Under the pieces are notes generated by a model. It was not told the origin of the DNA and searched no databases. It saw nothing but the letters and a program-made list of their open reading frames with translations. From positions 186,001-250,000 of the forward strand of contig NZ_CP069303.1 of NCBI RefSeq assembly GCF_016839145.1: DNA of 64,000 bases, in the 5' to 3' direction. The translations under genes and the position numbers were made by a program. Numbering within the stretch: position 1 is the first letter of the stretch; each line of letters starts with the position of its first letter. This stretch comes from Shinella sp. PSBB067 (GTDB lineage Bacteria > Pseudomonadota > Alphaproteobacteria > Rhizobiales > Rhizobiaceae). Positions 1-64,000 of the stretch are shown here, piece after piece.

Positions 1-498
1 CTCTACTTCAAGGGCTTTTCCGCATTGCAGGCCTATCGTGTCGGCCATTGGCTCTGGACGACGGGTCGCCGGCATCTTGCCCGCCACATCCAGAGCCGGA
101 TTTCGGAAACCTTCGCGATCGACATTCACCCCGCCGCCGTGATGGGGCGCGGCATCATGCTGGACCACGGCAGCGGCCTCGTCATCGGCGAGACGGCGGT
201 CGTGGAGGATGACGTCTCCATTCTCCAGAACGTGACGCTCGGCGGGACCGGCAAGGAAACCGGCGACCGCCATCCGAAGGTACGGCGCGGCGTGCTGATC
301 GGCGCGGGGGCCAACATCCTGGGAAACATCGAGGTGGGAATCGGTGCCAAGATCGGCGCCGGCAGCGTCGTCGTCGGTCCCGTCGCGCCCTATACGTCCG
401 TCGTCGGCGTTCCGGCAAGGCCGGTGGGCAAGCCGCACACGGCCCTGCCGGGCGTGACCATGGACCAGACCCTGAGCGAGCCGGAATACATCATCTGA
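1..498 (+). CDS. cysE: Serine O-acetyltransferase, C-terminal part (cut by window edge)
   Basis: This is the C-terminal part of serine acetyltransferase, which makes O-acetylserine from serine and acetyl-CoA in the cytoplasm for cysteine synthesis. The frame is open from base 1, so the N-terminal helical domain lies outside the window. The visible 165 residues carry the left-handed beta-helix hexapeptide repeats and the signature GGTGKETGDRHPKV, with the family's histidines in DIHPAA and LDHGSG. The short acidic tail ends EPEYII; CysE tails ending in Ile normally bind cysteine synthase CysK, so complex formation is likely. It sits at the edge of a sulfur island, which fits its role. A hairpin follows the stop. 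Confidence 0.95.
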   Translation, partial: LYFKGFSALQAYRVGHWLWTTGRRHLARHIQSRISETFAIDIHPAAVMGRGIMLDHGSGLVIGETAVVEDDVSILQNVTLGGTGKETGDRHPKVRRGVLIGAGANILGNIEVGIGAKIGAGSVVVGPVAPYTSVVGVPARPVGKPHTALPGVTMDQTLSEPEYII

Positions 499-555
499 AC
501 GGTCGAAGCCGGAGCCAGTCGGGCCAACGCCGGCAAGGTCAGCGAATGACCCTGC

Positions 556-586
556 GCGAGGGCCGGGCTTTGCGACCGGCCCTCGC
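556..586 (+). terminator. Hairpin after cysE
   Basis: Perfect 11-bp stem GCGAGGGCCGG / CCGGCCCTCGC with a 9-base loop, 58 bases after the cysE stop. No clear T-run follows, so it is a possible rather than a certain rho-independent terminator. Confidence 0.45.
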
Positions 587-590
587 GGCT

Positions 591-662
591 TTGCGTCCGG
601 AATTGCGTAAAAACAAAAGGATGGAGCATTTTCGCGATTCGGAGAAAAGCGGAAATGCGCTA
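591..662 (+). repeat. Short palindromic intergenic repeat, copy A (RIME-like)
   Basis: Begins TTGCGTCCGGAATTGCG and ends in a stem GCATTTTCGC / GCGGAAATGC. Two more copies are in this window (4219-4285 reversed; 24130-24172 shortened). Rhizobial genomes carry many short mosaic palindromes of this look (RIME type); assignment to that class is from memory. It lies between the converging cysE and ssuD genes. Confidence 0.75.
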
Positions 663-1829
663 GGAGGCGGAAGTCAGCCTGACATTGCCGCCATGGCCGC
701 CGCCGCCGAAGACCTGGCGGTCGCCGAAGGACGCGCGGAGCTGGTTGCGGGGTCCGGGCAGGCCGAGCTCGGGGAAGAGCAGTTCGGAGACGCGATAGGC
801 CTCCTCGACATGCGGATAACCGGATGCGATGACCGTATCGATGCCGAGCGCCTGATATTCGCGAAGGCGCGCGGCCACGGTCTTCGGCGAACCGACAAGC
901 GCGGTGCCGGCGCCCGAGCGAACGAGGCCGATGCCGGCCCAGAGATTCGGCGAGACTTCCAGTTTGTCGCGTCGGCCGTTGTGCAGGGCCACCATGCGGG
1001 CCTGGCCGACGGAATCGGAGTTTTTCGTCAGCACGTCCTGCGCCGAGGCGATGGCCTCGTCCGAGAGCCTCGAAATGAGGCGGTCGGCCGCTTCCCAGGC
1101 TTCGTCGTCCGTTTCGCGCACGATGAAATGCAGGCGGATGCCGAAGGTGGCTTCCCGCCCCCTGGCGGCGGCGGCCCGGCGGGCATGGGCGATCTTTTCC
1201 GCCACCTGCGCCGGCGGTTCGCCCCAGGTTAGGTACTTGTCGACGATGCCGCCGGCAAAATCGATGGCGGCATCCGAGGAGCCGCCGAAATAGATTGGCG
1301 GTCGCGGCTGCTGGACGGGCGGCAGGCCGAGCCTCGCATCGACCGCCTTGATGTATTTGCCGTCGAGCGTCGAATGGCCCGTCTCGATCAGCTCGTTGAA
1401 GACCTTGAAGAATTCGGCCGCATGATCGTAGCGCTCGTCATGCGGCAGGAAGATGCCGTCGCCGGCCAGCTCCTGCGCGCTGCCGCCGACGACGATGTTG
1501 AGCAGCAGGCGGCCGTTCGATACCCGGTCGAGCGTGGAGGCGAGGCGGGCGTAGTAGGCCGGCGTGGCGGTGCCGGGGCGGATCGCCACGAGGAACTTGA
1601 GCCGCTCCGTGCGGGCGGCGAGATCAGCGGCCAGCACGAAGGACTCCTCGCAGGCCGCGCCGACGGGAATGAGCACGCCCGAATAGCCGAGCCGGTCGGC
1701 CGCAACGGCGATCTCGCGGAAATAACCCGGATCCGGCGGGCGGCTCAGTTCGTCCGAACCGAGATAGGCACCGTCGCCGGAACTGGGGATGAACCAGAGG
1801 AAATCAAGAGGCTTGTCGGTTTCGCTCAT
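660..1829 (-). CDS. ssuD: FMNH2-dependent alkanesulfonate monooxygenase
   Basis: SsuD cleaves alkanesulfonates to the aldehyde plus sulfite using FMNH2 and oxygen, in the cytoplasm. The 389-residue luciferase-like TIM barrel matches the E. coli enzyme along its length: [14 protein letters not shown] at the N-terminus (FWFLPTHGDGHYLG in E. coli), [11 protein letters not shown], the [10 protein letters not shown] segment, YLTWGEPP, and the [20 protein letters not shown] block. The start is supported by GGAAGA 7 bases upstream. It is the last gene of a leftward operon after an amino-acid-type ABC importer, with a 95-base gap holding an AT-rich sulfur-type site. The FMN reductase it needs (SsuE) is not adjacent; an NADPH-FMN reductase lies at 55627-56175. 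Confidence 0.95.
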
Positions 1830-1865
1830 GCGCTGTCTTCCGATTGGGAATGAAATCCCGCTCAG

Positions 1866-1892
1866 AATAATAAAATCTATAGTTTGAGTAAG
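1866..1892 (-). promoter_or_regulatory. AT-rich site related to the sulfur motif, upstream of ssuD
   Basis: Contains AAAATCTATAG (one intact TCTAT half; the second half is poor), 37-63 bases before the ssuD start. It shares the TCTATA core with the sites at 5429, 5761, 10691 and 18191. It may let ssuD be transcribed apart from the upstream transporter genes. Confidence 0.45.
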
Positions 1893-1924
1893 GAATTATA
1901 TTCTCTTGTACGGCCGCCGACGGG

Positions 1925-3019
1925 TTATTCCTTGCGTGATGTGGCGGAGGTGCCGCCGGCCGGTGCCGGTCCTGCCCCGCCGCCTGCCAGCCGCCGTTCG
2001 AGCCATCGGCTGTAGCGGGAGGCGCCGAAGCAGATGGCGAAATAGATGACGGCCACGACGATATAGGCCTCGTTGTAGAAGCCGAGCCATTGCGGATCGG
2101 CGGCGGCGGCACGGGCGGCGTTCAGGAGGTCGAAGATGCCGATGACGGCGAGCAGCGAGGTCGCCAGCAAAAAGCCGATGGCAAGGTTCACCAGGCCGGG
2201 AATGACGATGCGCAGGGCCTGCGGCAGGATGACGAGGCGCTGGGTGCGCCAGTATCCGAGGCCGAGTGCCGTCGCCGCTTCCGCCTGCCCGTGGGGAATG
2301 GCCTGAAGCCCCGCACGGATGACCTCGGCGATATAGGCGGCCCAGAACAGCGTCACCATGACGATGGCGCGGAGCATCTTGTCGATGGAAAGCCCGTCCG
2401 GCAGCGCCATCGGCAGGATCAGCATGGCGACATAGAGGATGGCGACCATCGGCGTGCCGCGCATGAGCTCGATATAGAGGACGGAAAAGGTGCGCAGCCC
2501 CCCGAGCGTCGAGCGCCGGGCGAGCGCGAGGAGAATGGCGATGGGCGTCGCCGCGGCAAGGCACAAGGCCCAGACGAAGAGCGTCACCGGCAGGCCGCCC
2601 CACTGGTTGGAGGGGATGGGCGTTGCGGTGAAGGCACCCTGCAGGAGCAGCCAGCAAGCCAGGATCGTCAGCGGCCAGGCGAGGATCAGCGGCCGGCCCC
2701 ACAGGCGGGGCACCGCGCTCGCCGCAAGGATCGCGCCCAGTAGCAGCATGACCAGCACTGGCCGCCATTGCAGGTCCGGCGGATAGAAGGCGAAGAGGAT
2801 GAAGCGGAGCTTGGCCGCGACGAACGCCCAGCAGGCGCCTTCGCGGGTGCAGGCACCGGCATTGCCGGAGAAGGTGGCGTCGAGCACCGCCCAGCGCAGG
2901 AGCGGCGGCACGACCTGTGAGAGCACGAGGAGCGTCGCGAGCGTTATGAGCGTGTTGGCGCGCGTTCCGAAAAGGCCGGCGCGCAGGGCCGGCAGCAGGC
3001 GGGGGGGACCGGCGGTCAT
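1925..3019 (-). CDS. Amino-acid-type ABC transporter permease (AapM/HisM family)
   Basis: Inner-membrane permease of a polar-amino-acid ABC importer, 364 residues. Its length and long N-terminal half match AapM of the rhizobial general L-amino-acid permease rather than the short HisM type. Multiple hydrophobic segments precede the conserved cytoplasmic loop, which reads EVIRAGLQAIPHGQAEAA followed by LGLGYWRTQRLVILPQALR, where the ATPase docks. Its start overlaps the stop of the partner permease gene by 4 bases, so the two are translationally coupled. The C-terminal tail is Gly/Pro/Ala-rich. The substrate is unknown; linkage to ssuD suggests a sulfur-containing amino acid or an amino sulfonate (inference). 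Confidence 0.9.
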   Translation of the reverse strand: MTAGPPRLLPALRAGLFGTRANTLITLATLLVLSQVVPPLLRWAVLDATFSGNAGACTREGACWAFVAAKLRFILFAFYPPDLQWRPVLVMLLLGAILAASAVPRLWGRPLILAWPLTILACWLLLQGAFTATPIPSNQWGGLPVTLFVWALCLAAATPIAILLALARRSTLGGLRTFSVLYIELMRGTPMVAILYVAMLILPMALPDGLSIDKMLRAIVMVTLFWAAYIAEVIRAGLQAIPHGQAEAATALGLGYWRTQRLVILPQALRIVIPGLVNLAIGFLLATSLLAVIGIFDLLNAARAAAADPQWLGFYNEAYIVVAVIYFAICFGASRYSRWLERRLAGGGAGPAPAGGTSATSRKE

Positions 3020-4161
3020 CGCCTGCTTCCCCTGAGCGCGACGCGGTTGTTGTAGACGTTCATCAGGACCGAGAGCGCGAGGTTGATGGTGAGGAAGGCG
3101 CCTATCAGGATGATCAGGGCTTCGAGGGACTGGCCGGTCGTGTTGGCCGTCGTGTTGACGATGCTGACGAGGTCGGGAAAGCCGATGGCGACGGCGAGGC
3201 TCGAATCCTTGGTGAGGTCGAGATAGCTCGATGTCGTCAGCGGCGTGATGACGCGCAGCGCCTGCGGCAGCACGACGAGGCGGATGATCTGGCCGTCATG
3301 CAGCCCGAGCGCGCGCGCCGCCTCCCACTGGCCGGTGCCGACCGACTGGATGCCCGCCCGGACGATTTCCGCGATCAGGGCGGCGAACTTCACGACGAGG
3401 CCGGTCAGGAGCGCGGCGAATTCCGGGGAGAGGTTGAGCCCGCCGCGAATGTTGAAACCGGAAAGCGCCGGCAGTTCGGCCGCCGGCCGGGCGCCGGAAA
3501 GGACGAGGAATGCAAGCGGGGCGGCGAGGGCGAGCATCACCGCAAATGTGCCGGAACGGCGCGTCAGGCGGCCGGCGGCGCGCAGGACGAGGATGAACGC
3601 GAGGCTGGCAAGGCCGGTCAGGACGAGGGCGGCGGCGAGGCCGAACGGCCCGCCCTCCAGAGAGAGCGAGGGGATGTAGACGCCCCGGTTCGTGAGGAAG
3701 ACGGAGCCGAAGAGCGCGGAGGCCTGGCGCGGCGCCGGCAGCGCCTTGGCGAGCGCCATCCAGAAGAAGAGCTGCAGCAGGAGCGGCGTGTTGCGGGTGA
3801 TCTCGATGAACCAGCGCACGAGGCGGGAGAGCAGCAGGTTGCGCGAAAGGCCGGCGATGCCGACGGCGACGCCGAGGATCGTGGCGAGGACGCAGCCGAG
3901 CAGCGAGACCTTCAGCGTGTTGAGAAGGCCCGCAAGGATCGCGCGCCGGTAGGTGTCTCCGGCGCGAAAGGCGATCGGGCTTTCGCCGATCTCGAAATTG
4001 GCCGAGCTCGACAGGAAGCCGAAGCCCGGCAGGATGCCGATGCGCGCCATGGTCTCCAGCACGTTGGCGATGAACAGCGCACCAAGCGCGCCGACCGCAA
4101 GGAGAAAGGCGAGCTGGCCGAGGGGCCAGCCGCCCCACCAGGCGCGGATTTTTTCCACCAT
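3016..4161 (-). CDS. Amino-acid-type ABC transporter permease (AapQ family)
   Basis: Partner permease of the 1925-3019 gene, about 381 residues, with the AapQ layout: N-terminal helix, a periplasmic segment, then the permease core TYRRAILAGLLNTLKVS and the docking loop EIVRAGIQSVGTGQWEAARA followed by LGLHDG. The reading frame stays open to 4299, but that extension is made of the palindromic repeat at 4219-4285, so I place the start at the ATG at 4161 (MVEKIRAW). No good ribosome site is visible there, so the start remains uncertain. The gap of about 150 bases to the binding-protein gene is taken up by the repeat. No ATPase gene follows in the operon. Confidence 0.88.
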   Translation of the reverse strand: MVEKIRAWWGGWPLGQLAFLLAVGALGALFIANVLETMARIGILPGFGFLSSSANFEIGESPIAFRAGDTYRRAILAGLLNTLKVSLLGCVLATILGVAVGIAGLSRNLLLSRLVRWFIEITRNTPLLLQLFFWMALAKALPAPRQASALFGSVFLTNRGVYIPSLSLEGGPFGLAAALVLTGLASLAFILVLRAAGRLTRRSGTFAVMLALAAPLAFLVLSGARPAAELPALSGFNIRGGLNLSPEFAALLTGLVVKFAALIAEIVRAGIQSVGTGQWEAARALGLHDGQIIRLVVLPQALRVITPLTTSSYLDLTKDSSLAVAIGFPDLVSIVNTTANTTGQSLEALIILIGAFLTINLALSVLMNVYNNRVALRGSRR

Positions 4162-4218
4162 GCCGGGCCGTAAGGGGCCCGGCAGCACGGTGCGCAACAC
4201 GCGGCGGCCCGGAATGGA

Positions 4219-4285
4219 CGCATTTCCGCTTTTTCCCGATTTGCGAAAATGCTCCATCCCATCGCCCTCACACAGTTCCGCATGC
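4219..4285 (-). repeat. Short palindromic intergenic repeat, copy B (RIME-like)
   Basis: Reverse-strand copy of the repeat at 591-662, sharing GGATGGAGCATTTTCGC and AAGCGGAAATGCG on the minus strand. It lies between the binding-protein gene and the permease gene of one operon, where such hairpins often protect the upstream message. Confidence 0.75.
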
Positions 4286-4314
4286 AAGCCGCGGCTCACC
4301 TTTGCCGGGTTTGC

Positions 4315-5346
4315 TCAGCGGAAGGGCGGCGAGTAGAGCAGGCCGCCGTCGGTCCACAGGCTGTTGTAGCCGCGCTCCCAGCCGAGCGGCTTCAGGTGGC
4401 GCTCGAAGACCTCGCCGTAGTTCCCGACGGTCTTGATGATGGTGTAGGCCCATTTCGGATCGAGCCCGATATCGTTGGCGAAGGACGGATCGACGCCGAG
4501 GAAGCGCTGGATCGCCGGGTCTTCCGATTTCAGGAACTCGTCGACATTGGCGGAGGTGATGCCCCATTCCTCGGCCTGGATCGTGGCGTTGACCGTCCAG
4601 TTGACGAGTTCCAGCCAGCGGTCGTCGCCGCCGGCGATCGCCGGTGCGAGCGGCTCCTTGGACAGGCGCTCGGGCAGGAGCACGTAGTCGTCCGGCTTCT
4701 TGAGCTGGGTGCGCTTGCCGACGAGGTCGGAGGAATCCTGCGTGATCGCGTCGACGCGGCCGGATTCCAGCGCATCGATGAACTGCCCCGTATCCTCGAT
4801 GGTGACGGGTGTGAAGGTCTTGCCGGTCTTGCGGAAGAAGTCGGCGACGTTCAGCTCGCCCGTCGTGCCGCTCTGCGCGCCGATGGTCGCGCCGTCGAGA
4901 TCGGCGGCCTTCGTCACGCCGAGGTCCTTGCGCACGAGAATGCCCTGGCCGTCGTAGAAGACCGTCGGGCCGAAATGGAAGCCGAGCTTGAAGGCGCGAG
5001 TGGTGGTGACGGTCACGCCGGAAAGCAGGATGTCGAACTCGCCGCTCTGAAGCGCCGGCAGGCGCTGCTGCGGCGAGGAGGAGGTGAACTCCACCTTGTC
5101 GGGCGTGCCGAAGACGGCGATGGACAGGGCGCGGCCGAAATCGATGAAGAAGCCCTGCCACTTGCCGTTGCTGTCGGGCGCGAAGAAGCCGGGCGTGGTG
5201 CCGACGCCGACCTTGATGGCGCCGCGCTGGTTGATCTTGTCGAGCGTCGGGCCGGCATGGGCAAGGCCGGACAGCATGGTCGTGGCCAGGAAGGCGGCGG
5301 CCGCGGCAGACCGGATCGCTAGCCGGAGGGTCTTGTGCACTATCAT
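4315..5346 (-). CDS. Amino-acid ABC transporter substrate-binding protein (AapJ/family 3)
   Basis: Periplasmic binding protein, 343 residues, that delivers its ligand to the two permeases encoded downstream. A signal peptide runs to about residue 31 (cleavage after LAHA). The mature part starts TLDKINQRGAIKVGVG, typical of family-3 binding proteins and of AapJ, and continues with QWFG-like ligand-pocket motifs such as FEFDILLSGVTVTTTR-type segments (here GEFDILLSGVTVTTTRA). The C-terminus WERGYNSLWTDGGLLYSPPF is AapJ-like. It is the first gene of the leftward operon and has an AT-rich TCTATA promoter site upstream. The ligand cannot be read from sequence. Confidence 0.9.
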   Translation of the reverse strand: MIVHKTLRLAIRSAAAAAFLATTMLSGLAHAGPTLDKINQRGAIKVGVGTTPGFFAPDSNGKWQGFFIDFGRALSIAVFGTPDKVEFTSSSPQQRLPALQSGEFDILLSGVTVTTTRAFKLGFHFGPTVFYDGQGILVRKDLGVTKAADLDGATIGAQSGTTGELNVADFFRKTGKTFTPVTIEDTGQFIDALESGRVDAITQDSSDLVGKRTQLKKPDDYVLLPERLSKEPLAPAIAGGDDRWLELVNWTVNATIQAEEWGITSANVDEFLKSEDPAIQRFLGVDPSFANDIGLDPKWAYTIIKTVGNYGEVFERHLKPLGWERGYNSLWTDGGLLYSPPFR

Positions 5347-5428
5347 ATTGAAATGTCCCCATTTTCAAAAGAACCAGGCTTCTGTCGCAAGGAGGTTTCG
5401 CAAGCCGGCAGAAGTTATTTTTATATTA

Positions 5429-5445
5429 TCTATAAAATTAGTGTA
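5429..5445. promoter_or_regulatory. TCTATAAAAT site before the amino-acid-type operon
   Basis: TCTATAAAATTAGTGTA: the first half-site TCTAT is intact and the second is degenerate. It sits about 85 bases upstream of the binding-protein start (minus strand). Related to the better sites at 10691 and 18191. Confidence 0.5.
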
Positions 5446-5760
5446 ATTAAGGGACGGGCATGCTAAAATTCGACCTTGATGCGGAAATTGCTTCCCGCAC
5501 GATGCAAAACGGAAGGGGTTTCGACAGGGGCAGGTGATGCGGAGGCCTCCGCGTCGATCCTGGTGAGGTTGGCAATCTCATGCATTGGCATGACGCTGGC
5601 CGCACCCGCCGCCGTGGGACCACGAGGCGCTGGTGAGTTTCCGGCGCTGCGATGGCAGGCATTTTGCAAGGCCGGCGCCGACGCGCGGGGGCCGGCGGCA
5701 CGCAAATCCACCGGCTCCTCCATCCGCGAAAGAATATTCTCCTCCGCGTCCGCATAATAA

Positions 5761-5777
5761 TCTATAAAATCTATATA
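5761..5777 (+). promoter_or_regulatory. Sulfur-type operator before the sulfonate operon
   Basis: TCTATAAAATCTATATA: TCTAT, 7 bases, ATATA (4 of 5 against ATAGA). It lies 55-71 bases upstream of the binding-protein start at 5832, a place where an activator of the LysR type (T-N11-A) could bind. The regulator is not encoded nearby. Confidence 0.6.
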
Positions 5778-5831
5778 CTATTATCAAAGGCGCTAGGCTG
5801 GCCTCATCGTTTCGCAAAAGGGGGATAGAAG

Positions 5832-6866
5832 ATGAGCCAGCAACCCGAAACCAACCCTTCCAGGGGCTTCTCGCGCCGCAGCCTGATCAAGGCGGCGGGC
5901 GTCACGGCCGTCGCCGCCACGGCCGGCGTGATCGGCGCGCGCTCGACGCGTTATGCCATCGCCGGCAACCTCATTCCGATCAAGCTGGAATGGACCGAGG
6001 TCGCCGCCTGCCATTCGCCTGTGGGCTTTGGCCTCTCCAAGGGCATCTATGCCAAGCACGGGCTCGACGTGGAGCTCTTCTACCAGGGTGCGAGCGGCCA
6101 GACGCTCATCCAGGCGCTCGCCACCCGCAAGGCCGAGGCCGGCCCGGGCCTGCTCTACGACTGGCTGAAGCCGATCGAGCAGGGGTTCGACGTGCGGCTG
6201 TTCGCCGGCTCGCACGGCGGCTGCCAGAGCATCCTCGTCAAGCCGGACTCCGACATCAAGACCCTGACCGACCTCAAGGGCAGGACGATCGGCACCTTCG
6301 ACGTCATGTCGCCCTCGCGCGTCGCCTTCTCGGTCGCGCTCGCCAAGGCCGGCCTCGACCCGGAGACCGACGTCACCTGGAAGGTCTTCCCCTTCGATCT
6401 CGTGGCCGAGGGCGTGCTGAAGGGCGAGGCGGACGCCGTCGCGCACATGGATCCCTGGGCCTATTCCTACGAGAAGCAGCACGGCTTCCGCCGCGTCGCC
6501 GATACGCAGACCGGCACGTTCAAGGACCGCGTCTGCTGCGTGCTCGGCGTCAACGGCGATTACTACGAGGCCAACAAGGACGCCATCAGGCGGGTCGCCG
6601 CCGCCAATCTGGAAATCCACCAGTACACCGCGAAGCACCCGGACGAAGTCGCCAAGTGGTATTTCGACACGCTGAAGCCCGGCCTCTCGCTGGAGGACCT
6701 GACGGAAGTGCTCGCCGCCTTCACCTATCACGACCACTGGTTCGGCAAGGACCTCCTGAAGGAGGTACGGATCGGCTACGAGGACCTCAGGCTGACCGGC
6801 GTCATCGACGCGGGGACCGATCCCGAGGAGATCGCAAACCGCATCACCATCGACATCTTCGCGTGA
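5832..6866 (+). CDS. Sulfonate-type ABC transporter substrate-binding protein, Tat-exported
   Basis: Periplasmic binding protein of the SsuA/TauA/NrtA class, 344 residues. The N-terminus has a twin-arginine signal (SRRSLIKAAG followed by a hydrophobic stretch to about residue 40). The mature part has the class features: KLEWTEVAACHSPVGFGLSKG, a KHGLDVELF segment and later MDPWAYSYEKQHGFRRVAD. A GGGGGATAGAAG stretch precedes the ATG. It is followed after 4 bases by the permease gene. The operon also holds MetY, which supports sulfonate or a related sulfur ligand; the exact compound is unknown. Confidence 0.88.
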   Translation: MSQQPETNPSRGFSRRSLIKAAGVTAVAATAGVIGARSTRYAIAGNLIPIKLEWTEVAACHSPVGFGLSKGIYAKHGLDVELFYQGASGQTLIQALATRKAEAGPGLLYDWLKPIEQGFDVRLFAGSHGGCQSILVKPDSDIKTLTDLKGRTIGTFDVMSPSRVAFSVALAKAGLDPETDVTWKVFPFDLVAEGVLKGEADAVAHMDPWAYSYEKQHGFRRVADTQTGTFKDRVCCVLGVNGDYYEANKDAIRRVAAANLEIHQYTAKHPDEVAKWYFDTLKPGLSLEDLTEVLAAFTYHDHWFGKDLLKEVRIGYEDLRLTGVIDAGTDPEEIANRITIDIFA

Positions 6867-6870
6867 TGCC

Positions 6871-7872
6871 ATGAGCGCGGCGGTCGAGCAGACATTCGAC
6901 GGGGCAGGGCGGCAAACCGCCGCCTTCTCCTTCCCGGGCATCTGGCGCAACGGGCTTTTCGCGGCCGGCACATGGTCACTCGCCGCGGCGCTGACCTATG
7001 GGCTGCCCGATGTCATCAACTGGGGCGCGACGGACCTCTTCGCCGCCGTCGCGCTGGCCGGCGCGGGGATTTTCCTCGCGCTGTCGATCACGGTCGGCAG
7101 GCTGGGAAGCCTCGGCCGCACGCTCGTCCATTACGGGCCGTGGTTCATCGTGCTCGGCCTCTGGCTCGCGGTATGGGAGGTACTGACGGCCAAGCTCGGC
7201 TGGCTGCCGAAGCCGTTCTTCTCGCCGCCGCAGGGCCTGCTGCACGTCTATGTGACGGATTGGGACCGCCTGCTTGTCTGCATCGCCTATACCGGGCGGC
7301 TCTGGGGCCTCGGCTTCTTCTCCGGCATCCTCGTCGGCTTTGCCGGCGGCGTCGCTCTCGGCTGGTCGAAGCGGTTCGCCTATTGGGGCATGCCGCTTCT
7401 CAAGCTGATCGGCCCGGTGCCGGCCAGCGCCTGGATTCCCTGCACCTTCTTCATCTTCCCGTCGACCTTCCACGCCTCCATCTTCCTCGTGGCGCTCGCC
7501 TCCGGCATTCCGGTCGCGATCCTCACGGCGGCGGGCGTCGGCCAGGTCAACCGCTCCTTCTACGACGTCGCCCGCACGCTGGGTGCGGACAACCGCTTCC
7601 TCATCTTCAAGGTCGCGATCCCGGCCTCGCTGCCGAACGTCTTCGTCGGCCTTTTCATGGGGCTCTACTATTCCTTCGCCGTGCTTGTCGTCGCCGAGAT
7701 GCTCGGCGCCAAGTTCGGCCTCGGCTGGTATCTCCAGTTCAACACGGCCTACTCGGCCTATGCCAACGTCTATGCCGCCCTCATCGTCATGGCGCTGATC
7801 TGCGCCGGGCTCGTGCGCCTGCTCTTCGTGGTGCGCGATCGCCTGCTCGGCTGGCAGAAGGGGATCCTCTGA
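6871..7872 (+). CDS. Sulfonate-type ABC transporter permease (SsuC/TauC family)
   Basis: Inner-membrane permease, 333 residues. About eight hydrophobic segments are visible; the two at residues 25-75 are extra to the usual SsuC core, making this protein longer than the 260-residue norm. The core starts at GPWFIVLGLWLAVWEVL and holds the permease segment with GPVPASAWIPCTFFIF and the docking loop around DVARTLGADNRFLIFKVAIP. Its stop overlaps the ATPase start (TGATG), so the two are coupled. Confidence 0.88.
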   Translation: MSAAVEQTFDGAGRQTAAFSFPGIWRNGLFAAGTWSLAAALTYGLPDVINWGATDLFAAVALAGAGIFLALSITVGRLGSLGRTLVHYGPWFIVLGLWLAVWEVLTAKLGWLPKPFFSPPQGLLHVYVTDWDRLLVCIAYTGRLWGLGFFSGILVGFAGGVALGWSKRFAYWGMPLLKLIGPVPASAWIPCTFFIFPSTFHASIFLVALASGIPVAILTAAGVGQVNRSFYDVARTLGADNRFLIFKVAIPASLPNVFVGLFMGLYYSFAVLVVAEMLGAKFGLGWYLQFNTAYSAYANVYAALIVMALICAGLVRLLFVVRDRLLGWQKGIL

Positions 7873-8660
7873 TGGCCCTTGCGCTCGCAGAAACCAACGC
7901 CGCCGGCAGCATCGCGCTCGATGTGGAAGGCGTCTCCCATCGCTACGAAAGCGACGGCAGGGACCTGCAGGTTCTCGACGACGTGAGCCTGACGATCGCG
8001 CCGGGCGAATTCGTCGCCCTGCTCGGCCCGTCCGGCTGCGGCAAGTCCACCCTGCTGCGCCTTGCCGCCGGCCTTGAAACGGCGACAAGGGGGCGGGTGC
8101 TGGAAGACGGAAAGCCCATCACCGGGCCGAACCCGGACCGTATCCTCGTCTTCCAGGATGCGACGCTGTTTCCCTGGCGCACGGTGCGCGCCAATATCGC
8201 GACAGGGCTTGAAGCGCGCGGCGTCCTGACCGCGCTTGAGCACCGGATCGACGAGGTGCTGAAGCTGGTGAAGCTCGAAGGCTTCTCGGATTTCTATCCG
8301 CACCAGCTTTCGGGCGGCATGGCGCAGCGTGCCGCGCTTGCCCGCGCCCTCGTCAACGATCCGAAGCTGCTGCTGCTGGACGAACCCTTCGGCAAGCTCG
8401 ATTCGCTGACGCGGCTACGCATGCAGAACGAACTGCTCGACCTCTGGAAAAGTACCGGCTTCACCGCCCTGCTCGTCACCCACGATGTGGAGGAGGCGCT
8501 GCTGCTGGCCGACCGGGTGATCGTGCTTTCGGACCGGCCGGCCTCGATCATCGCGCAGGTGCGCGTCGACCGGCCCCATCCGCGCCGGCGGGACGATGCC
8601 GGTCTCGTCGCGCTGCGCCGCGCGCTGCTGGAAAAGCTGGGGATCTCCCATGACGTCTAG
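7872..8660 (+). CDS. Sulfonate-type ABC transporter ATP-binding protein (SsuB/TauB family)
   Basis: Cytoplasmic ATPase of the importer, 262 residues. Walker [10 protein letters not shown] near residue 52, Q-loop [17 protein letters not shown], signature [15 protein letters not shown], Walker [13 protein letters not shown] and the H-loop [13 protein letters not shown] are all intact. The FPW after the Q-loop is typical of the nitrate/sulfonate/taurine group. The start overlaps the permease stop by one base; the end overlaps the next gene by 11 bases. Confidence 0.92.
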
Positions 8661-8949
8661 CGCACGCCTTTCCTCCCAGGCCGTGGCGATTGCCGGCGGT
8701 GCCTTCGCGTTGCTGTCGCTCGGCTGGTGGTGGCTGATCTTCAGCAAGGTCGTCGCGGCCGATTACCTGACGGTCGGGCAGGCCGTGACCTGCATCGCCG
8801 GGGCGAGCGACCTGTGCACGCTCGCCCAGGCGTTCTGCACCGACGACCATCTCTACGGCATCCGGTGGTACGCGCCGGAAGCCTTCTGGGCCGCAGCCAG
8901 CATCCTCGTCGCCGGCGTCCTTCTGTCGGCCCGTCCCGCGCGCGCCTGA
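8650..8949 (+). CDS. Small two-helix membrane protein of the sulfonate operon
   Basis: 99 residues, not recognised. Hydrophobic segments at about 12-35 (with a WWW run at 26-28) and 76-93 flank a 40-residue loop with three cysteines (C48, C56, C63), a histidine and several aromatic residues. The start codon lies within the end of the ATPase gene (11-base overlap) and metY follows 25 bases after the stop, so it is translated as part of the operon. The cysteines would be periplasmic if both termini are cytoplasmic. A role as an accessory part of the importer is possible but not shown. Confidence 0.7.
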   Translation: MTSSARLSSQAVAIAGGAFALLSLGWWWLIFSKVVAADYLTVGQAVTCIAGASDLCTLAQAFCTDDHLYGIRWYAPEAFWAAASILVAGVLLSARPARA

Positions 8950-8974
8950 GGGCGCTCATCAAAGGAGAAGTGTC

Positions 8975-10336
8975 ATGACGATCCACCAAGCCCCCGAGGT
9001 TGCCGAGCAGGACATCGTCGAGGTGCCGGCGGGAACCGCCACCTTCAAGAGCCGCCACCCCGAGACGATCGCGCTGCATGGCGGCAGCTTCCGCTACGAT
9101 CCGGCGACCGGCGCGGTCGCCGTGCCGATCTACCAGACGTCGTCGTTCCAGTTGCCCGGCACCGATGGCGCCGAAAAGCTCTTCGCGCTGGAAGCCCCCG
9201 GCCATCTCTACACCCGAGTCTCGAACCCGACGCAGGATGCCTTCGAGCAGCGCCTTGCCGAACTGGAGGGCGGCGCGGCCGCGCTGGCGCTCTCCTCCGG
9301 GCAGGCCGCATCGGCCTTCGCCATCCTCAATGTCGCGCGCGCCGGCGACAACATCGTCAGCGCCGCCGGCCTCTACGGCGGCACCTGGGCGCTCTTCGCC
9401 GCGACGCTGAAGAGTTTCGGCATCGAGACCCGCTTCGTCGATGCCGCCGATCCGGACGCCTTCGAAAAGGCAACGGACGCGCGCACGCGCGCCTACTACG
9501 CCGAATCCCTGCCCAACCCGAAGCTGGAAGTCTTCCCGATTGCCGACGTCGCCGCCATCGGCCGCCGGCACGGCATTCCGCTGATCGTCGACAACACGGC
9601 GGCGCCCCTGATCATCCGGCCGCTCGACCATGGTGCGGCGGTGGTGGTCTACTCGACCACGAAATATATCGGCGGCCACGGTACCTCCATCGGCGGCGCC
9701 ATCGTCGACGGCGGCAACTTCCCCTGGGCGGACCATGCGGCGCGCCAGCCGAACCTGACGGAGCCGGACGCAAGCTACCAGGGCAAGACGTGGATCGAGA
9801 AAGCCGAGGCCATCGGCTTCCATCCCTATATCCTGCGCGCCCGCGCCGTGCTGCTGCGCGACCTCGGCGCGGCGATCAGCCCGCAGAACGCCTTCCAGTT
9901 CATCCAGGGCCTGGAAACCCTGCCGCTGCGCCTTCGCCAGCACAACGAGAATGCGGTGAAGGTCGCCGAATATCTCAAGGGCCATGCCAAGGTCGAGCGC
10001 GTCATCTTCCCGAAGTTCCAGGACGGCGTGGCGCGGGCCCGGGCGGAGAAGTACTTCACGCCCGGTCATTTCGGCGCGCTGGTCGGCTTCGAGCTGAAGG
10101 GCGGGCGCGAAGCCGGCCGCCGCTTCATCGACAGCCTCCAGCTCTTCTACCATCTCGCCAATATCGGCGACGCGCGCTCGCTGGCCATCCATCCCTCGAC
10201 GACGACCCATTCGCAGCTCACGCTGGAGGACCAGCTCGCAACCGGCGTCACCCCCGGCTACGTGCGTCTGTCCATCGGCCTCGAACACCCGGATGACCTG
10301 ATCGCCGATCTGGAACGAGCCATTGCGCTGGCCTGA
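8975..10336 (+). CDS. metY: O-acetylhomoserine sulfhydrylase
   Basis: PLP enzyme of the Cys/Met metabolism family, 453 residues, which makes homocysteine (or methionine with methanethiol) from O-acetylhomoserine in the cytoplasm. Seen are ETIALHGGSFRYDPATGAVAVPIYQTSSF at the N-terminus, the YTRVSNPTQDAFEQRLAELEGG block, the PLP lysine in VYSTTKYIGGHG, and the C-terminal HPSTTTHSQLTLEDQ segment of the MetY/MET17 group. A ribosome site (AAAGGAGAAG) precedes the ATG. It closes the sulfonate operon, so sulfide freed from imported sulfonates can enter methionine synthesis directly. A terminator follows. Confidence 0.93.
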   Translation: MTIHQAPEVAEQDIVEVPAGTATFKSRHPETIALHGGSFRYDPATGAVAVPIYQTSSFQLPGTDGAEKLFALEAPGHLYTRVSNPTQDAFEQRLAELEGGAAALALSSGQAASAFAILNVARAGDNIVSAAGLYGGTWALFAATLKSFGIETRFVDAADPDAFEKATDARTRAYYAESLPNPKLEVFPIADVAAIGRRHGIPLIVDNTAAPLIIRPLDHGAAVVVYSTTKYIGGHGTSIGGAIVDGGNFPWADHAARQPNLTEPDASYQGKTWIEKAEAIGFHPYILRARAVLLRDLGAAISPQNAFQFIQGLETLPLRLRQHNENAVKVAEYLKGHAKVERVIFPKFQDGVARARAEKYFTPGHFGALVGFELKGGREAGRRFIDSLQLFYHLANIGDARSLAIHPSTTTHSQLTLEDQLATGVTPGYVRLSIGLEHPDDLIADLERAIALA

Positions 10337-10359
10337 GGCCGGCCACCCGATCGGCGTGC

Positions 10360-10393
10360 GACCCCGGCGCTCCTCCTCGCGCCGGGGTCTTTC
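10360..10393 (+). terminator. Terminator after metY
   Basis: Perfect 11-bp stem GACCCCGGCGC / GCGCCGGGGTC around an 8-base loop, followed by a short TTT. It lies 24 bases after the metY stop. Confidence 0.75.
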
Positions 10394-10690
10394 CGTGATC
10401 GCCGCTTTCCCATCAATTCCACGCCTGACCGGTCTGCCGGCTCCGCGACGGCAGGTGCTGGCGCAGATCGAGACTGTCTGGAGCGCCGGCCCCGGTGAGG
10501 AGCCGCCGCGCCGTTCGGCCATCATTGCGGAAATCGCCGCAAGCCGCAGCGCCGCCGGCATGGTGTGTTCCGCAGCGGGGGGAGGTAGCGGAGTAAGGGG
10601 AGAAGCCCCGATTCTTGGAGCTGCGCGCGGAGCCGAATCTTTTCCCAACGCCGCGCATTTTGGAAAATCCTGCCTGTTCCCGCGCATTAG

Positions 10691-10707
10691 TCTATATAAT
10701 TTATAGA
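10691..10707 (+). promoter_or_regulatory. Perfect sulfur-type operator TCTAT-N7-ATAGA
   Basis: TCTATATAATTTATAGA is a perfect inverted repeat (TCTAT, 7 bases, ATAGA), 31-47 bases before the ATG at 10738. The same arrangement occurs at 18191. T-N11-A spacing fits a LysR-type regulator (CysB/Cbl class), but the regulator is not known. Confidence 0.7.
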
Positions 10708-10737
10708 TTATATGATTATCGATCCAACGGGGACATC

Positions 10738-11742
10738 ATGACCGACGATATTCGTTCCGGCGTCAACCGCCGCAATCTCCTGAAGCTTACCGCCGTCGCC
10801 GGCGTGGTGGCGGGCACCGGCCTTCTTTCGGCGCGCACGGCCGCGGCCGGGGAGGAGCTTTCGCTCAAGGGCAAGCGCATCGGCATCAGCACCGCCGGGA
10901 CCGACCACTTCTTCGATCTCCAGGCCTACAACGCCCAGATCGAGGAGGTTAAGCGCCTCGGCGGCGAACCGATCGCCGTCGATGCCGGTCGCAACGACGG
11001 CAAGCTCGTCTCGCAGCTCCAGACGCTGATCGCCCAGAAGCCGGATGCCATCGTCCAGCTTCTCGGTACGCTCAGCGTCATCGATCCCTGGCTGAAGAAG
11101 GCGCGCGAGGCCGATATCCCCGTTCTCACCATTGATGTCGGCTCCGTCAATTCGATCAACAACGCCACCTCCGACAACTGGGGCATCGGCAAGGACCTCG
11201 CCCTCCAGCTTGTCTCCGACATCGGCGGCGAGGGCAACATCGTCGTCTTCAACGGCTTCTACGGCGTCACGCCCTGCGCCATCCGCTACGACCAGCTCGT
11301 CAATGTCGTGAAGTATTTCCCGAAGGTGCAGATTGTGCAGCCGGAGCTGCGCGACGTGATCCCGAACACCGTCCAGGACGCCTTCACCCAGATCACCGCG
11401 ATCCTCGCCAAGTATCCGGAAAAGGGGTCGATCAAGGCGATCTGGTCGGCCTGGGACATCCCGCAGCTCGGCGCCACGCAGGCGCTTGCCGCCGCCGGCC
11501 GCACGGAGATCAGGACCTACGGCGTCGACGGCAGCCCGGAAGTGCTCCAGCTCGTCGCCGACCCGAACTCGCCGGCTGCCGCCGACGTCGCCCAGCAGCC
11601 GGCCGAGCTCGGCCGCGTCGCGATCCAGAACGTCGCCCGCCACCTCGCCGGGCAGACGCTGCCGCGCGAGACCTACGTGCCGGCGCTTCTCGCCAACAAG
11701 CAGAATGTCGGCGAAATCTCCAAGAAACTCGGCATCGGCTGA
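10738..11742 (+). CDS. Sugar-type ABC transporter substrate-binding protein, Tat-exported
   Basis: Periplasmic binding protein type 1 (RbsB-like), 334 residues. The N-terminus carries a twin-arginine signal (NRRNLLKLTAVAGVVAGTG). The mature part begins LKGKRIGISTAGTDHFFDLQ, then IAQKPDAIVQLLGTL, the hinge-type YGVDGSPEVL and the C-terminal PAELGRVAIQNVARHLAG, as in ribose/autoinducer-type binding proteins. It heads an operon with the ATPase and two permeases. Its position between sulfur genes, its sulfur-type operator and the SfnB-like enzyme downstream suggest a sulfur-bearing ligand rather than a plain sugar (inference). Confidence 0.87.
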   Translation: MTDDIRSGVNRRNLLKLTAVAGVVAGTGLLSARTAAAGEELSLKGKRIGISTAGTDHFFDLQAYNAQIEEVKRLGGEPIAVDAGRNDGKLVSQLQTLIAQKPDAIVQLLGTLSVIDPWLKKAREADIPVLTIDVGSVNSINNATSDNWGIGKDLALQLVSDIGGEGNIVVFNGFYGVTPCAIRYDQLVNVVKYFPKVQIVQPELRDVIPNTVQDAFTQITAILAKYPEKGSIKAIWSAWDIPQLGATQALAAAGRTEIRTYGVDGSPEVLQLVADPNSPAAADVAQQPAELGRVAIQNVARHLAGQTLPRETYVPALLANKQNVGEISKKLGIG

Positions 11743-11751
11743 TTTTGAAGC

Positions 11752-11873
11752 GCCCCCTCATCCGGCCCTTCGGGCCACCTTCTCCCCGCCGGGGAGAAGG
11801 AGAGGGAGGGAATGCGGCCCCTCGTTTCCCCTTCTCCCTCGGGGAGAAGGGGCCGGCAGGCGGATGAGGGGGC
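11752..11873. repeat. Large palindromic intergenic repeat with nested hairpins
   Basis: Outer arms CCCCTCATCCG / CGGATGAGGGG enclose two strong hairpins, CCTTCTCCCC / GGGGAGAAGG (11778-11800) and CCCCTTCTCCC / GGGGAGAAGGGG (11828-11852). Repeats of this type are common between genes in Rhizobiaceae and Brucella. It sits inside an operon, between the binding-protein gene and the ATPase gene, where it could stabilise the first message and reduce read-through. Confidence 0.8.
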
Positions 11874-11895
11874 TTTTACAATGAGGACAACGGCC

Positions 11896-13428
11896 ATGGC
11901 GGATACGGCAGAGGGCGGCGCGGCAGTCGTCCGGCTCGAAAACATCGTCAAGCGCTTCGGCGGCGCGCAGGCGCTTTCGGGGGCGTCGCTCACCGTCAGG
12001 CGCGGCTCGGTGCATGGCCTCGTCGGCCAGAACGGCGCGGGCAAGTCGACGCTGATCAAGCTCATCGCCGGCCTTCACCGGGTGGACGAAGGCACGGTCG
12101 AGATCGACGGCAAGGCCCATGACCGGCTGACGCCGCATCTCGTGGAAGAGCTCGGCATCCATTTCATCCACCAGGATCGGCTGCTCGTGCCGACCTTCAC
12201 GGTGGGCGAGGCGCTGTTCCTCGGGCGCGAGCCGCGCATTCCCGGCACCCCCTTCCTCGATCGCGCGGCGATGCGGCGCAGGTCCGCCGAGATTCTTCAG
12301 CGCTACTTCGGTCTCTCGCTGCCCCATTCGGCGCTGATCGCCGACCTTTCGGCGGCGGAAAAGCAGATCGTGCAGATCACCCGCGCGCTCATCGCCAATC
12401 CCAAGGTGCTGGTCTTCGACGAGCCGACCGCCGCGCTCGTCCGGCGCGAGGCGGACCTTCTCTTCCAGCTCATCCGCCGCCTCGCCGCCGAGGGCGTCAC
12501 CGTCCTCTACATCTCGCATTATCTCGGCGAGATCGTCGATCTCTGCGACACGGTCACGGTGCTGCGCAACGGCCGCGATGTCGCGACCCTGCCCGTCGCC
12601 GAGACGTCGGCGGCCGAGATCGGCGCGCTGATGGTCAACCGCGATATCGGCGAGCTTTACCCGAAGCCCGCCGTCACGCCCGGCGAGGTGATCCTGCAGG
12701 TGGAGAACCTGGCGCTCGCAGACCGCTTCGACGCCGTCTCCTTCTCGCTGCGCAAGGGCGAGGTCCTCGGCCTCACCGGCCTCGTCGGTTCGGGCGCGAA
12801 GGAGGTGGTGCGCACGCTCTTCGGCCTCGACCGGCCGACCGGCGGCACCGTTTCCGTCAAGGGCGAGACGGTGTTCTCCGCCGATCCCGCCGCCGCGACG
12901 GAGCGCCACCTGGCGCTCGTGCCGGAGGACCGCCGCCGCGACGGCGTCGCGCTCGACCTTTCCGTCACCGAGAACACCACGCTCGCCAGCCTCGACCGCT
13001 TTTCCCGCGGCCTTATCGACCGCGGCGCGGAACGGCGGCAGACGGAAGACCTCGTCAAGCGGCTGCAGGTCAAGACCGACGGCGTCGATGCGCTTGTGAA
13101 GACGCTCTCGGGCGGCAACCAGCAGAAGGTGGCGATCGCCAAGTGGCTGAGCCGCCAGTCGGAAATCTACCTGCTCGACGAGCCCACGGTCGGCGTCGAT
13201 ATCGCCGCCAAGGTGGAGATCTACCGGCTGATCGGGGAACTTGCCGAGCGCGGCGCGGGCGTCCTCGTGCTCTCCTCCGATATCGAGGAACTGCTCGGCG
13301 TCACCGATCGCCTGCTCGTCTTCTTCCGCGGCCGCGTCACGCGGCAGTTCATCTCCTCCGAAACGAGCCCGGATCAGGTCCTTGCGGACGTGACGGGCGC
13401 CTACGAGACGCTTCGCCATGCTGGTTGA
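11896..13428 (+). CDS. Sugar-type ABC transporter ATP-binding protein (RbsA/MglA family)
   Basis: Double ATPase of about 510 residues with two nucleotide-binding halves. The first half has Walker A GQNGAGKST, signature LSAAEKQIVQITRAL and Walker B VLVFDEPTAAL. The second half has a degenerate Walker A (GLVGSGAKEV), LVPEDRRRDGV, signature LSGGNQQKVAIAKWL and YLLDEPTVGVD, as usual for RbsA-like proteins. I choose the ATG at 11896 because AGGA lies 8 bases upstream; an ATG at 11881 in frame is possible, and a longer frame reaches into the palindromic repeat and is not credible. The end overlaps the first permease gene by 11 bases. Confidence 0.92.
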   Translation: MADTAEGGAAVVRLENIVKRFGGAQALSGASLTVRRGSVHGLVGQNGAGKSTLIKLIAGLHRVDEGTVEIDGKAHDRLTPHLVEELGIHFIHQDRLLVPTFTVGEALFLGREPRIPGTPFLDRAAMRRRSAEILQRYFGLSLPHSALIADLSAAEKQIVQITRALIANPKVLVFDEPTAALVRREADLLFQLIRRLAAEGVTVLYISHYLGEIVDLCDTVTVLRNGRDVATLPVAETSAAEIGALMVNRDIGELYPKPAVTPGEVILQVENLALADRFDAVSFSLRKGEVLGLTGLVGSGAKEVVRTLFGLDRPTGGTVSVKGETVFSADPAAATERHLALVPEDRRRDGVALDLSVTENTTLASLDRFSRGLIDRGAERRQTEDLVKRLQVKTDGVDALVKTLSGGNQQKVAIAKWLSRQSEIYLLDEPTVGVDIAAKVEIYRLIGELAERGAGVLVLSSDIEELLGVTDRLLVFFRGRVTRQFISSETSPDQVLADVTGAYETLRHAG

Positions 13429-14467
13429 CGCCCCCTATATCCCGGCTTCCGCGCTCGAAGTCGAGGCGCAGAAGGCATTCGAGACGCCCCGTACCGGCCC
13501 GGCCTTCGGCCGACGCCTCGCCACGCTGGCGCTCCGGGGCGGCGCGCTCGCCGTCTTCGTCGGCGTCCTCGTCGTCTTCTCCGCCGCCGCGCCGTTCTTC
13601 CTCACGGTCGGCAATATCGGCAACGTGCTCGGCCAGTCGGCCATTGCGGGCGTGCTCGCCATCGGGCTCACCATCGTCATCATCGCTGGTGGCTCGAATG
13701 TCGTGACCGGCGGCATCGACCTGTCGCTCGCCGCCAATATGGGCCTCAGCGCCGCCGTCTATGCCACACTGGTGCAGGCGGGGCATGGCGACGGCGTCGC
13801 GATTGCCGGCGCGCTCGCCACCGGGCTCGCCATCGGCGCGGTCAATGCCGCCGCCGTCACGCTCGCGGGCATCGTGCCGCTGCTGGCGACGCTTGCCGTC
13901 ATGAACGTCGTCGCCGGGCTCGAACTGGTGCTGACGCAGAACACCGTCGTCCCGGCTTCGAGCGAATTCCTCTCGGCGCTTTCGGCCGGCGGTCCGTTCG
14001 GCATTCCCGTGCTCGCCTATCTCCTCCTCGGCTTCACGCTCGTCGTCGCCGCCATCGTGCAGTACACGCCGCTGGGCCTGCGCCTCTACGCGGTCGGCGC
14101 ATTCCCGGATGCCGCGCGGGCGGCGGGCCTGCCCGTCAAGTCCTTCGTCGCGGGCTCGTTCCTGGCGAGCGGCCTGTGCGGCGGGCTCGCCGGCATCCTG
14201 TCGGTCTCCTACCTCTCGGGCAGCACCACCGGGGCCGGCGACATGCTGCTGCCGGTCGTCGTCACCGCCCTGCTCGGCACGGTCTTTTCCGGCCGGCTTG
14301 TGCCGACCGTCACGGGCACGCTGCTGTCGGCGCTCTTCGTCGGCTTCCTCATCAACGGCTTCCAACTCCTCAACATTTCCAGCACGCTGGTCAGCGGCGT
14401 GCAGGGACTGCTGATCCTGCTCGTCGTTTCCGCCACCACGCTGCTCGGCCGCAAGGAGAATGCCTGA
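13418..14467 (+). CDS. Sugar-type ABC transporter permease 1 (RbsC family)
   Basis: Inner-membrane permease, 349 residues, with an N-terminal cytoplasmic tail of about 40 residues and eight to ten hydrophobic segments. The family's GGIDLSLAANMGLSAAV block (GGIDLSVG in RbsC) is visible near residue 107 and the loop GLRLYAVGAFPDAARAAGL near 210. Start overlaps the ATPase gene end; its stop overlaps the second permease gene. The two different permeases suggest a heteromeric channel. Confidence 0.9.
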   Translation: MLVDAPYIPASALEVEAQKAFETPRTGPAFGRRLATLALRGGALAVFVGVLVVFSAAAPFFLTVGNIGNVLGQSAIAGVLAIGLTIVIIAGGSNVVTGGIDLSLAANMGLSAAVYATLVQAGHGDGVAIAGALATGLAIGAVNAAAVTLAGIVPLLATLAVMNVVAGLELVLTQNTVVPASSEFLSALSAGGPFGIPVLAYLLLGFTLVVAAIVQYTPLGLRLYAVGAFPDAARAAGLPVKSFVAGSFLASGLCGGLAGILSVSYLSGSTTGAGDMLLPVVVTALLGTVFSGRLVPTVTGTLLSALFVGFLINGFQLLNISSTLVSGVQGLLILLVVSATTLLGRKENA

Positions 14468-15446
14468 CATGGCGACCGTCGCTCTCTCCTCCCTCGGCCG
14501 CGGCGCCGCCCGCTATGCGCTGGTCGCGGCGCTCGCCGCCGTCTTCGCCCTCTTCGCGACGCTTGCGCCCGGTTTCCTCACCGGCGCGAACCTCCTCAGC
14601 GTGCTGGTGAACAATTTCGCCCTGCTCGCCATCGTCGCCATCGCCATGACCTTCGCCGTCTCGGCGGGCGGCATCGACCTTTCGGTCGGCACGGCGGTGG
14701 ATTTTTCGAGCTTCGCCTTCGTCTCGCTGGTGCTTGCCGGGCAGCCGGTCGCGCTTGCCGCCCTCGGCGGGCTTGCCGGCGGGGCGCTGGTCGGCCTCTT
14801 CAACGCCGTGCTCATCGCCGGCATCGGCATCTCGCCGTTCCTCGCCACGCTCGGCACGCTCTTCGTCGGCCGCAGCGTGCAGCAACTGCTGACGAACGGC
14901 GGCAACCCGGTCTACCTGCCGCCGGCCGGCGTGCCGGAAGCCTTCCGCTTCCTCGGCCACGGCACGCTCGCCGGCCTACCCGTGCCGCTCGTCGTCACCG
15001 CGCTCGTCATCGGCGGGGCCTGGGTCGTGCTCTCGCGCACGCGTTTCGGCCGGGTGGCGCTCGCCACCGGCATCCAGGCGAGCGTCGTGCGCTATTCGGG
15101 CCTGCGCCTGCCGCGCATCACCGCGGCCACCTACATTCTGGTCTCGACCATCGCCGCCGTGGTCGGCCTCATCCTCACCTCGACGGTCACGGTCTACATC
15201 CCGTCCTCCGGCAATGCCTTCCTCCTCAACGCCATCGGCGCCACCTTCATCGGCACGACCTTCGATCCGCACGGCCGGCCGAACGTGCCGGGCACCGTTC
15301 TCGGCGTGCTGCTGCTCGGCGTCGTCGCCAACGGGCTCCTGCTGTCGGGCCTCAATTTCTACTGGCAGCAGGTCGGCACCGGCCTCCTCATCTTCTCCGT
15401 CCTCGCCATCGGCTTCGCCAACCGCAAGGCCGCCGGCCGGGCCTGA
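14460..15446 (+). CDS. Sugar-type ABC transporter permease 2 (RbsC family)
   Basis: Second inner-membrane permease, 328 residues, of the same importer. It has GGIDLSVGTAVDFSSFAF, the ISPFLATLGTLFVGRSVQ segment and the loop TRFGRVALATGIQASVVRYSG, as in RbsC-like proteins. ATG at 14460 overlaps the previous stop by 8 bases; a second ATG nine bases on is also possible. The SfnB-like gene follows 26 bases after the stop, so transport and flavoenzyme are co-transcribed. Confidence 0.9.
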   Translation: MPDMATVALSSLGRGAARYALVAALAAVFALFATLAPGFLTGANLLSVLVNNFALLAIVAIAMTFAVSAGGIDLSVGTAVDFSSFAFVSLVLAGQPVALAALGGLAGGALVGLFNAVLIAGIGISPFLATLGTLFVGRSVQQLLTNGGNPVYLPPAGVPEAFRFLGHGTLAGLPVPLVVTALVIGGAWVVLSRTRFGRVALATGIQASVVRYSGLRLPRITAATYILVSTIAAVVGLILTSTVTVYIPSSGNAFLLNAIGATFIGTTFDPHGRPNVPGTVLGVLLLGVVANGLLLSGLNFYWQQVGTGLLIFSVLAIGFANRKAAGRA

Positions 15447-15472
15447 ACCCGGATTCATCGAAAGGATTCTTC

Positions 15473-16687
15473 ATGAGCAGCGTCACCCGGCTCTCCGAAC
15501 CCCCGCAAAACGCCCGCCGCATCGCCAGCGAGGAGGAGGCGCTCGCCGTTGCCCGCACGCTTGCCACCGAGTTCGCCGGCGGCGCGAGCCGGCGGGACTA
15601 CGAGCGGGCGCTGCCGCATGAGGAGCTCGACAGGCTCTCCGCCTCCGGCCTCCTCGCCATCACCGTTCCGGCCGAATATGGCGGCATCGACGTCTCCAAC
15701 GCCGTGCTCGCCGAGGTGACGGCGATCCTCTCGGAGGCCGACAGCTCGATCGGCCAGATCCCGCAGAACCATTTCTACATTCTCGAAGCGCTCCGCCACG
15801 ACGGCAGCGAGGCGCAGAAGCGCTTCTATTTCGGGCGGGCGCTTGCCGGCGAGCGTTTCGGCAACGCCCTTTCCGAGGTCGGCACGAAGACGGTGGGCGA
15901 CTACAACACCCGCATCACGCGCGATGGCGCGGGTTTCCGCATCAACGGGCGGAAATTCTATTCGACAGGCGTTCTCTTCGCCCATTGGGTGGCGATCTTC
16001 GCGCTCGACGAGGAGGATCGCCTCACCATGTCGTTTGCCCCGCGCGAGACCGAGGGCATCGAGATCGTCGACGACTGGGACGGCTTCGGCCAGCGCACGA
16101 CCGGGAGCGGCACGACGATCCTGCACGACGTCTACGTGCCGGCCGATGCCGTCGTGCCGCACCAGAAAGGGTTCGAGCGCCCGGGCACGATCGGCTCGGT
16201 CGGCCAGATCATCCATGCCGGTATCGACCTCGGCATCGCGCGCGCCGCCCTGAAGGAGACGATCGGCTACGTCCGCGACCGGGCGCGGCCCTGGACCGAC
16301 AGCGGCGTCGAGCGCGCCGCGGACGATCCGCTGACCATCGCCCGGATCGGCGAACTCGCCATCCGCGTCGAGGCCGCCGTGGCGACGCTGGAGCGGGCGG
16401 GGCGCAAGATCGACCAGGCGCAGGTGAACCTCAATGCGGACAATGCCGTCGCCGCGACGCTGGCGGTGGCCGCCGCCAAGGTGCTGACGACGGAGCTCGC
16501 CATCGACGCCACCAACGTGCTCTTCGAACTGGCCGGCTCGTCCGCCACCAGGCGCGGCCTCAACCTCGAGCGCCACTGGCGCAACGCCCGCACCCATACG
16601 CTGCACGATCCTGTGCGCTGGAAGTACCATGTCGTGGGCAACTATCACCTCAATGGCGTCACGCCGCCGAAAAGCGGCGCGCTCTGA
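15473..16687 (+). CDS. SfnB-family sulfur-acquisition flavin oxidoreductase
   Basis: Acyl-CoA-dehydrogenase-fold protein, 404 residues, of the SfnB/DszC branch. These enzymes take part in freeing sulfur from sulfones and related organosulfur compounds with reduced flavin. Seen are ITVPAEYGGIDVSNAVLAEV at the N-terminus, GNALSEVGTKTVGDY and FRINGRKFYSTG in the flavin-binding middle, and RHWRNARTHTLHDPVRWKY at the C-terminus, a hallmark of the DszC-like group. It lacks acyl-CoA-pathway neighbours and is the last gene of the sugar-type ABC operon. The substrate is unknown. A strong terminator follows. Confidence 0.88.
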   Translation: MSSVTRLSEPPQNARRIASEEEALAVARTLATEFAGGASRRDYERALPHEELDRLSASGLLAITVPAEYGGIDVSNAVLAEVTAILSEADSSIGQIPQNHFYILEALRHDGSEAQKRFYFGRALAGERFGNALSEVGTKTVGDYNTRITRDGAGFRINGRKFYSTGVLFAHWVAIFALDEEDRLTMSFAPRETEGIEIVDDWDGFGQRTTGSGTTILHDVYVPADAVVPHQKGFERPGTIGSVGQIIHAGIDLGIARAALKETIGYVRDRARPWTDSGVERAADDPLTIARIGELAIRVEAAVATLERAGRKIDQAQVNLNADNAVAATLAVAAAKVLTTELAIDATNVLFELAGSSATRRGLNLERHWRNARTHTLHDPVRWKYHVVGNYHLNGVTPPKSGAL

Positions 16688-16718
16688 CATCCGCCCCTCG
16701 TGGTGAGGGTGGTCGCCT

Positions 16719-16750
16719 GGCCGCAACTCTCCGGGGTTGCGGCCTTTTTT
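16719..16750 (+). terminator. Rho-independent terminator after the SfnB-like gene
   Basis: Stem GGCCGCAAC / GTTGCGGCC (perfect 9 bp), 8-base loop, then six T. It ends the rightward transporter operon 31 bases after the stop. Confidence 0.92.
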
Positions 16751-16791
16751 GCGGGAGCATGCCTCGGTCGGGAATACAGGTTGCCAACGAC

Positions 16792-16826
16792 GGAAGGCGG
16801 CCTTCGGCCGCCTCCGGTTCTCCTGC
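16792..16826 (-). terminator. Hairpin after the DszC-like gene
   Basis: Stem AGGCGGCC / GGCCGCCT with a 3-base loop just beyond the stop of the leftward gene at 16839. No T-run is present on the minus strand, so its function as a terminator is uncertain. Confidence 0.4.
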
Positions 16827-16838
16827 CCGGGGCCTGCC

Positions 16839-18050
16839 TCAGCTATAGAGGCTCGGCTCCGGCACGCGGCCGTTGAGCGCGAAATCGCCGACTTCGCGGG
16901 CCTTGTAGAAGACCGGGTCGTGCAGCGTGTGGGTGCGCACGTTGCGCCAGTAGCGGTCGAAGCGGTGGTGCGAGGCGGTCGAGCGGGCACCGGTCAGCTC
17001 GAATATCCTGGACGTGACTTCGAGCGCGACATGGGTGGCGTTGACCTTTGCCGCATAGGCCTCGATCGCCGCCTCGCCGCGTTCGCGCGCGGTGACGCCC
17101 CGGCCGCGTGCGAGCGCCGACTGGACGGCCGATGCCGCTGCGTCGGCAAGGGCGGCGGAGGCCTTCAGCGCCGCGCGGAACTCGCCGATGCGCTCCAGGA
17201 TATACGGATCCTCGCTCGCCTTTTCGAGCCCGGACGTGACCCAGGGGCGCGTCGTGGTCCGCACATAGTCTTCGGCCACCGCCAGCGCGCCCTCGGCCGT
17301 GCCGATATAGAAGTTGACGAAGACGAGCTGGATCAGCGGCGTGTTGAACGTCGCCTGCACCGGCGGAGCGGCATCCTTCCCCGCGAGCGGCAGCAGGAAG
17401 TCGCTTTCATAGACCGGGAAATCCCTGAACTCCACGCTGCCGCTGTCGGAGAGCCGCTGGCCGATATTGTCCCAGTCGTCATTGGCGATGTAGCCGGCCC
17501 GGTCCGTCGGCAGCACGAGATTGGCGACCTCCTCGCCGAAGGCCGCATTGGCGTTGATGCGGTCGGAGACATGCGCGCCGGTCGAGAAGGTCTTCTTGCC
17601 GTTGAGGAGATAGTGGTCGCCGCTGCGGGCCAGCGTCAGGCCGGGATCGCGCGGGTTGACGGCAGCGCCCCAGTAGAGCGACTTGGCGACCGTCTCGACG
17701 CCGAGGTCCCAGGCCTTGTCCGGGTCGTCGGCGGCCCAGTAGACGTATTGGCTGTTGACGAAATGATAGCCGAGCAACTGGCCGATCGAGCTTTCGCCGC
17801 GCGCGAGGATGCGCACCAGCCGCAGCCCGTCAACCCAGTCGAGCCCGCCGCCGCCGATCTCGGCGGGGTGCAGCGCGGTGAGCAGGCCTTCCTGCCTCAA
17901 TCGGTCGATTTCCGCCAGCGGCGGCCTGCCCTCGGCATCGAGCTGCGCGCCGCGGCGTGCTAGGTCGGCGGCAATCTCCCCGGCCCTTGCAAAGAGGCGG
18001 GTCCTGATCTCCCGAGGGTCTGCTTCCTTGACGAGATGCAATGCGGTCAT
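16839..18050 (-). CDS. DszC/SfnB-like flavin-dependent monooxygenase
   Basis: Acyl-CoA-dehydrogenase-fold enzyme, 403 residues, of the group that includes dibenzothiophene monooxygenase DszC and SfnB. Seen are GLLTALHPAEIGGGGLDW, the GESSIGQLLGYHF segment, the middle domain with YLLNGKKTFSTGAHVSD, and RYWRNVRTHTLHDPVFYK at the C-terminus, which contains the conserved histidine of DszC. It is a paralogue of the gene at 15473. It is transcribed alone to the left and shares the control region at 18051-18287 with the NtaA-like gene. A sulfone, sulfoxide or sulfonate substrate is likely (inference). Confidence 0.87.
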   Translation of the reverse strand: MTALHLVKEADPREIRTRLFARAGEIAADLARRGAQLDAEGRPPLAEIDRLRQEGLLTALHPAEIGGGGLDWVDGLRLVRILARGESSIGQLLGYHFVNSQYVYWAADDPDKAWDLGVETVAKSLYWGAAVNPRDPGLTLARSGDHYLLNGKKTFSTGAHVSDRINANAAFGEEVANLVLPTDRAGYIANDDWDNIGQRLSDSGSVEFRDFPVYESDFLLPLAGKDAAPPVQATFNTPLIQLVFVNFYIGTAEGALAVAEDYVRTTTRPWVTSGLEKASEDPYILERIGEFRAALKASAALADAAASAVQSALARGRGVTARERGEAAIEAYAAKVNATHVALEVTSRIFELTGARSTASHHRFDRYWRNVRTHTLHDPVFYKAREVGDFALNGRVPEPSLYS

Positions 18051-18190
18051 GGTCTGTCTCCTGCTGTCCGGCCGATACCGGGCGGAGCGCGCGGTCGGGG
18101 CGGGGTGAACGGCGGCGACGGTCCCCGCCGCTTGCGCGCATCTTCCCAGACGCCCCGGCCGGCAACCAGAAAAGCCGTTTCCGAAATTAA

Positions 18191-18207
18191 TCTATATAAA
18201 AGATAGA
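18191..18207. promoter_or_regulatory. Perfect sulfur-type operator between divergent monooxygenase genes
   Basis: TCTATATAAAAGATAGA: TCTAT, 7 bases, ATAGA, the same half-sites and spacing as at 10691. It lies 81 bases before the rightward ATG (18288) and about 140 before the leftward start (18050), so one site may serve both directions. Confidence 0.7.
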
Positions 18208-18287
18208 ATTTCTGTATTTTGGCGATGAAGGCGCTATCTTCGCCTCCGGTCGATGCCGTCAGGCATCCTCGATACCTGGAGATACCC

Positions 18288-19703
18288 ATGGCACGCCATA
18301 TCCGTTTCAACGCCTTCGACATGAACTGCGTTGGCCACCAGTCCCCCGGACTGTGGGCGCATCCGCGCGACAAGTCCTTCAAGTACAAGGACCTGGACTA
18401 TTGGCAGGACCTTGCCCGCACGCTGGAGCGCGGCATCTTCGACGGCATCTTCATCGCCGACGTCATCGGCTATTACGACGTCTACAAGGGCTCGAACTAC
18501 CATGCCATCCACCAGGCCGCGCAGATCCCGGTGAACGATCCGCTGCAACTCGCCGCCCCCATCGCGCTCGCCACGGAACATCTCGGCATCGGCATCACGG
18601 CCTCCACCTCCTTCGAGCATCCCTATACCTTCGCCCGTCGTCTTGCGACGGCGGACCATCACTCCAAGGGCCGCGTCGGCTGGAACATCGTCACCTCCTA
18701 TCTGGAGAGCGGCGCGAAGAATGTCGGGCAGGGCGGCCTTCGCCGGCACGACAACCGCTACGAGGTCGCCGCCGAATATGTCGAGGTGCTCTACAAGCTG
18801 CTCGAAGGCTCCTGGGAGGAGGGGGCGGTGGTGCGCGACGGCGACCGGCGCGTCTTCACCCATCCGGAAAAGGTCCATGAGATCGCCCACAAGGGCAAGT
18901 ATTTCGAGGTGCCGGGCTACGGCCTCACCGAGCCCTCGCCGCAGCGCACGCCGGTTCTCTATCAGGCCGGAGCCTCCGGGCCGGGCAAGGCCTTCGCCGC
19001 CGCCCATGCCGAATGCATCTTCGTCGCCGCGCCGACGAAATCGGTGCTGAAGGCCTATGTCGCCGATATTCGCCAGCGCATCGCCGCTGCCGGCCGCGAC
19101 CCGAGTAAGGTCTATATCTACACCCTCGTCACCATCATCACCGACGAGACCGAGGAGAAGGCGCAGCAGAAGTTCGCGGATTACAGGAGCTACGTCTCCT
19201 ATGACGGCTCGCTGACCTTCATGTCCGGCTGGAGCGGCATCGACTTCGGCCAGTATGCGCCGACGGACGTCGTCGAGAAGATCGAGACGAACGCCATCCA
19301 CTCCTTCGTCGAGCACATTGCCGGCGGCGACAAGTCATGGACCATCGATGAACTCGCCCGGTTCGGCGGCATCGGCGGCATGGGGCCGGTCTTCGTCGGC
19401 TCGCCGGAGCGCATTGCCGACATCCTGCAGGAATGGGTCGCGGACACGGATGTCGACGGCTTCAACCTCGCCTATGCGGTGACGCCGGACAGTTTCGAGG
19501 ATGTCGTCGGCCATGTCGTGCCCGAATTGCAGAAGCGCGGCGCCTATCCGACAGCCTACAAGCCCGGAACGTTGCGGGAGAAGCTGTTCGGTGCAGGGCC
19601 GTATCTGCCGCAGTCCCATCCGGCGGAGGGATACCGCGATATCGCGGCCCTGAAGCGCCGCGAGGCCGGGAATGCGCCGGCGCTGAAGTCTGTCGGTGCA
19701 TGA
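18288..19703 (+). CDS. FMNH2-dependent monooxygenase of the NtaA/SnaA/DszA family
   Basis: Luciferase-like flavin monooxygenase, 471 residues. This family includes nitrilotriacetate monooxygenase, DszA and other sulfur-scavenging enzymes. Seen are RHIRFNAFDMNCVGHQSPGLW, the DIFDGIFIADVIGYYD-type segment, TASTSFEHPYTFARRLATADH, GRVGWNIVTSYLESGAKN, and GPVFVGSPERIADILQEWV near the end. ATG at 18288 has GGAG about 6 bases upstream; an earlier in-frame start at 18219 lacks support. It needs reduced FMN from a separate reductase. The next gene overlaps or follows at once. Confidence 0.9.
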   Translation: MARHIRFNAFDMNCVGHQSPGLWAHPRDKSFKYKDLDYWQDLARTLERGIFDGIFIADVIGYYDVYKGSNYHAIHQAAQIPVNDPLQLAAPIALATEHLGIGITASTSFEHPYTFARRLATADHHSKGRVGWNIVTSYLESGAKNVGQGGLRRHDNRYEVAAEYVEVLYKLLEGSWEEGAVVRDGDRRVFTHPEKVHEIAHKGKYFEVPGYGLTEPSPQRTPVLYQAGASGPGKAFAAAHAECIFVAAPTKSVLKAYVADIRQRIAAAGRDPSKVYIYTLVTIITDETEEKAQQKFADYRSYVSYDGSLTFMSGWSGIDFGQYAPTDVVEKIETNAIHSFVEHIAGGDKSWTIDELARFGGIGGMGPVFVGSPERIADILQEWVADTDVDGFNLAYAVTPDSFEDVVGHVVPELQKRGAYPTAYKPGTLREKLFGAGPYLPQSHPAEGYRDIAALKRREAGNAPALKSVGA

Positions 19704-19713
19704 CATCATTTCC

Positions 19714-21165
19714 ATGACGGCGCCCTCGAATACCGATCACCGCCCTGTTCGCCCGGTCGTCGCCATCATCGGCGGCGGCTTTACCGGTGCGGCCTGTGCC
19801 TTTCACCTCGCCGGGACGCTTCCCGATGGCCTCGCGAGGATCGTCGTTTTCGAACCGCGGTCGATGCTCGGCGGCGGCCTCGCCTATGATACGGCCGAGC
19901 AGGCGCACCGCATCAATGTGCCCGCGGCGCTCATGTCGCTGGTCCCGGACGAAGGCGACCATTTTCAGCGTTGGCTTGAGGGGAGCGGTGTTCTTGCCGC
20001 CGATCCGGATGCCGTCACGCCGGGCGGGCATGTCTTCGCGCGCCGCTCGGCATTCGGCTCATATGTCGCCGCAAGTCTTGCCCCGCTTGTCGAAAGCGGC
20101 GCGATCGAGCATCGCCGCGATCCTGTCCGCAAGATTGCGGCGACAAGGGCCGGGCGTTGGACGATCGAGGCCGGGGACGGTGGGGTGCTGGAAGCCGATA
20201 TCGTCGTCATCGCGACGACGCATCCCAGTCCGTCGCCGCCGTCAATGGTCGATCGCGCGCTTTCAGGCCACACAGGCTACATCTCCGATGCCACGGTTCC
20301 CCGCGCCCTCATGGACATTGGCAGGGACGACCGGGTGCTGATCATCGGCATGGGGCTCACCGCCGCGGATGTCATTGCGACGCTCGATGCCGGGGGCCAT
20401 CGGGGCAGGATCACGGCCGTCTCGCGCCGCGGCCTTCGCTCGCGCGGGCATAACCTTTCGCCCCAGGAACCATTCGGCGAGTTTGCCGATCCCCCGTCGC
20501 GTTCGGCGCGCGCCCTGCTCCGGCGCGTGCGCGACAGCGTGGCCGTGGCCGAGGCTTCGGGGCTCTCCTGGCATGCGGTTTTCGACCAGCTTCGCAAACA
20601 GGGCGGCGATATCTGGCGTGCGTTGCCGATCGTGGAGCGCCGGCGCCTCGTACGCTACCTTCGGCCGTTTTGGGATGTGCACCGATTCCGTATCGCACCG
20701 CAGGTGGAGGCGATCATCGAACGACGGCTGGCGGCCGGGACCCTCTCGTTTCACGCAGCGGCCATCGCCGGCGTGAAACGCAGCGGAGCAGGCGCCGTTT
20801 CTGTAGACTTTCGCCCGCCCCATGGGCGGCAGCCGTTCCAGGAGCAGTACGACAGCGTGGTCGTGACGACCGGCCCGGCCCATGGGGCCGTTCTCTCAAG
20901 CCAGTCGTTCCTTAAAGGCCTTTCGGATGCGGGGAGGCTGCAGCCGGATGCCGTCGGGCTCGGCATCGCCGTCGACGAACAAAGCCGTGCCATCGATGCG
21001 ACCGGGCAGGTGGCGGACAATCTCTATATCGCCGGCCCGCTGGCGCGCGGCACGTTCGGGGAACTGATGGGCCTGCCCCAGGTGGTAAATCATGCCGCTT
21101 TCGTCTCTGAAAGCATCGCAAGCCAGGTGAGATCGCTGGCCAGCCTGCCTTCCCCGTCACGCTAG
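19714..21165 (+). CDS. FAD/NAD(P)-binding oxidoreductase (COG4529-like)
   Basis: About 483 residues with an N-terminal FAD-binding Rossmann motif VVAIIGGGFTGAACAFHLAG, the RINVPAALMSL segment, a second dinucleotide motif VLIIGMGLTAADVIATLD near the middle and a closing NLYIAGPLARGTFGELMGLPQV block. This is the pattern of the COG4529 family of predicted FAD/NAD(P) proteins, often found near sulfur and transport genes. The ATG at 19714 or a GTG at 19696 (overlapping the upstream gene) could be used; neither has a good ribosome site. It could supply reduced flavin to the upstream monooxygenase, but that is inference. Confidence 0.8.
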   Translation: MTAPSNTDHRPVRPVVAIIGGGFTGAACAFHLAGTLPDGLARIVVFEPRSMLGGGLAYDTAEQAHRINVPAALMSLVPDEGDHFQRWLEGSGVLAADPDAVTPGGHVFARRSAFGSYVAASLAPLVESGAIEHRRDPVRKIAATRAGRWTIEAGDGGVLEADIVVIATTHPSPSPPSMVDRALSGHTGYISDATVPRALMDIGRDDRVLIIGMGLTAADVIATLDAGGHRGRITAVSRRGLRSRGHNLSPQEPFGEFADPPSRSARALLRRVRDSVAVAEASGLSWHAVFDQLRKQGGDIWRALPIVERRRLVRYLRPFWDVHRFRIAPQVEAIIERRLAAGTLSFHAAAIAGVKRSGAGAVSVDFRPPHGRQPFQEQYDSVVVTTGPAHGAVLSSQSFLKGLSDAGRLQPDAVGLGIAVDEQSRAIDATGQVADNLYIAGPLARGTFGELMGLPQVVNHAAFVSESIASQVRSLASLPSPSR

Positions 21166-21201
21166 TTTACCGAGCAAATCCAGCGGTCCGATTCGCCGTA
21201 A

Positions 21202-21246
21202 GCAGGTTCAAGTCCTTTGAACGCCTGCCTTCGCGGCTTCGGCCGC
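21202..21246 (+). terminator. Two hairpins after the FAD/NAD(P) gene
   Basis: A stem GCAGG-TTCAA / TTGAA-C-GCCTGC (21202-21228, with a bulge) is followed by GCGGC-TTCG-GCCGC (21233-21246) with a stable TTCG loop. No T-run. They may end the upstream transcript. Confidence 0.4.
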
Positions 21247-21400
21247 AGCCGATGCGCTACTTGAGCGACAGCGCCTGGCGAAACGGAACTCCACAAGTTG
21301 CAAGCCGGCGGCTGTAATATTAGGCTTGGCTGGTCGAAGTCGGCGGATGGGATATAGACTCGGGGTTGAAACCGGGCGCCGGCCTCTCGTGGGGGCGATC

Positions 21401-24100
21401 ATGCAGCATGGGGATGTCGAGAACTACGGTTTCGACCAAATACTCAAGGCCGAGTACGACGCCATCAAAACGCGCCGGGGCGGCGGGCCCGGACGGGGGG
21501 AGGGCGTATCCGGGGAAGACGTGCCCGCCTCTCTCTTCGGCGTCGCCCTGTCCGGGGGCGGCATCCGTTCGTCGAGCTTTTGCCTCGGCGTCCTCCAGGC
21601 GCTCCACGCACACGGCCTCATTCGGCGGATGGACTACCTTTCCACCGTTTCCGGAGGGGGGCATATCGGCGCGAGCATGGTCGCGGCGATGAGCCATGGA
21701 AGCGAGCCCGGCCAGTTCCCGTTCGCAGACGATCCCTCCGGACGTTCGCAGGCTGCTCCCCGTGGCGACCGGCAGGTCAGCAGCGCGGACGTCCGTGACA
21801 GCGAGCCCGTCAGTCACATCAGGGACCATAGCCGTTACCTCATCCCCAACGGGATGAGAGACATCCTGCCATCCGTGGCGATCTTGTTCCGCGGCCTGGC
21901 GGTCAATGCCTTTCTCATACTGGCGCTGATCGTGCCGCTGGCCGCGATCACCGTCATCGCCAATCCCACTGTCGCTGACCTCGACCGCAGCATTCTCGTG
22001 CAGGTCTTCGCACCGCTCCTGACCTTGGGCAAGGTGAGGTGCCAGGATCAGGGATGGTGCAACTTTCCGTTCCTGGCAACGGTGGTTCTCGCGGTTGCCT
22101 CGCTCTTGTATTTCATCGCGTGGGGCCTGTGGAGATCCCTGCCCGAACGCCATGGCCTGGGCACAGGGCTGAGCGGCAAGGAGGTCACGTCGTTCGGCGC
22201 GAAGCTTTCGGGCGTTCTGATCGCATTGACGGTGTCCTCGTTCGTCACCGAAGCGCAGGGACCGATCCTTTCCTTTCTCTATCGCAATCTGGCGGAGGAG
22301 CCCCCGACCCGGACCGCGACCTCCTCCATCGCCGTTGGACTGGTCGCCTTTGCCGGCGCCACGGCAGGTTTGCGCGCCACCTTGGCCGGCTGGATCCAAA
22401 AGGCGATGACGAACGCGACGACGGCGGTCAAGCTGCGCGCAATCGCATCGAAGGTCGTCTTCATGGCGGCCGGGCTGATCGTGCCGTTCCTGATTTATGC
22501 GGCCTATCTTGCCCTGTCGCTTTGGGGAATATCGCAAAGCTGCATCTTCGAGCATGAGATTTGCCACTATCCCTTGAGCCCGGGCTTTCTTTTCAGCACG
22601 CATCTCGTCACTGGGCTGTGGCTGGCGGCGGGCGCGCTTTTGCTTTGGGAGATCTGGATTTTTGTCCTGCGCAAGCCCGGCCGCGAGACGCTGAGGGTCT
22701 TTGTCGATCTGGTGGCAACCGACAGGAATGTTTTCGGCCTCGGCGTGCTTGTCCTCTTCATCTTCGTCGCCTTCCTGGCAGCGGCGGCCGTCGTCACGAG
22801 GACACCGGCGGGCGGCTACGAGATGGTGGAGATCTACCTCCTGGCGACCGCGGTCGTGCTGATGCTCACGATCAATTTTTCGGAGAATGCCAATGGCCTG
22901 CACCGGCTTTATCGCGAACGGCTTAGTGCGGCGTTCCGGCTGGGCGCGAACGCCGCGGGCTCCGATCCGCTTCCATTGTCGCGCATCGACGTCGCCAATG
23001 CACCCTACCTCCTGGTCAACGCCACGTTGAATGCGCGGCAGCGGTCAGCGCTGGGGCCGGCCGCCGGTGCCGCGCGCAGGGCCGACGAGGCGAAGGATCG
23101 CGAGGCCATCACGATGGCGGTCGCCGCCGGCGATCGCAAACTCCGCGAGCCGGACCCCGTCAAGCGCGGAAGGAACGCCGAATTCTTCATCTTTTCCCAG
23201 GGGTTCGTCGGCAGTGACCTGACGGGCTACATAAAATCCGAGCTCATGGAGCGGCATTCGAGCCAGCTCGATCTGGCGACCGCCATCGCGATCTCGGGTG
23301 CCGCAGTGTCATCCAATATGGGCCGGGTGCCGATCGGACTGCTGCGCCCCACGCTGGCGCTCCTCAATCTGCGCCTGGGATACTGGATGTCGAACCCTCG
23401 CTTCATGAAATCGGCCTCGCTGGATGGCCCGGCCGGCCGGCCGGCGCTGGAATACACCCGCTGGTACGACTTCTTCCGCGCATATTTGATCGCCGAATCG
23501 TTCGGCCTGCTGTCCGACGATGCCGCGAAAATCTATCTCACGGACGGCGGCCACATCGACAACATCGGCCTCTATCAGCTCCTCAAGCGCAAATGCCGCG
23601 TCATCATCGTGGCCGATGCCGAAGCCGATCCGGCCATGACCTTCGGCGCTCTCGTCGACGCCGAACGGTTTGCCCGCATCGATCTTGGCGTGCGGATCGA
23701 TATCAAGTGGCAGCCGATCAGGGCAGCGGCCCTCAGCCGCAAAGGCGGTGCGCAACGAGACATCCCGGAGGATTTGCCCGTTCACGACCGCCATTTCGCG
23801 ATCGGAGAGATCGATTACGGCAGCGGGGAGAAAGGCCTCCTGCTCTATGTGAAGGCATCCGTCACGGGCGACGAGCCGGACTACGTGCTCGACTACGAAC
23901 GCCGCTATCCGTCTTTCCCGCACGAATCGACAGGCGATCAGTTCTTCTCTGAGGAGCAGATGGAAGCCTACAGGGCTCTCGGATTCCATGCCATGATGCG
24001 CGCCCTGACCGACCCCGACCCCAAAAAACATGTTCCGGAACGGCCGGAAGAGGTGCAGCGTCTCCTCGACAAGCTGAAATCGCACCTCGGTCTCGGCTAG
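21401..24100 (+). CDS. Large patatin-like phospholipase with internal membrane section
   Basis: About 899 residues. Near the N-terminus are the oxyanion-type loop SGGGIRSSSF (51-60) and the nucleophile region YLSTVSGGGHIGAS with S84. The catalytic aspartate is in YLTDGGHIDNIGLY (D715), giving the Ser-Asp dyad of patatins. Between them, from about residue 165 to 515, lie some seven or eight hydrophobic segments, so the two catalytic halves flank a membrane region. The classical GxSxG is altered (TVSGG). ATG at 21401 has a GGGGG tract 5 bases upstream. It stands alone, with a degenerate palindromic repeat after it. Lipid hydrolase activity is expected; substrate and role are unknown. Confidence 0.85.
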   Translation: MQHGDVENYGFDQILKAEYDAIKTRRGGGPGRGEGVSGEDVPASLFGVALSGGGIRSSSFCLGVLQALHAHGLIRRMDYLSTVSGGGHIGASMVAAMSHGSEPGQFPFADDPSGRSQAAPRGDRQVSSADVRDSEPVSHIRDHSRYLIPNGMRDILPSVAILFRGLAVNAFLILALIVPLAAITVIANPTVADLDRSILVQVFAPLLTLGKVRCQDQGWCNFPFLATVVLAVASLLYFIAWGLWRSLPERHGLGTGLSGKEVTSFGAKLSGVLIALTVSSFVTEAQGPILSFLYRNLAEEPPTRTATSSIAVGLVAFAGATAGLRATLAGWIQKAMTNATTAVKLRAIASKVVFMAAGLIVPFLIYAAYLALSLWGISQSCIFEHEICHYPLSPGFLFSTHLVTGLWLAAGALLLWEIWIFVLRKPGRETLRVFVDLVATDRNVFGLGVLVLFIFVAFLAAAAVVTRTPAGGYEMVEIYLLATAVVLMLTINFSENANGLHRLYRERLSAAFRLGANAAGSDPLPLSRIDVANAPYLLVNATLNARQRSALGPAAGAARRADEAKDREAITMAVAAGDRKLREPDPVKRGRNAEFFIFSQGFVGSDLTGYIKSELMERHSSQLDLATAIAISGAAVSSNMGRVPIGLLRPTLALLNLRLGYWMSNPRFMKSASLDGPAGRPALEYTRWYDFFRAYLIAESFGLLSDDAAKIYLTDGGHIDNIGLYQLLKRKCRVIIVADAEADPAMTFGALVDAERFARIDLGVRIDIKWQPIRAAALSRKGGAQRDIPEDLPVHDRHFAIGEIDYGSGEKGLLLYVKASVTGDEPDYVLDYERRYPSFPHESTGDQFFSEEQMEAYRALGFHAMMRALTDPDPKKHVPERPEEVQRLLDKLKSHLGLG

Positions 24101-24129
24101 CATAATTCAGGCAAAAGTGCGCGGCGGTC

Positions 24130-24172
24130 TTGCGTCCGGAATTTCGCGGTTCAAAGAAAAGTGGAAATGCTC
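24130..24172 (+). repeat. Short palindromic intergenic repeat, copy C (shortened)
   Basis: Starts TTGCGTCCGGAATT and ends AAAGTGGAAATGCTC like copy A at 591-662, but lacks about 27 bases in the middle. It lies between the converging patatin and D-aminopeptidase genes. Confidence 0.65.
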
Positions 24173-24250
24173 AAGGCCACTCGAACGCCGTGTCTCGTTA
24201 TCCGCGGCCGGCTCCTGATCGGGGATGGGGCGAGGCGGGCCTGATGGCGT

Positions 24251-25813
24251 TCATGATGCGGGGCGATAGCTTATTCGGCGCGCCAGCCAGCAGCCGATGC
24301 TGAGGCCCGTGATCGTGCCGGCCGTGTCCCGCTCTACCAGCAGCGTCCAGTCACCCGGCGCCGCCGCGTCGATGGCGCGGCGGCTGGTTATGATCCAGAC
24401 GTCGGCGGCGAGCGCATACATGCGCTCCATCGGGCCCTTGCCGTAAAGCCCCTCGAAGACCGCGAAGGCCGCGCCGTCGCGGGCCTCGATCTCCAGCCAG
24501 GCCTCCAGTTCCTCCGACCAGTAACGGCCGGCAACGGGTGCGGGGTCCGCCCATTCGACCGGCTGGAGCCGGCGGGCGCGGACGGTCAGATGCTCGCTCT
24601 CCCGCCGCATGACAAGCGCGTTCTCCTCCTTGCGCAGGGTCAGCCCCTGGCCGCGGGCGCTGCCGTCGGACGACAGCGTCGCCCGTGCGGAAGAAGGCCC
24701 GTAATGGAGCCTCACGCCCGTCGCATCCGCCGCCGTCCGCAAAACAAGCCCCTGCGCCTCGTCCAGCCACAGGCCTTCCCAATCCTCGGGGCGCACCGCC
24801 TCGCTCCGGCTTTCACGCCCGAGCGCGGCATCGACCAGCGCGGCGGCGGCGGTGAAGGTGCTGGTGTCGTGGTTGAAGATCACCACGACGGACAGCCGTT
24901 CCCCGGCCACATGCATGCGATAGGAGCTGAAGCCGCGCAGGCCGCCGCCATGGCCGGTGAATTCCAGGCCGTTATGGATGTCCCGGCGCAGGCCGTAGGC
25001 ATAGGTCGCCGGCGTGCCGTCCGCATAGAAGGCGGGCGCCGAGAGGCGGTTGTAGAGGCTTTCGGGATCGTCGCGCGTCGCGTCGATATGGCATTCCCAG
25101 GCGAGCATGTCGTCGAGCGAGGCGGAAATGCCGGCATCGCCGAACCAGTAGACCCCATTGTCGGCGGGCACGAAGCCGACATCGTCGTTGCCCTCGTAGC
25201 CGACGACGCCGTCGAGCGGCACGCGGGCGTCCGGCGCGAGCACCGCGGTGGACATGCCGGCGGGCGCAAACAGGCGCTCGGCGAGGAGGTCGGCGAAATC
25301 CCGCCCCGTGCCGCGCTCGATCATCTCGCCGAGAATGCGGAAATTGCCGTTGCTGTAGGAATAGTGCGCGCCGGCCGGAAAGTGCCCCGTCTTGGCGCTG
25401 GCGATGAGAGGCAGAGCGTCCTCGCGGCGGAACTCCGCCTCGGGATAGGCGCCATGCAGCACGGTCAGCGCCCAGTAGTCGCGCAGCCCCGACTGGTTGT
25501 GGCAAAGCTGCGCAACGGTCGGCAGCCGGTCGCGGTAGAGCGGCAGGAAATCGCCGACCGTCCCGTCGAGGACGGCGGGGTCGCCGAACTGGTCGAGCAG
25601 CAGCGCGCAGGTGAACTGCTTGGAAATCGAGCAGATCGGCAGGCGCGTTTGCGCCGTCATCGGCAGGCGGCGATACATGTCGGCAAAGCCCCAGGCGCGC
25701 CGCGCCACCACCTTGCCGTCCTTGACGACGCCGGCCACCCCGCCTGGCCCGCGAAAGCGAAGAGGCAGGCGGTTCAGCGCCCGTTCGAGCGCCGCAAAAT
25801 CGAGCATCGTCAT
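24251..25813 (-). CDS. dap: D-aminopeptidase (serine hydrolase, beta-lactamase fold)
   Basis: 520 residues, the same length as the D-aminopeptidase DAP of Ochrobactrum anthropi, and similar along the whole chain. The catalytic SxxK is S62-x-x-K65 in PICSISKQFTCA and the tyrosine is Y153 in HYSYSNGNFRIL, at the same numbers I recall for DAP. HGGGLRG gives the third motif. The two C-terminal eight-stranded barrel domains are present, ending in SIGCWLARRISYR. DAP removes N-terminal D-residues such as D-Ala from short peptides. No signal peptide, so it acts in the cytoplasm on imported peptides. It is the last gene of the dipeptide-importer operon, 12 bases after the YkuD-family gene. Confidence 0.93.
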   Translation of the reverse strand: MTMLDFAALERALNRLPLRFRGPGGVAGVVKDGKVVARRAWGFADMYRRLPMTAQTRLPICSISKQFTCALLLDQFGDPAVLDGTVGDFLPLYRDRLPTVAQLCHNQSGLRDYWALTVLHGAYPEAEFRREDALPLIASAKTGHFPAGAHYSYSNGNFRILGEMIERGTGRDFADLLAERLFAPAGMSTAVLAPDARVPLDGVVGYEGNDDVGFVPADNGVYWFGDAGISASLDDMLAWECHIDATRDDPESLYNRLSAPAFYADGTPATYAYGLRRDIHNGLEFTGHGGGLRGFSSYRMHVAGERLSVVVIFNHDTSTFTAAAALVDAALGRESRSEAVRPEDWEGLWLDEAQGLVLRTAADATGVRLHYGPSSARATLSSDGSARGQGLTLRKEENALVMRRESEHLTVRARRLQPVEWADPAPVAGRYWSEELEAWLEIEARDGAAFAVFEGLYGKGPMERMYALAADVWIITSRRAIDAAAPGDWTLLVERDTAGTITGLSIGCWLARRISYRPAS

Positions 25814-25825
25814 CCTGTCACCCCG

Positions 25826-26338
25826 TCAGGCCGTTGCCCGGAACTCGAGATGCGTTCCGGGTTGTGCCTGCGCAAGAAACGCCAGCAGGTCCTGCCTGGC
25901 AAGGGCCGCGCAGCCGGCGGTCGGGGAATAATCGGGCCGCGCGACGTGCAGGAAGATGGCGCTGCCGGCGCCCGGCACCGGCGGATCGTCGTTGTGGCCG
26001 AGCACGACGACGATGTCGTAGAGGTCGTCCTGCCGCCACATCTCCTCGTGGCTGGCCGTGAAGGGGCAGGTGACCGGGCGGTTGTAGTCGGCGTGGGCCG
26101 GGTCGTCGCACCACCCGTCCAGTTCCTCTATCGCCCGGGTGGGGAAGGGGGAGACGGGCTTTGCGATCCGGTCCGGGCGATAGTAGACCGTCCGGATGGG
26201 CCACCGGCCGACCGGGCTCACCCCGTCGCCCTCGGCCTTTTCCACCTTGATGCCGCCCCGCCCGACCGCGCAGCGCCAGCGCTGGTCTCCATAGCTGGCC
26301 TGCCAGCCGTCGCCGGCGGGGGTCACGATCAGGTCCAT
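25826..26338 (-). CDS. YkuD-family L,D-transpeptidase/L,D-carboxypeptidase, no signal peptide
   Basis: 170 residues. The YkuD motif is at the C-terminal end: H131 in IFLHVARPDY and the nucleophile C143 in SPTAGCAAL, with H115 in VVLGHNDD. The protein begins MDLIVTPAGDGWQAS, with no signal peptide or membrane segment, so it should be cytoplasmic. Known cytoplasmic YkuD proteins (for example ElsL of Acinetobacter) trim murein tetrapeptides as L,D-carboxypeptidases, which would suit this operon. ATG at 26338 has GGAAGGAAA upstream; an ATG at 26353 is possible. It lies between the importer genes and the D-aminopeptidase gene. Confidence 0.85.
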   Translation of the reverse strand: MDLIVTPAGDGWQASYGDQRWRCAVGRGGIKVEKAEGDGVSPVGRWPIRTVYYRPDRIAKPVSPFPTRAIEELDGWCDDPAHADYNRPVTCPFTASHEEMWRQDDLYDIVVVLGHNDDPPVPGAGSAIFLHVARPDYSPTAGCAALARQDLLAFLAQAQPGTHLEFRATA

Positions 26339-26427
26339 GAGATTTCCTTCCATTACGAATTCACGATGGGACATACCCGCAAGAATATGCCGCGCCGCGC
26401 CAGGGCGGCTGAGGAATACACCGGCCG

Positions 26428-27401
<974 letters not shown>

Positions 27402-27405
<4 letters not shown>

Positions 27406-28400
27406 GCCTTTGCCCCTTCCTTCGTATGAAGCCAGCAGCGGGCGAGATGCCCGCCGCCGAGATCGGCGAGCGGCGGCGGCTGCTGCCGGCAGATCGGCAT
27501 GGCATCGCCGCAGCGCGGATTGAACCGGCACCCGCCGGGCAGCTTCGCAAGATTGGGCACGACGCCCTTGATGCTGTTCAGCCGGGCGCTTGTGCGCCTT
27601 TCCGTCGCCTTCGGGATGGAGGCGAGCAGGCCCCGCGTATAGGGATGTGAGGGCCGGTCGAAGAGGTCGAAGACATTCGCCTGCTCGACGATCTGCCCGG
27701 CATACATGACGTTCACCTCGTCGCACATCTCGGCGATGATGCCGAGGTCGTGGGTAATCATGACGATGGCGGTGCCGACCCGGTCGCGAAGTTCGACCAT
27801 GAGGCGCAGGATCTGCGCCTGCGTCGTGACGTCGAGCGCCGTCGTCGGCTCGTCGGCGATCAGCAGCTTCGGTTCGCAGATGAGGCCCATGGCGATCATC
27901 GCGCGCTGGCGCAGGCCGCCCGAGAGCTGGTGCGGATAGACGTCGAGACGCGCGGCGGGTTCTGGAATGCCCACCATCTCGAACATGCGCAGCACCTTCT
28001 CGCGGATCTCGCGCCTGCCGAGGCCGGTATGGATGGCGAGCGGCTCGCCGACCTGCTGCACCATGGTCTTCACCGGGTTCAGCGCGGTCATCGGCTCCTG
28101 GAAGACCATGGAGAGCTCACGGCCGCGCTTGCGCCGCATCTCGTCGGGCGAAAGGCGCGTCATCTCGGTGCCGGAAAGCTTTATGCTCTCGGCCGTCACC
28201 CTGCCGTGCGGCGCGGGCACGAGACCCATCAGCGACAGCGCGGTCATGCTCTTGCCCGAGCCGCTTTCGCCGACGAGGCCGACGATGCGGCCGGCCGGAA
28301 CCGAGAAGGTGACGTCGTCGAGAACGCGCACGGGGCCGTTCTGGGAGGAGAATTCGGTGCGCAGGCTGCGCACGGCGAGCAGGGGAGGTGGCTGCATCAT
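27402..28400 (-). CDS. Dipeptide/oligopeptide ABC transporter ATP-binding protein (DppD/OppD type)
   Basis: First ATPase of the peptide importer, 332 residues. Walker A GESGSGKSM, Q-loop MVFQEPMTALNPV, signature LSGGLRQRAMIAMGL, Walker B LLIADEPTTALD, H-loop ITHDLGIIAEM, and the C-terminal GGCRFNPRCGDAMPIC cysteine segment. The start is 6 bases after the DppC-type gene ends, and the stop overlaps the next start. Confidence 0.93.
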
Positions 28401-28406
28401 GCCCCG

Positions 28407-29297
28407 TCAGTCCTTCATGTAGGGATCGAGGGCATCGCGCAGCCCGTCGCCGACAAAGTTGAACGCCAGCACCGTGACGAGGATCGCGACGCCGGGCATG
28501 ATCGCCACGAGGGGCGCTGCGAAGAGATATTCCTTGCCCTTGGCCACGAGCAGCCCCCAGCTCGCCTCCGGCGGCTGCACGCCGACGCCGAGGAAGCTGA
28601 GGCTGGATTCCCACATGATCGCCTCGGGGATGGAAAGCGAGAAGAGCACGATCAGCGTCGGCACCACGTTGGGGAAGACGTGGCGCGACATGATCGTCAC
28701 CCGCGAGGTACCGTTGGCGCGGGCGGCCTCGATGAATTCCTTCTCCTTCACCGCCAGCGTCTGCGAGCGCACAACGCGGGCGACGCCCGCCCAGCCGACG
28801 AGGCTGAGGGCGATGAAGATGTTGAAGAGATTGGCGCCGAGCGTGTACATCACGACCATGGCCAGCAGCAGCGAGGGGAAGGCGATCATCATGTCGGCAA
28901 GCCGCATGATGATGAAATCCACCTTGCCGCCATAGTAGCCGCTGACGATGCCGAGCACCGCCCCGATGACCAGGGAGATGAAGCTCGGCACGATGCCGAC
29001 GACGAGCGAGATGCGCGCGCCGTAGAGGATGCGCGTGACGAGGTCGCGGCCGAAATTGTCCGTGCCCAGCCAGTAGCTGGAGGACGGCGGAAGGAGCTGC
29101 TCGTCGAGCGCGACGCGGTAGGGATCGTGCGGGCTGATCAGCGGCGCGAACAGCGCGAGCAGGATGAGAAGACAGATCAGCACCAGCCCTATCATCGCCA
29201 TGCGATTGCGGCGAAAGGCGCGCACGGCGTCGCGCAGGAAGCTGTCTTCTCCGCCGGTCTCGATCACCTCTTCGGTCATTTCGGCAACCTGGCTCAT
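28407..29297 (-). CDS. Dipeptide/oligopeptide ABC transporter permease (DppC type)
   Basis: Inner-membrane permease, 296 residues. An N-terminal cytoplasmic tail precedes the first helix (MAMIGLVLICLLILLALFAPLISPHDPY), then the GTDNFGRDLVTRILYGARISL motif of the DppC family and the docking loop EFIEAARANGTSRVTIMSRHVFPN. It ends LRDALDPYMKD as usual for DppC. ATG overlaps the DppB-type stop by 4 bases. Confidence 0.93.
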   Translation of the reverse strand: MSQVAEMTEEVIETGGEDSFLRDAVRAFRRNRMAMIGLVLICLLILLALFAPLISPHDPYRVALDEQLLPPSSSYWLGTDNFGRDLVTRILYGARISLVVGIVPSFISLVIGAVLGIVSGYYGGKVDFIIMRLADMMIAFPSLLLAMVVMYTLGANLFNIFIALSLVGWAGVARVVRSQTLAVKEKEFIEAARANGTSRVTIMSRHVFPNVVPTLIVLFSLSIPEAIMWESSLSFLGVGVQPPEASWGLLVAKGKEYLFAAPLVAIMPGVAILVTVLAFNFVGDGLRDALDPYMKD

Positions 29298-30232
29298 TTG
29301 ACGCCTCCCTTCATCTGGTGGCGGATCCTCGGGTCGAGCACGGAATAGAGGATGTCGGCGATGAGGTTGCCGAGGATGACGAGCGCCGTGGCGAAGAGCA
29401 CGGAACCCTGCAGCAGCGGCATGTCGCGCGCCTGGATGGCATTGACCGAAATGCGCCCGACGCCGGGGATGCCGAAGATCGCCTCGGTGATGACGGCGCC
29501 GGAAAGCAGGCTCGCCACCTGGATGGCCATGATCGTGACGACGGGGATCAGCGCGTTTTTCAGGGCATGGCGCGAGATGACGCGGATTTCGCGCAGGCCC
29601 TTGGCGCGGGCGGTGCGGATGTAATCGTGCCGCATGACCTCAAGCAGGCTGGAACGGGTGAGGCGGGCGATGACGCCGGCCGAGCTCCAGCCGAGCACGA
29701 TGGCCGGCAGGATGACGTATTTCGGCCCGTAGAAGCCGGAGACCGGCAGCCATTTCAATTGCATGGCGAAGACATATTGCAGGAGCAGCGCGGACCAGAA
29801 GATCGGCATGGACACGCCGAGCAGCGAAAAGCCCATGAAGAAATTGTCGAGCAGGGAATCGCGGCGGACCGCCGAGAGCACGCCGGCGGGGATGCCGATC
29901 ACCCAGGACACGGCCGCCGCGCTCAGCGCCAGGATCAGCGTGTTCGGGAAGGCGTTGAGGATGAGCGTGGTGACGGGACGGTTCAGCTTGATCGACACGC
30001 CGAGATCGCCCTGAAACGCCCCGAACAGGAAGCGGAAATAGCGGGTGATCATCGGATCGTCGAGATTCATCTGGCTGCGCACGCGCTCGATGACCTCGGC
30101 GCTCGCATGTTCCTTCATCAGGAGCGCGACGGGATCGCCCGGGATGACGTTCAGCATGACGAACAGCAGGGCCGTTGTGCCGATCAGGACGGGGATCGAA
30201 ACCGCGATGCGCTTTAGCGCGAAGACAAGCAT
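29294..30232 (-). CDS. Dipeptide/oligopeptide ABC transporter permease (DppB type)
   Basis: Inner-membrane permease, 312 residues, six hydrophobic segments. It starts MLVFALKRIAVSIPVLIG, has MNLDDPMITRYFRFL and the GDLGVSI motif, and the docking loop DYIRTARAKGLREIRVISRH. It ends YSVLDPRIRHQ as usual for DppB. It follows the binding-protein gene after a 99-base gap that holds a strong hairpin. Confidence 0.93.
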   Translation of the reverse strand: MLVFALKRIAVSIPVLIGTTALLFVMLNVIPGDPVALLMKEHASAEVIERVRSQMNLDDPMITRYFRFLFGAFQGDLGVSIKLNRPVTTLILNAFPNTLILALSAAAVSWVIGIPAGVLSAVRRDSLLDNFFMGFSLLGVSMPIFWSALLLQYVFAMQLKWLPVSGFYGPKYVILPAIVLGWSSAGVIARLTRSSLLEVMRHDYIRTARAKGLREIRVISRHALKNALIPVVTIMAIQVASLLSGAVITEAIFGIPGVGRISVNAIQARDMPLLQGSVLFATALVILGNLIADILYSVLDPRIRHQMKGGVK

Positions 30233-30285
30233 CGACGAAACTCTTTCATGGACAGGGGGAAGACTGCGGCGAAGGCGGGGCCGCC

Positions 30286-30317
30286 GGAAGAGGCGCCGCC
30301 GTGGCGACGCCTCTTCC
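30286..30317 (-). promoter_or_regulatory. Intercistronic hairpin after the peptide-binding-protein gene
   Basis: Perfect 10-bp stem GGAAGAGGCG / CGCCTCTTCC with a 12-base loop, placed between binding-protein and permease genes of one operon. Such hairpins usually stabilise the upstream message or cause partial termination so that the binding protein is made in excess. Confidence 0.6.
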
Positions 30318-30331
30318 TCTTTAAGGCAGGC

Positions 30332-31912
30332 TTATTCCACTTCCATCTTGTAGTAGCTCATGTCGCTCCAGCCGTTCCACGGAACGACGAAGTTCTTGAC
30401 GCGCGGCTGCACGACATAGGCATGGTCGAGGCTGAAGAGCGGCACCCAGGCGGCGTCTTCCTGCACGATGCGGTTGTTCATCTCGCGGTACAGCGCGCAG
30501 CGCTCGTCCGGATCGGTCAGCGTGCGGGCCTTGTCGAGCGCGGCGAAGACCGTCTCGTCGTTGTTGTTGAAGGCGCGCACGGCCGTGCCGCTCCTGCTGA
30601 AGAACGTGTAGAAGAAGTTGTCCGGGTCGTTGAAGTCGGCGGACCAGTTCTGGGTGTAGTTTTCGACCTTGCCTTCCTTGCGCGTCGCGAAATAGGCCGC
30701 TTCGTCGATCGTGTTGATCGAGGCGTTGAAGCCGGCATCCTTGATCTGCGCCTGGATGATCTGGTTCATGTCCGACCATTTGCTGGACCAGCTGCTGACC
30801 TGCGTCAGCTTGATGTCGACGCCGTCGGGATAGCCGGCCTCGGCAAGCAGTTCCTTGGCCTTCTGCGGATTGTACTCGATCGGGGTCGCCGGCTCGTAGC
30901 AGGCGACGCCGCGCGGCATGACGCCGTTCTCGATCATGCCCTTGCCGTAGAAGTTCTTCTCGAGGATCTGCTGGCGATTGATCGCCATCTGGAAGGCCTT
31001 GCGCACGCGTACGTCGTCGAACGGCTTGAGCGCCTGGTTGATGTGGTAATAATAGATGCCGACGCGCGGACCGGAGCGGATCTGTCCCTTCCACTGGTCG
31101 CTGCCCGCGAAATAAGGGAGCTGGGTGGGAGCGGCGTCCACGTCGAAGATGTCGATCTCGTCGTTCTCGAACAGCAGGCGAAGCGTCTCGGCGTCGCCGA
31201 CGACGCGGGCGATGAGCCGGTCGAGCTTCGGGCGGCCCCTGTAGTACTCGTCATTGGCGACCAGCACCTGACTGTCGTTGAGATTGTATTCCTCCAGCTT
31301 GAACGGACCCGTGCCGTTCGTCGTTTCCGGCGTGAGGCCGTACTGGTCACCGAGCGGTTCGGTGAATTTGCGGTTGTAGATCGACGCGGCGGGGCTCGCC
31401 ATCAGCGCCAGGAACGCGCCATAGGGCTCGCGCAGCGTGATCCTGACGGTGTACTTGTCGACGGCCTCGAGGCCGCGCACCGTGGTCGCCGTGCCGTCGA
31501 GACGCTCCTTGGCGCCGTCGATGAAGTCGAGGATATCGGTGCTGAGCGCCTTGGTCTTGGGATCGAGCATGCGGTCGAAGGTATAGGCGACGTCGTCGGC
31601 CGTCAGTTCCTCGCCATTGTGGAACTTGACGCCCTGGCGCAGGTGGAACGTATAGACCTTGCCGTCGGGCGAGACATTCCAGCTCTCGGCGAGGGCAGGC
31701 ACCAGCTCGGACTTGCCGGGCTCCGTCGTCTCCGCATCGACGAGGCGGTCGTAGACATTGAGCGGCAGCGTATAGAAGTCGGTGGTCAGCTGGACGTCGA
31801 CGTTCTTCGGATCTTCCGTGAAGGCGATGCGCAGATCCGCGGCGATGGCCGGAGACACGAGCGCAAGCCCGACAAGGCCCGTCGCCATCATGAGTTTGAC
31901 TTTCGTGAGCAT
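30332..31912 (-). CDS. Dipeptide/oligopeptide ABC transporter substrate-binding protein (family 5)
   Basis: Periplasmic binding protein, 526 residues, which decides what the importer carries. A signal peptide MLTKVKLMMATGLVGLALV ends at PAIA-A. The family-5 features are LVPALAESWNVSPDGKVYTFHLRQGVKFHNGEELTADDV, followed by NGTGPFKLEEYN and KPFDDVRVRKAFQMAI. ATG at 31912 has AGGAGG 7 bases upstream; an open extension to 32119 is non-coding in look. First gene of the seven-gene operon. The association with a YkuD enzyme and D-aminopeptidase suggests D-residue peptides, perhaps murein peptides (inference). Confidence 0.93.
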   Translation of the reverse strand: MLTKVKLMMATGLVGLALVSPAIAADLRIAFTEDPKNVDVQLTTDFYTLPLNVYDRLVDAETTEPGKSELVPALAESWNVSPDGKVYTFHLRQGVKFHNGEELTADDVAYTFDRMLDPKTKALSTDILDFIDGAKERLDGTATTVRGLEAVDKYTVRITLREPYGAFLALMASPAASIYNRKFTEPLGDQYGLTPETTNGTGPFKLEEYNLNDSQVLVANDEYYRGRPKLDRLIARVVGDAETLRLLFENDEIDIFDVDAAPTQLPYFAGSDQWKGQIRSGPRVGIYYYHINQALKPFDDVRVRKAFQMAINRQQILEKNFYGKGMIENGVMPRGVACYEPATPIEYNPQKAKELLAEAGYPDGVDIKLTQVSSWSSKWSDMNQIIQAQIKDAGFNASINTIDEAAYFATRKEGKVENYTQNWSADFNDPDNFFYTFFSRSGTAVRAFNNNDETVFAALDKARTLTDPDERCALYREMNNRIVQEDAAWVPLFSLDHAYVVQPRVKNFVVPWNGWSDMSYYKMEVE

Positions 31913-32309
31913 TCCATTCCCTCCTGGCTTGGCCCTGCCCGAACCGTTCCGGTGGGTGCAGGGCGCGAGATAGCGCGAGGCCAGCCGCAAAGCGGAGGCC
32001 AATCGGTTCTTTGAAAACTGTTTATACGAACACTCACTCAGCCGGCCGGCGAGTGATTGCGGCGACGCTTGCAATCTTCGTCGCCGCGCTTGCGACCTTA
32101 ATGCCACCAACCGAAGCACGTCAGTCGTGATTCCGATTCATCCCCTGAACTTTTTCGTTCCCATTTTTTGCTTCTTGTTGTTTGTCAGGAACGGGGCTTT
32201 CGCCCCATCCCCAACGCCGCGATATTGTCAAAGAACGCTGGCCTTTGGAAATAATTGCTACGCCGGACTTATTCATATTCGATATGCAAATGCCGCGTTC
32301 CGGCATAAG
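31913..32309. other. Intergenic region upstream of the peptide-importer operon
   Basis: 397 bases. It must hold the operon promoter; the AT-rich stretch at 32010-32030 and the T-rich stretch at 32144-32184 are candidates. A small stem ATGCCG / CGGCAT at 32290-32306 lies just after the lysA-like stop. Short open frames here have no ribosome site or family likeness; I see no gene. Confidence 0.6.
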
Positions 32310-33626
32310 TCACGGCGCCTGGCTGGAGGCGATGTCGTGCCAGGTCGTGTCCTTTTCCAGCGCAAGCAACTCCGCCGTGGTCTGACGGCGCCGAACAATG
32401 CGGAAGCGGCCGTTGCTGACGAAGACTTCAGGCACGAGGTCGCGGGCATTGTAGGTGGAGGCCATCGATGCCGAATAGGCGCCGGCGCAGCGGAAGGCGA
32501 CGAGGTCGCCGGCTGAAAGTGTCGGCAGGCCGTCGTAAAGGCCGAATATATCCGAGCTCTCGCAGACCGGACCGACGAGGCCGTAGGACTGTCCTTCGCC
32601 GCCGGCCGCGCTGCGCACGACTTCCAGCGGATGCACGGCGCCGTAGAGGGCCGGGCGCATGAGGTCGTTCATGCCGGCATCGACGATCGCCAGCATGCGA
32701 TCCCCCGCCTCCTTCGTGTAGAGGACCGTCGTGACGAGCGCGCCGGCGCGGCCGACGAGCCAGCGACCCGGCTCGACCGTCAGCGCGCAGCCGAGATCGC
32801 CCAACGTTTCGTCGATGATGGCGGCAAGCTCCGAAACCTCGGGCGCGCCCTGCGCACCATAGGCGATGCCGATGCCGCCGCCGAGATCGAGGCGCCGAAC
32901 GGAATGGCCCTTGGCCCTGAGGTCCCGAACGAGGTCGGCGAGCACGCCATAGGCATGTCGATAGGGCGCAAGGTCGAGGATCTGCGAGCCGATATGGACG
33001 GCAAGGCCGACCATGTCGATCTCCGGCCGCGTGGCGGCCGCCTCGAAGAGGCCGGCGACCTCCGAAAGCGCGACGCCGAACTTGTCGCCCTTCTTGCCGG
33101 TGGAAATCTTGTCGTGGGTGCGGGCGTCCACGTCCGGATTGACCCGCAGCGCCACCGGCGCGCGCCGGCGCAGCGAGGCGGCGATGTCGGCGACGAGATG
33201 GAATTCGGCCGGCGATTCGACGTTGATCTGGTGCACGCCCGCCACAAGAGCCTTGGCGATCTCGCTCGCCGACTTGCCGACGCCGGAGAAGATGACCCGG
33301 GAGGCCGGCGCACCGGCTTCCAGCACGCGCTCCAGCTCGCCGCCGGACACGATATCCATTCCGCATCCCAGCCGGGAGAGCAGTTGAAGAATGGCGAGAT
33401 TCCCGTTAGCTTTCACGGCATAGCAAATCGACACGTCGACCGGTGAGAGCGCCGCGGACAATTCTTCATATGCCCGTGCTATGACCTCAGGCGAATAGCA
33501 ATAGAACGGCGTGCCGACGGCGCCGGCCACCGAAGCCATGAATCCCGCATCAAGATGAATCTCGGAATTTTTCGAAAGGTCTTCCCCTTCGGCCCCGGAG
33601 ACACTTGTACCGACGTGTTTGTTCAT
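32310..33626 (-). CDS. lysA: Diaminopimelate decarboxylase
   Basis: PLP-dependent enzyme of the alanine-racemase-fold decarboxylase group, about 438 residues, converting meso-diaminopimelate to L-lysine in the cytoplasm. The PLP lysine is in ICYAVKANGNLAIL; the phosphate-binding and substrate motifs DLGGGIGIAYG, VEPGRWLVG, GPVCESSDIFG and CAGAYSASMASTYN are those of LysA. I place the start at the ATG at 33626 (MNKHVGTSVSG); the frame is open to 33710. It diverges from a LysR regulator as in E. coli lysA-lysR. It precedes the peptide-importer operon, so it could use diaminopimelate freed from murein peptides (inference). It may be a second copy besides a biosynthetic lysA. Confidence 0.9.
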   Translation of the reverse strand: MNKHVGTSVSGAEGEDLSKNSEIHLDAGFMASVAGAVGTPFYCYSPEVIARAYEELSAALSPVDVSICYAVKANGNLAILQLLSRLGCGMDIVSGGELERVLEAGAPASRVIFSGVGKSASEIAKALVAGVHQINVESPAEFHLVADIAASLRRRAPVALRVNPDVDARTHDKISTGKKGDKFGVALSEVAGLFEAAATRPEIDMVGLAVHIGSQILDLAPYRHAYGVLADLVRDLRAKGHSVRRLDLGGGIGIAYGAQGAPEVSELAAIIDETLGDLGCALTVEPGRWLVGRAGALVTTVLYTKEAGDRMLAIVDAGMNDLMRPALYGAVHPLEVVRSAAGGEGQSYGLVGPVCESSDIFGLYDGLPTLSAGDLVAFRCAGAYSASMASTYNARDLVPEVFVSNGRFRIVRRRQTTAELLALEKDTTWHDIASSQAP

Positions 33627-33726
33627 GAGATCAACCGCTCCATTCCCGGCGTAGCTGCCTGCTGCCGCGGCACGTAAAATCTCACAGGGCATTGTGACTG
33701 GGAAATGCATTTAGAGAGACGTTTTA

Positions 33727-33743
33727 TTCGAATTCAATATGAA
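33727..33743. promoter_or_regulatory. Possible LysR-type box between lysA and its regulator
   Basis: TTCGAATTCAATATGAA has dyad ends TTC-N11-GAA, i.e. the T-N11-A form of LysR-family sites, inside a 131-base divergent region and 14 bases before the regulator ATG. A site so near the start would suit autorepression. Confidence 0.45.
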
Positions 33744-33757
33744 CCGAAGCAGATGCG

Positions 33758-34681
33758 ATGCGGCTGAGCCAGAGACAGATCGAGATTTTCCACGCCGTCA
33801 TGACGGAGAAGAGCGTTACCGCGGCGGCGACATCGCTGCGCACGTCCCAGCCGACGATCAGCCGTGAATTGCGCGATCTCGAGCAGTATCTCGGCTATGA
33901 CCTCTTCCACCGGTTCGGCAAGCGCATCACGCCGACCGAACAGGCCCAGGCGCTCTACACCGTCGTCCGGCGCTCCTATGTGGGGCTGGAGGAAATCAGC
34001 CGCGCGGCGACGGCCATCGGCGGGCGCAGCACGGCGCAACTGCGCGTCGCCTCGCTGCCGGCCTATGCCGATACGGTCCTGCCCATCGCCATCGAATCCT
34101 TCCTGAAGATGCATCCCGGCGCGCTGATCTCGATCCATTCGATCGAGGAGGCGGCGCTGCAGAACGAGCTGACCGCGGCGATGTTCGATCTGGGGCTGGC
34201 CGAGCAGGGCCAGCAGTTCGGCGGCGTCGCGACCGAGGCCATCGACGCGGGCGACGTCGTGTGCATTCTGCCGGCCGGCCATCCGCTCGCGCAAAAGCAG
34301 GTTCTCGCGCCGGCCGATTTCGAGGATTCGGAGTTCGTCTATTTCTCCAAGGACGACCCCTACCGCCGCAAGCTCGACGACGTCTTCACGACGGCAGGCG
34401 TCACGCGGCGCTATATCGTCGAGACGACGACCGCCTCGAGCGTCTGCGCCATGGTGGCGCGCGGCGTCGGCATTTCCATCGTCAATCCGCTGACGGCCGC
34501 GCACAATCTCAACCGGGGCCTCGTGGTGCGCAAGTTTTCCGTGCCGATTGCGTACCGCATCCATCTGTGGCGCACCACGAAAGCACCGCGCGCAACCTTC
34601 GCGCTGCGCTTCACCAAGGGCCTGCATGACGCCGTCGCCGAGATCAAGTCGAAGGTGCACCAGGCGCTCAGCCTGACTTGA
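33758..34681 (+). CDS. LysR-family transcriptional regulator
   Basis: 307 residues. The N-terminal winged helix-turn-helix reads LSQRQIEIFHAVMTEKSVTAAATSL and RTSQPTISRELRDLEQYLGYDLF (residues 3-52). The effector domain follows from about residue 90 (QLRVASLPAYADTVLPIAIESFL). The pattern resembles E. coli LysR, activator of lysA, and the gene diverges from lysA here, so control of lysA by lysine or diaminopimelate is the natural guess. It could also act on the peptide-importer operon further left. Confidence 0.88.
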   Translation: MRLSQRQIEIFHAVMTEKSVTAAATSLRTSQPTISRELRDLEQYLGYDLFHRFGKRITPTEQAQALYTVVRRSYVGLEEISRAATAIGGRSTAQLRVASLPAYADTVLPIAIESFLKMHPGALISIHSIEEAALQNELTAAMFDLGLAEQGQQFGGVATEAIDAGDVVCILPAGHPLAQKQVLAPADFEDSEFVYFSKDDPYRRKLDDVFTTAGVTRRYIVETTTASSVCAMVARGVGISIVNPLTAAHNLNRGLVVRKFSVPIAYRIHLWRTTKAPRATFALRFTKGLHDAVAEIKSKVHQALSLT

Positions 34682-34701
34682 CGGCGCGGAAGATCTCACG
34701 A

Positions 34702-34744
34702 CATGGCTTGATAATAAATAGGACTCCTATATTATCAAGCCATG
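34702..34744. promoter_or_regulatory. Long palindrome covering the start codon of the MarR gene
   Basis: Perfect 15-bp arms CATGGCTTGATAATA (34702-34716) and TATTATCAAGCCATG (34730-34744), the right one including the ATG. Inside the loop TAGGA and TCCTA pair as well. The AT-rich dyad is of the size bound by MarR dimers and would block both promoter clearance and, as RNA, could hide the start codon. Autoregulation is very likely. Confidence 0.75.
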
Positions 34745-35389
34745 GAAACGCCGAAGAACCCGCTTTCGATCAATGACCGCATTCGCGAGGGCCTGTCCCG
34801 CGTGGCCATGGCGATGCGCATCGACGAGTGGAACAAGGCCAAGGCGACGGGGCTCAACCCCACCCAGCTCGCCATCCTCGGTCTTCTGGAAGGGCGCGGC
34901 CCGGATGGCCTCGGGGTCAAGGATGTCGCCGCCCATCTCGGCGTCTCGCAGCCGACGGCGACGGATTCGATCAATGCGCTGGAGCGCAAGGGGTTGCTCG
35001 AAAAGCGGACGGACGCCGCCGACCGGCGCGCGGTGCGTGTGGCGGTGACGGAAGAGGGGCGCAGGACGTTGAGAGAGGCGGAAGGCAGGGAGAGCCTCGC
35101 CGAAAAGGCAGTGGCCGCCCTGGATGAGACCGCCCAGGCGGATCTGCTTCTCACCCTCGTGAAATTGATACGCCACCTGCAGGAGGCGGGCGCCATCCCC
35201 GTCCAGCGCATGTGCGTCACCTGTCGCCATTTCGCGCCCTTCGCCCATGCCGATGCGGCACGCCCGCATCATTGCCATTTCGTGGACGCGGCCTTCGGCC
35301 AGCCGGACCTGCGCATCGATTGCCGCGAACACGAAGAAGCCGATCCCGCGTCCCGGGCTGCCACCCGTGACGCCTTTTCAACGGGATGA
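34742..35389 (+). CDS. MarR-family regulator with C-terminal cysteine cluster
   Basis: 215 residues. The winged-helix part is typical of MarR: LNPTQLAILGLLEGR, DVAAHLGVSQPTATDSINALERKGLLEKRTDAADRRAV (about 38-97). The last 60 residues are unusual: four cysteines C158, C161, C178 and C194 in the pattern CVTCRHF, HHCHF, IDCREHE, together with several histidines. This looks like a zinc or Fe-S binding site and could sense redox state or metal. The gene heads an operon with a periplasmic protein, a CPGC thioredoxin-like protein and a MOSC protein, which fits redox sensing. The start codon lies in a palindrome that is probably its own operator. Confidence 0.88.
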   Translation: METPKNPLSINDRIREGLSRVAMAMRIDEWNKAKATGLNPTQLAILGLLEGRGPDGLGVKDVAAHLGVSQPTATDSINALERKGLLEKRTDAADRRAVRVAVTEEGRRTLREAEGRESLAEKAVAALDETAQADLLLTLVKLIRHLQEAGAIPVQRMCVTCRHFAPFAHADAARPHHCHFVDAAFGQPDLRIDCREHEEADPASRAATRDAFSTG

Positions 35390-35426
35390 TCCAAACCCTC
35401 CAGGCAAACGAAAGGACGATACCACC

Positions 35427-36143
35427 ATGTCTGCAAGACTTCTGACCGGCGCCCTTGCCGCCGGAACGGCCGCGCTATGGCTGACGGCGGCCGCGGCCCA
35501 TTCCATCGAGGCCGGGCCTTCCGAGGCGGTGCAGGCCGCCTTCGACATCATCGAGACGACGATCGTGACGAAGGGCGACACGGCCGTCTTCACCACCCGC
35601 GTGCGCGGCGAGGCCGGCAAGGACAAGCCCGGCGCGACGGGCAGGTTCGAGGGATCGGATGTCTACGCCTATGTCTGGCCGACCAGCCTCGACAGCGGCG
35701 AGATCGGCTTCGACAAGGCGCAGGGCATCGTGGCGCTCGCCGTCACCTTCCACCCGGATTTCGACGATGCCGCCCGCGGCGGCAGGAACCGCCATGTCTG
35801 GCATCCGCACTGGGTGGTGCTTGCCGGGGACAAGGCCTGCGGCGGCGGCCTGAAGGTGGTCGACATTCCCGCGGGCGCAAAGCCGAAGGTGCCCGAGACA
35901 TGGCCGGGCGTGCCGCTGCTGATCGACAGCCCGGACTACGGGACGACCTTCAAGGGCGACACGGTGGACGTGGAAATCCCGCTTGCGCTGATCGGCAGCA
36001 TCAAGGGCGCCTCCTATGACGGGGTCACGGCGGGCCTGAAGGTCGACGGCAACCTGCATGCGCCGCTGCTGTGCGTCAGCAATGTGTTCAAGGTCGCCTC
36101 CGGCGATCTCAGCCTGCCGGGCAAGGTCGCGCCGGCCGAATGA
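35427..36143 (+). CDS. Periplasmic protein of unknown function
   Basis: 238 residues, not recognised with confidence. A signal peptide spans about residues 1-24 (MSARLLTGALAAGTAALWL, cleavage near TAAAA-HS). The mature protein looks like a beta-sandwich and has VYAYVWPTSLDSGEIGFDKAQGIVALAVTFHPDFDD-type segments, a histidine-rich stretch NRHVWHPHWVVL, and two cysteines near residues 143 and 219. ATG at 35427 has AAGGA 10 bases upstream. It lies between the MarR regulator and the redoxin gene in one operon. A metal- or oxidant-related function is only guessed from context. Confidence 0.75.
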   Translation: MSARLLTGALAAGTAALWLTAAAAHSIEAGPSEAVQAAFDIIETTIVTKGDTAVFTTRVRGEAGKDKPGATGRFEGSDVYAYVWPTSLDSGEIGFDKAQGIVALAVTFHPDFDDAARGGRNRHVWHPHWVVLAGDKACGGGLKVVDIPAGAKPKVPETWPGVPLLIDSPDYGTTFKGDTVDVEIPLALIGSIKGASYDGVTAGLKVDGNLHAPLLCVSNVFKVASGDLSLPGKVAPAE

Positions 36144-36214
36144 GAAAGCGCCGGCCCGGCGACTGCCATCGCCGGGCCGGCCATTCCTCCCCTCCAGGCA
36201 TGAAAGGAAAGAAC

Positions 36215-36277
36215 ATGGCAAGGATTATCCCCATCGACCCGTCAAAGGCAACGGGAGGCGCGCATGTCGCAGCCTGA
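36215..36277 (+). pseudogene. 20-residue open frame resembling the N-terminus of a carboxymuconolactone-decarboxylase/AhpD protein
   Basis: MARIIPIDPSKATGGAHVAA, preceded by a good ribosome site (AAAGGAAA, 5 bases). The first 14 residues look like the typical start of AhpD/carboxymuconolactone-decarboxylase proteins (MARI-x-x-DP-x-x-A-x-G). The frame then stops, and its end overlaps the redoxin start by 14 bases. It may be the remnant of a deleted gene, now acting as a short leader that couples translation of the redoxin. The likeness is from memory of the family. Confidence 0.45.
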
Positions 36278-36821
36278 CGTGCGCCTTGCCCCCGAGATCG
36301 CGGCATCGGCCTGGTTCAACACTCCGGCGCCGCTGACGCTCGCCGGTCTTCGCGGGCGGCCGGTCTTCCTGCACGCTTTCCAGCTTCTCTGCCCCGGCTG
36401 CGTGTCGCAGGCCCTGCCGCAGGTCAAGCGCATCGAGCGGGCCTTCGCCGGGACCGACCTGCAGGTGATCGGTATCCATACCGTCTTCGAGCATCATGCC
36501 GCGATGACGCCCGTGACGCTGCAGGCCTTCCTCCATGAATATCGCCTGGCATCCCCCGTCGCCGTCGACCTTGCCGAGGAGGGATCGGAGATTCCCGTGA
36601 CCATGCGCCGCCTCGGGCTGCGCGGCACGCCTTCCTCCATCCTGGTCGGCCGGGATGGCACCGTGCTCAACCACGTCTTCGGTATCGAGGACGACATCGC
36701 CGTCGGCGCGAGGATCGCCATGGCGCTCGCCGCGTCCCCGTCCCCCGCCGGCGAGCCCGCCGGGACCGCGGCCTGTGCGGACGGCCGCTGCGAGGCGCCC
36801 GCAGGGGAGGCCGGCGCATGA
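36264..36821 (+). CDS. Thioredoxin-like (redoxin) protein with CPGC motif
   Basis: 185 residues of thioredoxin fold. The active-site pair is C43-P-G-C46 in FLHAFQLLCPGCVSQALPQ; the cis-proline is in LRGTPSSILVGRDG. No signal peptide, so cytoplasmic. The C-terminal tail has a second cysteine pair (CADGRC). A TlpA/AhpC-type thiol reductase or peroxidase role fits. The start lies inside the short AhpD-like frame, and the stop overlaps the MOSC gene start (ATGA). Confidence 0.82.
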   Translation: MSQPDVRLAPEIAASAWFNTPAPLTLAGLRGRPVFLHAFQLLCPGCVSQALPQVKRIERAFAGTDLQVIGIHTVFEHHAAMTPVTLQAFLHEYRLASPVAVDLAEEGSEIPVTMRRLGLRGTPSSILVGRDGTVLNHVFGIEDDIAVGARIAMALAASPSPAGEPAGTAACADGRCEAPAGEAGA

Positions 36822-37507
36822 GATCGGTTCCGCTGCTCAGCCTGCGCATCGGCGCGGTCGCGCCGCTGGGGCCGCGCGCGGCGCCGAGCGGCATTGCGAA
36901 ATCCGCCGTCGCCGGGCCGCTCGCCCTCTCGCTGACCGGCTTTGCCGGCGACCGGCAGGGCGATCCCGTGCGGCATGGCGGGCCGGAAAAGGCCGTGCAC
37001 CACTATCCCTTCGAGCATTATGCCGGCTGGGCTCGCGATCTCGGCGGCCATCCGCTGCTGGACGGTCCCGGCGCATTCGGAGAGAACCTTTCGACATCGG
37101 GTCTCGCCGAGGACACGGTCGCGATCGGCGACGTCTTCAGGCTGGGCGCCGCCCTCATCGAAGTCAGCCAGGGCCGCCAGCCGTGCTGGAAGCTGAACGA
37201 GCGCTTCGGCCGCACCGACATGGCGCGCCTCGTGCAATCGACGGGGCGCACGGGCTGGTACTACCGCGTGCTCGAACCTGGCATCGTCGCACCGCAGGAA
37301 AGCCTCGTCCTTGAGGAGCGCCGTGCGCCCGAATGGACGCTCGCGCGCATCTGGCGCGCTTTCTATGTCGACACGCTCAATCGCGCCGAGCTCTCCGGCA
37401 TCGCCGCGCTCGAACGCCTTGCCGAAGGCTGGCGAAACCACGCCCGCCGCCGGCTCGAAAGCAACCGGGTTGAGGACTGGTCGAAGCGTCTGGACGGAGG
37501 TGCGTGA
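36818..37507 (+). CDS. MOSC-domain protein (YiiM-like)
   Basis: 229 residues. The MOSC domain is marked by LSLTGFAGDRQGDPVRHGGPEKAVHHYP, the GAFGENLSTSGL motif and the conserved cysteine in VSQGRQPCWKLNERFG. A C-terminal helical part with DTLNRAELSGIAALERLAEGW follows, as in YiiM. YiiM-type proteins use molybdenum cofactor to reduce N-hydroxylated compounds such as N-hydroxylaminopurine. Translationally coupled to the redoxin gene by a 4-base overlap. A small hairpin (37503-37521) covers its stop. Confidence 0.88.
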   Translation: MRSVPLLSLRIGAVAPLGPRAAPSGIAKSAVAGPLALSLTGFAGDRQGDPVRHGGPEKAVHHYPFEHYAGWARDLGGHPLLDGPGAFGENLSTSGLAEDTVAIGDVFRLGAALIEVSQGRQPCWKLNERFGRTDMARLVQSTGRTGWYYRVLEPGIVAPQESLVLEERRAPEWTLARIWRAFYVDTLNRAELSGIAALERLAEGWRNHARRRLESNRVEDWSKRLDGGA

Positions 37508-37580
37508 GGGCTTCCCTCACGACGATGCCGGGACCGGGAATGCTCCGGTCGATCAGCGCCGGGATCATCCGGCGCGGGGT

Positions 37581-38894
37581 CTACCACCCAGCGAAATCGG
37601 CCAGGAGCGTCTCGTCAACCCGTCCCGCTGCGACGTCGGCAAGGGCTTCGTCGAGCAGGGCTGCGCCTTCGAGGGCCTGGCTTTTGGTCAGCGTCAGGGG
37701 CGGCGTGAATTCCAGCACGTTGGAGTTCACGCCGACATAGTAGACGACGAGGCCGAGCTGGAAGGCACGCAAGACGGCAAGCGCGGTCTGTCGCGCGGCC
37801 GGCTCGCGCGTGGCGCGATCGACGACGAGCTCGACGCCCAGCGCAAGGCCGCGGCCGCGGACATCTCCGATCAGGGCGTGGCGCGCGGCAACGCCCTGCA
37901 GCGCTTCCCGCAGGGCCTGGCCGGTGCTGGCGGCATTCTCGGCGAGATGGTCGTGCTCGATCGTTTCCAGCACCGCCAGCGCGGCCGCCGCGCAGACCGG
38001 ATTGCCGTGCACCGTCTGCAACGAGAAGGCGACGGCGTGGTTCATGATCGCTTCCGGGCCGACGGCCGCCGAGATCGGCAGGCCGCCGCCGAGGCCCTTG
38101 CCGTAGACGACGATGTCGGGCTCGATGCCGGAATGCTCGAAAGCGTTGAAACGGCCGGTACGCCCGAGCCCGACCTTCACCTCGTCGGAAACGACGAGGA
38201 TGCCGTGCTTGCGGCAGATGGCCTCCACCGCCTGGAAGAAGCCGTCCGGCGGCACCAGCATGCCGCCGTCGGACTGGATCGGCTCGATGAAGAAGGCGGC
38301 GACCTCCTCCGGCGGCAGCACCGTCGCGAAGAGCTCCTCGATATGCGCGAGCGCCGCGGCCTTCGCGGCCTCGGGGCTGCCAGCCGCATAGCTGTTCGGA
38401 TAGGGCACGAGCGTCAGGCCCGCCGCGCGGGCGCCCTGCTGGGCCGGATGGCCCGACACCGCCATGGAGCCGACGGTGCCGCCATGATAGGCGCCCTCGA
38501 AGGCGAGGAGACGCGGCCTTCCCGTGGCCGCGACGACCACGCGCGCGACCGTCTCGTTGGCATCCGAGCCGGAATGGCCGAACCAGACGCGGCCGCGGGC
38601 GCGCGCGGGCACCAGCGACAGCAGCTTTTCGGCCAGCAGCACGCAGGGTTCGTTCGCGCTTGAAAGATAGCTCGCGCCCGCCTGGTCGCGCAGCGCGCGG
38701 TTCACCGCGTCCCGCACGGCGGGATGCGCGTGGCCGAGGCTGGCGGCGCCCCAGGAGGCGGAAAAATCGAGCAGCCGCCGGCCGTCGTCGCCGGTCAGGT
38801 ATGCACCGCTGCCGCCGACGACGGCCTGCGGGAAGAACCGCAGATGCGCCATTTTCGAGACCGATCGGCTTTCGCGGGCGTAGAGGTCGGCCAT
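37581..38894 (-). CDS. Class III PLP-dependent aminotransferase
   Basis: 437 residues, an omega-aminotransferase type. Seen are YLTGDDGRRLLDFSASWGAASLGHAHP at the N-terminus, WFGHSGSDANETVARVV, EGAYHGGTVGSMAVSGHP, EPIQSDGGMLVPP, VSDEVKVGLGRTGRF and the PLP lysine in VVYGKGLGGGLPIS. ATG at 38894 has AGGAT upstream; longer frames lack support. It is the last gene of the leftward operon of hydrolases and a branched-chain-type ABC importer. It probably removes an amino group from the degraded substrate; 4-aminobutyrate or similar amines are candidates. Confidence 0.9.
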   Translation of the reverse strand: MADLYARESRSVSKMAHLRFFPQAVVGGSGAYLTGDDGRRLLDFSASWGAASLGHAHPAVRDAVNRALRDQAGASYLSSANEPCVLLAEKLLSLVPARARGRVWFGHSGSDANETVARVVVAATGRPRLLAFEGAYHGGTVGSMAVSGHPAQQGARAAGLTLVPYPNSYAAGSPEAAKAAALAHIEELFATVLPPEEVAAFFIEPIQSDGGMLVPPDGFFQAVEAICRKHGILVVSDEVKVGLGRTGRFNAFEHSGIEPDIVVYGKGLGGGLPISAAVGPEAIMNHAVAFSLQTVHGNPVCAAAALAVLETIEHDHLAENAASTGQALREALQGVAARHALIGDVRGRGLALGVELVVDRATREPAARQTALAVLRAFQLGLVVYYVGVNSNVLEFTPPLTLTKSQALEGAALLDEALADVAAGRVDETLLADFAGW

Positions 38895-38908
38895 GATGCA
38901 ATCCTTGC

Positions 38909-39577
38909 CTACTTGAAGAAGGTGAGTACCTCGTCGAGCTGGACGACGTGGCAGTAGATCATGTTGATGATCTCCAGTTCGCGCCTGTGCAGCTCGTCCG
39001 TCGCCGCGGCGCCGCAATCGTCGACCACGACGACGCCGAAGCTCTCGTCCGCGAGGCTTCGCACCGTCGAGGAAACGCACTGGTCGGTGAAGATGCCGCA
39101 GCAGATGACGTTCCGGATGCCCATGTTGTGCAGGACGAGGCGCAGGTTCGTGCCGGTCAGCGCGCTGTCGGTTGTCTTGGTGATGACGATCTCGTCGGCG
39201 CGTGGCTCCAGTTCGGGAACGACCTGTCCTTCCGGCAGCTCCTTCGGCAGCAGCAGGTAGTTGAAGCCCGGCTTCTTCTGGCTGAGCGAGCGGTCGCGTC
39301 CGTCAGGCTTGAGGCAGGCGATGCGGGCGAAGATGACCTCGACCTTGCGCCTGCGGCATTCGTCGATGAGCCGCGCGGTGTTCGGGATGACCGTCTTGCG
39401 CATCCGCTCGTAGAAGGGCTGCCAGCGCGCGGTTTCCTCCGGCGTGTCCTTCGGATCGAGATAGGTGTTCTGGATGTCGATGACCAGCAGCGCCGTCGTT
39501 TCCGGATCGAGCACGATGTCGTCGGGCTCTTCGGCATTGGCATAGTAGAAGGAACGGTAGTCGGTTTTCCAGTTCAT
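38909..39577 (-). CDS. Cysteine hydrolase, isochorismatase family (copy 1)
   Basis: 222 residues, alpha/beta hydrolase of the isochorismatase-like amidase group. The catalytic triad is D34 in LLVIDIQN, K134 in IVITKTTDSAL and C167 in IFTDQCVSS. Members hydrolyse amides such as N-carbamoylsarcosine, ureidoacrylate or biuret. ATG overlaps the permease stop (ATGA), so it is coupled to the transporter. A paralogue is at 44287, at the other end of the same operon, which suggests two successive amide cleavages. Confidence 0.88.
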   Translation of the reverse strand: MNWKTDYRSFYYANAEEPDDIVLDPETTALLVIDIQNTYLDPKDTPEETARWQPFYERMRKTVIPNTARLIDECRRRKVEVIFARIACLKPDGRDRSLSQKKPGFNYLLLPKELPEGQVVPELEPRADEIVITKTTDSALTGTNLRLVLHNMGIRNVICCGIFTDQCVSSTVRSLADESFGVVVVDDCGAAATDELHRRELEIINMIYCHVVQLDEVLTFFK

Positions 39578-40602
39578 GCCGAGGTCTCCTTCCGGCGACG
39601 GGTGCGGGTGAGGATGTGGCCGATCTCGCGGTTGGGGAAGAGGCCGCCGGGCTTGACGATCATGACGGCGATCATGGCGAGCGCCAGCACGATTTCGGTG
39701 AGGCCGACGACCTGGCCCGCGCCGGTCGCGCCGGCATTCAGCGCGCCTTCCGTGCCGCGCAGGCCCTCATAGGCGAAGGTGATGAGGACGGTGCCCGCGA
39801 CGGCGCCGGTCACGGTGTTCGCCCCGCCGATCACCAGCATGGTGATGATGAGGAAGGTCTCCTTCAGGTAGAAGGCCTTGGGCGCGAAGGAGGTTATGAA
39901 GTGCCCCCACAGCGCGCCGCCGACGCCGGCGATGAAGGCGGCGAGGATGAAGGCGCGCCAGCGCAGTTGCGGGATGTTCGCGCCGAGCGCGGCGGCGGCG
40001 ACCTCGTCTTCCCGCGAGGCGCGCAGGAGCTTGCCGGTGCGCGACTCCTTGAAGAGCAGCGCGACGACGACCACCACGCCCGCGACGATGGCCGCGATCG
40101 GCATGTCCGTCGTCTTCGGCAGGCCGAAGAGCGTGCGCGGGCCGTTTGTGAGCGCGCTCCAGTTGTTCATGATCGTGTAGAGCACGACGAGCAGCGCGAA
40201 CGAGGTGATGACGGCCGCCGCATCCGAAAGCCGCATCAGCGGATAGGCGACGAAAGCCGCGACCAGCGCGGCCACCACGCCCGCCGCCAGCATGGCGAGG
40301 AGCGGCGAGATCTCGACGACCTTCATGAATTCGTAGAGATCGGGCAGCGCCATGCCCTTCATCTGGGCCGGGATGGTGAGCACGGCCGAAGTATAGGCCC
40401 CGAAGCCCATGAAGCCGATATGCGCGAAGGAGAGCAGGCCGGAATTGCCCATGAAGGTCTGGAGGCCCACGACGAGCACGAGCGAGATCAGGAGGTTGGT
40501 GGCGATGCGGTCGTAGAGGCGAATGCCGAGGACATGGCTTCCGACGGCGATGATCGCGATCACGGCGATGAGGATGAGGGCGGTGAGATAGGAATGTTTC
40601 AT
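39574..40602 (-). CDS. Branched-chain-type ABC transporter permease (LivM type)
   Basis: Inner-membrane permease, 342 residues. It has the LivM sequence FMGNSGLLSFAHIGFMGFGAYTSAVLTI, followed by the RASREDEVAAAALGANIPQLRWRAF docking region and GVGGALWGHF. About ten hydrophobic segments. ATG lies 13 bases after the LivH-type gene. Confidence 0.92.
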   Translation of the reverse strand: MKHSYLTALILIAVIAIIAVGSHVLGIRLYDRIATNLLISLVLVVGLQTFMGNSGLLSFAHIGFMGFGAYTSAVLTIPAQMKGMALPDLYEFMKVVEISPLLAMLAAGVVAALVAAFVAYPLMRLSDAAAVITSFALLVVLYTIMNNWSALTNGPRTLFGLPKTTDMPIAAIVAGVVVVVALLFKESRTGKLLRASREDEVAAAALGANIPQLRWRAFILAAFIAGVGGALWGHFITSFAPKAFYLKETFLIITMLVIGGANTVTGAVAGTVLITFAYEGLRGTEGALNAGATGAGQVVGLTEIVLALAMIAVMIVKPGGLFPNREIGHILTRTRRRKETSA

Positions 40603-40615
40603 CGGTTCGTCTCCC

Positions 40616-41506
40616 TCAGGTCCGCTGCCCGGTGGCAGGGCCCTTGATCAGGCCCTCCGGCCGCCACAGCAGGATCAGGATCACCAGGCTGAACGTGAAG
40701 GCGTCGCGGAATTTCAGGAGGTCCTGCGACAGGGTGTAGTTGAGCGTGGTGTCGATGAGCGCCAGCAGGAAGCCGCCGACCACCGCGCCGGGCAGGCTGC
40801 GCATGCCGCCGATGACGGTGGCGATGAAGGCGACCAGCAGCGGCTCCAGGCCGACGCCGGGCACGACCGTGCCGATGCGCCCGATCCACAGCAGCCCGAC
40901 GACGCCGGCAAGGAAGCCGGAGAGCGCGAAGGCCGAGGTGATGATGAGGTTGGCGGGAACGCCGAGCATGCGCGCCATGGTGAAGTTCGTCGCCGCCGCG
41001 CGCATGGCGATGCCGAGCGTCGTCTTGCGCATGAGGAAGGCGACGGCGGCGAGGAGCACGATGGAGGCGGCGATGGTGATGAGGTTGCGCACCGGCGTGA
41101 TGGCCCCGCCGATCGAGACCGTCTGCGAGAAGATGTCGGGCAGCGGCACGTTGCGCGGGCGCGGCGAAATGAAGAGCAGGGCGGCGTTCTGCAGGAGGTT
41201 CGAGAAGGCGAAGGAGGTGATCAGCACGGCCGTCACCGACTTCGCCCGCACCGGGCGGAACGCGACATAATCGGTAAGGATGCCGAAGACGATCGCCATG
41301 ACGACGGCGAGCGCCGCCATCAGGAGCCACGGCAGGCCGGAGCCGCTCGTGAGGTACATGGTATAGCCGGCGACCATGATGAGCTCGCCATAGGCGAAGT
41401 TCACGAGGCGCAGGATGCCGTAGATGATGACGAGGCCGAGCGCCATGAGGGCATAGGCGCCGCCGAGGCTGAGGACGTCGATGACGAACTGGATCGCGAA
41501 AGCCAT
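40616..41506 (-). CDS. Branched-chain-type ABC transporter permease (LivH type)
   Basis: Inner-membrane permease, 296 residues. Starts with FVIDVLSLGGAYALMALGL and has the GELIMVAGYTMYL segment, the RAAATNFTMARMLGVPANLII docking loop and GMRSLPGAVVGGFLLALI near the end, all typical of LivH. Starts 3 bases after the LivF-type gene ends. Confidence 0.92.
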   Translation of the reverse strand: MAFAIQFVIDVLSLGGAYALMALGLVIIYGILRLVNFAYGELIMVAGYTMYLTSGSGLPWLLMAALAVVMAIVFGILTDYVAFRPVRAKSVTAVLITSFAFSNLLQNAALLFISPRPRNVPLPDIFSQTVSIGGAITPVRNLITIAASIVLLAAVAFLMRKTTLGIAMRAAATNFTMARMLGVPANLIITSAFALSGFLAGVVGLLWIGRIGTVVPGVGLEPLLVAFIATVIGGMRSLPGAVVGGFLLALIDTTLNYTLSQDLLKFRDAFTFSLVILILLWRPEGLIKGPATGQRT

Positions 41507-41509
41507 GGA

Positions 41510-42217
41510 TCAGCCTCCCAGGTAATGTGAGCTGAGATCGCTCGTCGAGCGGATCTCCTCGGCCGTGCCGGACGCCACGATCGCGCCGAGCCGCATGACA
41601 TAGGCGCGGTCGGCGACGGCGAGCGCCTGGTTCACGTTCTGCTCGACGAGCAGGATGGTGAGGCCGGATGTCTTCAGCGTCTCGATCATTTCGAAGATGC
41701 GCTCGACGATGGCGGGCGCAAGGCCGAGCGACGGCTCGTCGAGCAGGAGCACGCTGGGGCGGGCCATCAGCGCGCGCGCGATGACCAGCATCTGCTGCTC
41801 GCCGCCGGAAAGCGTGCCGGCCGCCTGGGCCGACCGTTCGGCAAGGCGCGGGAAGAGCGTATGCAGCCGTTCGAGGTTCTCGCGGTTGCCGGCCTGGTCG
41901 CGGCGGTGGATATAGGCGCCGAGCATCAGGTTCTCGGCGACCGTCAGGTCCGGGAAGACGTCGCGGGTTTCCGGCACCGTCGCCAGTCCCGCGCGGATGA
42001 CCTGCTCGGGGCTGGCGGCGGTGATGTCCTTGCCCTCGAGGGTGATCGAGCCGCCGGAGGCCTTCAGCGCGCCGGCGATGCACTTGATGGTCGAGGACTT
42101 TCCGGCACCGTTCGCGCCGAGCAGGCTGACGAGTTCGCCCTTGCCGACGGAAAAACTGATCCCGCGAACCGCGCGGATCGTGCCGTAGCTGACGGAGAGA
42201 TCGCGCACGTCAAGCAT
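41510..42217 (-). CDS. Branched-chain-type ABC transporter ATP-binding protein (LivF type)
   Basis: 235 residues. Walker A GANGAGKSS, Q-loop region VPETRDVFPDLTVAENL, signature LSGGEQQMLVIARAL, Walker B VLLLDEPSLGLAP and the H-loop region LLVEQNVNQALAVAD are those of LivF. ATG at 42217 overlaps the LivG-type stop by 8 bases. Confidence 0.92.
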   Translation of the reverse strand: MLDVRDLSVSYGTIRAVRGISFSVGKGELVSLLGANGAGKSSTIKCIAGALKASGGSITLEGKDITAASPEQVIRAGLATVPETRDVFPDLTVAENLMLGAYIHRRDQAGNRENLERLHTLFPRLAERSAQAAGTLSGGEQQMLVIARALMARPSVLLLDEPSLGLAPAIVERIFEMIETLKTSGLTILLVEQNVNQALAVADRAYVMRLGAIVASGTAEEIRSTSDLSSHYLGG

Positions 42218-42944
42218 GGGCCGCCCCCTTGCCGAGATAGGCCTCGATGACGGCCGGATGGGTTCGAACATGCGCGGCGTCGCCCTCCGCGATGGTGCGG
42301 CCGGAGGCCAGCACATGCAGGCGGTGGCAGAGGCGCATGATGAGGCCCATGTCGTGGTCGATGATGAGGAGGCCGAGGCCGCGTTTGGCCGGCAGCTCGG
42401 AGAGCGTGTGCAGCAGCGTCTCGGTCTCGGCGTCGTTCATGCCGGCCGCCGGTTCGTCGAGCAGCAGGAAGCGCGGCTCGGCGGCGAGCGCCCGGGCGAT
42501 CTCGACGCGGCGCTTGTCGCCGTAGCTGAGGCTCTCGCCAAGCTCGTCCGCCTTGTCGGTCAGGCCGAGTTCGTCGAGCAGCTTTTTGGCCCGCTCCGTG
42601 CTCGCGGCGCGGGACACGCCCTTGGCGAGCGCCGCCGCCTCGACGTTCTCCAGCACCGTCATGGTGTTGAACAGGCGCACGATCTGGAACGAGCGGCTGA
42701 CGCCGGCAAGCGCGATGTCGCGCGGCGACAGGCCCGAAAGCGTCACCGGACCGGCGGTGATCGTGCCGGTCGCCAGCTTCACCTGGCCGGTGATGGCGTT
42801 GATGAGCGTCGTCTTGCCGGAGCCGTTCGGCCCGATGAGGCCGACGACCTCGCCGGTGGCGACGGAGAGCGACACATGGTCGAGAGCGCGGAGGCCGGTG
42901 AATTCCACCGACACGTCGTTTACCGCAAGACGTGTTTCAGACAT
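42210..42944 (-). CDS. Branched-chain-type ABC transporter ATP-binding protein (LivG type)
   Basis: 244 residues. Walker A GPNGSGKTT, FQIVRLFNTMTVLENVE, signature LSYGDKRRVEIARAL, Walker B FLLLDEPAAGMND and IDHDMGLIMRL, as in LivG. I choose the ATG at 42944 (MSETRLAV), with GGAAAA upstream; an ATG at 42962 has no ribosome site. A hairpin separates it from the binding-protein gene. Confidence 0.92.
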   Translation of the reverse strand: MSETRLAVNDVSVEFTGLRALDHVSLSVATGEVVGLIGPNGSGKTTLINAITGQVKLATGTITAGPVTLSGLSPRDIALAGVSRSFQIVRLFNTMTVLENVEAAALAKGVSRAASTERAKKLLDELGLTDKADELGESLSYGDKRRVEIARALAAEPRFLLLDEPAAGMNDAETETLLHTLSELPAKRGLGLLIIDHDMGLIMRLCHRLHVLASGRTIAEGDAAHVRTHPAVIEAYLGKGAAHA

Positions 42945-42962
42945 GGCTTTTCCGAAGGTCAT

Positions 42963-42984
42963 GGGCCGGCCTTGCGGCCGGCCC
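42963..42984 (-). promoter_or_regulatory. Intercistronic hairpin after the binding-protein gene
   Basis: Perfect 8-bp stem GGGCCGGC / GCCGGCCC with a 6-base loop in the 52-base gap between binding-protein and LivG-type genes. Probably protects the binding-protein message or lowers downstream expression. Confidence 0.55.
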
Positions 42985-42996
42985 GAACGGGGGAGA

Positions 42997-44166
42997 TCAG
43001 GGCTTCGGCAGGGATTCCGGCTTGCGCCAGCCGACGAAGGTCGGCTTGCCGCCCTTGAGCTCGATCACAGCCGCGGCCTTGTTCGGGACATGGCCTTCCT
43101 CGGCCGTGCCGTAGTCGAGTTCGCCGGTCAGAAGCTTGAACTGGCCGTCCTCAAGCGCCTTGGCGAGCGCGGCGCCCTCGGTGGTGCCGGCCGCCGTGAT
43201 CGCCTGGGCGATCATCATGATCGTATCCCAGCCGGTCGAGACGAAGGAGGTATCCGGGTCCTTGCCGAACATCTCCTTGTAGAGGCCGATGAACTTCTCC
43301 ATTTCCGGATCCGCACCCGCGCCCATCCAGGTATGGGTGACGAAGTAGACATTGTTGCCGAACTTCTCGCCGAGCGCCTCGTGCATGGCCGGGTCGTCAT
43401 AGGCATCGCCCCCGAGGACCGGCGCATCGTAGCCGACCTCCCGCAGCGCGCGGATGATCACGCCGATATCCGTGCCGTAGGAGGAGACGAAGATCACGTC
43501 CGGCTTCTTGCCGAGCGCCTGGAGACGCGCGAGCTGGGCCGAGAAGTTGTTGTCGCCGTTCGTATAGGTGTCTTCCAGCAGGATTTCGCCGCCGTCGGCC
43601 TTGAACTGCTCGACGAAATACTTGGAGAGCGACTTGGTATAGGCGATGAACTGGTCGGTGACGACATAGGCCGTCTTCCAGCCCTTTTCCTTGGCCGCGA
43701 AATCGGCCGCCGTCGCGCCCATCGTGGTGTTCCACATGGAGAGCGTGAACTGCTTGTCGCCGAGCGACCACGACGAATAGAGCGGGTCGGAGGCGCAGGT
43801 CGAGATGCCGACGATGTCGGCAGACTGCGCTTCGCGGCTTGCCGGCGAACCGAAGTCGAAGTCGCAGGGTGCGACGATGACCTGGGCGCCCTTGTCGATC
43901 AGCTCGACCGCCACGTTGCCGACCGTGACCGGATCGGACTTGCCGTCGATGTTGATGAACTCGACCTTCTTGCCGAGCACGCCGCCATTGTCGTTGAGGT
44001 ACTTGACCGCGACCTGAGCGCCGTTGAAGCCGGGCGTGTCGAGCGGGGCCTGGATGCCCGTCATCGAGAGCGCGCCGCCGATGACGATCTTGTCGTCGTC
44101 GGCAAAGGCGGCGGAAGAGGCGAGCACGAGGCCCGCCGCCAGAAGCAGTTTGGAAGTTTTCATCAT
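42997..44166 (-). CDS. Branched-chain-type ABC transporter substrate-binding protein (LivK-like)
   Basis: Periplasmic binding protein, 389 residues, peripla-BP type 6. A signal peptide runs to AAFA-D near residue 22. The mature part has DKIVIGGALSMTG, FNGAQVAVKYLNDNGGVLGKKVEF, the AQVIVAPCDFDFGSPASREAQ stretch and DVIFVSSYGTDIGVIIRALREVG. Two cysteines (in APCDFDFG and ISTCASDP) may form a disulfide. The ligand is not known; linked amidases and a ligase point to an amide or amine rather than leucine (inference). Confidence 0.92.
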   Translation of the reverse strand: MMKTSKLLLAAGLVLASSAAFADDDKIVIGGALSMTGIQAPLDTPGFNGAQVAVKYLNDNGGVLGKKVEFINIDGKSDPVTVGNVAVELIDKGAQVIVAPCDFDFGSPASREAQSADIVGISTCASDPLYSSWSLGDKQFTLSMWNTTMGATAADFAAKEKGWKTAYVVTDQFIAYTKSLSKYFVEQFKADGGEILLEDTYTNGDNNFSAQLARLQALGKKPDVIFVSSYGTDIGVIIRALREVGYDAPVLGGDAYDDPAMHEALGEKFGNNVYFVTHTWMGAGADPEMEKFIGLYKEMFGKDPDTSFVSTGWDTIMMIAQAITAAGTTEGAALAKALEDGQFKLLTGELDYGTAEEGHVPNKAAAVIELKGGKPTFVGWRKPESLPKP

Positions 44167-44286
44167 GGTCGTTCCCCTTGATATTGCCTTGCGGCAGTGA
44201 GTTGATGCGGCCCGGTCTTTTGTTTTCTGTGCGGCCCGCCTGGAAAGCTCCTTGTTGATCCCGTCGCTATGCTGTCTCGGGCGATC

Positions 44287-44937
44287 TTACTGCCCGATTT
44301 CCTTCAGGAGTTCGTCTGTCGAAATCTGCCGGCAGTAGCCCTTGATCGCATTGAGCGAGGTGTTGTGCCGTTCCTGCGAATAGGTGCCGCACGCGTCCGG
44401 CACCAGCGTCACGAGGTAGTTGAGGTCGCAGGCGTCCCGCACGGCCGATTCCACGCACTGGTCGGTGAGAAGGCCGCACAGCACGATCTGCCTGACGCCG
44501 AGATTGCGCAGGATATAGTCGATATGGGTGGAGACGAAGACGCTCGATGAGCTTTTCGGGAAAACGATCTCGTCCTCCAGCGGCTCCAGCTCGTCGATGA
44601 CCTTGCCGTCCCAGGAACCCTTCGGCACGTTGAAGCCGGTGATCTTGTAGTCGAGGCTGCGGTCGCGGCCGTCCTTCGTCAGGCTTTCGATCGTGGTGTG
44701 CAGCACTTCGATGTCCGCCTTGCGGAAGCCCGCCAGCAGGCGCTGCATGTTGGGGATCGCGACCTCGTGGATGCGCTTGAAATAATAGCCGTACTTGCCC
44801 TCGATATCGGCGTCGGGGACGTCCTTGAACTCCCCGCCTTCACGGCGCACGGAAAAATTCTGCACGTCGATGAAGAGGATGGCCGAGGCGGCCGGATCGA
44901 GCGGCAGGTCGCGGGTGGAGGGATGGTCAGCGGCCAT
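44287..44937 (-). CDS. Cysteine hydrolase, isochorismatase family (copy 2)
   Basis: 216 residues with triad D24 in ILFIDVQN, K128 in IVFPKSSSSVF and C161 in LLTDQCVES. Related to the enzyme at 38909 but with different segments around the lysine, so the substrates probably differ. I choose the ATG at 44937 because AAGGA lies 7 bases upstream; a TTG at 44952 is possible. The start overlaps the amidohydrolase gene. A 120-base gap to the binding-protein gene may contain an internal promoter. Confidence 0.87.
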   Translation of the reverse strand: MAADHPSTRDLPLDPAASAILFIDVQNFSVRREGGEFKDVPDADIEGKYGYYFKRIHEVAIPNMQRLLAGFRKADIEVLHTTIESLTKDGRDRSLDYKITGFNVPKGSWDGKVIDELEPLEDEIVFPKSSSSVFVSTHIDYILRNLGVRQIVLCGLLTDQCVESAVRDACDLNYLVTLVPDACGTYSQERHNTSLNAIKGYCRQISTDELLKEIGQ

Positions 44938-45718
44938 CGGAAGGTCCTTCAAGGCTCTGGGCGGCGAGGCGGAGGGGGCCGGCGAGGCGCTCGGCCCATT
45001 CCGCCTGCCCGCGCACGTCGTTGATGAGGTCGTTGCGCACTTCGATCAGCACATGCGGAATGCCGCGCCGTTCGCCATGCACGGGGATCGTGTAGTCGGA
45101 GAGATCGTCGACGTGGTACGGCGCATTGAGCTTCACCGTGACGTCGCCATTCGCTGCCCGGAAGGTCTCCGCAAGCCGCTCGGCGAAACGCGCGTCGCGA
45201 TTGTAGAGAAGGCCGAGCTCGAAATCCCGCACGGCGCCCGTGGCCCGCATCACCGGCGTGAAACTGTGCACGGAGACGAGGAAGAGCGGCCTGCCGGCGG
45301 CCTGCCGGCGTTCGAGCCCGACGCTGATGGCTTCATGCAGCGGCTGGTGGATTTCCACGTAGCGGCCACGGCGCTCCTCGTCGGAGACATCAGCATTGGC
45401 CGGCACGAGCGTGCCGTCGCTCTGCCTGAGGACGCAGTCTTCCGCCTCGAACGGCCGGTTGCAGTCGATGACGAGGCGGCTGTAGCGCTGGAGAACGAGC
45501 GGGGCGTCGAGCCGTTCGGCAAGGCCGCGGGCAACGCCCTCGGCGCCGACGTCGTAGGCGATGTGCCGGTCCATCTCCTCGGGCGTGATGCCGAGATCGC
45601 CGAGCGCGGCGGGAATGGCCCGGCCGGCATGCTCGCAGGTCAGGAAGATGGTCGACGCGCCTTCGGCATTGATCCACTCCACGGGGGCGGGGTCGCCAGC
45701 GTTCAGCAATCTGGACAT
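44927..45718 (-). CDS. N-formylglutamate amidohydrolase-like protein
   Basis: About 263 residues of the FGase family, metal-dependent hydrolases that release glutamate from N-formylglutamate and similar N-acyl substrates. Motifs are LTCEHAGRAIPAALG, YDVGAEGVARGLAERL, SRLVIDCNRP, VSVHSFTPV, and the histidine in APYHVDDL. Several starts are possible (45718, 45742, 45766); I choose 45718 because the family usually begins close to this point. It is the first gene of the nine-gene leftward operon and is divergent from rpiR and the glutamine-synthetase-like gene, which suggests it works on a glutamyl product. Confidence 0.82.
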   Translation of the reverse strand: MSRLLNAGDPAPVEWINAEGASTIFLTCEHAGRAIPAALGDLGITPEEMDRHIAYDVGAEGVARGLAERLDAPLVLQRYSRLVIDCNRPFEAEDCVLRQSDGTLVPANADVSDEERRGRYVEIHQPLHEAISVGLERRQAAGRPLFLVSVHSFTPVMRATGAVRDFELGLLYNRDARFAERLAETFRAANGDVTVKLNAPYHVDDLSDYTIPVHGERRGIPHVLIEVRNDLINDVRGQAEWAERLAGPLRLAAQSLEGPSDGR

Positions 45719-45802
45719 GTCGCGATCTGCGGGGCTGAGCATGGAATGGCATCCGTCGAGCGCCACGGCAACGGCCGGTGCGCGGGGCTTCTATGGGGGA
45801 CA

Positions 45803-45864
45803 GTCAAAGAAATTTTTCAATCATAGTCAATCTTGTTTTTCCATTTGACTAATTTTTTTCATGG
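45803..45864. promoter_or_regulatory. AT-rich control region between the amidohydrolase operon and the RpiR gene
   Basis: The region carries two similar blocks, GTCAAAGAAATTTTTCA (45803-45819) and TTGACTAATTTTTTTCA (45845-45861), with another AGTCAA between. They look like repeated sites for one dimer, probably the adjacent RpiR-family protein, and would cover both divergent promoters. Confidence 0.5.
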
Positions 45865-45901
45865 AGCAAATATCCCGCCCCAACAAAGGGAACAAACGGC
45901 A

Positions 45902-46804
45902 ATGAGCGATGGGAAATCATCGACTACGGTTCGCACGAGGATACGCGATGCCGCGGCGCACCTGACCGCCAGCGAGCGCAAGATCGCCAATGCGATCCTT
46001 GCCGACTATCCCTTCACCGGGCTCGAAAGCATCCAGGAGCTTGCGGCGAAAACCGGCGTCAGCGCCCCCTCGGTCACGCGCTTCGTCAGCAAGATCGGCT
46101 GCTCCGGCTTCCAGGACCTGCAGCGCCAGTTGATCGCCGAGCTGAAGGAGGGGCAGCGTTCGCCGCTCGACCTCAAGACGAGCCAGAAGCCGGTCGGCCA
46201 TTCGGAATTCCTGTCGGAATACGTGACGCGGATCTCGTCCGTCATCCAGGAAATGGCGGCGACTGTCTCCCAGGCCCAGTTCGACATCCTTGCCGATCTG
46301 GTCGCCGACCCCTCCCGCAACATCTTCCTGCTCGGCGGCCGCGTCAGCGACAACGTCGCGTCCTTCCTCTCGATCCATCTGCGGCAGATCCGCAGCGGCA
46401 TCTACCACATGGCGGACAACCCGGAATTCTGGCCCGAGCATGTGCTGCGCATGCGCAGGAAGGACGTCGTGGTGCTGTTCGATTTCCGGCGCTACCAGCT
46501 CAGCCTCGCGCGCCTTGCCGAAACGATCGCCGAAGCGCGGGGCGCGACGATCGTCGTCGTCACGGACAAGTGGATGTCGCCGGCCGCCCGCAGCGCCGAC
46601 CACATCGTCGCGCTGCCGATCGATGCCGGCACGGCATGGGACACGGTGGCGGCCGCGATCGTTCTCGTCGAGGCGCTCATCGTGCGCGTCTCCGAGACCG
46701 ATTGGGAGGCGACGCAGAAACGCATCAGGGATTGGGACGGCGTCAGGTTTTCCATGCCGGGCTACGATCAGGACACCATCAACGGGGACGACGATGAAAC
46801 GTGA
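45902..46804 (+). CDS. RpiR-family transcriptional regulator
   Basis: 300 residues. N-terminal RpiR helix-turn-helix: LTASERKIANAILADYP and LAAKTGVSAPSVTRFVSKIGCSGFQDLQ (about 20-75). A C-terminal SIS domain from about 125 (RNIFLLGGRVSDNVASFLSIHL) normally binds a phosphosugar or another small ligand. ATG at 45902 has AGGGAA upstream; longer frames run through the AT-rich promoter. Its stop overlaps the start of the glutamine-synthetase-like gene by 11 bases, so it probably controls the divergent catabolic operon and its partner ligase. Confidence 0.9.
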   Translation: MSDGKSSTTVRTRIRDAAAHLTASERKIANAILADYPFTGLESIQELAAKTGVSAPSVTRFVSKIGCSGFQDLQRQLIAELKEGQRSPLDLKTSQKPVGHSEFLSEYVTRISSVIQEMAATVSQAQFDILADLVADPSRNIFLLGGRVSDNVASFLSIHLRQIRSGIYHMADNPEFWPEHVLRMRRKDVVVLFDFRRYQLSLARLAETIAEARGATIVVVTDKWMSPAARSADHIVALPIDAGTAWDTVAAAIVLVEALIVRVSETDWEATQKRIRDWDGVRFSMPGYDQDTINGDDDET

Positions 46805-48107
46805 AGAGATGATGGTCGCCTGCTGCGGCGACCTTTCGGGCAAGGTGCGCGGCAAGGCCTTTCCGCTGGCGCAGATGGAAAAGCGCCTGAAGCGCGGCGT
46901 CGGCTGGACGCCGACCAATGTGCAGATCACCTGCTTCGACGCGATCGCCGAAAGTCCCTTCGGCTCGCTCGGCGACCTCGTGCTCATTCCCGATCCCTCG
47001 ACCAGCGTCAGCATCGAGAGCGAGGAGGGGGCGCCGAACGAGAACTTCGTGCTCGGAAATATCCGCTACACCGACGGCCGGCCGTGGGAATTCTGCACGC
47101 GCTCCATTCTCGAAGCGGCCCTCGAACGCCTGCAAAGGGTCGCCGGCGTCACGCTCTACGGCGCCTTCGAGCACGAGTTCCAGATCAAGCATCTGGTCTC
47201 GCAGACCGACGGCGCGTTCACGCTGGGCGGCTTCCAGAAGGAGCGTCATTTCTGCGAGGCGATCATCGCCGGAATGCGCACCGCCGGCGTCACGCCGGAC
47301 ACGATCCTCAAGGAGTTCGGCGCCGGCCAGTTCGAGGTGACGATGGGCCCGCAGAAGGGCGTCACCATCGCCGATCATTCCGTCATCACCCGCGAGATCG
47401 TCGGCCTCGTGGCGCGCGAGCTCGATTACGATCCGACCTTCACGCCGATCCGCGATCCGGCCGGCGTCGGCAACGGCGTGCATGTCCATATGAGCATGCT
47501 GGATGCCTCGGGCAATCCGGTCACCTACGATCCCGCCGGCAAGCACGAACTCTCCGATGTTGCCGGAAAGTTCGTCGCCGGCATCCTGAAATACCTCGAT
47601 TCGATCATCGCGATCACCGCGCCGAGCGTCGTCTCCTACCTGCGCCTGACCCCGCACCGCTGGAGCGCCGCCTTCAACAATCTCGGTTTCCGCGATCGCG
47701 AGGCATCGGTGCGCATTTGCCCCGTCTCCGACATCAGCGACATCGCCCGGGCTGCGCAGTTCAATTTCGAGTTCCGCGCAGCCGACGGTGCGGCGAACCC
47801 GCATCTGGCGCTCGCCGCCATCGTCCATGCCGGCGTCCAGGGTATCGAGGAGGGACTGACGGTACCGGAAGCGACGCAGGAGGACCTCTCGCTCCTGAGC
47901 GTCAAGGCGCTGTCCGAGCGCGGCTATGTCCGCCTGCCGCAGACGCTGGAAGCCGCCCTCCAGCGCTTCGAGGGCAATGCCACGGTCTGCGGGTGGTTCC
48001 CGGAGGGCTTCGCCGACGTCTATGTCAAGCACAAGAAGGGCGAGATCGCCTATCTCTCGGGCAAGACCCAGGCGGAAATCTGCGCCGCATATGAGAGTGT
48101 TTACTAA
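46794..48107 (+). CDS. Glutamine-synthetase-like gamma-glutamyl ligase
   Basis: 437 residues of glutamine synthetase fold. Metal- and ATP-binding motifs seen are YGAFEHEFQIKHL (glutamate ligands), EFGAGQFEVTMGPQ, GVGNGVHVHMSM (the histidine motif), VSYLRLTPHRWSAAFNNLGFRDREAS with the conserved arginines and FNFEFRAADGAANPHLALAA. The beta-grasp N-domain is short and begins MKREEMMVACCGDLSGKVRGKAF, as in PuuA/GlnT/FluG-like enzymes rather than in biosynthetic GlnA. No adenylylation-site tyrosine motif is visible. It probably joins glutamate to an amine substrate of the divergent operon (inference). Confidence 0.85.
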   Translation: MKREEMMVACCGDLSGKVRGKAFPLAQMEKRLKRGVGWTPTNVQITCFDAIAESPFGSLGDLVLIPDPSTSVSIESEEGAPNENFVLGNIRYTDGRPWEFCTRSILEAALERLQRVAGVTLYGAFEHEFQIKHLVSQTDGAFTLGGFQKERHFCEAIIAGMRTAGVTPDTILKEFGAGQFEVTMGPQKGVTIADHSVITREIVGLVARELDYDPTFTPIRDPAGVGNGVHVHMSMLDASGNPVTYDPAGKHELSDVAGKFVAGILKYLDSIIAITAPSVVSYLRLTPHRWSAAFNNLGFRDREASVRICPVSDISDIARAAQFNFEFRAADGAANPHLALAAIVHAGVQGIEEGLTVPEATQEDLSLLSVKALSERGYVRLPQTLEAALQRFEGNATVCGWFPEGFADVYVKHKKGEIAYLSGKTQAEICAAYESVY

Positions 48108-48127
48108 GGCACCCCGAACCCGCCGAT

Positions 48128-48147
48128 GCGCCGCCTCGGGGCGGTGC
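48128..48147 (+). terminator. Hairpin after the glutamine-synthetase-like gene
   Basis: Stem GCGCCGCC / GGCGGTGC (one G-T pair) with a TCGG loop, 20 bases after the stop. No T-run; a weak terminator at best. Confidence 0.35.
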
Positions 48148-48322
48148 TTCGGCCACGTTGAGACGGCCTTTCAATCGTTGAGCGGGCTGGCCGTCCGGTT
48201 GGCGATTGCCGGCGCGATGCCGGCATGATCGGCCGTCTCCGCCCGCTTGCCTCCGGCGGACAAATGCCAATAAATGGCTGGACGCAAGCCAGTTGGACGA
48301 TGCGCCGGGAAAGGGCAGGTTC

Positions 48323-48730
48323 ATGATCGATCACATGGGTGTCACAGTGCGCGACCTCGCCGTCGCGCGCCGCTTCTACGATGCTGCGCTCGCCCCGCTC
48401 GGCATCGCGATGGTGATGGAGGTCACGCCGGAAGAAAGCGGGGGTTACCACGGCGTCGGCTATGGCCGCCATGGCAAGCCGTCCTTCTGGGTGTCGAGCG
48501 ACGCCCGCCGTCCCGCCCGGAACGACGCGCCGGGGGAGGGCATCCACATCGCTTTTGCGGCCGACGACAGGGCTGCCGTCGACGCCTTCCATGCCGCCGC
48601 GATGGCGCACGGGGGGCGCGACAACGGCGCGCCGGGGATCAGGCCGCATTACCATCCGAATTACTACGCAGCCTTCGTGCTCGATCCGGACGGGATCAAC
48701 GTCGAGGCGGTTTGCCACAAGCCGGCATAG
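48323..48730 (+). CDS. VOC-superfamily (glyoxalase/bleomycin-resistance) protein
   Basis: 135 residues. MIDHMGVTVRDLAVARRFYDAAL at the N-terminus and HYHPNYYAAFVLDPDGINVEAVCH at the C-terminus are typical of the VOC fold with metal ligands H4 and the C-terminal glutamate. ATG at 48323 follows GGGCAGG by 3-8 bases. It stands alone before the P-type ATPase. The substrate cannot be inferred. Confidence 0.85.
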   Translation: MIDHMGVTVRDLAVARRFYDAALAPLGIAMVMEVTPEESGGYHGVGYGRHGKPSFWVSSDARRPARNDAPGEGIHIAFAADDRAAVDAFHAAAMAHGGRDNGAPGIRPHYHPNYYAAFVLDPDGINVEAVCHKPA

Positions 48731-48871
48731 CCGAGCCCCGCGCCGGATGGGCACGGCCTTGAAGCCACGACGAAATCCTGCCCGACCGTTTCCTGCCCGT
48801 CTTGCGGCAAGGCATGTTTCACCGGCCCGAAAAGGAGTAGCAGTAGCAAAGCTCGGCCAGGAGAACAGCGC

Positions 48872-51460
48872 ATGCAGCCGGAACAGTCCTTGCAGCAATC
48901 CGCCGGCGTCGGGCAGGCCTATTGGGCGGTCCCGGCGCAGGCACTCCTGGCGGGACTGGACACCCGCCGGACCGGCCTTTCGTCCGAGGCGGCGAAAGCC
49001 CGCCTGCGGGAAGCGGGACCCAACACGATCAGCCCCGGTCGCGGCACATCGGCCCTGGCGGCGTTCCTTCGCCAGTTCCGCAGCCCGCTCGTCCTGATCC
49101 TGATCTTCGCGGCCATCGTGTCGGGCTTCGTCGGCGAGGGCAGCGAGGCGGTCATCATCGGCGTCATCGTGCTGGCGAGCTGCGTCCTCTCCTTCACGCA
49201 GGAATATGGCGCCTCGCGCGCGATGCAGGCCCTGACCGCCCGCATCTCGCCCAAGGTCGTGGCGCTGCGCGACGGCCGGGAGACGTCGCTTGCCGTTTCG
49301 GACATCGTGCCGGGCGACGTCGTCAGGCTTTCGGCGGGAAACCTCATCCCGGCCGACGGCATCCTCCTTGAGGCCCGCGATTTCAACGTCAGCGAGGCCG
49401 CGCTGACCGGCGAGACCTTTCCGGTGGTCAAGGCCGCCGGTCTTTCCCCGCCGGATGCGCAGATCGGCCAGCGTGCGAACGCGGTTTTCACCGGCACGTC
49501 CGTGCGCAGCGGCACGGCCTCCATGGTCGTGGTGAAGACCGGCGGGAACACCGAATTCGCCTCCATCGCCGCATCGATTGCGCATGTCGCGCCGGAGACG
49601 GATTTCGCGCGGGGCATCCGCCGCTTCGGCTATCTGATGACCGAGATCATGCTGGTCATCGTGATCGTCGTCTTCTTCGCCAATCTCCTGCTGCATCGCC
49701 CGGCGGTGGATTCGCTGCTGTTCTCGCTGGCGCTTGCGGTCGGGCTGACGCCGGAACTGCTGCCCGCGATCATCAGCGTGACCCTCGCGCGCGGTGCCCG
49801 CGCCATGGCGGCGAACGGCGTCATCGTGCGCCGCCTCGATGCCATCGAAAATCTCGGCAGCATGGATCTCCTGTGCACCGACAAGACCGGCACCCTGACC
49901 GAAGGCGTCATCCATCTCGACGCCTGCAAGGACGCCGCGGGGCAGGACGCTCCCGAGGTACGGCTCTGGGCGCTCCTCAATGCCGTGTTGCAGACGGGCA
50001 TGGCGAACCCGCTGGACGCCGCCATCGCGGCGGGAAAAAGCGAGCAGGACGACCTTGCCGGCTATGCCAAGATCGACGAGATCCCCTACGATTTCATCCG
50101 CAAGAGGCTTTCGGTGGCCGTCCGCGTGGAGGGCCGGGCGGAAGACTTGCTGATATGCAAGGGTGCGGTCCAGAACGTCGTCGAGGCCTGCTCCTGCGTC
50201 CTCGCCCAGGGCACGCCCGTGCCGATGGACGCGGCCCGGGCGAGGGCGATCGACGACAAGGTGCGCGCCTGGAGCGGGCAGGGCTACCGCGTCCTCGGCA
50301 TCGCCATCCGCCGGTTTCCCGCAAGGCAGGCCTATGGCCGCGAGGACGAGGCGGGCCTTGCCTTCGCCGGCTTCCTGCTCTTTCTCGACCCGCCCAAGCC
50401 GGGCATGGCGCAAACGCTGAAGGCGCTGGCCGACCGCGGCATCAAGGTCAAGGTCATCACCGGCGACAACCGCTACGTCGCCGCCCATCTTGCCGAGATC
50501 ATCGGCCTGCCGCATGGCCGTATCCTGACCGGAGGGGAGGTGAGCACGCTCACGAAGGAGGCGCTCGTTCCCCGCGTCACGCAGAACGACATCTTTGCCG
50601 AGATCGATCCGAACCAGAAGGAGCGCATCATCGCGGCGCTGCGCGGGCACGGCCACGTCGTCGGCTATCTCGGCGACGGCATCAACGATGCGCCCGCCCT
50701 CCACGAGGCCGATGTCGGCATTTCCGTCGACGGCGCGGTGGACGTGGCGCGCGAGGCCGCGGACCTCATCCTGCTGGAACGCGACCTCGGCGTGCTGCTG
50801 CGCGGGGTCGATGACGGCCGCAGGACCTTCGCCAACACGATGAAATACATCTCGATCACGACAAGCGCGAATTTCGGCAACATGGTCTCGATGGCCTTCG
50901 CCTCGCTCGCCTTGCCCTTCCTGCCGCTGCTGGCGCCGCAGATCCTGCTCAACAACTTCCTGTCGGACGTGCCCTCGCTGGCGATCGCCACCGACAATGT
51001 CGATCCCGATCAGGTGCGCACGCCCCGGCGATGGGACATCGGCTTCGTGCGCCGCTTCATGGTGACCTTCGGGCTGGTCAGCTCTCTCTTCGATTTCGTC
51101 ACCTTCGCCTTCCTCCTTCTGGTCGCCGGGGCGACGGCGCAGGTCTTCCAGACCGGGTGGTTCGTCGAATCCCTGATCACGGAGCTGGCGATCGTGCTCG
51201 TGGTGCGAACCCGCAAGGCCTTCTGGCGAAGCCGGCCGAGTGCCCTGCTTTCATGGCTGACGCTGGCCGTCGGGGTGTTCGCCATCATGATCCCCTTCCT
51301 GCCGGGCGCGGACTGGTTCGGCTTCGTCGCCCTGCCGCTCCCGGTCGTCGGCGGGCTGGTCGCGATCACGCTTGCCTATCTGGCCGCGTCCGAGGCCGTG
51401 AAGCACTGGTTCTTCACGCGCGAGCGCCGCCATGCGGGAAAAAGGCGCCGCCGCCCCTGA
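48872..51460 (+). CDS. mgtA: Magnesium-translocating P-type ATPase (MgtA type)
   Basis: 862 residues, P-type ATPase of class IIIB. In order: cation-ATPase N-terminal domain, TGETFPV of the actuator domain, the membrane motif LTPELLPAIISVTLARGA (LTPEMLPMIV in MgtA), phosphorylation site LLCTDKTGTLTEG, KVITGDN, and GDGINDAPALHEADVGIS, then the C-terminal six-helix section with LLNNFLSDVPSLAIATDNVD. These match MgtA/MgtB, so inward magnesium transport is expected. A short Arg/Lys-rich tail (RRHAGKRRRRP) ends it. It precedes small stress-type genes and the encapsulin pair; whether they share a transcript is not clear (208-base gap after it). Confidence 0.9.
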   Translation: MQPEQSLQQSAGVGQAYWAVPAQALLAGLDTRRTGLSSEAAKARLREAGPNTISPGRGTSALAAFLRQFRSPLVLILIFAAIVSGFVGEGSEAVIIGVIVLASCVLSFTQEYGASRAMQALTARISPKVVALRDGRETSLAVSDIVPGDVVRLSAGNLIPADGILLEARDFNVSEAALTGETFPVVKAAGLSPPDAQIGQRANAVFTGTSVRSGTASMVVVKTGGNTEFASIAASIAHVAPETDFARGIRRFGYLMTEIMLVIVIVVFFANLLLHRPAVDSLLFSLALAVGLTPELLPAIISVTLARGARAMAANGVIVRRLDAIENLGSMDLLCTDKTGTLTEGVIHLDACKDAAGQDAPEVRLWALLNAVLQTGMANPLDAAIAAGKSEQDDLAGYAKIDEIPYDFIRKRLSVAVRVEGRAEDLLICKGAVQNVVEACSCVLAQGTPVPMDAARARAIDDKVRAWSGQGYRVLGIAIRRFPARQAYGREDEAGLAFAGFLLFLDPPKPGMAQTLKALADRGIKVKVITGDNRYVAAHLAEIIGLPHGRILTGGEVSTLTKEALVPRVTQNDIFAEIDPNQKERIIAALRGHGHVVGYLGDGINDAPALHEADVGISVDGAVDVAREAADLILLERDLGVLLRGVDDGRRTFANTMKYISITTSANFGNMVSMAFASLALPFLPLLAPQILLNNFLSDVPSLAIATDNVDPDQVRTPRRWDIGFVRRFMVTFGLVSSLFDFVTFAFLLLVAGATAQVFQTGWFVESLITELAIVLVVRTRKAFWRSRPSALLSWLTLAVGVFAIMIPFLPGADWFGFVALPLPVVGGLVAITLAYLAASEAVKHWFFTRERRHAGKRRRRP

Positions 51461-51668
51461 CCGGCGCCGCCGCGCCACAAAAGACCGCCGGGCATTTGCG
51501 CCCGCCGGCTGCATGGATGCGCCGCCCGGCGGCTGCCGCGGCCCTTGAAACGGACGATCCAGCGCTATGTACAGGTTGCGCGAGCGAACGGGCGTTCGCG
51601 TCCCCAGCCCCGAATTCGTCGCTGAAGACGAATTCGACATGGTCCGAACATCGAAAGGGAGAAATGGC

Positions 51669-51923
51669 ATGAGCGACAAGGTCAGGGAAGACATGGAAGT
51701 CATCGGCGCGGACGGCGTGCATGTGGGCACGGTCGATCGCGTGGAAGACAATCGCATCAAGCTGAAGAAGAGCGACAGCTTCGGCTACCACGAAGGCCAC
51801 CACCACTATATCGAGATGGGCTTCGTGGCCGGCGTCGAGGGCGAGAAGGTGCGCCTGTCGGCCAATGCCGATGTCGCCGTGACGCTCGAAGAGGAACAGT
51901 CCGGCCGTCCGGTCGACCTCTGA
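51669..51923 (+). CDS. DUF2171-family protein
   Basis: 84 residues. The motif VIGADGVHVGTVDRVEDNRIKLKK and HHHYIEMGFVAGVEGEKVRLS are those of DUF2171, a PRC-barrel-like small protein often seen with stress genes. ATG at 51669 has AAGGGAGAAATGGC upstream. Function unknown. Confidence 0.82.
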   Translation: MSDKVREDMEVIGADGVHVGTVDRVEDNRIKLKKSDSFGYHEGHHHYIEMGFVAGVEGEKVRLSANADVAVTLEEEQSGRPVDL

Positions 51924-51983
51924 CCCGTTCCGGAGCGGCTTGCCTCCGGCCGCCCCGCTTTTCCTCCAGCGCAGGGCGTCGCC

Positions 51984-52178
51984 ATGCAAAGCTACGACCT
52001 CTACCTCAATCCCGCAAAGCCGGCGATCGGCCTTTATGTGCGCGCCGGCGCGGGCCTTCCCGATCTTGCCGATGCGAAGGACTGGATTTTCGATGGCACG
52101 ATGGAAAAAGACGCGCTACCGTCCGACGTGGTGAAGGCGGTCGCGGAGAACGGACACGCCTTCCGCGACATGGATTGA
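51984..52178 (+). CDS. 64-residue protein of unknown function
   Basis: Begins MQSYDLYLNPAKPAIGLYVR and continues with LPDLADAKDWIFDGTMEKD; soluble, acidic, no known motif. It is 60 bases after the DUF2171 gene and 50 before the peroxidase, on the same strand. The upstream ribosome site is weak (GGCG). Similar short proteins occur next to DUF2171 genes in rhizobia as far as I recall. Confidence 0.55.
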   Translation: MQSYDLYLNPAKPAIGLYVRAGAGLPDLADAKDWIFDGTMEKDALPSDVVKAVAENGHAFRDMD

Positions 52179-52228
52179 GCCGGTACCAGCCGGCTTGCCG
52201 CCTTCAAGCCCTGCCGAATGGATCCCGC

Positions 52229-53281
52229 ATGGATGCAGTCCTTCCCTCCGTCCTTCCGCAGCCGGTCGCCGCGCGGCTGACGAAGGCAGCAATTTTTCTC
52301 GTCGTGACACTCCAACCCGGCCATGAAGCCGAAACGGCGGTGCGCAAGCTCTGCGCCGATCTTTCGGGCCTCCTGCGCGCTGTCGGCTTCCGTGACCTCG
52401 AAGGCGGCCTTTCCTGCGTGACGGGCATCGGCTCGGAAGCCTGGGACCGGCTCTTCGGCGCCCCGCGCCCGATCGACCTGCACCCGTTCCGCGAGATCCG
52501 TGGCAGCCATCACGCGGTCGCCACGCCCGGGGACCTCCTGTTCCACATCCGCGCCACGCGCATGGACCTGTGTTTCGAGCTGGCGACGCAGATCATGAAG
52601 CGGCTGGACGGTGCGGTCGTGGTCGTCGACGAGGTGCACGGCTTCAGCTATTTCGACGACCGCGACCTGATCGGCTTCGTCGACGGCACGGAGAACCCCG
52701 TCGACGCGGCCGCGGCGGCGGCCACGATCATCGGCGCGGAAGACCCCGGCTTTTCCGGCGGCAGCTATGTCATCGTGCAGAAATACCTGCACGACCTTGC
52801 GGCCTGGAACCGCGTCCCGGTCGCCGAGCAGGAGAGGATCATCGGCCGCGAGAAGCTCTCCGACATCGAGCTCGACGACGCCGCCAAGCCGAGCTACGCC
52901 CATAACGTCCTCACCTCCATCGAGGAGAACGGCGTGCCGCTGGAGATCCTGCGCGACAACATGCCCTTCGGCGATGTCGGCAAGGGCGAGTTCGGCACCT
53001 ATTTCATCGGCTATGCGCGTTCGCCGCACCGCATCGAGCGCATGCTGGAGAACATGTTCATCGGCCTGCCGCCGGGCAATTACGACCGGCTGCTCGATTT
53101 CAGCCGCGCCGTGACGGGCACTCTGTTCTTCGTCCCCTCCGCCTCGTTCCTCGACGCCGTGGCGCCGGATGCCGCCCCGGCGTCCGAAGCGCCCGCGCAG
53201 GAACCCTCGCAACAATCCGCACCGCGCGGCGACGGATCGCTCGGCATCGGCTCCCTCAGGAAAGGGGTTTCCCATGAATAA
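52229..53281 (+). CDS. DyP-type heme peroxidase, encapsulin cargo
   Basis: About 350 residues, dye-decolorising peroxidase of the bacterial B type. The distal GxxDG motif is GFVDGTENP; the distal arginine is in ILRDNMPFG; the proximal histidine is probably in SYAHNVLTS. After the enzyme domain there is a Pro/Ala/Glu/Gln-rich linker and then the tail GDGSLGIGSLRKGVSHE (last 17 residues), which matches the known encapsulin targeting peptide of DyP cargo (SLGIGSL core). The next gene is the encapsulin shell, overlapping by 8 bases. I choose the ATG at 52229; a start at 52175 overlaps the upstream gene. Confidence 0.93.
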   Translation: MDAVLPSVLPQPVAARLTKAAIFLVVTLQPGHEAETAVRKLCADLSGLLRAVGFRDLEGGLSCVTGIGSEAWDRLFGAPRPIDLHPFREIRGSHHAVATPGDLLFHIRATRMDLCFELATQIMKRLDGAVVVVDEVHGFSYFDDRDLIGFVDGTENPVDAAAAAATIIGAEDPGFSGGSYVIVQKYLHDLAAWNRVPVAEQERIIGREKLSDIELDDAAKPSYAHNVLTSIEENGVPLEILRDNMPFGDVGKGEFGTYFIGYARSPHRIERMLENMFIGLPPGNYDRLLDFSRAVTGTLFFVPSASFLDAVAPDAAPASEAPAQEPSQQSAPRGDGSLGIGSLRKGVSHE

Positions 53282-54074
53282 CCTGCACCGCGAACTCGCG
53301 CCCGTTTCAGAGGCCGCCTGGGCCGAGATCGGGCAAGAGGCGACGCGCACGCTCAAGCGGCACCTCGCCGCCCGCCGTGTCGTCGACATGGCCGGCCCGT
53401 CCGGCCTCGGCCTTTCGGCGGTCGGCACGGGCCATGTCGTGCCCGTCGCGCCGCCGGACGAGGGCGTGCAGGCGGCAAGGCGCGAGGTCAAGGCGCTGGT
53501 CGAGCTCCGCGTGCCCTTCCAGCTCTCGCGCAGCGCCATCGACGACGTGGAGCGCGGCGCGCTCGACAGCGACTGGTCCCCCGTCAAGGAGGCCATGCGC
53601 AAGATCGCCTTTGCCGAGGACCGCGCCGTGTTCGACGGCTACGCGGCCGCCGGCATTGAGGGCATCCGCGCCGCCGCGAGCAACCCGGCCGTGCCGTTGC
53701 CGCAAGGCGTGAAGCGCTACCCGGATGCGGTGGCGCGCGCGGTCGGCGCGCTTCGCCTTGCCGGCGTCGAAGGCCCCTATGCGCTCGTTCTCGGGGGCGA
53801 TGCCTATATGGCGGCAAGCGGCGGCAGCGACGACGGCTATCCCGTCTTCCACCATGTCGAGCGGATCGTCGACGGCGGCATCATCTGGGCGCCGGCCATC
53901 GAGGGCGGGCTCGTGCTGTCGCTGCGCGGCGGCGATTTCGAGCTGACCGTCGGCCAGGATTTCTCCATCGGCTATCTCTCCCATTCCGCAACCACCGTCG
54001 ATCTCTACGTGCAGGAAAGCTTCACCTTCCGCACGCTGACGACGGAAGCGGCCGTGGCCCTTTCGCCGGAGTGA
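53274..54074 (+). CDS. Encapsulin shell protein (family 1, linocin M18-like)
   Basis: 266 residues of HK97 capsid fold, the usual encapsulin length. It starts MNNLHRELAPVSEAAWAEIGQEATRTLKRHLAARRVVD and has GPSGLGLSAVGTG, the LVELRVPFQLSRSAIDDVERG segment of the cargo-binding side, and the closing QDFSIGYLSHSATTVDLYVQESFTF block. It forms a protein shell in the cytoplasm that here should enclose the DyP peroxidase encoded just upstream. The overlap with the peroxidase gene ensures joint translation. Confidence 0.94.
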   Translation: MNNLHRELAPVSEAAWAEIGQEATRTLKRHLAARRVVDMAGPSGLGLSAVGTGHVVPVAPPDEGVQAARREVKALVELRVPFQLSRSAIDDVERGALDSDWSPVKEAMRKIAFAEDRAVFDGYAAAGIEGIRAAASNPAVPLPQGVKRYPDAVARAVGALRLAGVEGPYALVLGGDAYMAASGGSDDGYPVFHHVERIVDGGIIWAPAIEGGLVLSLRGGDFELTVGQDFSIGYLSHSATTVDLYVQESFTFRTLTTEAAVALSPE

Positions 54075-54095
54075 GCCGAACGGCAGGAGGCCGGC

Positions 54096-55379
54096 ATGAC
54101 GCAGAAGGACGAACATCACGTCGTCATCGTCGGCGGCGGCTTCGGCGGGCTGGAGGCGGCCCGCAACCTTGCGGCAGGCCCCTTCCGCATCACGGTGCTC
54201 GACCGGCGCAACCACCATCTGTTCCAGCCCCTGCTCTACCAGGCGGCGACCGCCTCGCTCGCCCTGTCGGAGATCGCCTGGCCGATCCGCTCCCTCCTCA
54301 GCCGCCACCGCAATGCGACGACGCTGCTCGGCGCGGTGAGCGGCATCGACCCGGTCGGAAAGGCCGTGCTGGTCGAGGACGGGCGGCAGGTCGCCTACGA
54401 CACGCTGATCCTGGCCACCGGCGCGCGCCACGCCTATTTCGGCCATGACGAATGGGAGCCCCACGCCCCGGGGCTGAAGACGCTGGAGGACGCGACGACG
54501 ATCCGCCGCCGCATCCTCTGCGCCTTCGAGCGGGCGGAATGGCAGGGGGATGCCGGCGAGCGCCGCCGCCTGCTGACCTTCGCCATCGTCGGTGCCGGGC
54601 CGACCGGCGTGGAACTTGCCGGCACCATTGCCGAGCTCGCCCACGAGACGCTGCGGCGGGACTTCCGCACCATCGACACGCGCGAGGCGAGGGTGGTGCT
54701 CGTCGAGGCCGGCCCGCGCATCCTCGCGGCTTTCACCGAGGACCTTTCGGCCTATGCCGAGCGGGCGCTCGCCCGGCTGGGCGTCGAGGTGCGCACCGGC
54801 CATGCCGTATCCCGGTGCAGCGCCGCGGGCATCGAGCTCGGCGGCGAGATGCTCCCCGCCGCGACGATCCTCTGGGCGGCGGGTGTCGCCGCCTCGCCGG
54901 CGGCCGAGTGGCTGGACGTGCCGGCCGACCGTGCCGGGCGGGTCATCGTTGCGCCCGACCTTTCCGTTCCGGGCTTTCCGGACATCTTCGCGATCGGCGA
55001 CACGGCCCATGTCGCGATGGGCGAGGGCCGGACGGTGCCGGGCATCGCGCCGGCGGCCAAGCAGGAAGGCCGCTACGTTGCCGGCGTGATCCGTGCCCGC
55101 CGCGAGGGAAAGCCGGCGCCCGCGCCGTTCGCCTACCGCAACGACGGCAACCTTGCCACCATCGGCAAGCGCGCCGCCATCGTCGATCTCGGCTGGATCA
55201 GGCTGAAGGGCCGGCTGGCCTGGTGGACTTGGGGCATCGCCCATGTCTATTTCCTGATCGGCCTGCGCAACCGCCTCGCCGTCGCCCTGAGCTGGCTGTG
55301 GATCTATTCGACCGGCCAGCGCAGCGCCCGCCTCATCACCGGGGCGAAGGCCGGGCATGACGAAGGGAGGCCGCAATGA
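54096..55379 (+). CDS. Type II NADH dehydrogenase
   Basis: 427 residues. FAD-binding motif VVIVGGGFGGLEAARNLAAG and NADH-binding motif FAIVGAGPTGVELAGTIAEL, the ATGARHAYFGHDEWE segment and the FAIGDTAHVAMG block of NDH-2. The C-terminal hydrophobic end WTWGIAHVYFLIGLRNRLAV followed by LSWLWIYSTGQRSARLI anchors it to the inner membrane. NDH-2 passes electrons from NADH to quinone without pumping protons. It is 21 bases after the encapsulin gene, so likely co-transcribed. Confidence 0.9.
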   Translation: MTQKDEHHVVIVGGGFGGLEAARNLAAGPFRITVLDRRNHHLFQPLLYQAATASLALSEIAWPIRSLLSRHRNATTLLGAVSGIDPVGKAVLVEDGRQVAYDTLILATGARHAYFGHDEWEPHAPGLKTLEDATTIRRRILCAFERAEWQGDAGERRRLLTFAIVGAGPTGVELAGTIAELAHETLRRDFRTIDTREARVVLVEAGPRILAAFTEDLSAYAERALARLGVEVRTGHAVSRCSAAGIELGGEMLPAATILWAAGVAASPAAEWLDVPADRAGRVIVAPDLSVPGFPDIFAIGDTAHVAMGEGRTVPGIAPAAKQEGRYVAGVIRARREGKPAPAPFAYRNDGNLATIGKRAAIVDLGWIRLKGRLAWWTWGIAHVYFLIGLRNRLAVALSWLWIYSTGQRSARLITGAKAGHDEGRPQ

Positions 55380-55606
55380 GCAGGCGTTTCGCCGTCGGCG
55401 ATCATGTCGCCTGGAATTCGGAGGCCGGCCGCGTGTCGGGCACCATCATCGCCGTCCACACCAGCGATTTCGACTACAAGGGCCACACCCGCCGCGCCTC
55501 CCCCGACGAACCGCAATACGAGATCAAGAGCGACAAGACCGACCACATCGCCGCCCACAAGGGCAGCGCCCTCAGCCTCGTTCGAGGCGAAGGGCGCAAG
55601 GCGTGA
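55376..55606 (+). CDS. DUF2945/HVA1-family protein
   Basis: 76 residues. FAVGDHVAWNSEAGRVSGTI and YEIKSDKTDHIAAHKGSALSLV are typical of the DUF2945 (hypervirulence-associated, Tudor-like) family. The ATGA overlap with the NDH-2 gene shows coupling. The family is often near stress and phage-like genes; biochemical role unknown. Confidence 0.85.
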   Translation: MSRRFAVGDHVAWNSEAGRVSGTIIAVHTSDFDYKGHTRRASPDEPQYEIKSDKTDHIAAHKGSALSLVRGEGRKA

Positions 55607-55626
55607 TCATGTGAGGCCGCGCGTGC

Positions 55627-56175
55627 CTATCGCTTCGCATTGCGCGCGATGTGCTGCTCGAACGCCTTGCCGAATCCGGTGAGGAACTCGCGCGTGCCGT
55701 CATTGGTCAGCTTTCCCGCATCGTCGAACAGGCTGCCGCTGCCGCCGATATAGGCTTCGGGCTGCTCCAGCACGGGCATGTTCAGAAAGCACAGCGACTG
55801 GCGCAGGTGGTGATTGGCGCCGAAACCGCCGATCGCGCCGATCGACGTCGAAATGATCGCCGCGGGCTTGCCCATCAGCGCGCCCTGGCCATAGGGGCGC
55901 GAGGCGACGTCGATGGCGTTCTTGAGGACGCCCGGGACCGAGCGGTTATACTCGGCGGTCACGAAGAGCACCGCGTCGGCCGCCGCGACACGCTCGCGCA
56001 GCGCCGTCCAGTCAGCCGGCGGCGTCGCCTCCAGGTCCTGGTTGAAGTAGGAAACCGAACCGATTTCGAGGAAATCGAACTTCAGGTTCGGTGTCAGCGC
56101 CGCAAGGGCATGGGCGACCTTGCGGCTGAACGACTCCTTGCGAAGACTGCCGACGAGAACTGCGACGGTGGTCAT
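55627..56175 (-). CDS. NADPH-dependent FMN reductase
   Basis: 182 residues of flavodoxin fold. FMN-binding motif GSLRKESFSRKVAHAL near the N-terminus and FVTAEYNRSVPGVLKNAIDVASRP in the middle are those of the ChrR/SsuE-type reductases. A good ribosome site (GGAGG, 5 bases) fixes the start at 56175. It converges with the DUF2945 gene. It may defend against quinones, or supply reduced FMN to SsuD and the NtaA-like enzyme, which lack a linked reductase. Confidence 0.9.
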   Translation of the reverse strand: MTTVAVLVGSLRKESFSRKVAHALAALTPNLKFDFLEIGSVSYFNQDLEATPPADWTALRERVAAADAVLFVTAEYNRSVPGVLKNAIDVASRPYGQGALMGKPAAIISTSIGAIGGFGANHHLRQSLCFLNMPVLEQPEAYIGGSGSLFDDAGKLTNDGTREFLTGFGKAFEQHIARNAKR

Positions 56176-56312
56176 GATTGCCTCCAGGCGTTGTTGGGCG
56201 TCGATCCTCGCCCCTCGCACGGGAAAACTCAAGATCGAAGATCAAGTTCCGCAAGTCTTCCCGGCCTGCCGTGGCCGCGGCGGTATTTTGTCACGTCGTA
56301 TTCGCCGTTAAA

Positions 56313-56331
56313 GTGGTATATGAGTTACCAC
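56313..56331. promoter_or_regulatory. Dyad GTGGTA-N7-TACCAC before the 49-residue gene
   Basis: Perfect 6-bp half-sites, 17 bases before the ATG at 56348. The TGGTA/TACCA type recalls GntR-family operators. It lies in the divergent region between the FMN reductase gene and the small membrane protein. Confidence 0.5.
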
Positions 56332-56347
56332 ATTGATGGAGAGACGC

Positions 56348-56497
56348 ATGGACACGAACGAAACACGCAGGCCCCTGGTATTTTCCGGCGAGCACGTCAG
56401 CGGGCGGGATATAGATGGAAACAGCCTGATGCCGATGCTCATCGCGGGGCTCGTCCTCATCGCGCTTGGCGCCGTGGGCGTGATGGTCTTCGTATAG
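56348..56497 (+). CDS. 49-residue single-span membrane protein
   Basis: Starts MDTNETRRPLVFSGEHVSGR and ends in one hydrophobic span (LMPMLIAGLVLIALGAVGV then MVFV). GGAGAG lies 3-8 bases before the ATG, and the frame is preceded by a perfect dyad, which supports a real gene. The layout (acidic-basic tail inside, one C-terminal helix) fits a tail-anchored small protein. No family recognised. Confidence 0.6.
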   Translation: MDTNETRRPLVFSGEHVSGRDIDGNSLMPMLIAGLVLIALGAVGVMVFV

Positions 56498-56629
56498 GGC
56501 GCCGGGGCCGCCCGATCCTTCTCTTTCCGGCCGGCGAGCGGCCTGACGTGAATTTCTTTGTGTGAGAACAAAGAATGCCGCGCCCTTCTGCTGTGTTACT
56601 CGCACAGACGGCAGGAGGGGTGAAGACGA

Positions 56630-57802
56630 ATGGAACAGCACATCGAGCGCAAGAAGGCGTGCCCGGTCGACTGGGATCCGCGCAGCCCCGAGGTTCTGGC
56701 GGACCAGATCGCCGCCTATGACCGGATGCGCGAAACGTGCCCCGTCGCCTATAGCGACTATCTCGGATGGTCCGTCTTCGGGCACGAGGATGTGCTGCGC
56801 ATCCTCGGCGACCACGAGACCTTCAGCAACGTCGTTTCCCGCCACCCCTCGGTTCCGAACGGGATGGACCCGCCGGAGCACACGCTCTATCGCCGGATGA
56901 TCGAGCCCTATTTCGCGCCGGAACGCATCGCGGCGTTCGAGCCGGTGTTCCGCCGGATCGCGCGGGGGCTGGTGGACCATCTCGGCAGGAACCCCTCATG
57001 CGATGTCATCAGGGAGTTCGCGGAGCCCTATGCCGTGCGCATCCAGTGCGGCTTTCTCGGCTGGCCCGAAAGCCTGCATGCGCCCCTCCTGCAATGGGTC
57101 TACCGGAACCGCGCGGCGACACTCGCCCGCGATCCCGAGGCCATGGCGGCCGTCCCCCTCGAATTCGACGGCCATATCCGCGCGCAGCTTGAGATGCGCG
57201 AGCGGGCGGGCGCTGACGCCGCCGACGACCTCACCACCTGCCTGCTCCGCCAGACCGTCGGCGGCAGGCGGCTGGACCATGCCGAAATCGTCAGCATCCT
57301 GCGCAACTGGACGGTGGGCGAGCTCGGAACCATCGCCGCCTGCGTCGGGATCATCCTGCATTTCCTCGCCGGGCGTCCCGACGTGCAGGCGCGTCTGCGC
57401 GGCGATCGGGCCGGGCTTGCACCGGCGATCGACGAGATCCTGCGGCTTCACGGACCGTTGATCTCCAACCGCCGCGTCGCGACACGCGCGGTGACGGTCG
57501 GCGGCCACGCGCTCGGGGCAGGGGACCGCATAACGGTGCTGTGGGCGTCGGCGAACCGCGACGGCGCGGTTTTCGCGGATGCCGAAGAGTTCCATCCCGG
57601 GCGCGACCAGTCGCAGAACCTGCTTTACGGCGCGGGCATCCATGTTTGCCCGGGAGCGCAACTGGCGAGGATGCAGTTGAGCATCGTCTTCGACGAACTG
57701 CTCGATGGCCTCTCGCCTTTTTCGCTTCTCCCCGGCGTCGAGCCGGTCCGCGCGGTCTACCCGGCAAGCGGGTTTTCCTCCCTCTTCCTGACGCCGGCGT
57801 GA
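56630..57802 (+). CDS. Cytochrome P450
   Basis: 390 residues, a soluble bacterial class I P450. The heme cysteine is in LLYGAGIHVCPGAQLAR, and the ExxR motif is in AIDEILRLHGP. The I-helix reads WTVGELGTIAACVG where most P450s have (A/G)Gx(D/E)T, so the acidic residue before the threonine is replaced by glycine. No ferredoxin or reductase gene is adjacent. It stands before mogA. Substrate unknown. Confidence 0.93.
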   Translation: MEQHIERKKACPVDWDPRSPEVLADQIAAYDRMRETCPVAYSDYLGWSVFGHEDVLRILGDHETFSNVVSRHPSVPNGMDPPEHTLYRRMIEPYFAPERIAAFEPVFRRIARGLVDHLGRNPSCDVIREFAEPYAVRIQCGFLGWPESLHAPLLQWVYRNRAATLARDPEAMAAVPLEFDGHIRAQLEMRERAGADAADDLTTCLLRQTVGGRRLDHAEIVSILRNWTVGELGTIAACVGIILHFLAGRPDVQARLRGDRAGLAPAIDEILRLHGPLISNRRVATRAVTVGGHALGAGDRITVLWASANRDGAVFADAEEFHPGRDQSQNLLYGAGIHVCPGAQLARMQLSIVFDELLDGLSPFSLLPGVEPVRAVYPASGFSSLFLTPA

Positions 57803-57833
57803 CCCACGCAAGGCGCGCGACCGGAGACCGAAC

Positions 57834-58367
57834 ATGCGCATAGCCGTCGTCACCATATCGGATCGCGCCAGCCGCGGGCAGTACGAGGACCTGAGCGGCC
57901 CGGCCATCGAGGCATGGCTGCGGGAGACCGTCGTGACGCCGTTCGAGATCGTCAGGCGGATCGTGCCCGACGGCATCGAGCCGGTGCGCGACGTGCTTGT
58001 GGCGCTGTGCGACGAGGAGCATGCCGACCTAATCCTCACCACCGGCGGAACGGGACCAGCCCCGCGCGACGAGACGCCGGAGGCCATGCGCGAGGTCGTC
58101 ACAAGGGAACTGCCGGGCTTTGGCGAGCAGTTGAGGCGTGCAAGCCTGGAGCAGACGCCGACCGCGATCCTCTCGCGGCAGATGGCCGGGATCCGTGGCA
58201 GGACGCTGATCATCAACCTGCCCGGAAAGCCGTCCTCGATCCGTTTCAGCCTGAATGCCGTCTTCGCCGCGGTGCCCTATTGCCTCGACCTGATCGGGGC
58301 GGACTGGATGGATACCGATCCCGCCCGCGTGAAGGTGTTCTGGCCCGCGCCCTCCTCATCAGGCTGA
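57834..58367 (+). CDS. mogA: Molybdopterin adenylyltransferase
   Basis: 177 residues. MogA adenylates molybdopterin, a late step of molybdenum-cofactor synthesis, in the cytoplasm. Seen are IAVVTISDRASRGQYEDLSGP, the ILTTGGTGPAPRDETPEA motif and INLPGKPSSIRFSL near the end, all typical of MogA. It is 31 bases after the P450 gene and 33 before the NnrS-like gene, so a shared transcript is possible. A MOSC protein at 36818 also depends on this cofactor. Confidence 0.92.
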   Translation: MRIAVVTISDRASRGQYEDLSGPAIEAWLRETVVTPFEIVRRIVPDGIEPVRDVLVALCDEEHADLILTTGGTGPAPRDETPEAMREVVTRELPGFGEQLRRASLEQTPTAILSRQMAGIRGRTLIINLPGKPSSIRFSLNAVFAAVPYCLDLIGADWMDTDPARVKVFWPAPSSSG

Positions 58368-58400
58368 GCCGCCCTGCGGACGTTCCGGGAGGTGTTGCGC

Positions 58401-59513
58401 GTGGAGGAAGCCGGCAGGAACCGGTCGCTGCTGATCGTCCATCCGGCGGGCGTGTTCTTCGCGCTTGCCGCGCTCATGGCCGTGGCGTTGCCCTGGGTCT
58501 GGCTGCTGCCGCTGGAGGATGCGCGGCTGGCGCATGCAAGGCTCGGACTATTCGGCTTCGGCGGCATGGCCATCTGCGGCTACATCATGACGGCGCAGAA
58601 GGCGTGGACGGGTCGCCGGTTTCCGACGCCGGCCCCTTTCTCCGGGGTGCTCGCCCTCGGCGCACGGCTGGCCTGCCTTGGCTTTCCGGAGGATTTCTGG
58701 CCGGTCCTGCTGCTGTCGCTGCCGGTCGCCCTGATGGTCCTGTGGCCCGTATTGCGGGGGCGTCGATGGGACAAGGCGCCGCTGGCGATGGTGCCGCTGA
58801 TGCTCGTCGCCGCCGAGGCGATGCTTCTCGACCGACCGGATCTCGCCGGCCTTCTCCCCGAGGCCATGGCGGCCCTCATCTTCGTGGTCGGGGGGCGGCT
58901 CGTGCCCTCCTTCCTCGCCGAAGCACGCCGCCGGCGCGCCCTTGCCGCGCCGAGGAGACCGCCCCTTTGGCTGGGGGCGATCCTGCTGGGGGCGGGCCTG
59001 CTGAATGAGGGCTTCATGGGAACGCTCGCGCTGCTTGCCGCGATGCTCTGGGTTCTCGCCCGCAGCTTCGACGGCCTCCGGCTCGGACAGGCGAACCGGA
59101 TGCTGTGCATCGGCTACGCCGGCCTCGTTCCCGGATTGCTCGCCATCGGCGCGGCGCGGTCCGGTATGGTGCCGCACCTGGTCGAGGTGCATGTGCTGAC
59201 CATGGCGACCATGGGGCCGATGATCCTCGCGGTTGCCGCGCGCGTGACGATGCGGCGTATGGCCGGGGCGGAGCTTCTGCCCCGCCGCCGGCATCTGGCG
59301 GCCCTCGGGCTGGTGTTCGGCGCGGCCGTCGCGCGCGCGTTCGCGGAACTGTCCGGGCAGGCGCCGATATGGCTGGCGGTGGCGGGGATCGGCTGGTCCG
59401 CCGCCTGGCTGCTGTTCCTGTCGGTCCATGTGCCGGCCTTGCCGAGGCCCGCTCCGTTTCCGCTACTGAGCGCGCAGCGGGCGCTGCGGCCGGCGGACAC
59501 ACCGTCCCGATAA
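58401..59513 (+). CDS. NnrS-family multi-span membrane protein
   Basis: About 370 residues with ten to twelve hydrophobic spans. The NnrS pattern is seen in HPAGVFFALAALMAVALPWVW (histidine in the first span), the GFGGMAICGYIMTA segment and VEVHVLTMATMGPMILAVAARVTMRR near residue 268. NnrS is a heme-copper membrane protein linked to nitric-oxide tolerance and denitrification. GGGAGG lies 8 bases before the GTG at 58401; TTG at 58395 is an alternative. No nitrite- or nitric-oxide-reductase genes are in the window. Confidence 0.82.
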   Translation: MEEAGRNRSLLIVHPAGVFFALAALMAVALPWVWLLPLEDARLAHARLGLFGFGGMAICGYIMTAQKAWTGRRFPTPAPFSGVLALGARLACLGFPEDFWPVLLLSLPVALMVLWPVLRGRRWDKAPLAMVPLMLVAAEAMLLDRPDLAGLLPEAMAALIFVVGGRLVPSFLAEARRRRALAAPRRPPLWLGAILLGAGLLNEGFMGTLALLAAMLWVLARSFDGLRLGQANRMLCIGYAGLVPGLLAIGAARSGMVPHLVEVHVLTMATMGPMILAVAARVTMRRMAGAELLPRRRHLAALGLVFGAAVARAFAELSGQAPIWLAVAGIGWSAAWLLFLSVHVPALPRPAPFPLLSAQRALRPADTPSR

Positions 59514-59536
59514 AAACCTTCCTGAATTTATCCACA

Positions 59537-59552
59537 TTTGCGCTGGCGCAAA
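59537..59552. promoter_or_regulatory. Palindrome TTTGCGC-TG-GCGCAAA
   Basis: Perfect 7-bp half-sites around TG, 111 bases before the imelysin-like gene and 24 after the NnrS-like stop. It does not match the Irr, RirA or Fur boxes I know. It could be an operator of the iron operon or a small hairpin ending the upstream transcript. Confidence 0.4.
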
Positions 59553-59662
59553 GAGCGGCCCTCCCGCGATCGATAACCATTCGCGACATCGGCTCGTCCG
59601 CGGCAGGGTGTCCATCCCGCCGGGGTGAAGCCGCATCTGGAAGTTGTCTGGGGGATTTCGCT

Positions 59663-60718
59663 ATGAATACAAAGGGATTGGTCGTGGCTGTGGCGCTGGG
59701 CTCTCTGCTTGTGATGCCCGTGGCCGGCATCGCGGCGGATGGTGCGGAAAGTCGCGGCCTTGCCAATGTCAAGGAATTCACGCTCGATCACAGCCGCCGG
59801 CTGGTCGCGCAGGCGGAGCTGCTAGAGGCCGGCCTTGCCGACTACCACGGCGTGATCGCCGCGCATGGCGGGGACTATGCGGCGGCCTGGGCTGCCGATG
59901 GTCCAAAGCTCGCCAGCCAGGTCGCCGCCATCCGCGCCCTCTGGCTGGAGGCGTCCAACCATTACGAGACGATCGAGGGGATCGTCGCCGGCCTTCCGGC
60001 AACCGCCAAATACGACCTCATCCTGGATGCCGGCAATCCGGGCACGGACGCCGAGGATGTCGCGGAATACGACCTGCCGCTGCCGGACGGCAACGTGCTG
60101 AAACGGCCGGGCAACCTGTTCCACGGCATCACCGAGCCGCTGTTCTGGGGCATGGACGAAAAGGGTGTCAAGCTGCAGGCGGACCTCAACGGTGACGGGA
60201 AGGTAACGCGCGGCGAGATGCTCTTCGATGCCAATCTCGGCCTCGGCGCCGCGCAGGCGCTCGCCCTTTGGTCCAAGGCCCTGGAGGCCGACATGGCGGC
60301 GTGGAAGCCGAACCGCGAAGACGCCTTCACCTCCGTGGTCGTGATGACCCCGACGGTCGGCGACTATTTCGGCGAGTGGAAGGAATCGCAGTTCATCTCC
60401 GGCGAGATCGGCGCCTTCGTCGCCCAGAGCCGCCTGACGGACGTGCAGGGCATCATGAGCGGTTGCCGCAAGATGTATGCCGAGGCGCTTTCCCCGGTCG
60501 TGGCCGAAAGCGATGCGGACCTCGACAGCCGCATCAAGGCCGGCTTCGAGGAGCTGCTGGCCCTCGTGGAGGACACCCGTGCCCGCGAGGCGGCCGGCAC
60601 GAGGTTCGGCGCCGAGGAGGCCGATGCGCTGGGCAACGAGGCGCAGGACATCGCCGACCGGATCGTCGCCATGGTGTTGCAGGCCGCAGCCAAGGCCGAG
60701 GTGCAGATCCGCGGCTGA
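59663..60718 (+). CDS. Imelysin-like (M75/EfeM-type) periplasmic protein with EF-hand loop
   Basis: 351 residues. Signal peptide to about residue 25 (VMPVAGIAA-D). The body is helical like imelysin and EfeM/EfeO proteins that bind ferric iron in the periplasm; LFHGITEPLFWG (H154, E158) resembles the imelysin HxxE motif but with one extra residue. At 174-185 there is a canonical EF-hand loop, DLNGDGKVTRGE, with all calcium-ligand positions. C-terminal helices follow. It heads a rightward operon with a cytochrome b-like protein, a pentaheme cytochrome c and an FTR1-type permease, which supports an iron role. Confidence 0.78.
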   Translation: MNTKGLVVAVALGSLLVMPVAGIAADGAESRGLANVKEFTLDHSRRLVAQAELLEAGLADYHGVIAAHGGDYAAAWAADGPKLASQVAAIRALWLEASNHYETIEGIVAGLPATAKYDLILDAGNPGTDAEDVAEYDLPLPDGNVLKRPGNLFHGITEPLFWGMDEKGVKLQADLNGDGKVTRGEMLFDANLGLGAAQALALWSKALEADMAAWKPNREDAFTSVVVMTPTVGDYFGEWKESQFISGEIGAFVAQSRLTDVQGIMSGCRKMYAEALSPVVAESDADLDSRIKAGFEELLALVEDTRAREAAGTRFGAEEADALGNEAQDIADRIVAMVLQAAAKAEVQIRG

Positions 60719-60774
60719 GCGAAGGCCGCGGGACGAGCGGCCGGCGGGACCCTGCCGGCCGGAGGAACGGACCG

Positions 60775-61302
60775 ATGAAAAGCCTCGAAACCCTCCCCGA
60801 ACCCGCCTGCCGGCGCTTCGTGCTGGAATACGGCCCGAAGCGTGCGGGCGTGCGGCGTGCCCTGGCGCTGTCGCTCCTCTTCGCCGTCCTCGTCGGCACG
60901 GGCCTGCATCTCGAATTCCTCGCCGGGCGCAACTGGAATGCGGGGGAGGCCGTCCTCCTGGCGCATCTTGCCGTCGGGCTGCCGTTCGCGGCGCTGTTCC
61001 TGTCCTGGATCGGCGGCCATGTCCTGCGCGGCCTGCCGAGGAGCGAGCGGCCCGTCTTCAGCGTGCTGGGCTGGCTTCTCCTCGCGAAATTCGTCCTCGT
61101 CATCGGGACGGGATTGATGATGGCGTTGCCGACGGCCTTCTTTCTTGCCGGCGGGGTCTGGTTCTGGAGCTTCGAGGCGACCCATGTCCTGACCTTCCTG
61201 CACCTGTGGGGCTCGCTCGCGGCCGCCGTGGGCCTTCTCGCGCATCTGGCCATGCGGCACTGGGAACCGCGGGCAGTCCGTCACGGGCGGCGACCGTCAT
61301 GA
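60775..61302 (+). CDS. Cytochrome b561-like membrane protein
   Basis: 175 residues with four hydrophobic spans at about 30-48, 62-82, 98-120 and 133-160. Histidines lie at helix positions suited to heme ligation: GLHLEF, LLAHLAVGLP, WIGGHVLRG, EATHVLTFLHLWG and LAHLAMRHWEPR. This is the pattern of four-helix diheme cytochromes b (DUF4405 or FdnI-like). GGAGGAA precedes the ATG. Its stop overlaps the start of the pentaheme cytochrome gene, so it probably links the quinone pool to that cytochrome. Confidence 0.75.
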   Translation: MKSLETLPEPACRRFVLEYGPKRAGVRRALALSLLFAVLVGTGLHLEFLAGRNWNAGEAVLLAHLAVGLPFAALFLSWIGGHVLRGLPRSERPVFSVLGWLLLAKFVLVIGTGLMMALPTAFFLAGGVWFWSFEATHVLTFLHLWGSLAAAVGLLAHLAMRHWEPRAVRHGRRPS

Positions 61303-62849
61303 AGTACCAGTTCAGGACCCATCTCCCGCCGGTCGTGCTCGGCGCGTTCCTCGCCCTGGTGTTCATCCTGGGGGCGGGCGTCCTGGCGCCGGCGGCACCC
61401 GAGCCCGGCGTGGCACTTGCCGACGTGCCGTTCTACCGCCTGCCCTTCGGCCCCGACGCGGCCGGCCGCGAACGGCCCTTCTGGCCCTCGCGCCTCCAGA
61501 CGGAGAACGGCAGGTTCGCCGACCCCGCCTCGATCCAGTCGGCGTCCCGCTGCGCGACCTGCCATCGGCGGGAATTCGAGGAGTGGGCGCCGTCGCTCCA
61601 TGCCATTGCCGACCGCGACACGGTCTACGAGCGCGCGGTGCGGGTCAACGAGGCGCTGCACAGGGACGGCGTCGAGAAGACCCGCTTTTGCGAGGGATGC
61701 CATGCGCCCGGCGAGGTGCTGGCGGGCCGGACGAACCGATTCAAGTCCGTCATGCCGTCGAAGGCGGGCAGGGAGGGCATCACCTGCGTGATGTGCCACA
61801 CCGCCACCCATGCCGACCCCGTTGAGGGCAACGGCGCGCTGACGCTGGCGGTCAATACCGGCGTCGACCGGCTCTCCGATCCGATGATCCTCGCCGCGCC
61901 GCGCGACCACGCCCGCGCCTTCGGCGCGGCGGGCACGAACGCGCTGATCGCGAGTTCCGATTTCTGCGGCGGCTGCCATACCGAGACCTACGATGCCTCC
62001 ATGTCGAAGGCCGAAATCCCGCAGCATGTGCAGACGACCTTCGCGGAATGGCAGGCGAGCTGGTATGCGCGCAACGGCGTCAACTGCCAGGATTGCCACA
62101 TGGCGCCCGACCCCGCCGCCTATGTCCGCCAGGTCCGGGCCGGCAACCTCGCCAAGCCCGAGCGCTATGCGCACAATTTCACCGGCTCGAACTACCTGAT
62201 GTTCGACACCGGCCTCGGCTCCAACCTGACCTTCCTGCGCGGCGGCATTCCGCCGGGCCTCACCGAGGCGAAAAACACCGAGCTGATCGCAAGGCAGGGC
62301 GAGGCGACCCGCGCGCTGCTGCGCTCGGCCGCCGGGCTTGCGCTGCGCGATACGGCCGTTGCCGGCGGCAGGCTGCGCTTTGCCGTTGTGGTGCAGAATC
62401 TCGGCGCCGGCCACAACCTGCCGACCGGCGTGATCGACCAGAAATACATGTGGCTCGAAGTTGCCGTCCTGGATGCGTCGGGCACGGAGATCTACCATTC
62501 CGGCGCGTTCGACGCCGAGCGCGGCGAAGTCGACCCCGATGCCGTGATCTGGCGCGAGGACTTCGTCGATTCCGACGGCAAGCGCATCCCCGACCACCGC
62601 ACCTTCATCACGGCCGCCATCACCCATGTCCGCAAGGGCGTTCCGCCAAGAGGCGAGGATGTCGTCGCCTATGAGGCGCCGCTTCCGTCCGGCGCCACGG
62701 GGCCGTTCACCCTTCAAGCCAGGCTCTGGTATCGCGTCGCCACGCAGGAATTCGCCTACAACACGTTGAAGACGGACCTGATCATTCCCCCCTTCGAGCT
62801 TGCATCGGGGCAATTCACCCTGCCCGCCGGGAAAGAAGCAAATCCATGA
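61299..62849 (+). CDS. Pentaheme c-type cytochrome
   Basis: 516 residues. An N-terminal hydrophobic segment (11-32) is a membrane anchor or signal. Five CxxCH heme sites are at C85 (CATCH), C131 (CEGCH), C163 (CVMCH), C223 (CGGCH) and C263 (CQDCH). After residue 330 a beta-rich domain without heme follows (RFAVVVQNLGAGHNLPTGV). The heme part looks like the cytochrome c554-type family. Start overlaps the cytochrome b gene (ATGA) and the stop overlaps the next gene (ATGA), so the products are made together. It likely moves electrons from the cytochrome b-like protein to a periplasmic acceptor, perhaps ferric iron (inference). Confidence 0.88.
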   Translation: MKYQFRTHLPPVVLGAFLALVFILGAGVLAPAAPEPGVALADVPFYRLPFGPDAAGRERPFWPSRLQTENGRFADPASIQSASRCATCHRREFEEWAPSLHAIADRDTVYERAVRVNEALHRDGVEKTRFCEGCHAPGEVLAGRTNRFKSVMPSKAGREGITCVMCHTATHADPVEGNGALTLAVNTGVDRLSDPMILAAPRDHARAFGAAGTNALIASSDFCGGCHTETYDASMSKAEIPQHVQTTFAEWQASWYARNGVNCQDCHMAPDPAAYVRQVRAGNLAKPERYAHNFTGSNYLMFDTGLGSNLTFLRGGIPPGLTEAKNTELIARQGEATRALLRSAAGLALRDTAVAGGRLRFAVVVQNLGAGHNLPTGVIDQKYMWLEVAVLDASGTEIYHSGAFDAERGEVDPDAVIWREDFVDSDGKRIPDHRTFITAAITHVRKGVPPRGEDVVAYEAPLPSGATGPFTLQARLWYRVATQEFAYNTLKTDLIIPPFELASGQFTLPAGKEANP

Positions 62850-64000
62850 CCGCTCATGCCGTTCGCACCCTCCTTTTCACGCTGGCCGCCCTTTTCTCCA
62901 CCCTGGGCGCGGCGGCGGGAGCCGACGTGCCATGGCAGGATGCCGAAGCCCTGCGCGGGGAAAGCGCGCAGATCCAGCGGCGCCTGTTCCGGGCGCCGGA
63001 CGCGGCGCTGCGGGAGGATGTCGCGGCGCGGCTGGAGGAGGTCCGCCGGCTCTGGTTCACGCGGCTGCGGCCTGCCTATGAAGAGGCGGCACCATCCCGG
63101 ATGCGGCCCCTGGACGAGGCGGTCGACGCGTTTGCCGGGGCGGCCGGGCGTTGGGACCCCTCGGCCACGGCGTCGGCCCGCGCCCGGATCTGGACCGGGC
63201 TGGTCGACGGCGCCTTCCGTGCGGCCCTTGCCCGCCTCGACGAGGGCAAGACGCAGGAAGCGGCCGGCTGGCTCAACATTCGCGAATATGCCCGCACGTC
63301 GCGCGACACGGCCGCCAGCATCGCCATGCGCGAGGTGCTCGCCGGGCGGATGGCGCCGGGCGATGCGCGGAGCGTGATCGAGACGGAACTGCTCGGCGTC
63401 TACGCCGGCGAACTGCGCAAGGCCGTCGCCGAGGCGCGCGGCCACCTCGCCGCCGGTTACGGCGTCCAGCTCGCCGGCGCGCTCGCCCGGGCGGGCGGCC
63501 TGCACGCGCTGCTGTCGGAGAGCCTTGCGGCGCGTCTCGGCACGCAGGAGGCGAACCGGATCGCGGAGGCCTTCGCACGGCTGGACGGTCCGGATCGCCC
63601 GCAGGGGGCAGGGCTCGATGCGCTGCTCGTCCGCATCGAGACGCTGCTCGCCACCTATGCGCCCGCGAGCCTTACTCCCAAGGAACGGGACCGCCGCGTC
63701 CGCCTGCTCGCCCGGTTCGTGGCGCTCGTGCCGGTCGAATACGGCAAGGGCGTGAGGGACGGGGAGATCGCCATCCCCTTCGAATATTTCGAGGCCGGGC
63801 TGTTTCGCGACCGCGCGCAGATGCTGTTCGGCGACCTCGGATACGACCTTGCCGCCCGCGCGCCGCAGTCCTTCGACAGGCTGGCGGCCATTCTCAAGGA
63901 CATGCAGGCGCTGATCGCACGGAAGGGCGACAGGGCGCAGGTCGACAGACTTGCGGAAGAAGCGGGAACGCTCCTCGCCGAAACCTACGGGGCGGACCTG
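62846..64000 (+). CDS. FTR1-family iron permease, N-terminal periplasmic domain (cut by window edge)
   Basis: The frame is open to the end of the window (385 residues seen). Signal peptide MTAHAVRTLLFTLAALFSTL up to GAAAGA. The visible region is the extracytoplasmic helical domain found before the permease part in long FTR1 proteins: AAGWLNIREYARTSRDTAAS, then RRVRLLARFVALVPVEYGKG, IPFEYFEAGLFRDRAQMLF and a closing helical segment. The REXXE-containing permease helices would lie beyond the window. The ATGA overlap with the cytochrome gene puts it in the iron operon. The family call rests on this domain only. Confidence 0.7.
   Translation, partial: MTAHAVRTLLFTLAALFSTLGAAAGADVPWQDAEALRGESAQIQRRLFRAPDAALREDVAARLEEVRRLWFTRLRPAYEEAAPSRMRPLDEAVDAFAGAAGRWDPSATASARARIWTGLVDGAFRAALARLDEGKTQEAAGWLNIREYARTSRDTAASIAMREVLAGRMAPGDARSVIETELLGVYAGELRKAVAEARGHLAAGYGVQLAGALARAGGLHALLSESLAARLGTQEANRIAEAFARLDGPDRPQGAGLDALLVRIETLLATYAPASLTPKERDRRVRLLARFVALVPVEYGKGVRDGEIAIPFEYFEAGLFRDRAQMLFGDLGYDLAARAPQSFDRLAAILKDMQALIARKGDRAQVDRLAEEAGTLLAETYGADL

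Follow-up and report, generated by a model that had tools for sequence, protein, structure and literature searches.

Genes and predicted operators of the sulfur cluster

The DNA analysed, referred to here as the window, is a 64-kb stretch of the genome of the soil bacterium Shinella sp. PSBB067 (family Rhizobiaceae), and the genes of its sulfur cluster are listed with the predicted operator sites in Table 1. In the amino-acid-type importer, the permease at 1925-3019 matched TIGR01726 above cut-off, the binding protein scored 156.7 bits with TIGR01096, under the cut-off of 256.35, and the permease at 3016-4257 was named from its position alone. The binding protein of the sulfonate-type importer reached 76 bits with TIGR01728, under the cut-off of 163.5, and that of the sugar-type importer is only distantly RbsB-like (58.6 bits vs. 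a cut-off of 337), while the permease and ATPase of the former and the ATPase and permeases of the latter were named by eye and position. The NtaA/DmoA family includes some members that do not act on sulfur compounds. A second gene of the PF13454 family, with its own site, was found at L016:16462, and homologues of the FAD-NAD(P)-binding protein flank the Rrf2 gene described below in Rhizobium. The ssuD gene may be the last gene of an operon driven from the 5429 site; it lies, like the binding-protein gene and the two permease genes before it, on the minus strand, with gaps of ≤95 bp.

Table 1. Genes of the sulfur cluster and predicted operator sites in the window
Feature	Position	Strand	Model or score	Context
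ssuD, FMNH2-dependent alkanesulfonate monooxygenase	660..1829	-	TIGR03565, 567.7 bits, above cut-off	
Weak half-site (TCTATA near 1876)	1865..1894		16.0 bits (1865), 15.7 bits (1874)	before ssuD
Amino-acid-type ABC importer	1925..5346	-		permeases 1925-3019, 3016-4257; binding protein 4315-5346
Predicted operator	5427..5447, core 5429-5445 (TCTATAAAATTAGTGTA)		23.6 bits	before amino-acid-type importer and ssuD operon (minus strand)
Predicted operator	5759..5779, core 5761-5777		27.4 bits, one mismatch	before sulfonate-type importer operon
Sulfonate-type ABC importer	5832..8660	+		binding protein, permease, ATPase
O-acetylhomoserine/O-acetylserine sulfhydrylase	8975..10336	+	TIGR01326, 551 bits, above cut-off	
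Predicted operator	10689..10709, core 10691-10707		28.4 bits, perfect palindrome	before sugar-type importer and SfnB operon
Sugar-type ABC importer	10738..15446	+		binding protein, ATPase, two permeases
SfnB-family sulfur acquisition oxidoreductase	15473..16687	+	TIGR04022, 609 bits, above cut-off	
DszC/SfnB-like flavin monooxygenase	16839..18050	-	NF043015, 269.6 bits, TIGR04022, 253.1 bits, both under cut-off	
Predicted operator	18189..18209, core 18191-18207		24.0 bits, perfect copy	between divergent DszC-like and NtaA-like genes
NtaA/DmoA-family FMN monooxygenase	18288..19703	+	TIGR03860, 534.4 bits, above cut-off	
FAD-NAD(P)-binding protein	19696..21165	+	PF13454	

Specificity and conservation of the operator

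An earlier note on this DNA had claimed that one operator, TCTAT-N7-ATAGA, is common to the sulfur gene sets, and the two perfect copies, the one-mismatch copy, the 5429-5445 site and the TCTATA near 1876 that it named are all present. The bare string alone is hardly above chance: with ≤2 mismatches it gave seven matches in the window vs. 3.67 expected, a number reached by 6 of 100 shuffles, and genome-wide, with ≤1 mismatch, it occurred at 26 places vs. 21 for the backwards pattern. Unlike the bare string, the extended palindrome, approximately AATCTATAAANTTTATAGATT, is specific, and it is the flanking sequence that makes the sites distinguishable from chance. When the window was scored with a 21-bp matrix built from the Rrf2 loci of non-Shinella genera, the best five places were the five named earlier, with the best 14 scores listed all inside them. 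A single operator shared by the sulfur gene sets is supported. In 60 first-order Markov shuffles of the window, the top score averaged 10.9 bits and never exceeded 19.5 bits; the sites at 10689, 5759, 18189 and 5427 outscore every shuffle, whereas the half-site before ssuD does not. The latter was graded weak because its scores lie inside the range of the shuffled maxima, and it is doubtful as an operator. Perfect copies of the bare string number three genome-wide, including one at C2:893442, which was rejected as an operator as it lies inside a called coding sequence, presumably smpB.

The four stronger sites recur in orthologous promoters. The 10691-10707 site was found with 0-2 mismatches in all six close orthologous promoters (L037-L042) and was not present at the 51%-identity homologue L043. 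The 5761 site is represented by 10 orthologous promoters among the 80 matches in relatives described below, at 57-62 bp from the start codon, and the 18191 site by six orthologous NtaA promoters, in which its distance to the called start is 88-91 bp in five cases and 56 bp in the sixth. For the 5429 site, orthologous sites were located at 91 and 99 bp.

Distribution of the operator in related genomes

When 60 related genomes were searched with a matrix built from seven sites of the window's genome (R1), 25 of them gave matches, at a total of 80 places, while the same matrix read backwards (R3), with identical composition and information content, gave a single place in 61 genomes; kinship among the genomes inflates the match counts. 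Of the 80 matches, 49 precede sulfur-type genes or orthologues of the window cluster, with the NtaA-like enzymes, the flavin reductase and its neighbour counted as sulfur references by context only. Among these 49, 23 are orthologues of the R1 training promoters and 26 are not, the latter including cysH (eight, at 164-168 bp), flavin reductase (three), tauA, MsuE and a sulfate-binding protein. MsuE and the sulfate-binding protein were seen as members in the relatives only, and cysH is also a member in the window's genome. A further 24 of the 80 precede genes without a sulfur assignment under the rule applied. An Xaa-Pro aminopeptidase-like gene is preceded by a site in three genomes, that of the window and those of the relatives G001 and G004.

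The occurrence of the operator follows that of an Rrf2-family gene. Of the relatives, 25 encode an Rrf2 orthologue of ≥50% identity and 35 do not; R1 matches were found in 22 of the former and 3 of the latter, and the five matches in these three genomes do not precede any called gene. The positive set includes G016, which was scored as having the gene in cut form because two 30-residue Rrf2 tails (87% and 83% identity) begin at the first base of two contigs. Three Rrf2-positive genomes (G005, G036 and G046) have zero R1 matches; G046 nonetheless harbors mismatched sites beside Rrf2. Computed over these genomes, the operator is conserved, specific for sulfur-type genes and associated with the Rrf2 gene. 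The link of the amino-acid-type and sugar-type importers to sulfur drawn in the earlier note is supported. The same note had held that a motif equally frequent before unrelated genes, or not conserved, would be mere promoter sequence; the extended motif escapes this objection, while the bare string would not.

Rediscovery of the motif around Rrf2 loci

Palindromes were sought de novo, from random k-mer starts, in the intergenic DNA of 57 non-Shinella Rrf2 loci (129 segments after deduplication, Rrf2 itself masked). The search returned AatCTATAAAaTTTATAGatT, the same palindrome as in the window operators, at a log-likelihood of 117.1, whereas three Markov-shuffled runs reached 87.1-93.8 (with 250 starts vs. 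350 for the real run). In an initial run, with the Shinella loci kept and Rrf2 unmasked, the best motif was AaTCTAcAAAaTTTgTAGAtT. In the unmasked non-Shinella run, AgTTTACtAAaTTaGTAAAcT (261.5) ranked ahead of AatCTACaAAaTTtGTAGatT (255.2) and was rejected, since some of its sites fell on the conserved beginning of Rrf2; the masking and harder deduplication followed. Exact 5-mer dyad counts around Rrf2 were also discarded, being swamped by common ancestry; the TCTAT-N7 dyad occurred in 2 of 80 loci vs. 0.0 expected and was not among the 30 dyads listed.

Sixteen of the 46 discovered sites precede the Rrf2 gene itself, at a distance of 75-151 bp. A matrix (R2) was made from 25 of the 28 sites scoring ≥9.2 among the 46, after L135 and L133 (near copies) and L186 were dropped. 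At E ≤ 10, R2 matched five places in the 5.77-Mb window genome, all five being predicted operators of the sulfur regulon and two of them inside the window; the 18191 and 5429 sites were not among the matches listed. Conversely, R1 applied to 68 non-Shinella Rrf2 loci gave 25 matches at 18 places, one per locus in 18 of the 68 and all <2 kb from Rrf2, while the R3 control gave none.

The Rrf2-family protein beside tauABC

In the window's genome, the associated gene encodes a 154-aa Rrf2-family protein (G000:C1:371849-372310) and is divergent from tauABC. The protein scores 104.9 bits with TIGR00738 (cut-off 73.3) and is over the cut-off of PF02082. Its cysteines C91, C100, C103 and C109 are invariant, C100 in 26 orthologues, while C91, C103 and C109, corresponding to the three conserved Fe-S cluster cysteines looked for, are invariant in 13 aligned Rrf2 proteins including those of the RirA type. 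Besides this protein, the genome has three Rrf2-family matches (four in all): one RirA above cut-off, one RirA/NsrR-like protein that falls short of both cut-offs, and one that passes the Pfam cut-off but not that of the NCBIfam superfamily.

Within five genes of Rrf2, 56 of 80 named loci encode a match of ≥39% identity to a sulfur-type reference, and the remaining 24 have no recognised organosulfur neighbour. The neighbours are tauABC in Shinella, ssuA, ssuD and flavin reductase in Agrobacterium vitis, SfnB in R. rhizogenes and an SfnB-like protein under cut-off in R. johnstonii 3841. Since the site near the Rrf2 gene in the window's genome is ~400 bp from the Rrf2 start codon and close to tauA, autoregulation is not evident there; this tauA site was not among the R1 matches listed at E ≤ 10.

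CymR, the cysteine metabolism repressor of Bacillus and Staphylococcus, belongs to the same domain family as the Shinella Rrf2 and is among its closest solved sequences (2y75, 6.2e-17; 3t8r, 2.3e-14), and it is also the best solved match of the AlphaFold model of the S. granuli orthologue. CymR is described as controlling sulfur and cysteine genes and as forming a regulatory complex with CysK (PMC2869319), and the predicted operators of the Shinella protein likewise lie before sulfur and cysteine genes. Nevertheless, the latter is under the CymR equivalog cut-off (NF047409, 80.1 vs. 195 bits) and, unlike CymR, has four invariant cysteines, a predicted regulon rich in organosulfur importers and monooxygenases, and a distribution in Rhizobiaceae. 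It shares C91, C103 and C109 with RirA-type proteins, but it is under the bit cut-offs of RirA (42.6 vs. 193), IscR (72.4 vs. 207.55) and NsrR (50.8 vs. 182), from all of which C100, a fourth cysteine, sets it apart. In the part of PMC8557817 consulted, the CymR/Rrf2 protein predicted in the actinobacterium Rhodococcus qingshengii IGTS8 is based on annotation, proteomics and sequence comparison, with no mention of an operator. In the titles and abstracts of the open-licence literature searched, we found no Rrf2 protein tied to sulfonate or sulfur genes in Rhizobiaceae and no published regulator of these genes.

Candidate regulators and the sign of control

We consider it quite probable, judging from sequence comparison, that the sites are operators of one sulfur-starvation regulon read by the tauABC-linked, CymR-like Rrf2 repressor. 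The notion that they are only AT-rich promoter sequence might appeal to the bare string being so near chance and to the similarity of the half-site to CTATAT, the rhizobial -10 element, but the backwards matrix, at one place in 61 genomes vs. 80 in 60 relatives for R1, refutes it and leaves it a negligible chance. The earlier note had favoured a LysR-type regulator, which would activate the genes when sulfate is short. In enterics and Burkholderia, sulfonate genes are governed by the LysR-type regulators CysB, Cbl and SsuR; the kind of target genes and the expected physiology are the same, but the regulator family differs. TAT-N7-ATA is compatible with the loose T-N11-A LysR form, the ssuA promoter without a clear -35 would suit activation, and 57 genome places reach E ≤ 0.001 with a CysB-family model, which is usual for LysR proteins; yet none of the 57 is over the cut-off (best 92.1 vs. 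402 bits with NF009327, the one model tried). By BLAST against six LysR proteins, a LysR-like gene occurs within five genes of Rrf2 in 8 of the 80 named loci, directly next to it in L191, while 3 of the 80 match loci of relatives, each ~3-4 kb, contain one. Recurrence with the sites was seen for Rrf2 and not for LysR genes, and it was Rrf2 loci that yielded the motif anew; the LysR proposal was not borne out and is very improbable.

Binding of the operator by a different Rrf2 paralogue, or by an Lrp/AsnC-type protein whose gene adjoins some Rrf2 genes, is improbable as well. Members of a 40-46% identical Rrf2 group adjoin sulfate-binding-protein-like genes in other genera and families, and several genomes of the same genus carry a second copy at ~43% identity, but the paralogues in the window's genome are the RirA, the RirA/NsrR-like protein and the one under the superfamily cut-off. 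Eight of the 80 named loci have an Lrp-like gene no more than five genes from Rrf2, adjacent to it in L126 and L128, and one match in G034 precedes such a gene, but in the other 72 loci none was found near Rrf2. As for the sign of control, the conserved TTGAGG -35-like box in 11 aligned tauA promoters would make the -10 fall within the operator, TATAAT is part of the 10691 operator, and CymR, the closest fold, is described as a repressor (PMC2869319), all of which stands against the same protein and operator acting as an activator or with dual sign. Activation is nevertheless conceivable because a clear -35 is missing from the ssuA and NtaA promoters, where the operator lies upstream of a possible -10. 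IscR can both activate and repress, and similar behaviour of the Rrf2 protein is unlikely, although less so than a different regulator.

Proposed model and its significance

Most likely, then, the Rrf2 protein binds the operator, represses rather than activates, and responds to a sulfur signal. Its dimer would sit on the palindrome while sulfur is plentiful and would repress cysH together with the importers and flavin monooxygenases that serve sulfonates and other organosulfur compounds, and upon sulfur shortage it would release the operator. Sulfur status would be sensed via an Fe-S cluster or thiol chemistry, as suggested by the four invariant cysteines. More tentatively, and with somewhat less than an even chance, a dedicated Rrf2 repressor with the C-X8-C-X2-C-X5-C arrangement could be the master switch of sulfur scavenging in Rhizobiaceae, replacing CysB and sensing through its own Fe-S cluster or thiols.

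If true, this protein would be the sulfur counterpart of the iron sensor RirA, with both in the same cells, and if the cysteines hold an Fe-S cluster, sulfur sensing in these cells would become directly testable. Through the operator, several genes of unknown substrate become candidates for a role in sulfur nutrition, namely two importers in the Shinella window and, in the relatives, oligopeptide-type importers, FAD enzymes and a peptidase. Overall, a testable candidate regulator and an operator that can be read from the genome are named for sulfur scavenging in a plant-associated bacterial family.

Distribution of the Operator

The TCTAT-N7-ATAGA sites claimed in the earlier note are present in the window, with two perfect copies, one copy with one mismatch, the 5429 site and a half-site near 1876. 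With mismatches allowed, the bare string was found seven times in the window against 3.67 expected, and 26 times in the whole genome (5.77 Mb, four contigs) against 21 for the backwards control. It is not separable from background, whereas the extended 27-bp alignment (A1, seven sites) is, and a perfect copy inside a called coding sequence, apparently smpB, cautions against using the bare string. The model built from A1, R1, detected 11 distinct places in the window's genome at E ≤ 10, comprising the seven training sites and four new ones. Three of the new places are sulfur-related, namely the promoter of cysH (an NCBIfam name; the cysD that follows was named by eye), the window 5425 site (5429 above) and a flavin reductase whose neighbour is flavin-monooxygenase-like (named by eye), while the fourth is at an Xaa-Pro aminopeptidase-like gene without obvious sulfur role. 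The five best-scoring places in the window for a 21-bp matrix from other genera are the five of the earlier note.

The window corresponds to G000:C2:186001-250000. Gene calls came from a codon-usage script, and NCBIfam and Pfam supplied names for part of them. Immediately left of the window, further sites precede several gene sets (Table); downstream of the second sulfonate-type importer there come a 2OG-Fe(II) oxygenase gene and then a gene running into the window, apparently cysE. Around the window, these gene sets amount to an organosulfur island spanning roughly 40 kb. Within importer operons, a 645-aa protein had no Pfam match, and a 99-aa open frame matched neither NCBIfam nor Pfam at the thresholds applied.

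Table. Coordinates of sites and genes (G000, the window's genome, with contigs C1–C3; G016, a relative; L, extracted loci).
Feature	Coordinates	Remark
Rrf2 gene	C1:371849-372310	divergent from taurine-type importer, operator-like site in between
Site before ribose-type importer operon	within C2:163000-186000	divergent from SDR and rhodanese gene
Site before FAD-NAD(P)-binding protein gene	within C2:163000-186000	
Site before second sulfonate-type importer	within C2:163000-186000	about 340 bp before it
Site before second NtaA-like gene	C3:379593	
Perfect copy in coding sequence	G000:C2:893442-893458	L019:3443-3459
Site before Xaa-Pro aminopeptidase-like gene	G000:C2:1885341-1885362	L079; likewise in relatives G004 and G001 (L249, L251)
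Site before ComA-like gene	G016:C4:83799-87821 (locus)	L271; phosphosulfolactate synthase family, PF02679
645-aa protein	L016:11167-13104	downstream of operator-like site, inside ribose-type importer operon divergent from rhodanese gene
99-aa open frame	window 8650-8949	inside sulfonate-importer operon
Second ssuA promoter block	window 5729-5739	also in orthologues

Operator Sites in Relatives

R1 had 90 matches across the 60 relatives, spread over 80 places in 25 genomes (E ≤ 1.5), against one place in 61 genomes for the backwards control R3. All 80 places were extracted and classified: 41 lie ≤400 bp upstream of a sulfur-type gene, eight precede orthologues of other window-cluster genes, 24 precede genes outside the sulfur rule, and no gene start was called within reach of the other seven. 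Sulfur-type genes were assigned by at least 40% identity to a reference gene (36) or by family search (five: sulfate-binding protein, MsuE, MsnO8-family oxidoreductase, ComA-like and rhodanese); the ComA-like gene possibly adds another organosulfur pathway to the regulon. Among the 49 sulfur-type or cluster places, 23 are orthologues of the R1 training promoters (10 for ssuA, six for NtaA, four for the sugar importer, two for the second NtaA and one for the ribose-type importer); the other 26 are not. Several of the 24 genes outside the rule match references for SfnB, FAD or SsuA at 28–32%; others encode binding proteins of oligopeptide type that distantly resemble the glutathione binder GsiB but score below its cut-off.

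The distance from site to start codon recurs, with 164–168 bp for cysH (eight places), 57–62 bp for ssuA (10) and 88–92 bp for flavin reductase (three). All six close orthologues, which come from three genera, retain the sugar-importer site with 0–2 mismatches, and a 51% homologue (L043) lacks it. Alignments of the ssuA, NtaA and tauA promoters revealed a conserved operator in partly diverged surroundings; the cysH alignment spans 150 bp only, so the operator at ~167 bp falls outside. Some 21 bp upstream of the operator, across unconserved sequence, the ssuA promoters share another conserved block, around AAAGAATATTC.

The Candidate Regulator

The observation of operators in front of sulfur gene sets, and their sulfur meaning, therefore hold, while the LysR-type reader proposed alongside is probably wrong: LysR-like genes lie within five genes of Rrf2 at eight of 80 loci (the best 80 of 563 candidates), as do Lrp-like genes. 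At these 80 loci, from Shinella, Rhizobium, Allorhizobium, Agrobacterium vitis, Ensifer, Pararhizobium and records named only to family or order, a sulfur-type neighbour (≥39% identity to a reference) occurs within five genes at 56, and at 55 an immediate neighbour is of this type or is an FAD-NAD(P) gene. The best candidate for the reader is the 154-aa Rrf2 protein, one of four Rrf2-domain matches in the window's genome; the binding protein of the importer beside its gene scores above the TIGR01729 cut-off. Orthologues (≥50% identity) were found in 19 of the 20 other same-genus genomes, the gene being cut by contig ends in the twentieth (G016), and in five further genomes (G023, G029, G034, G036 and G046). 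R1 matches occur in 22 of 25 Rrf2-positive genomes versus three of 35 others (Fisher p 3e-10, genome kinship ignored), with 40–46% relatives (G031, G040, G041, G049) and a 32% one (G058) counted as absent; none of the five matches in the three others (G032, G039, G060) precedes a called gene.

A random-start search for palindromic motifs around Rrf2 genes outside Shinella recovered the same palindrome with a log-likelihood of 117.1, compared with 99.0 for the next different motif and 87.1–93.8 for shuffled controls, which had fewer starts. Of its 46 sites, 16 lie 75–151 bp before the Rrf2 gene and others precede FAD, ssuA and flavin reductase genes. The model from 25 of these sites, R2, picked out five places across the window's whole genome at E ≤ 10; each belongs to this sulfur regulon, and the 18191 and 5429 sites are not among them. 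In the reverse direction, R1 matched 18 of 68 Rrf2 loci and the control none.

The protein is Rrf2 by domain and falls below the equivalog cut-offs of CymR, IscR, NsrR and RirA; no assigned role for it was found. Among the matches listed, the named proteins nearest to it come from S. granuli, S. yambaruensis and S. zoogloeoides (97–98% identical), which makes Shinella the most likely genus of the window's genome. By sequence, the nearest solved proteins are CymR and an Rrf2 protein from Thermincola (labelled T. potens IscR). CymR also ranks first among the folds matched by an AlphaFold model (mean pLDDT 83.3) of the orthologue from S. granuli. Across 26 orthologues, cysteines 91, 100, 103 and 109 do not vary, and RirA-type cysteines align with three of these four. 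In the separate group of 40–46% relatives, one member lies between cysH-like and sulfate-binding-protein-like genes (L111) and another before a sulfate-binding-protein-like gene (L113), all named by eye; this group is possibly a sister regulator of sulfate uptake.

In tauA promoters, a conserved TTGAGG would put the -10 within the operator, and TATAAT occurs in the operator at 10691; both features are consistent with repression. The alignments are less clear for the ssuA and NtaA promoters. The Rrf2 protein would probably be a repressor, bound under sulfur sufficiency, and its signal may be an Fe-S cluster, cysteine or, as for CymR, a CysK-like partner.
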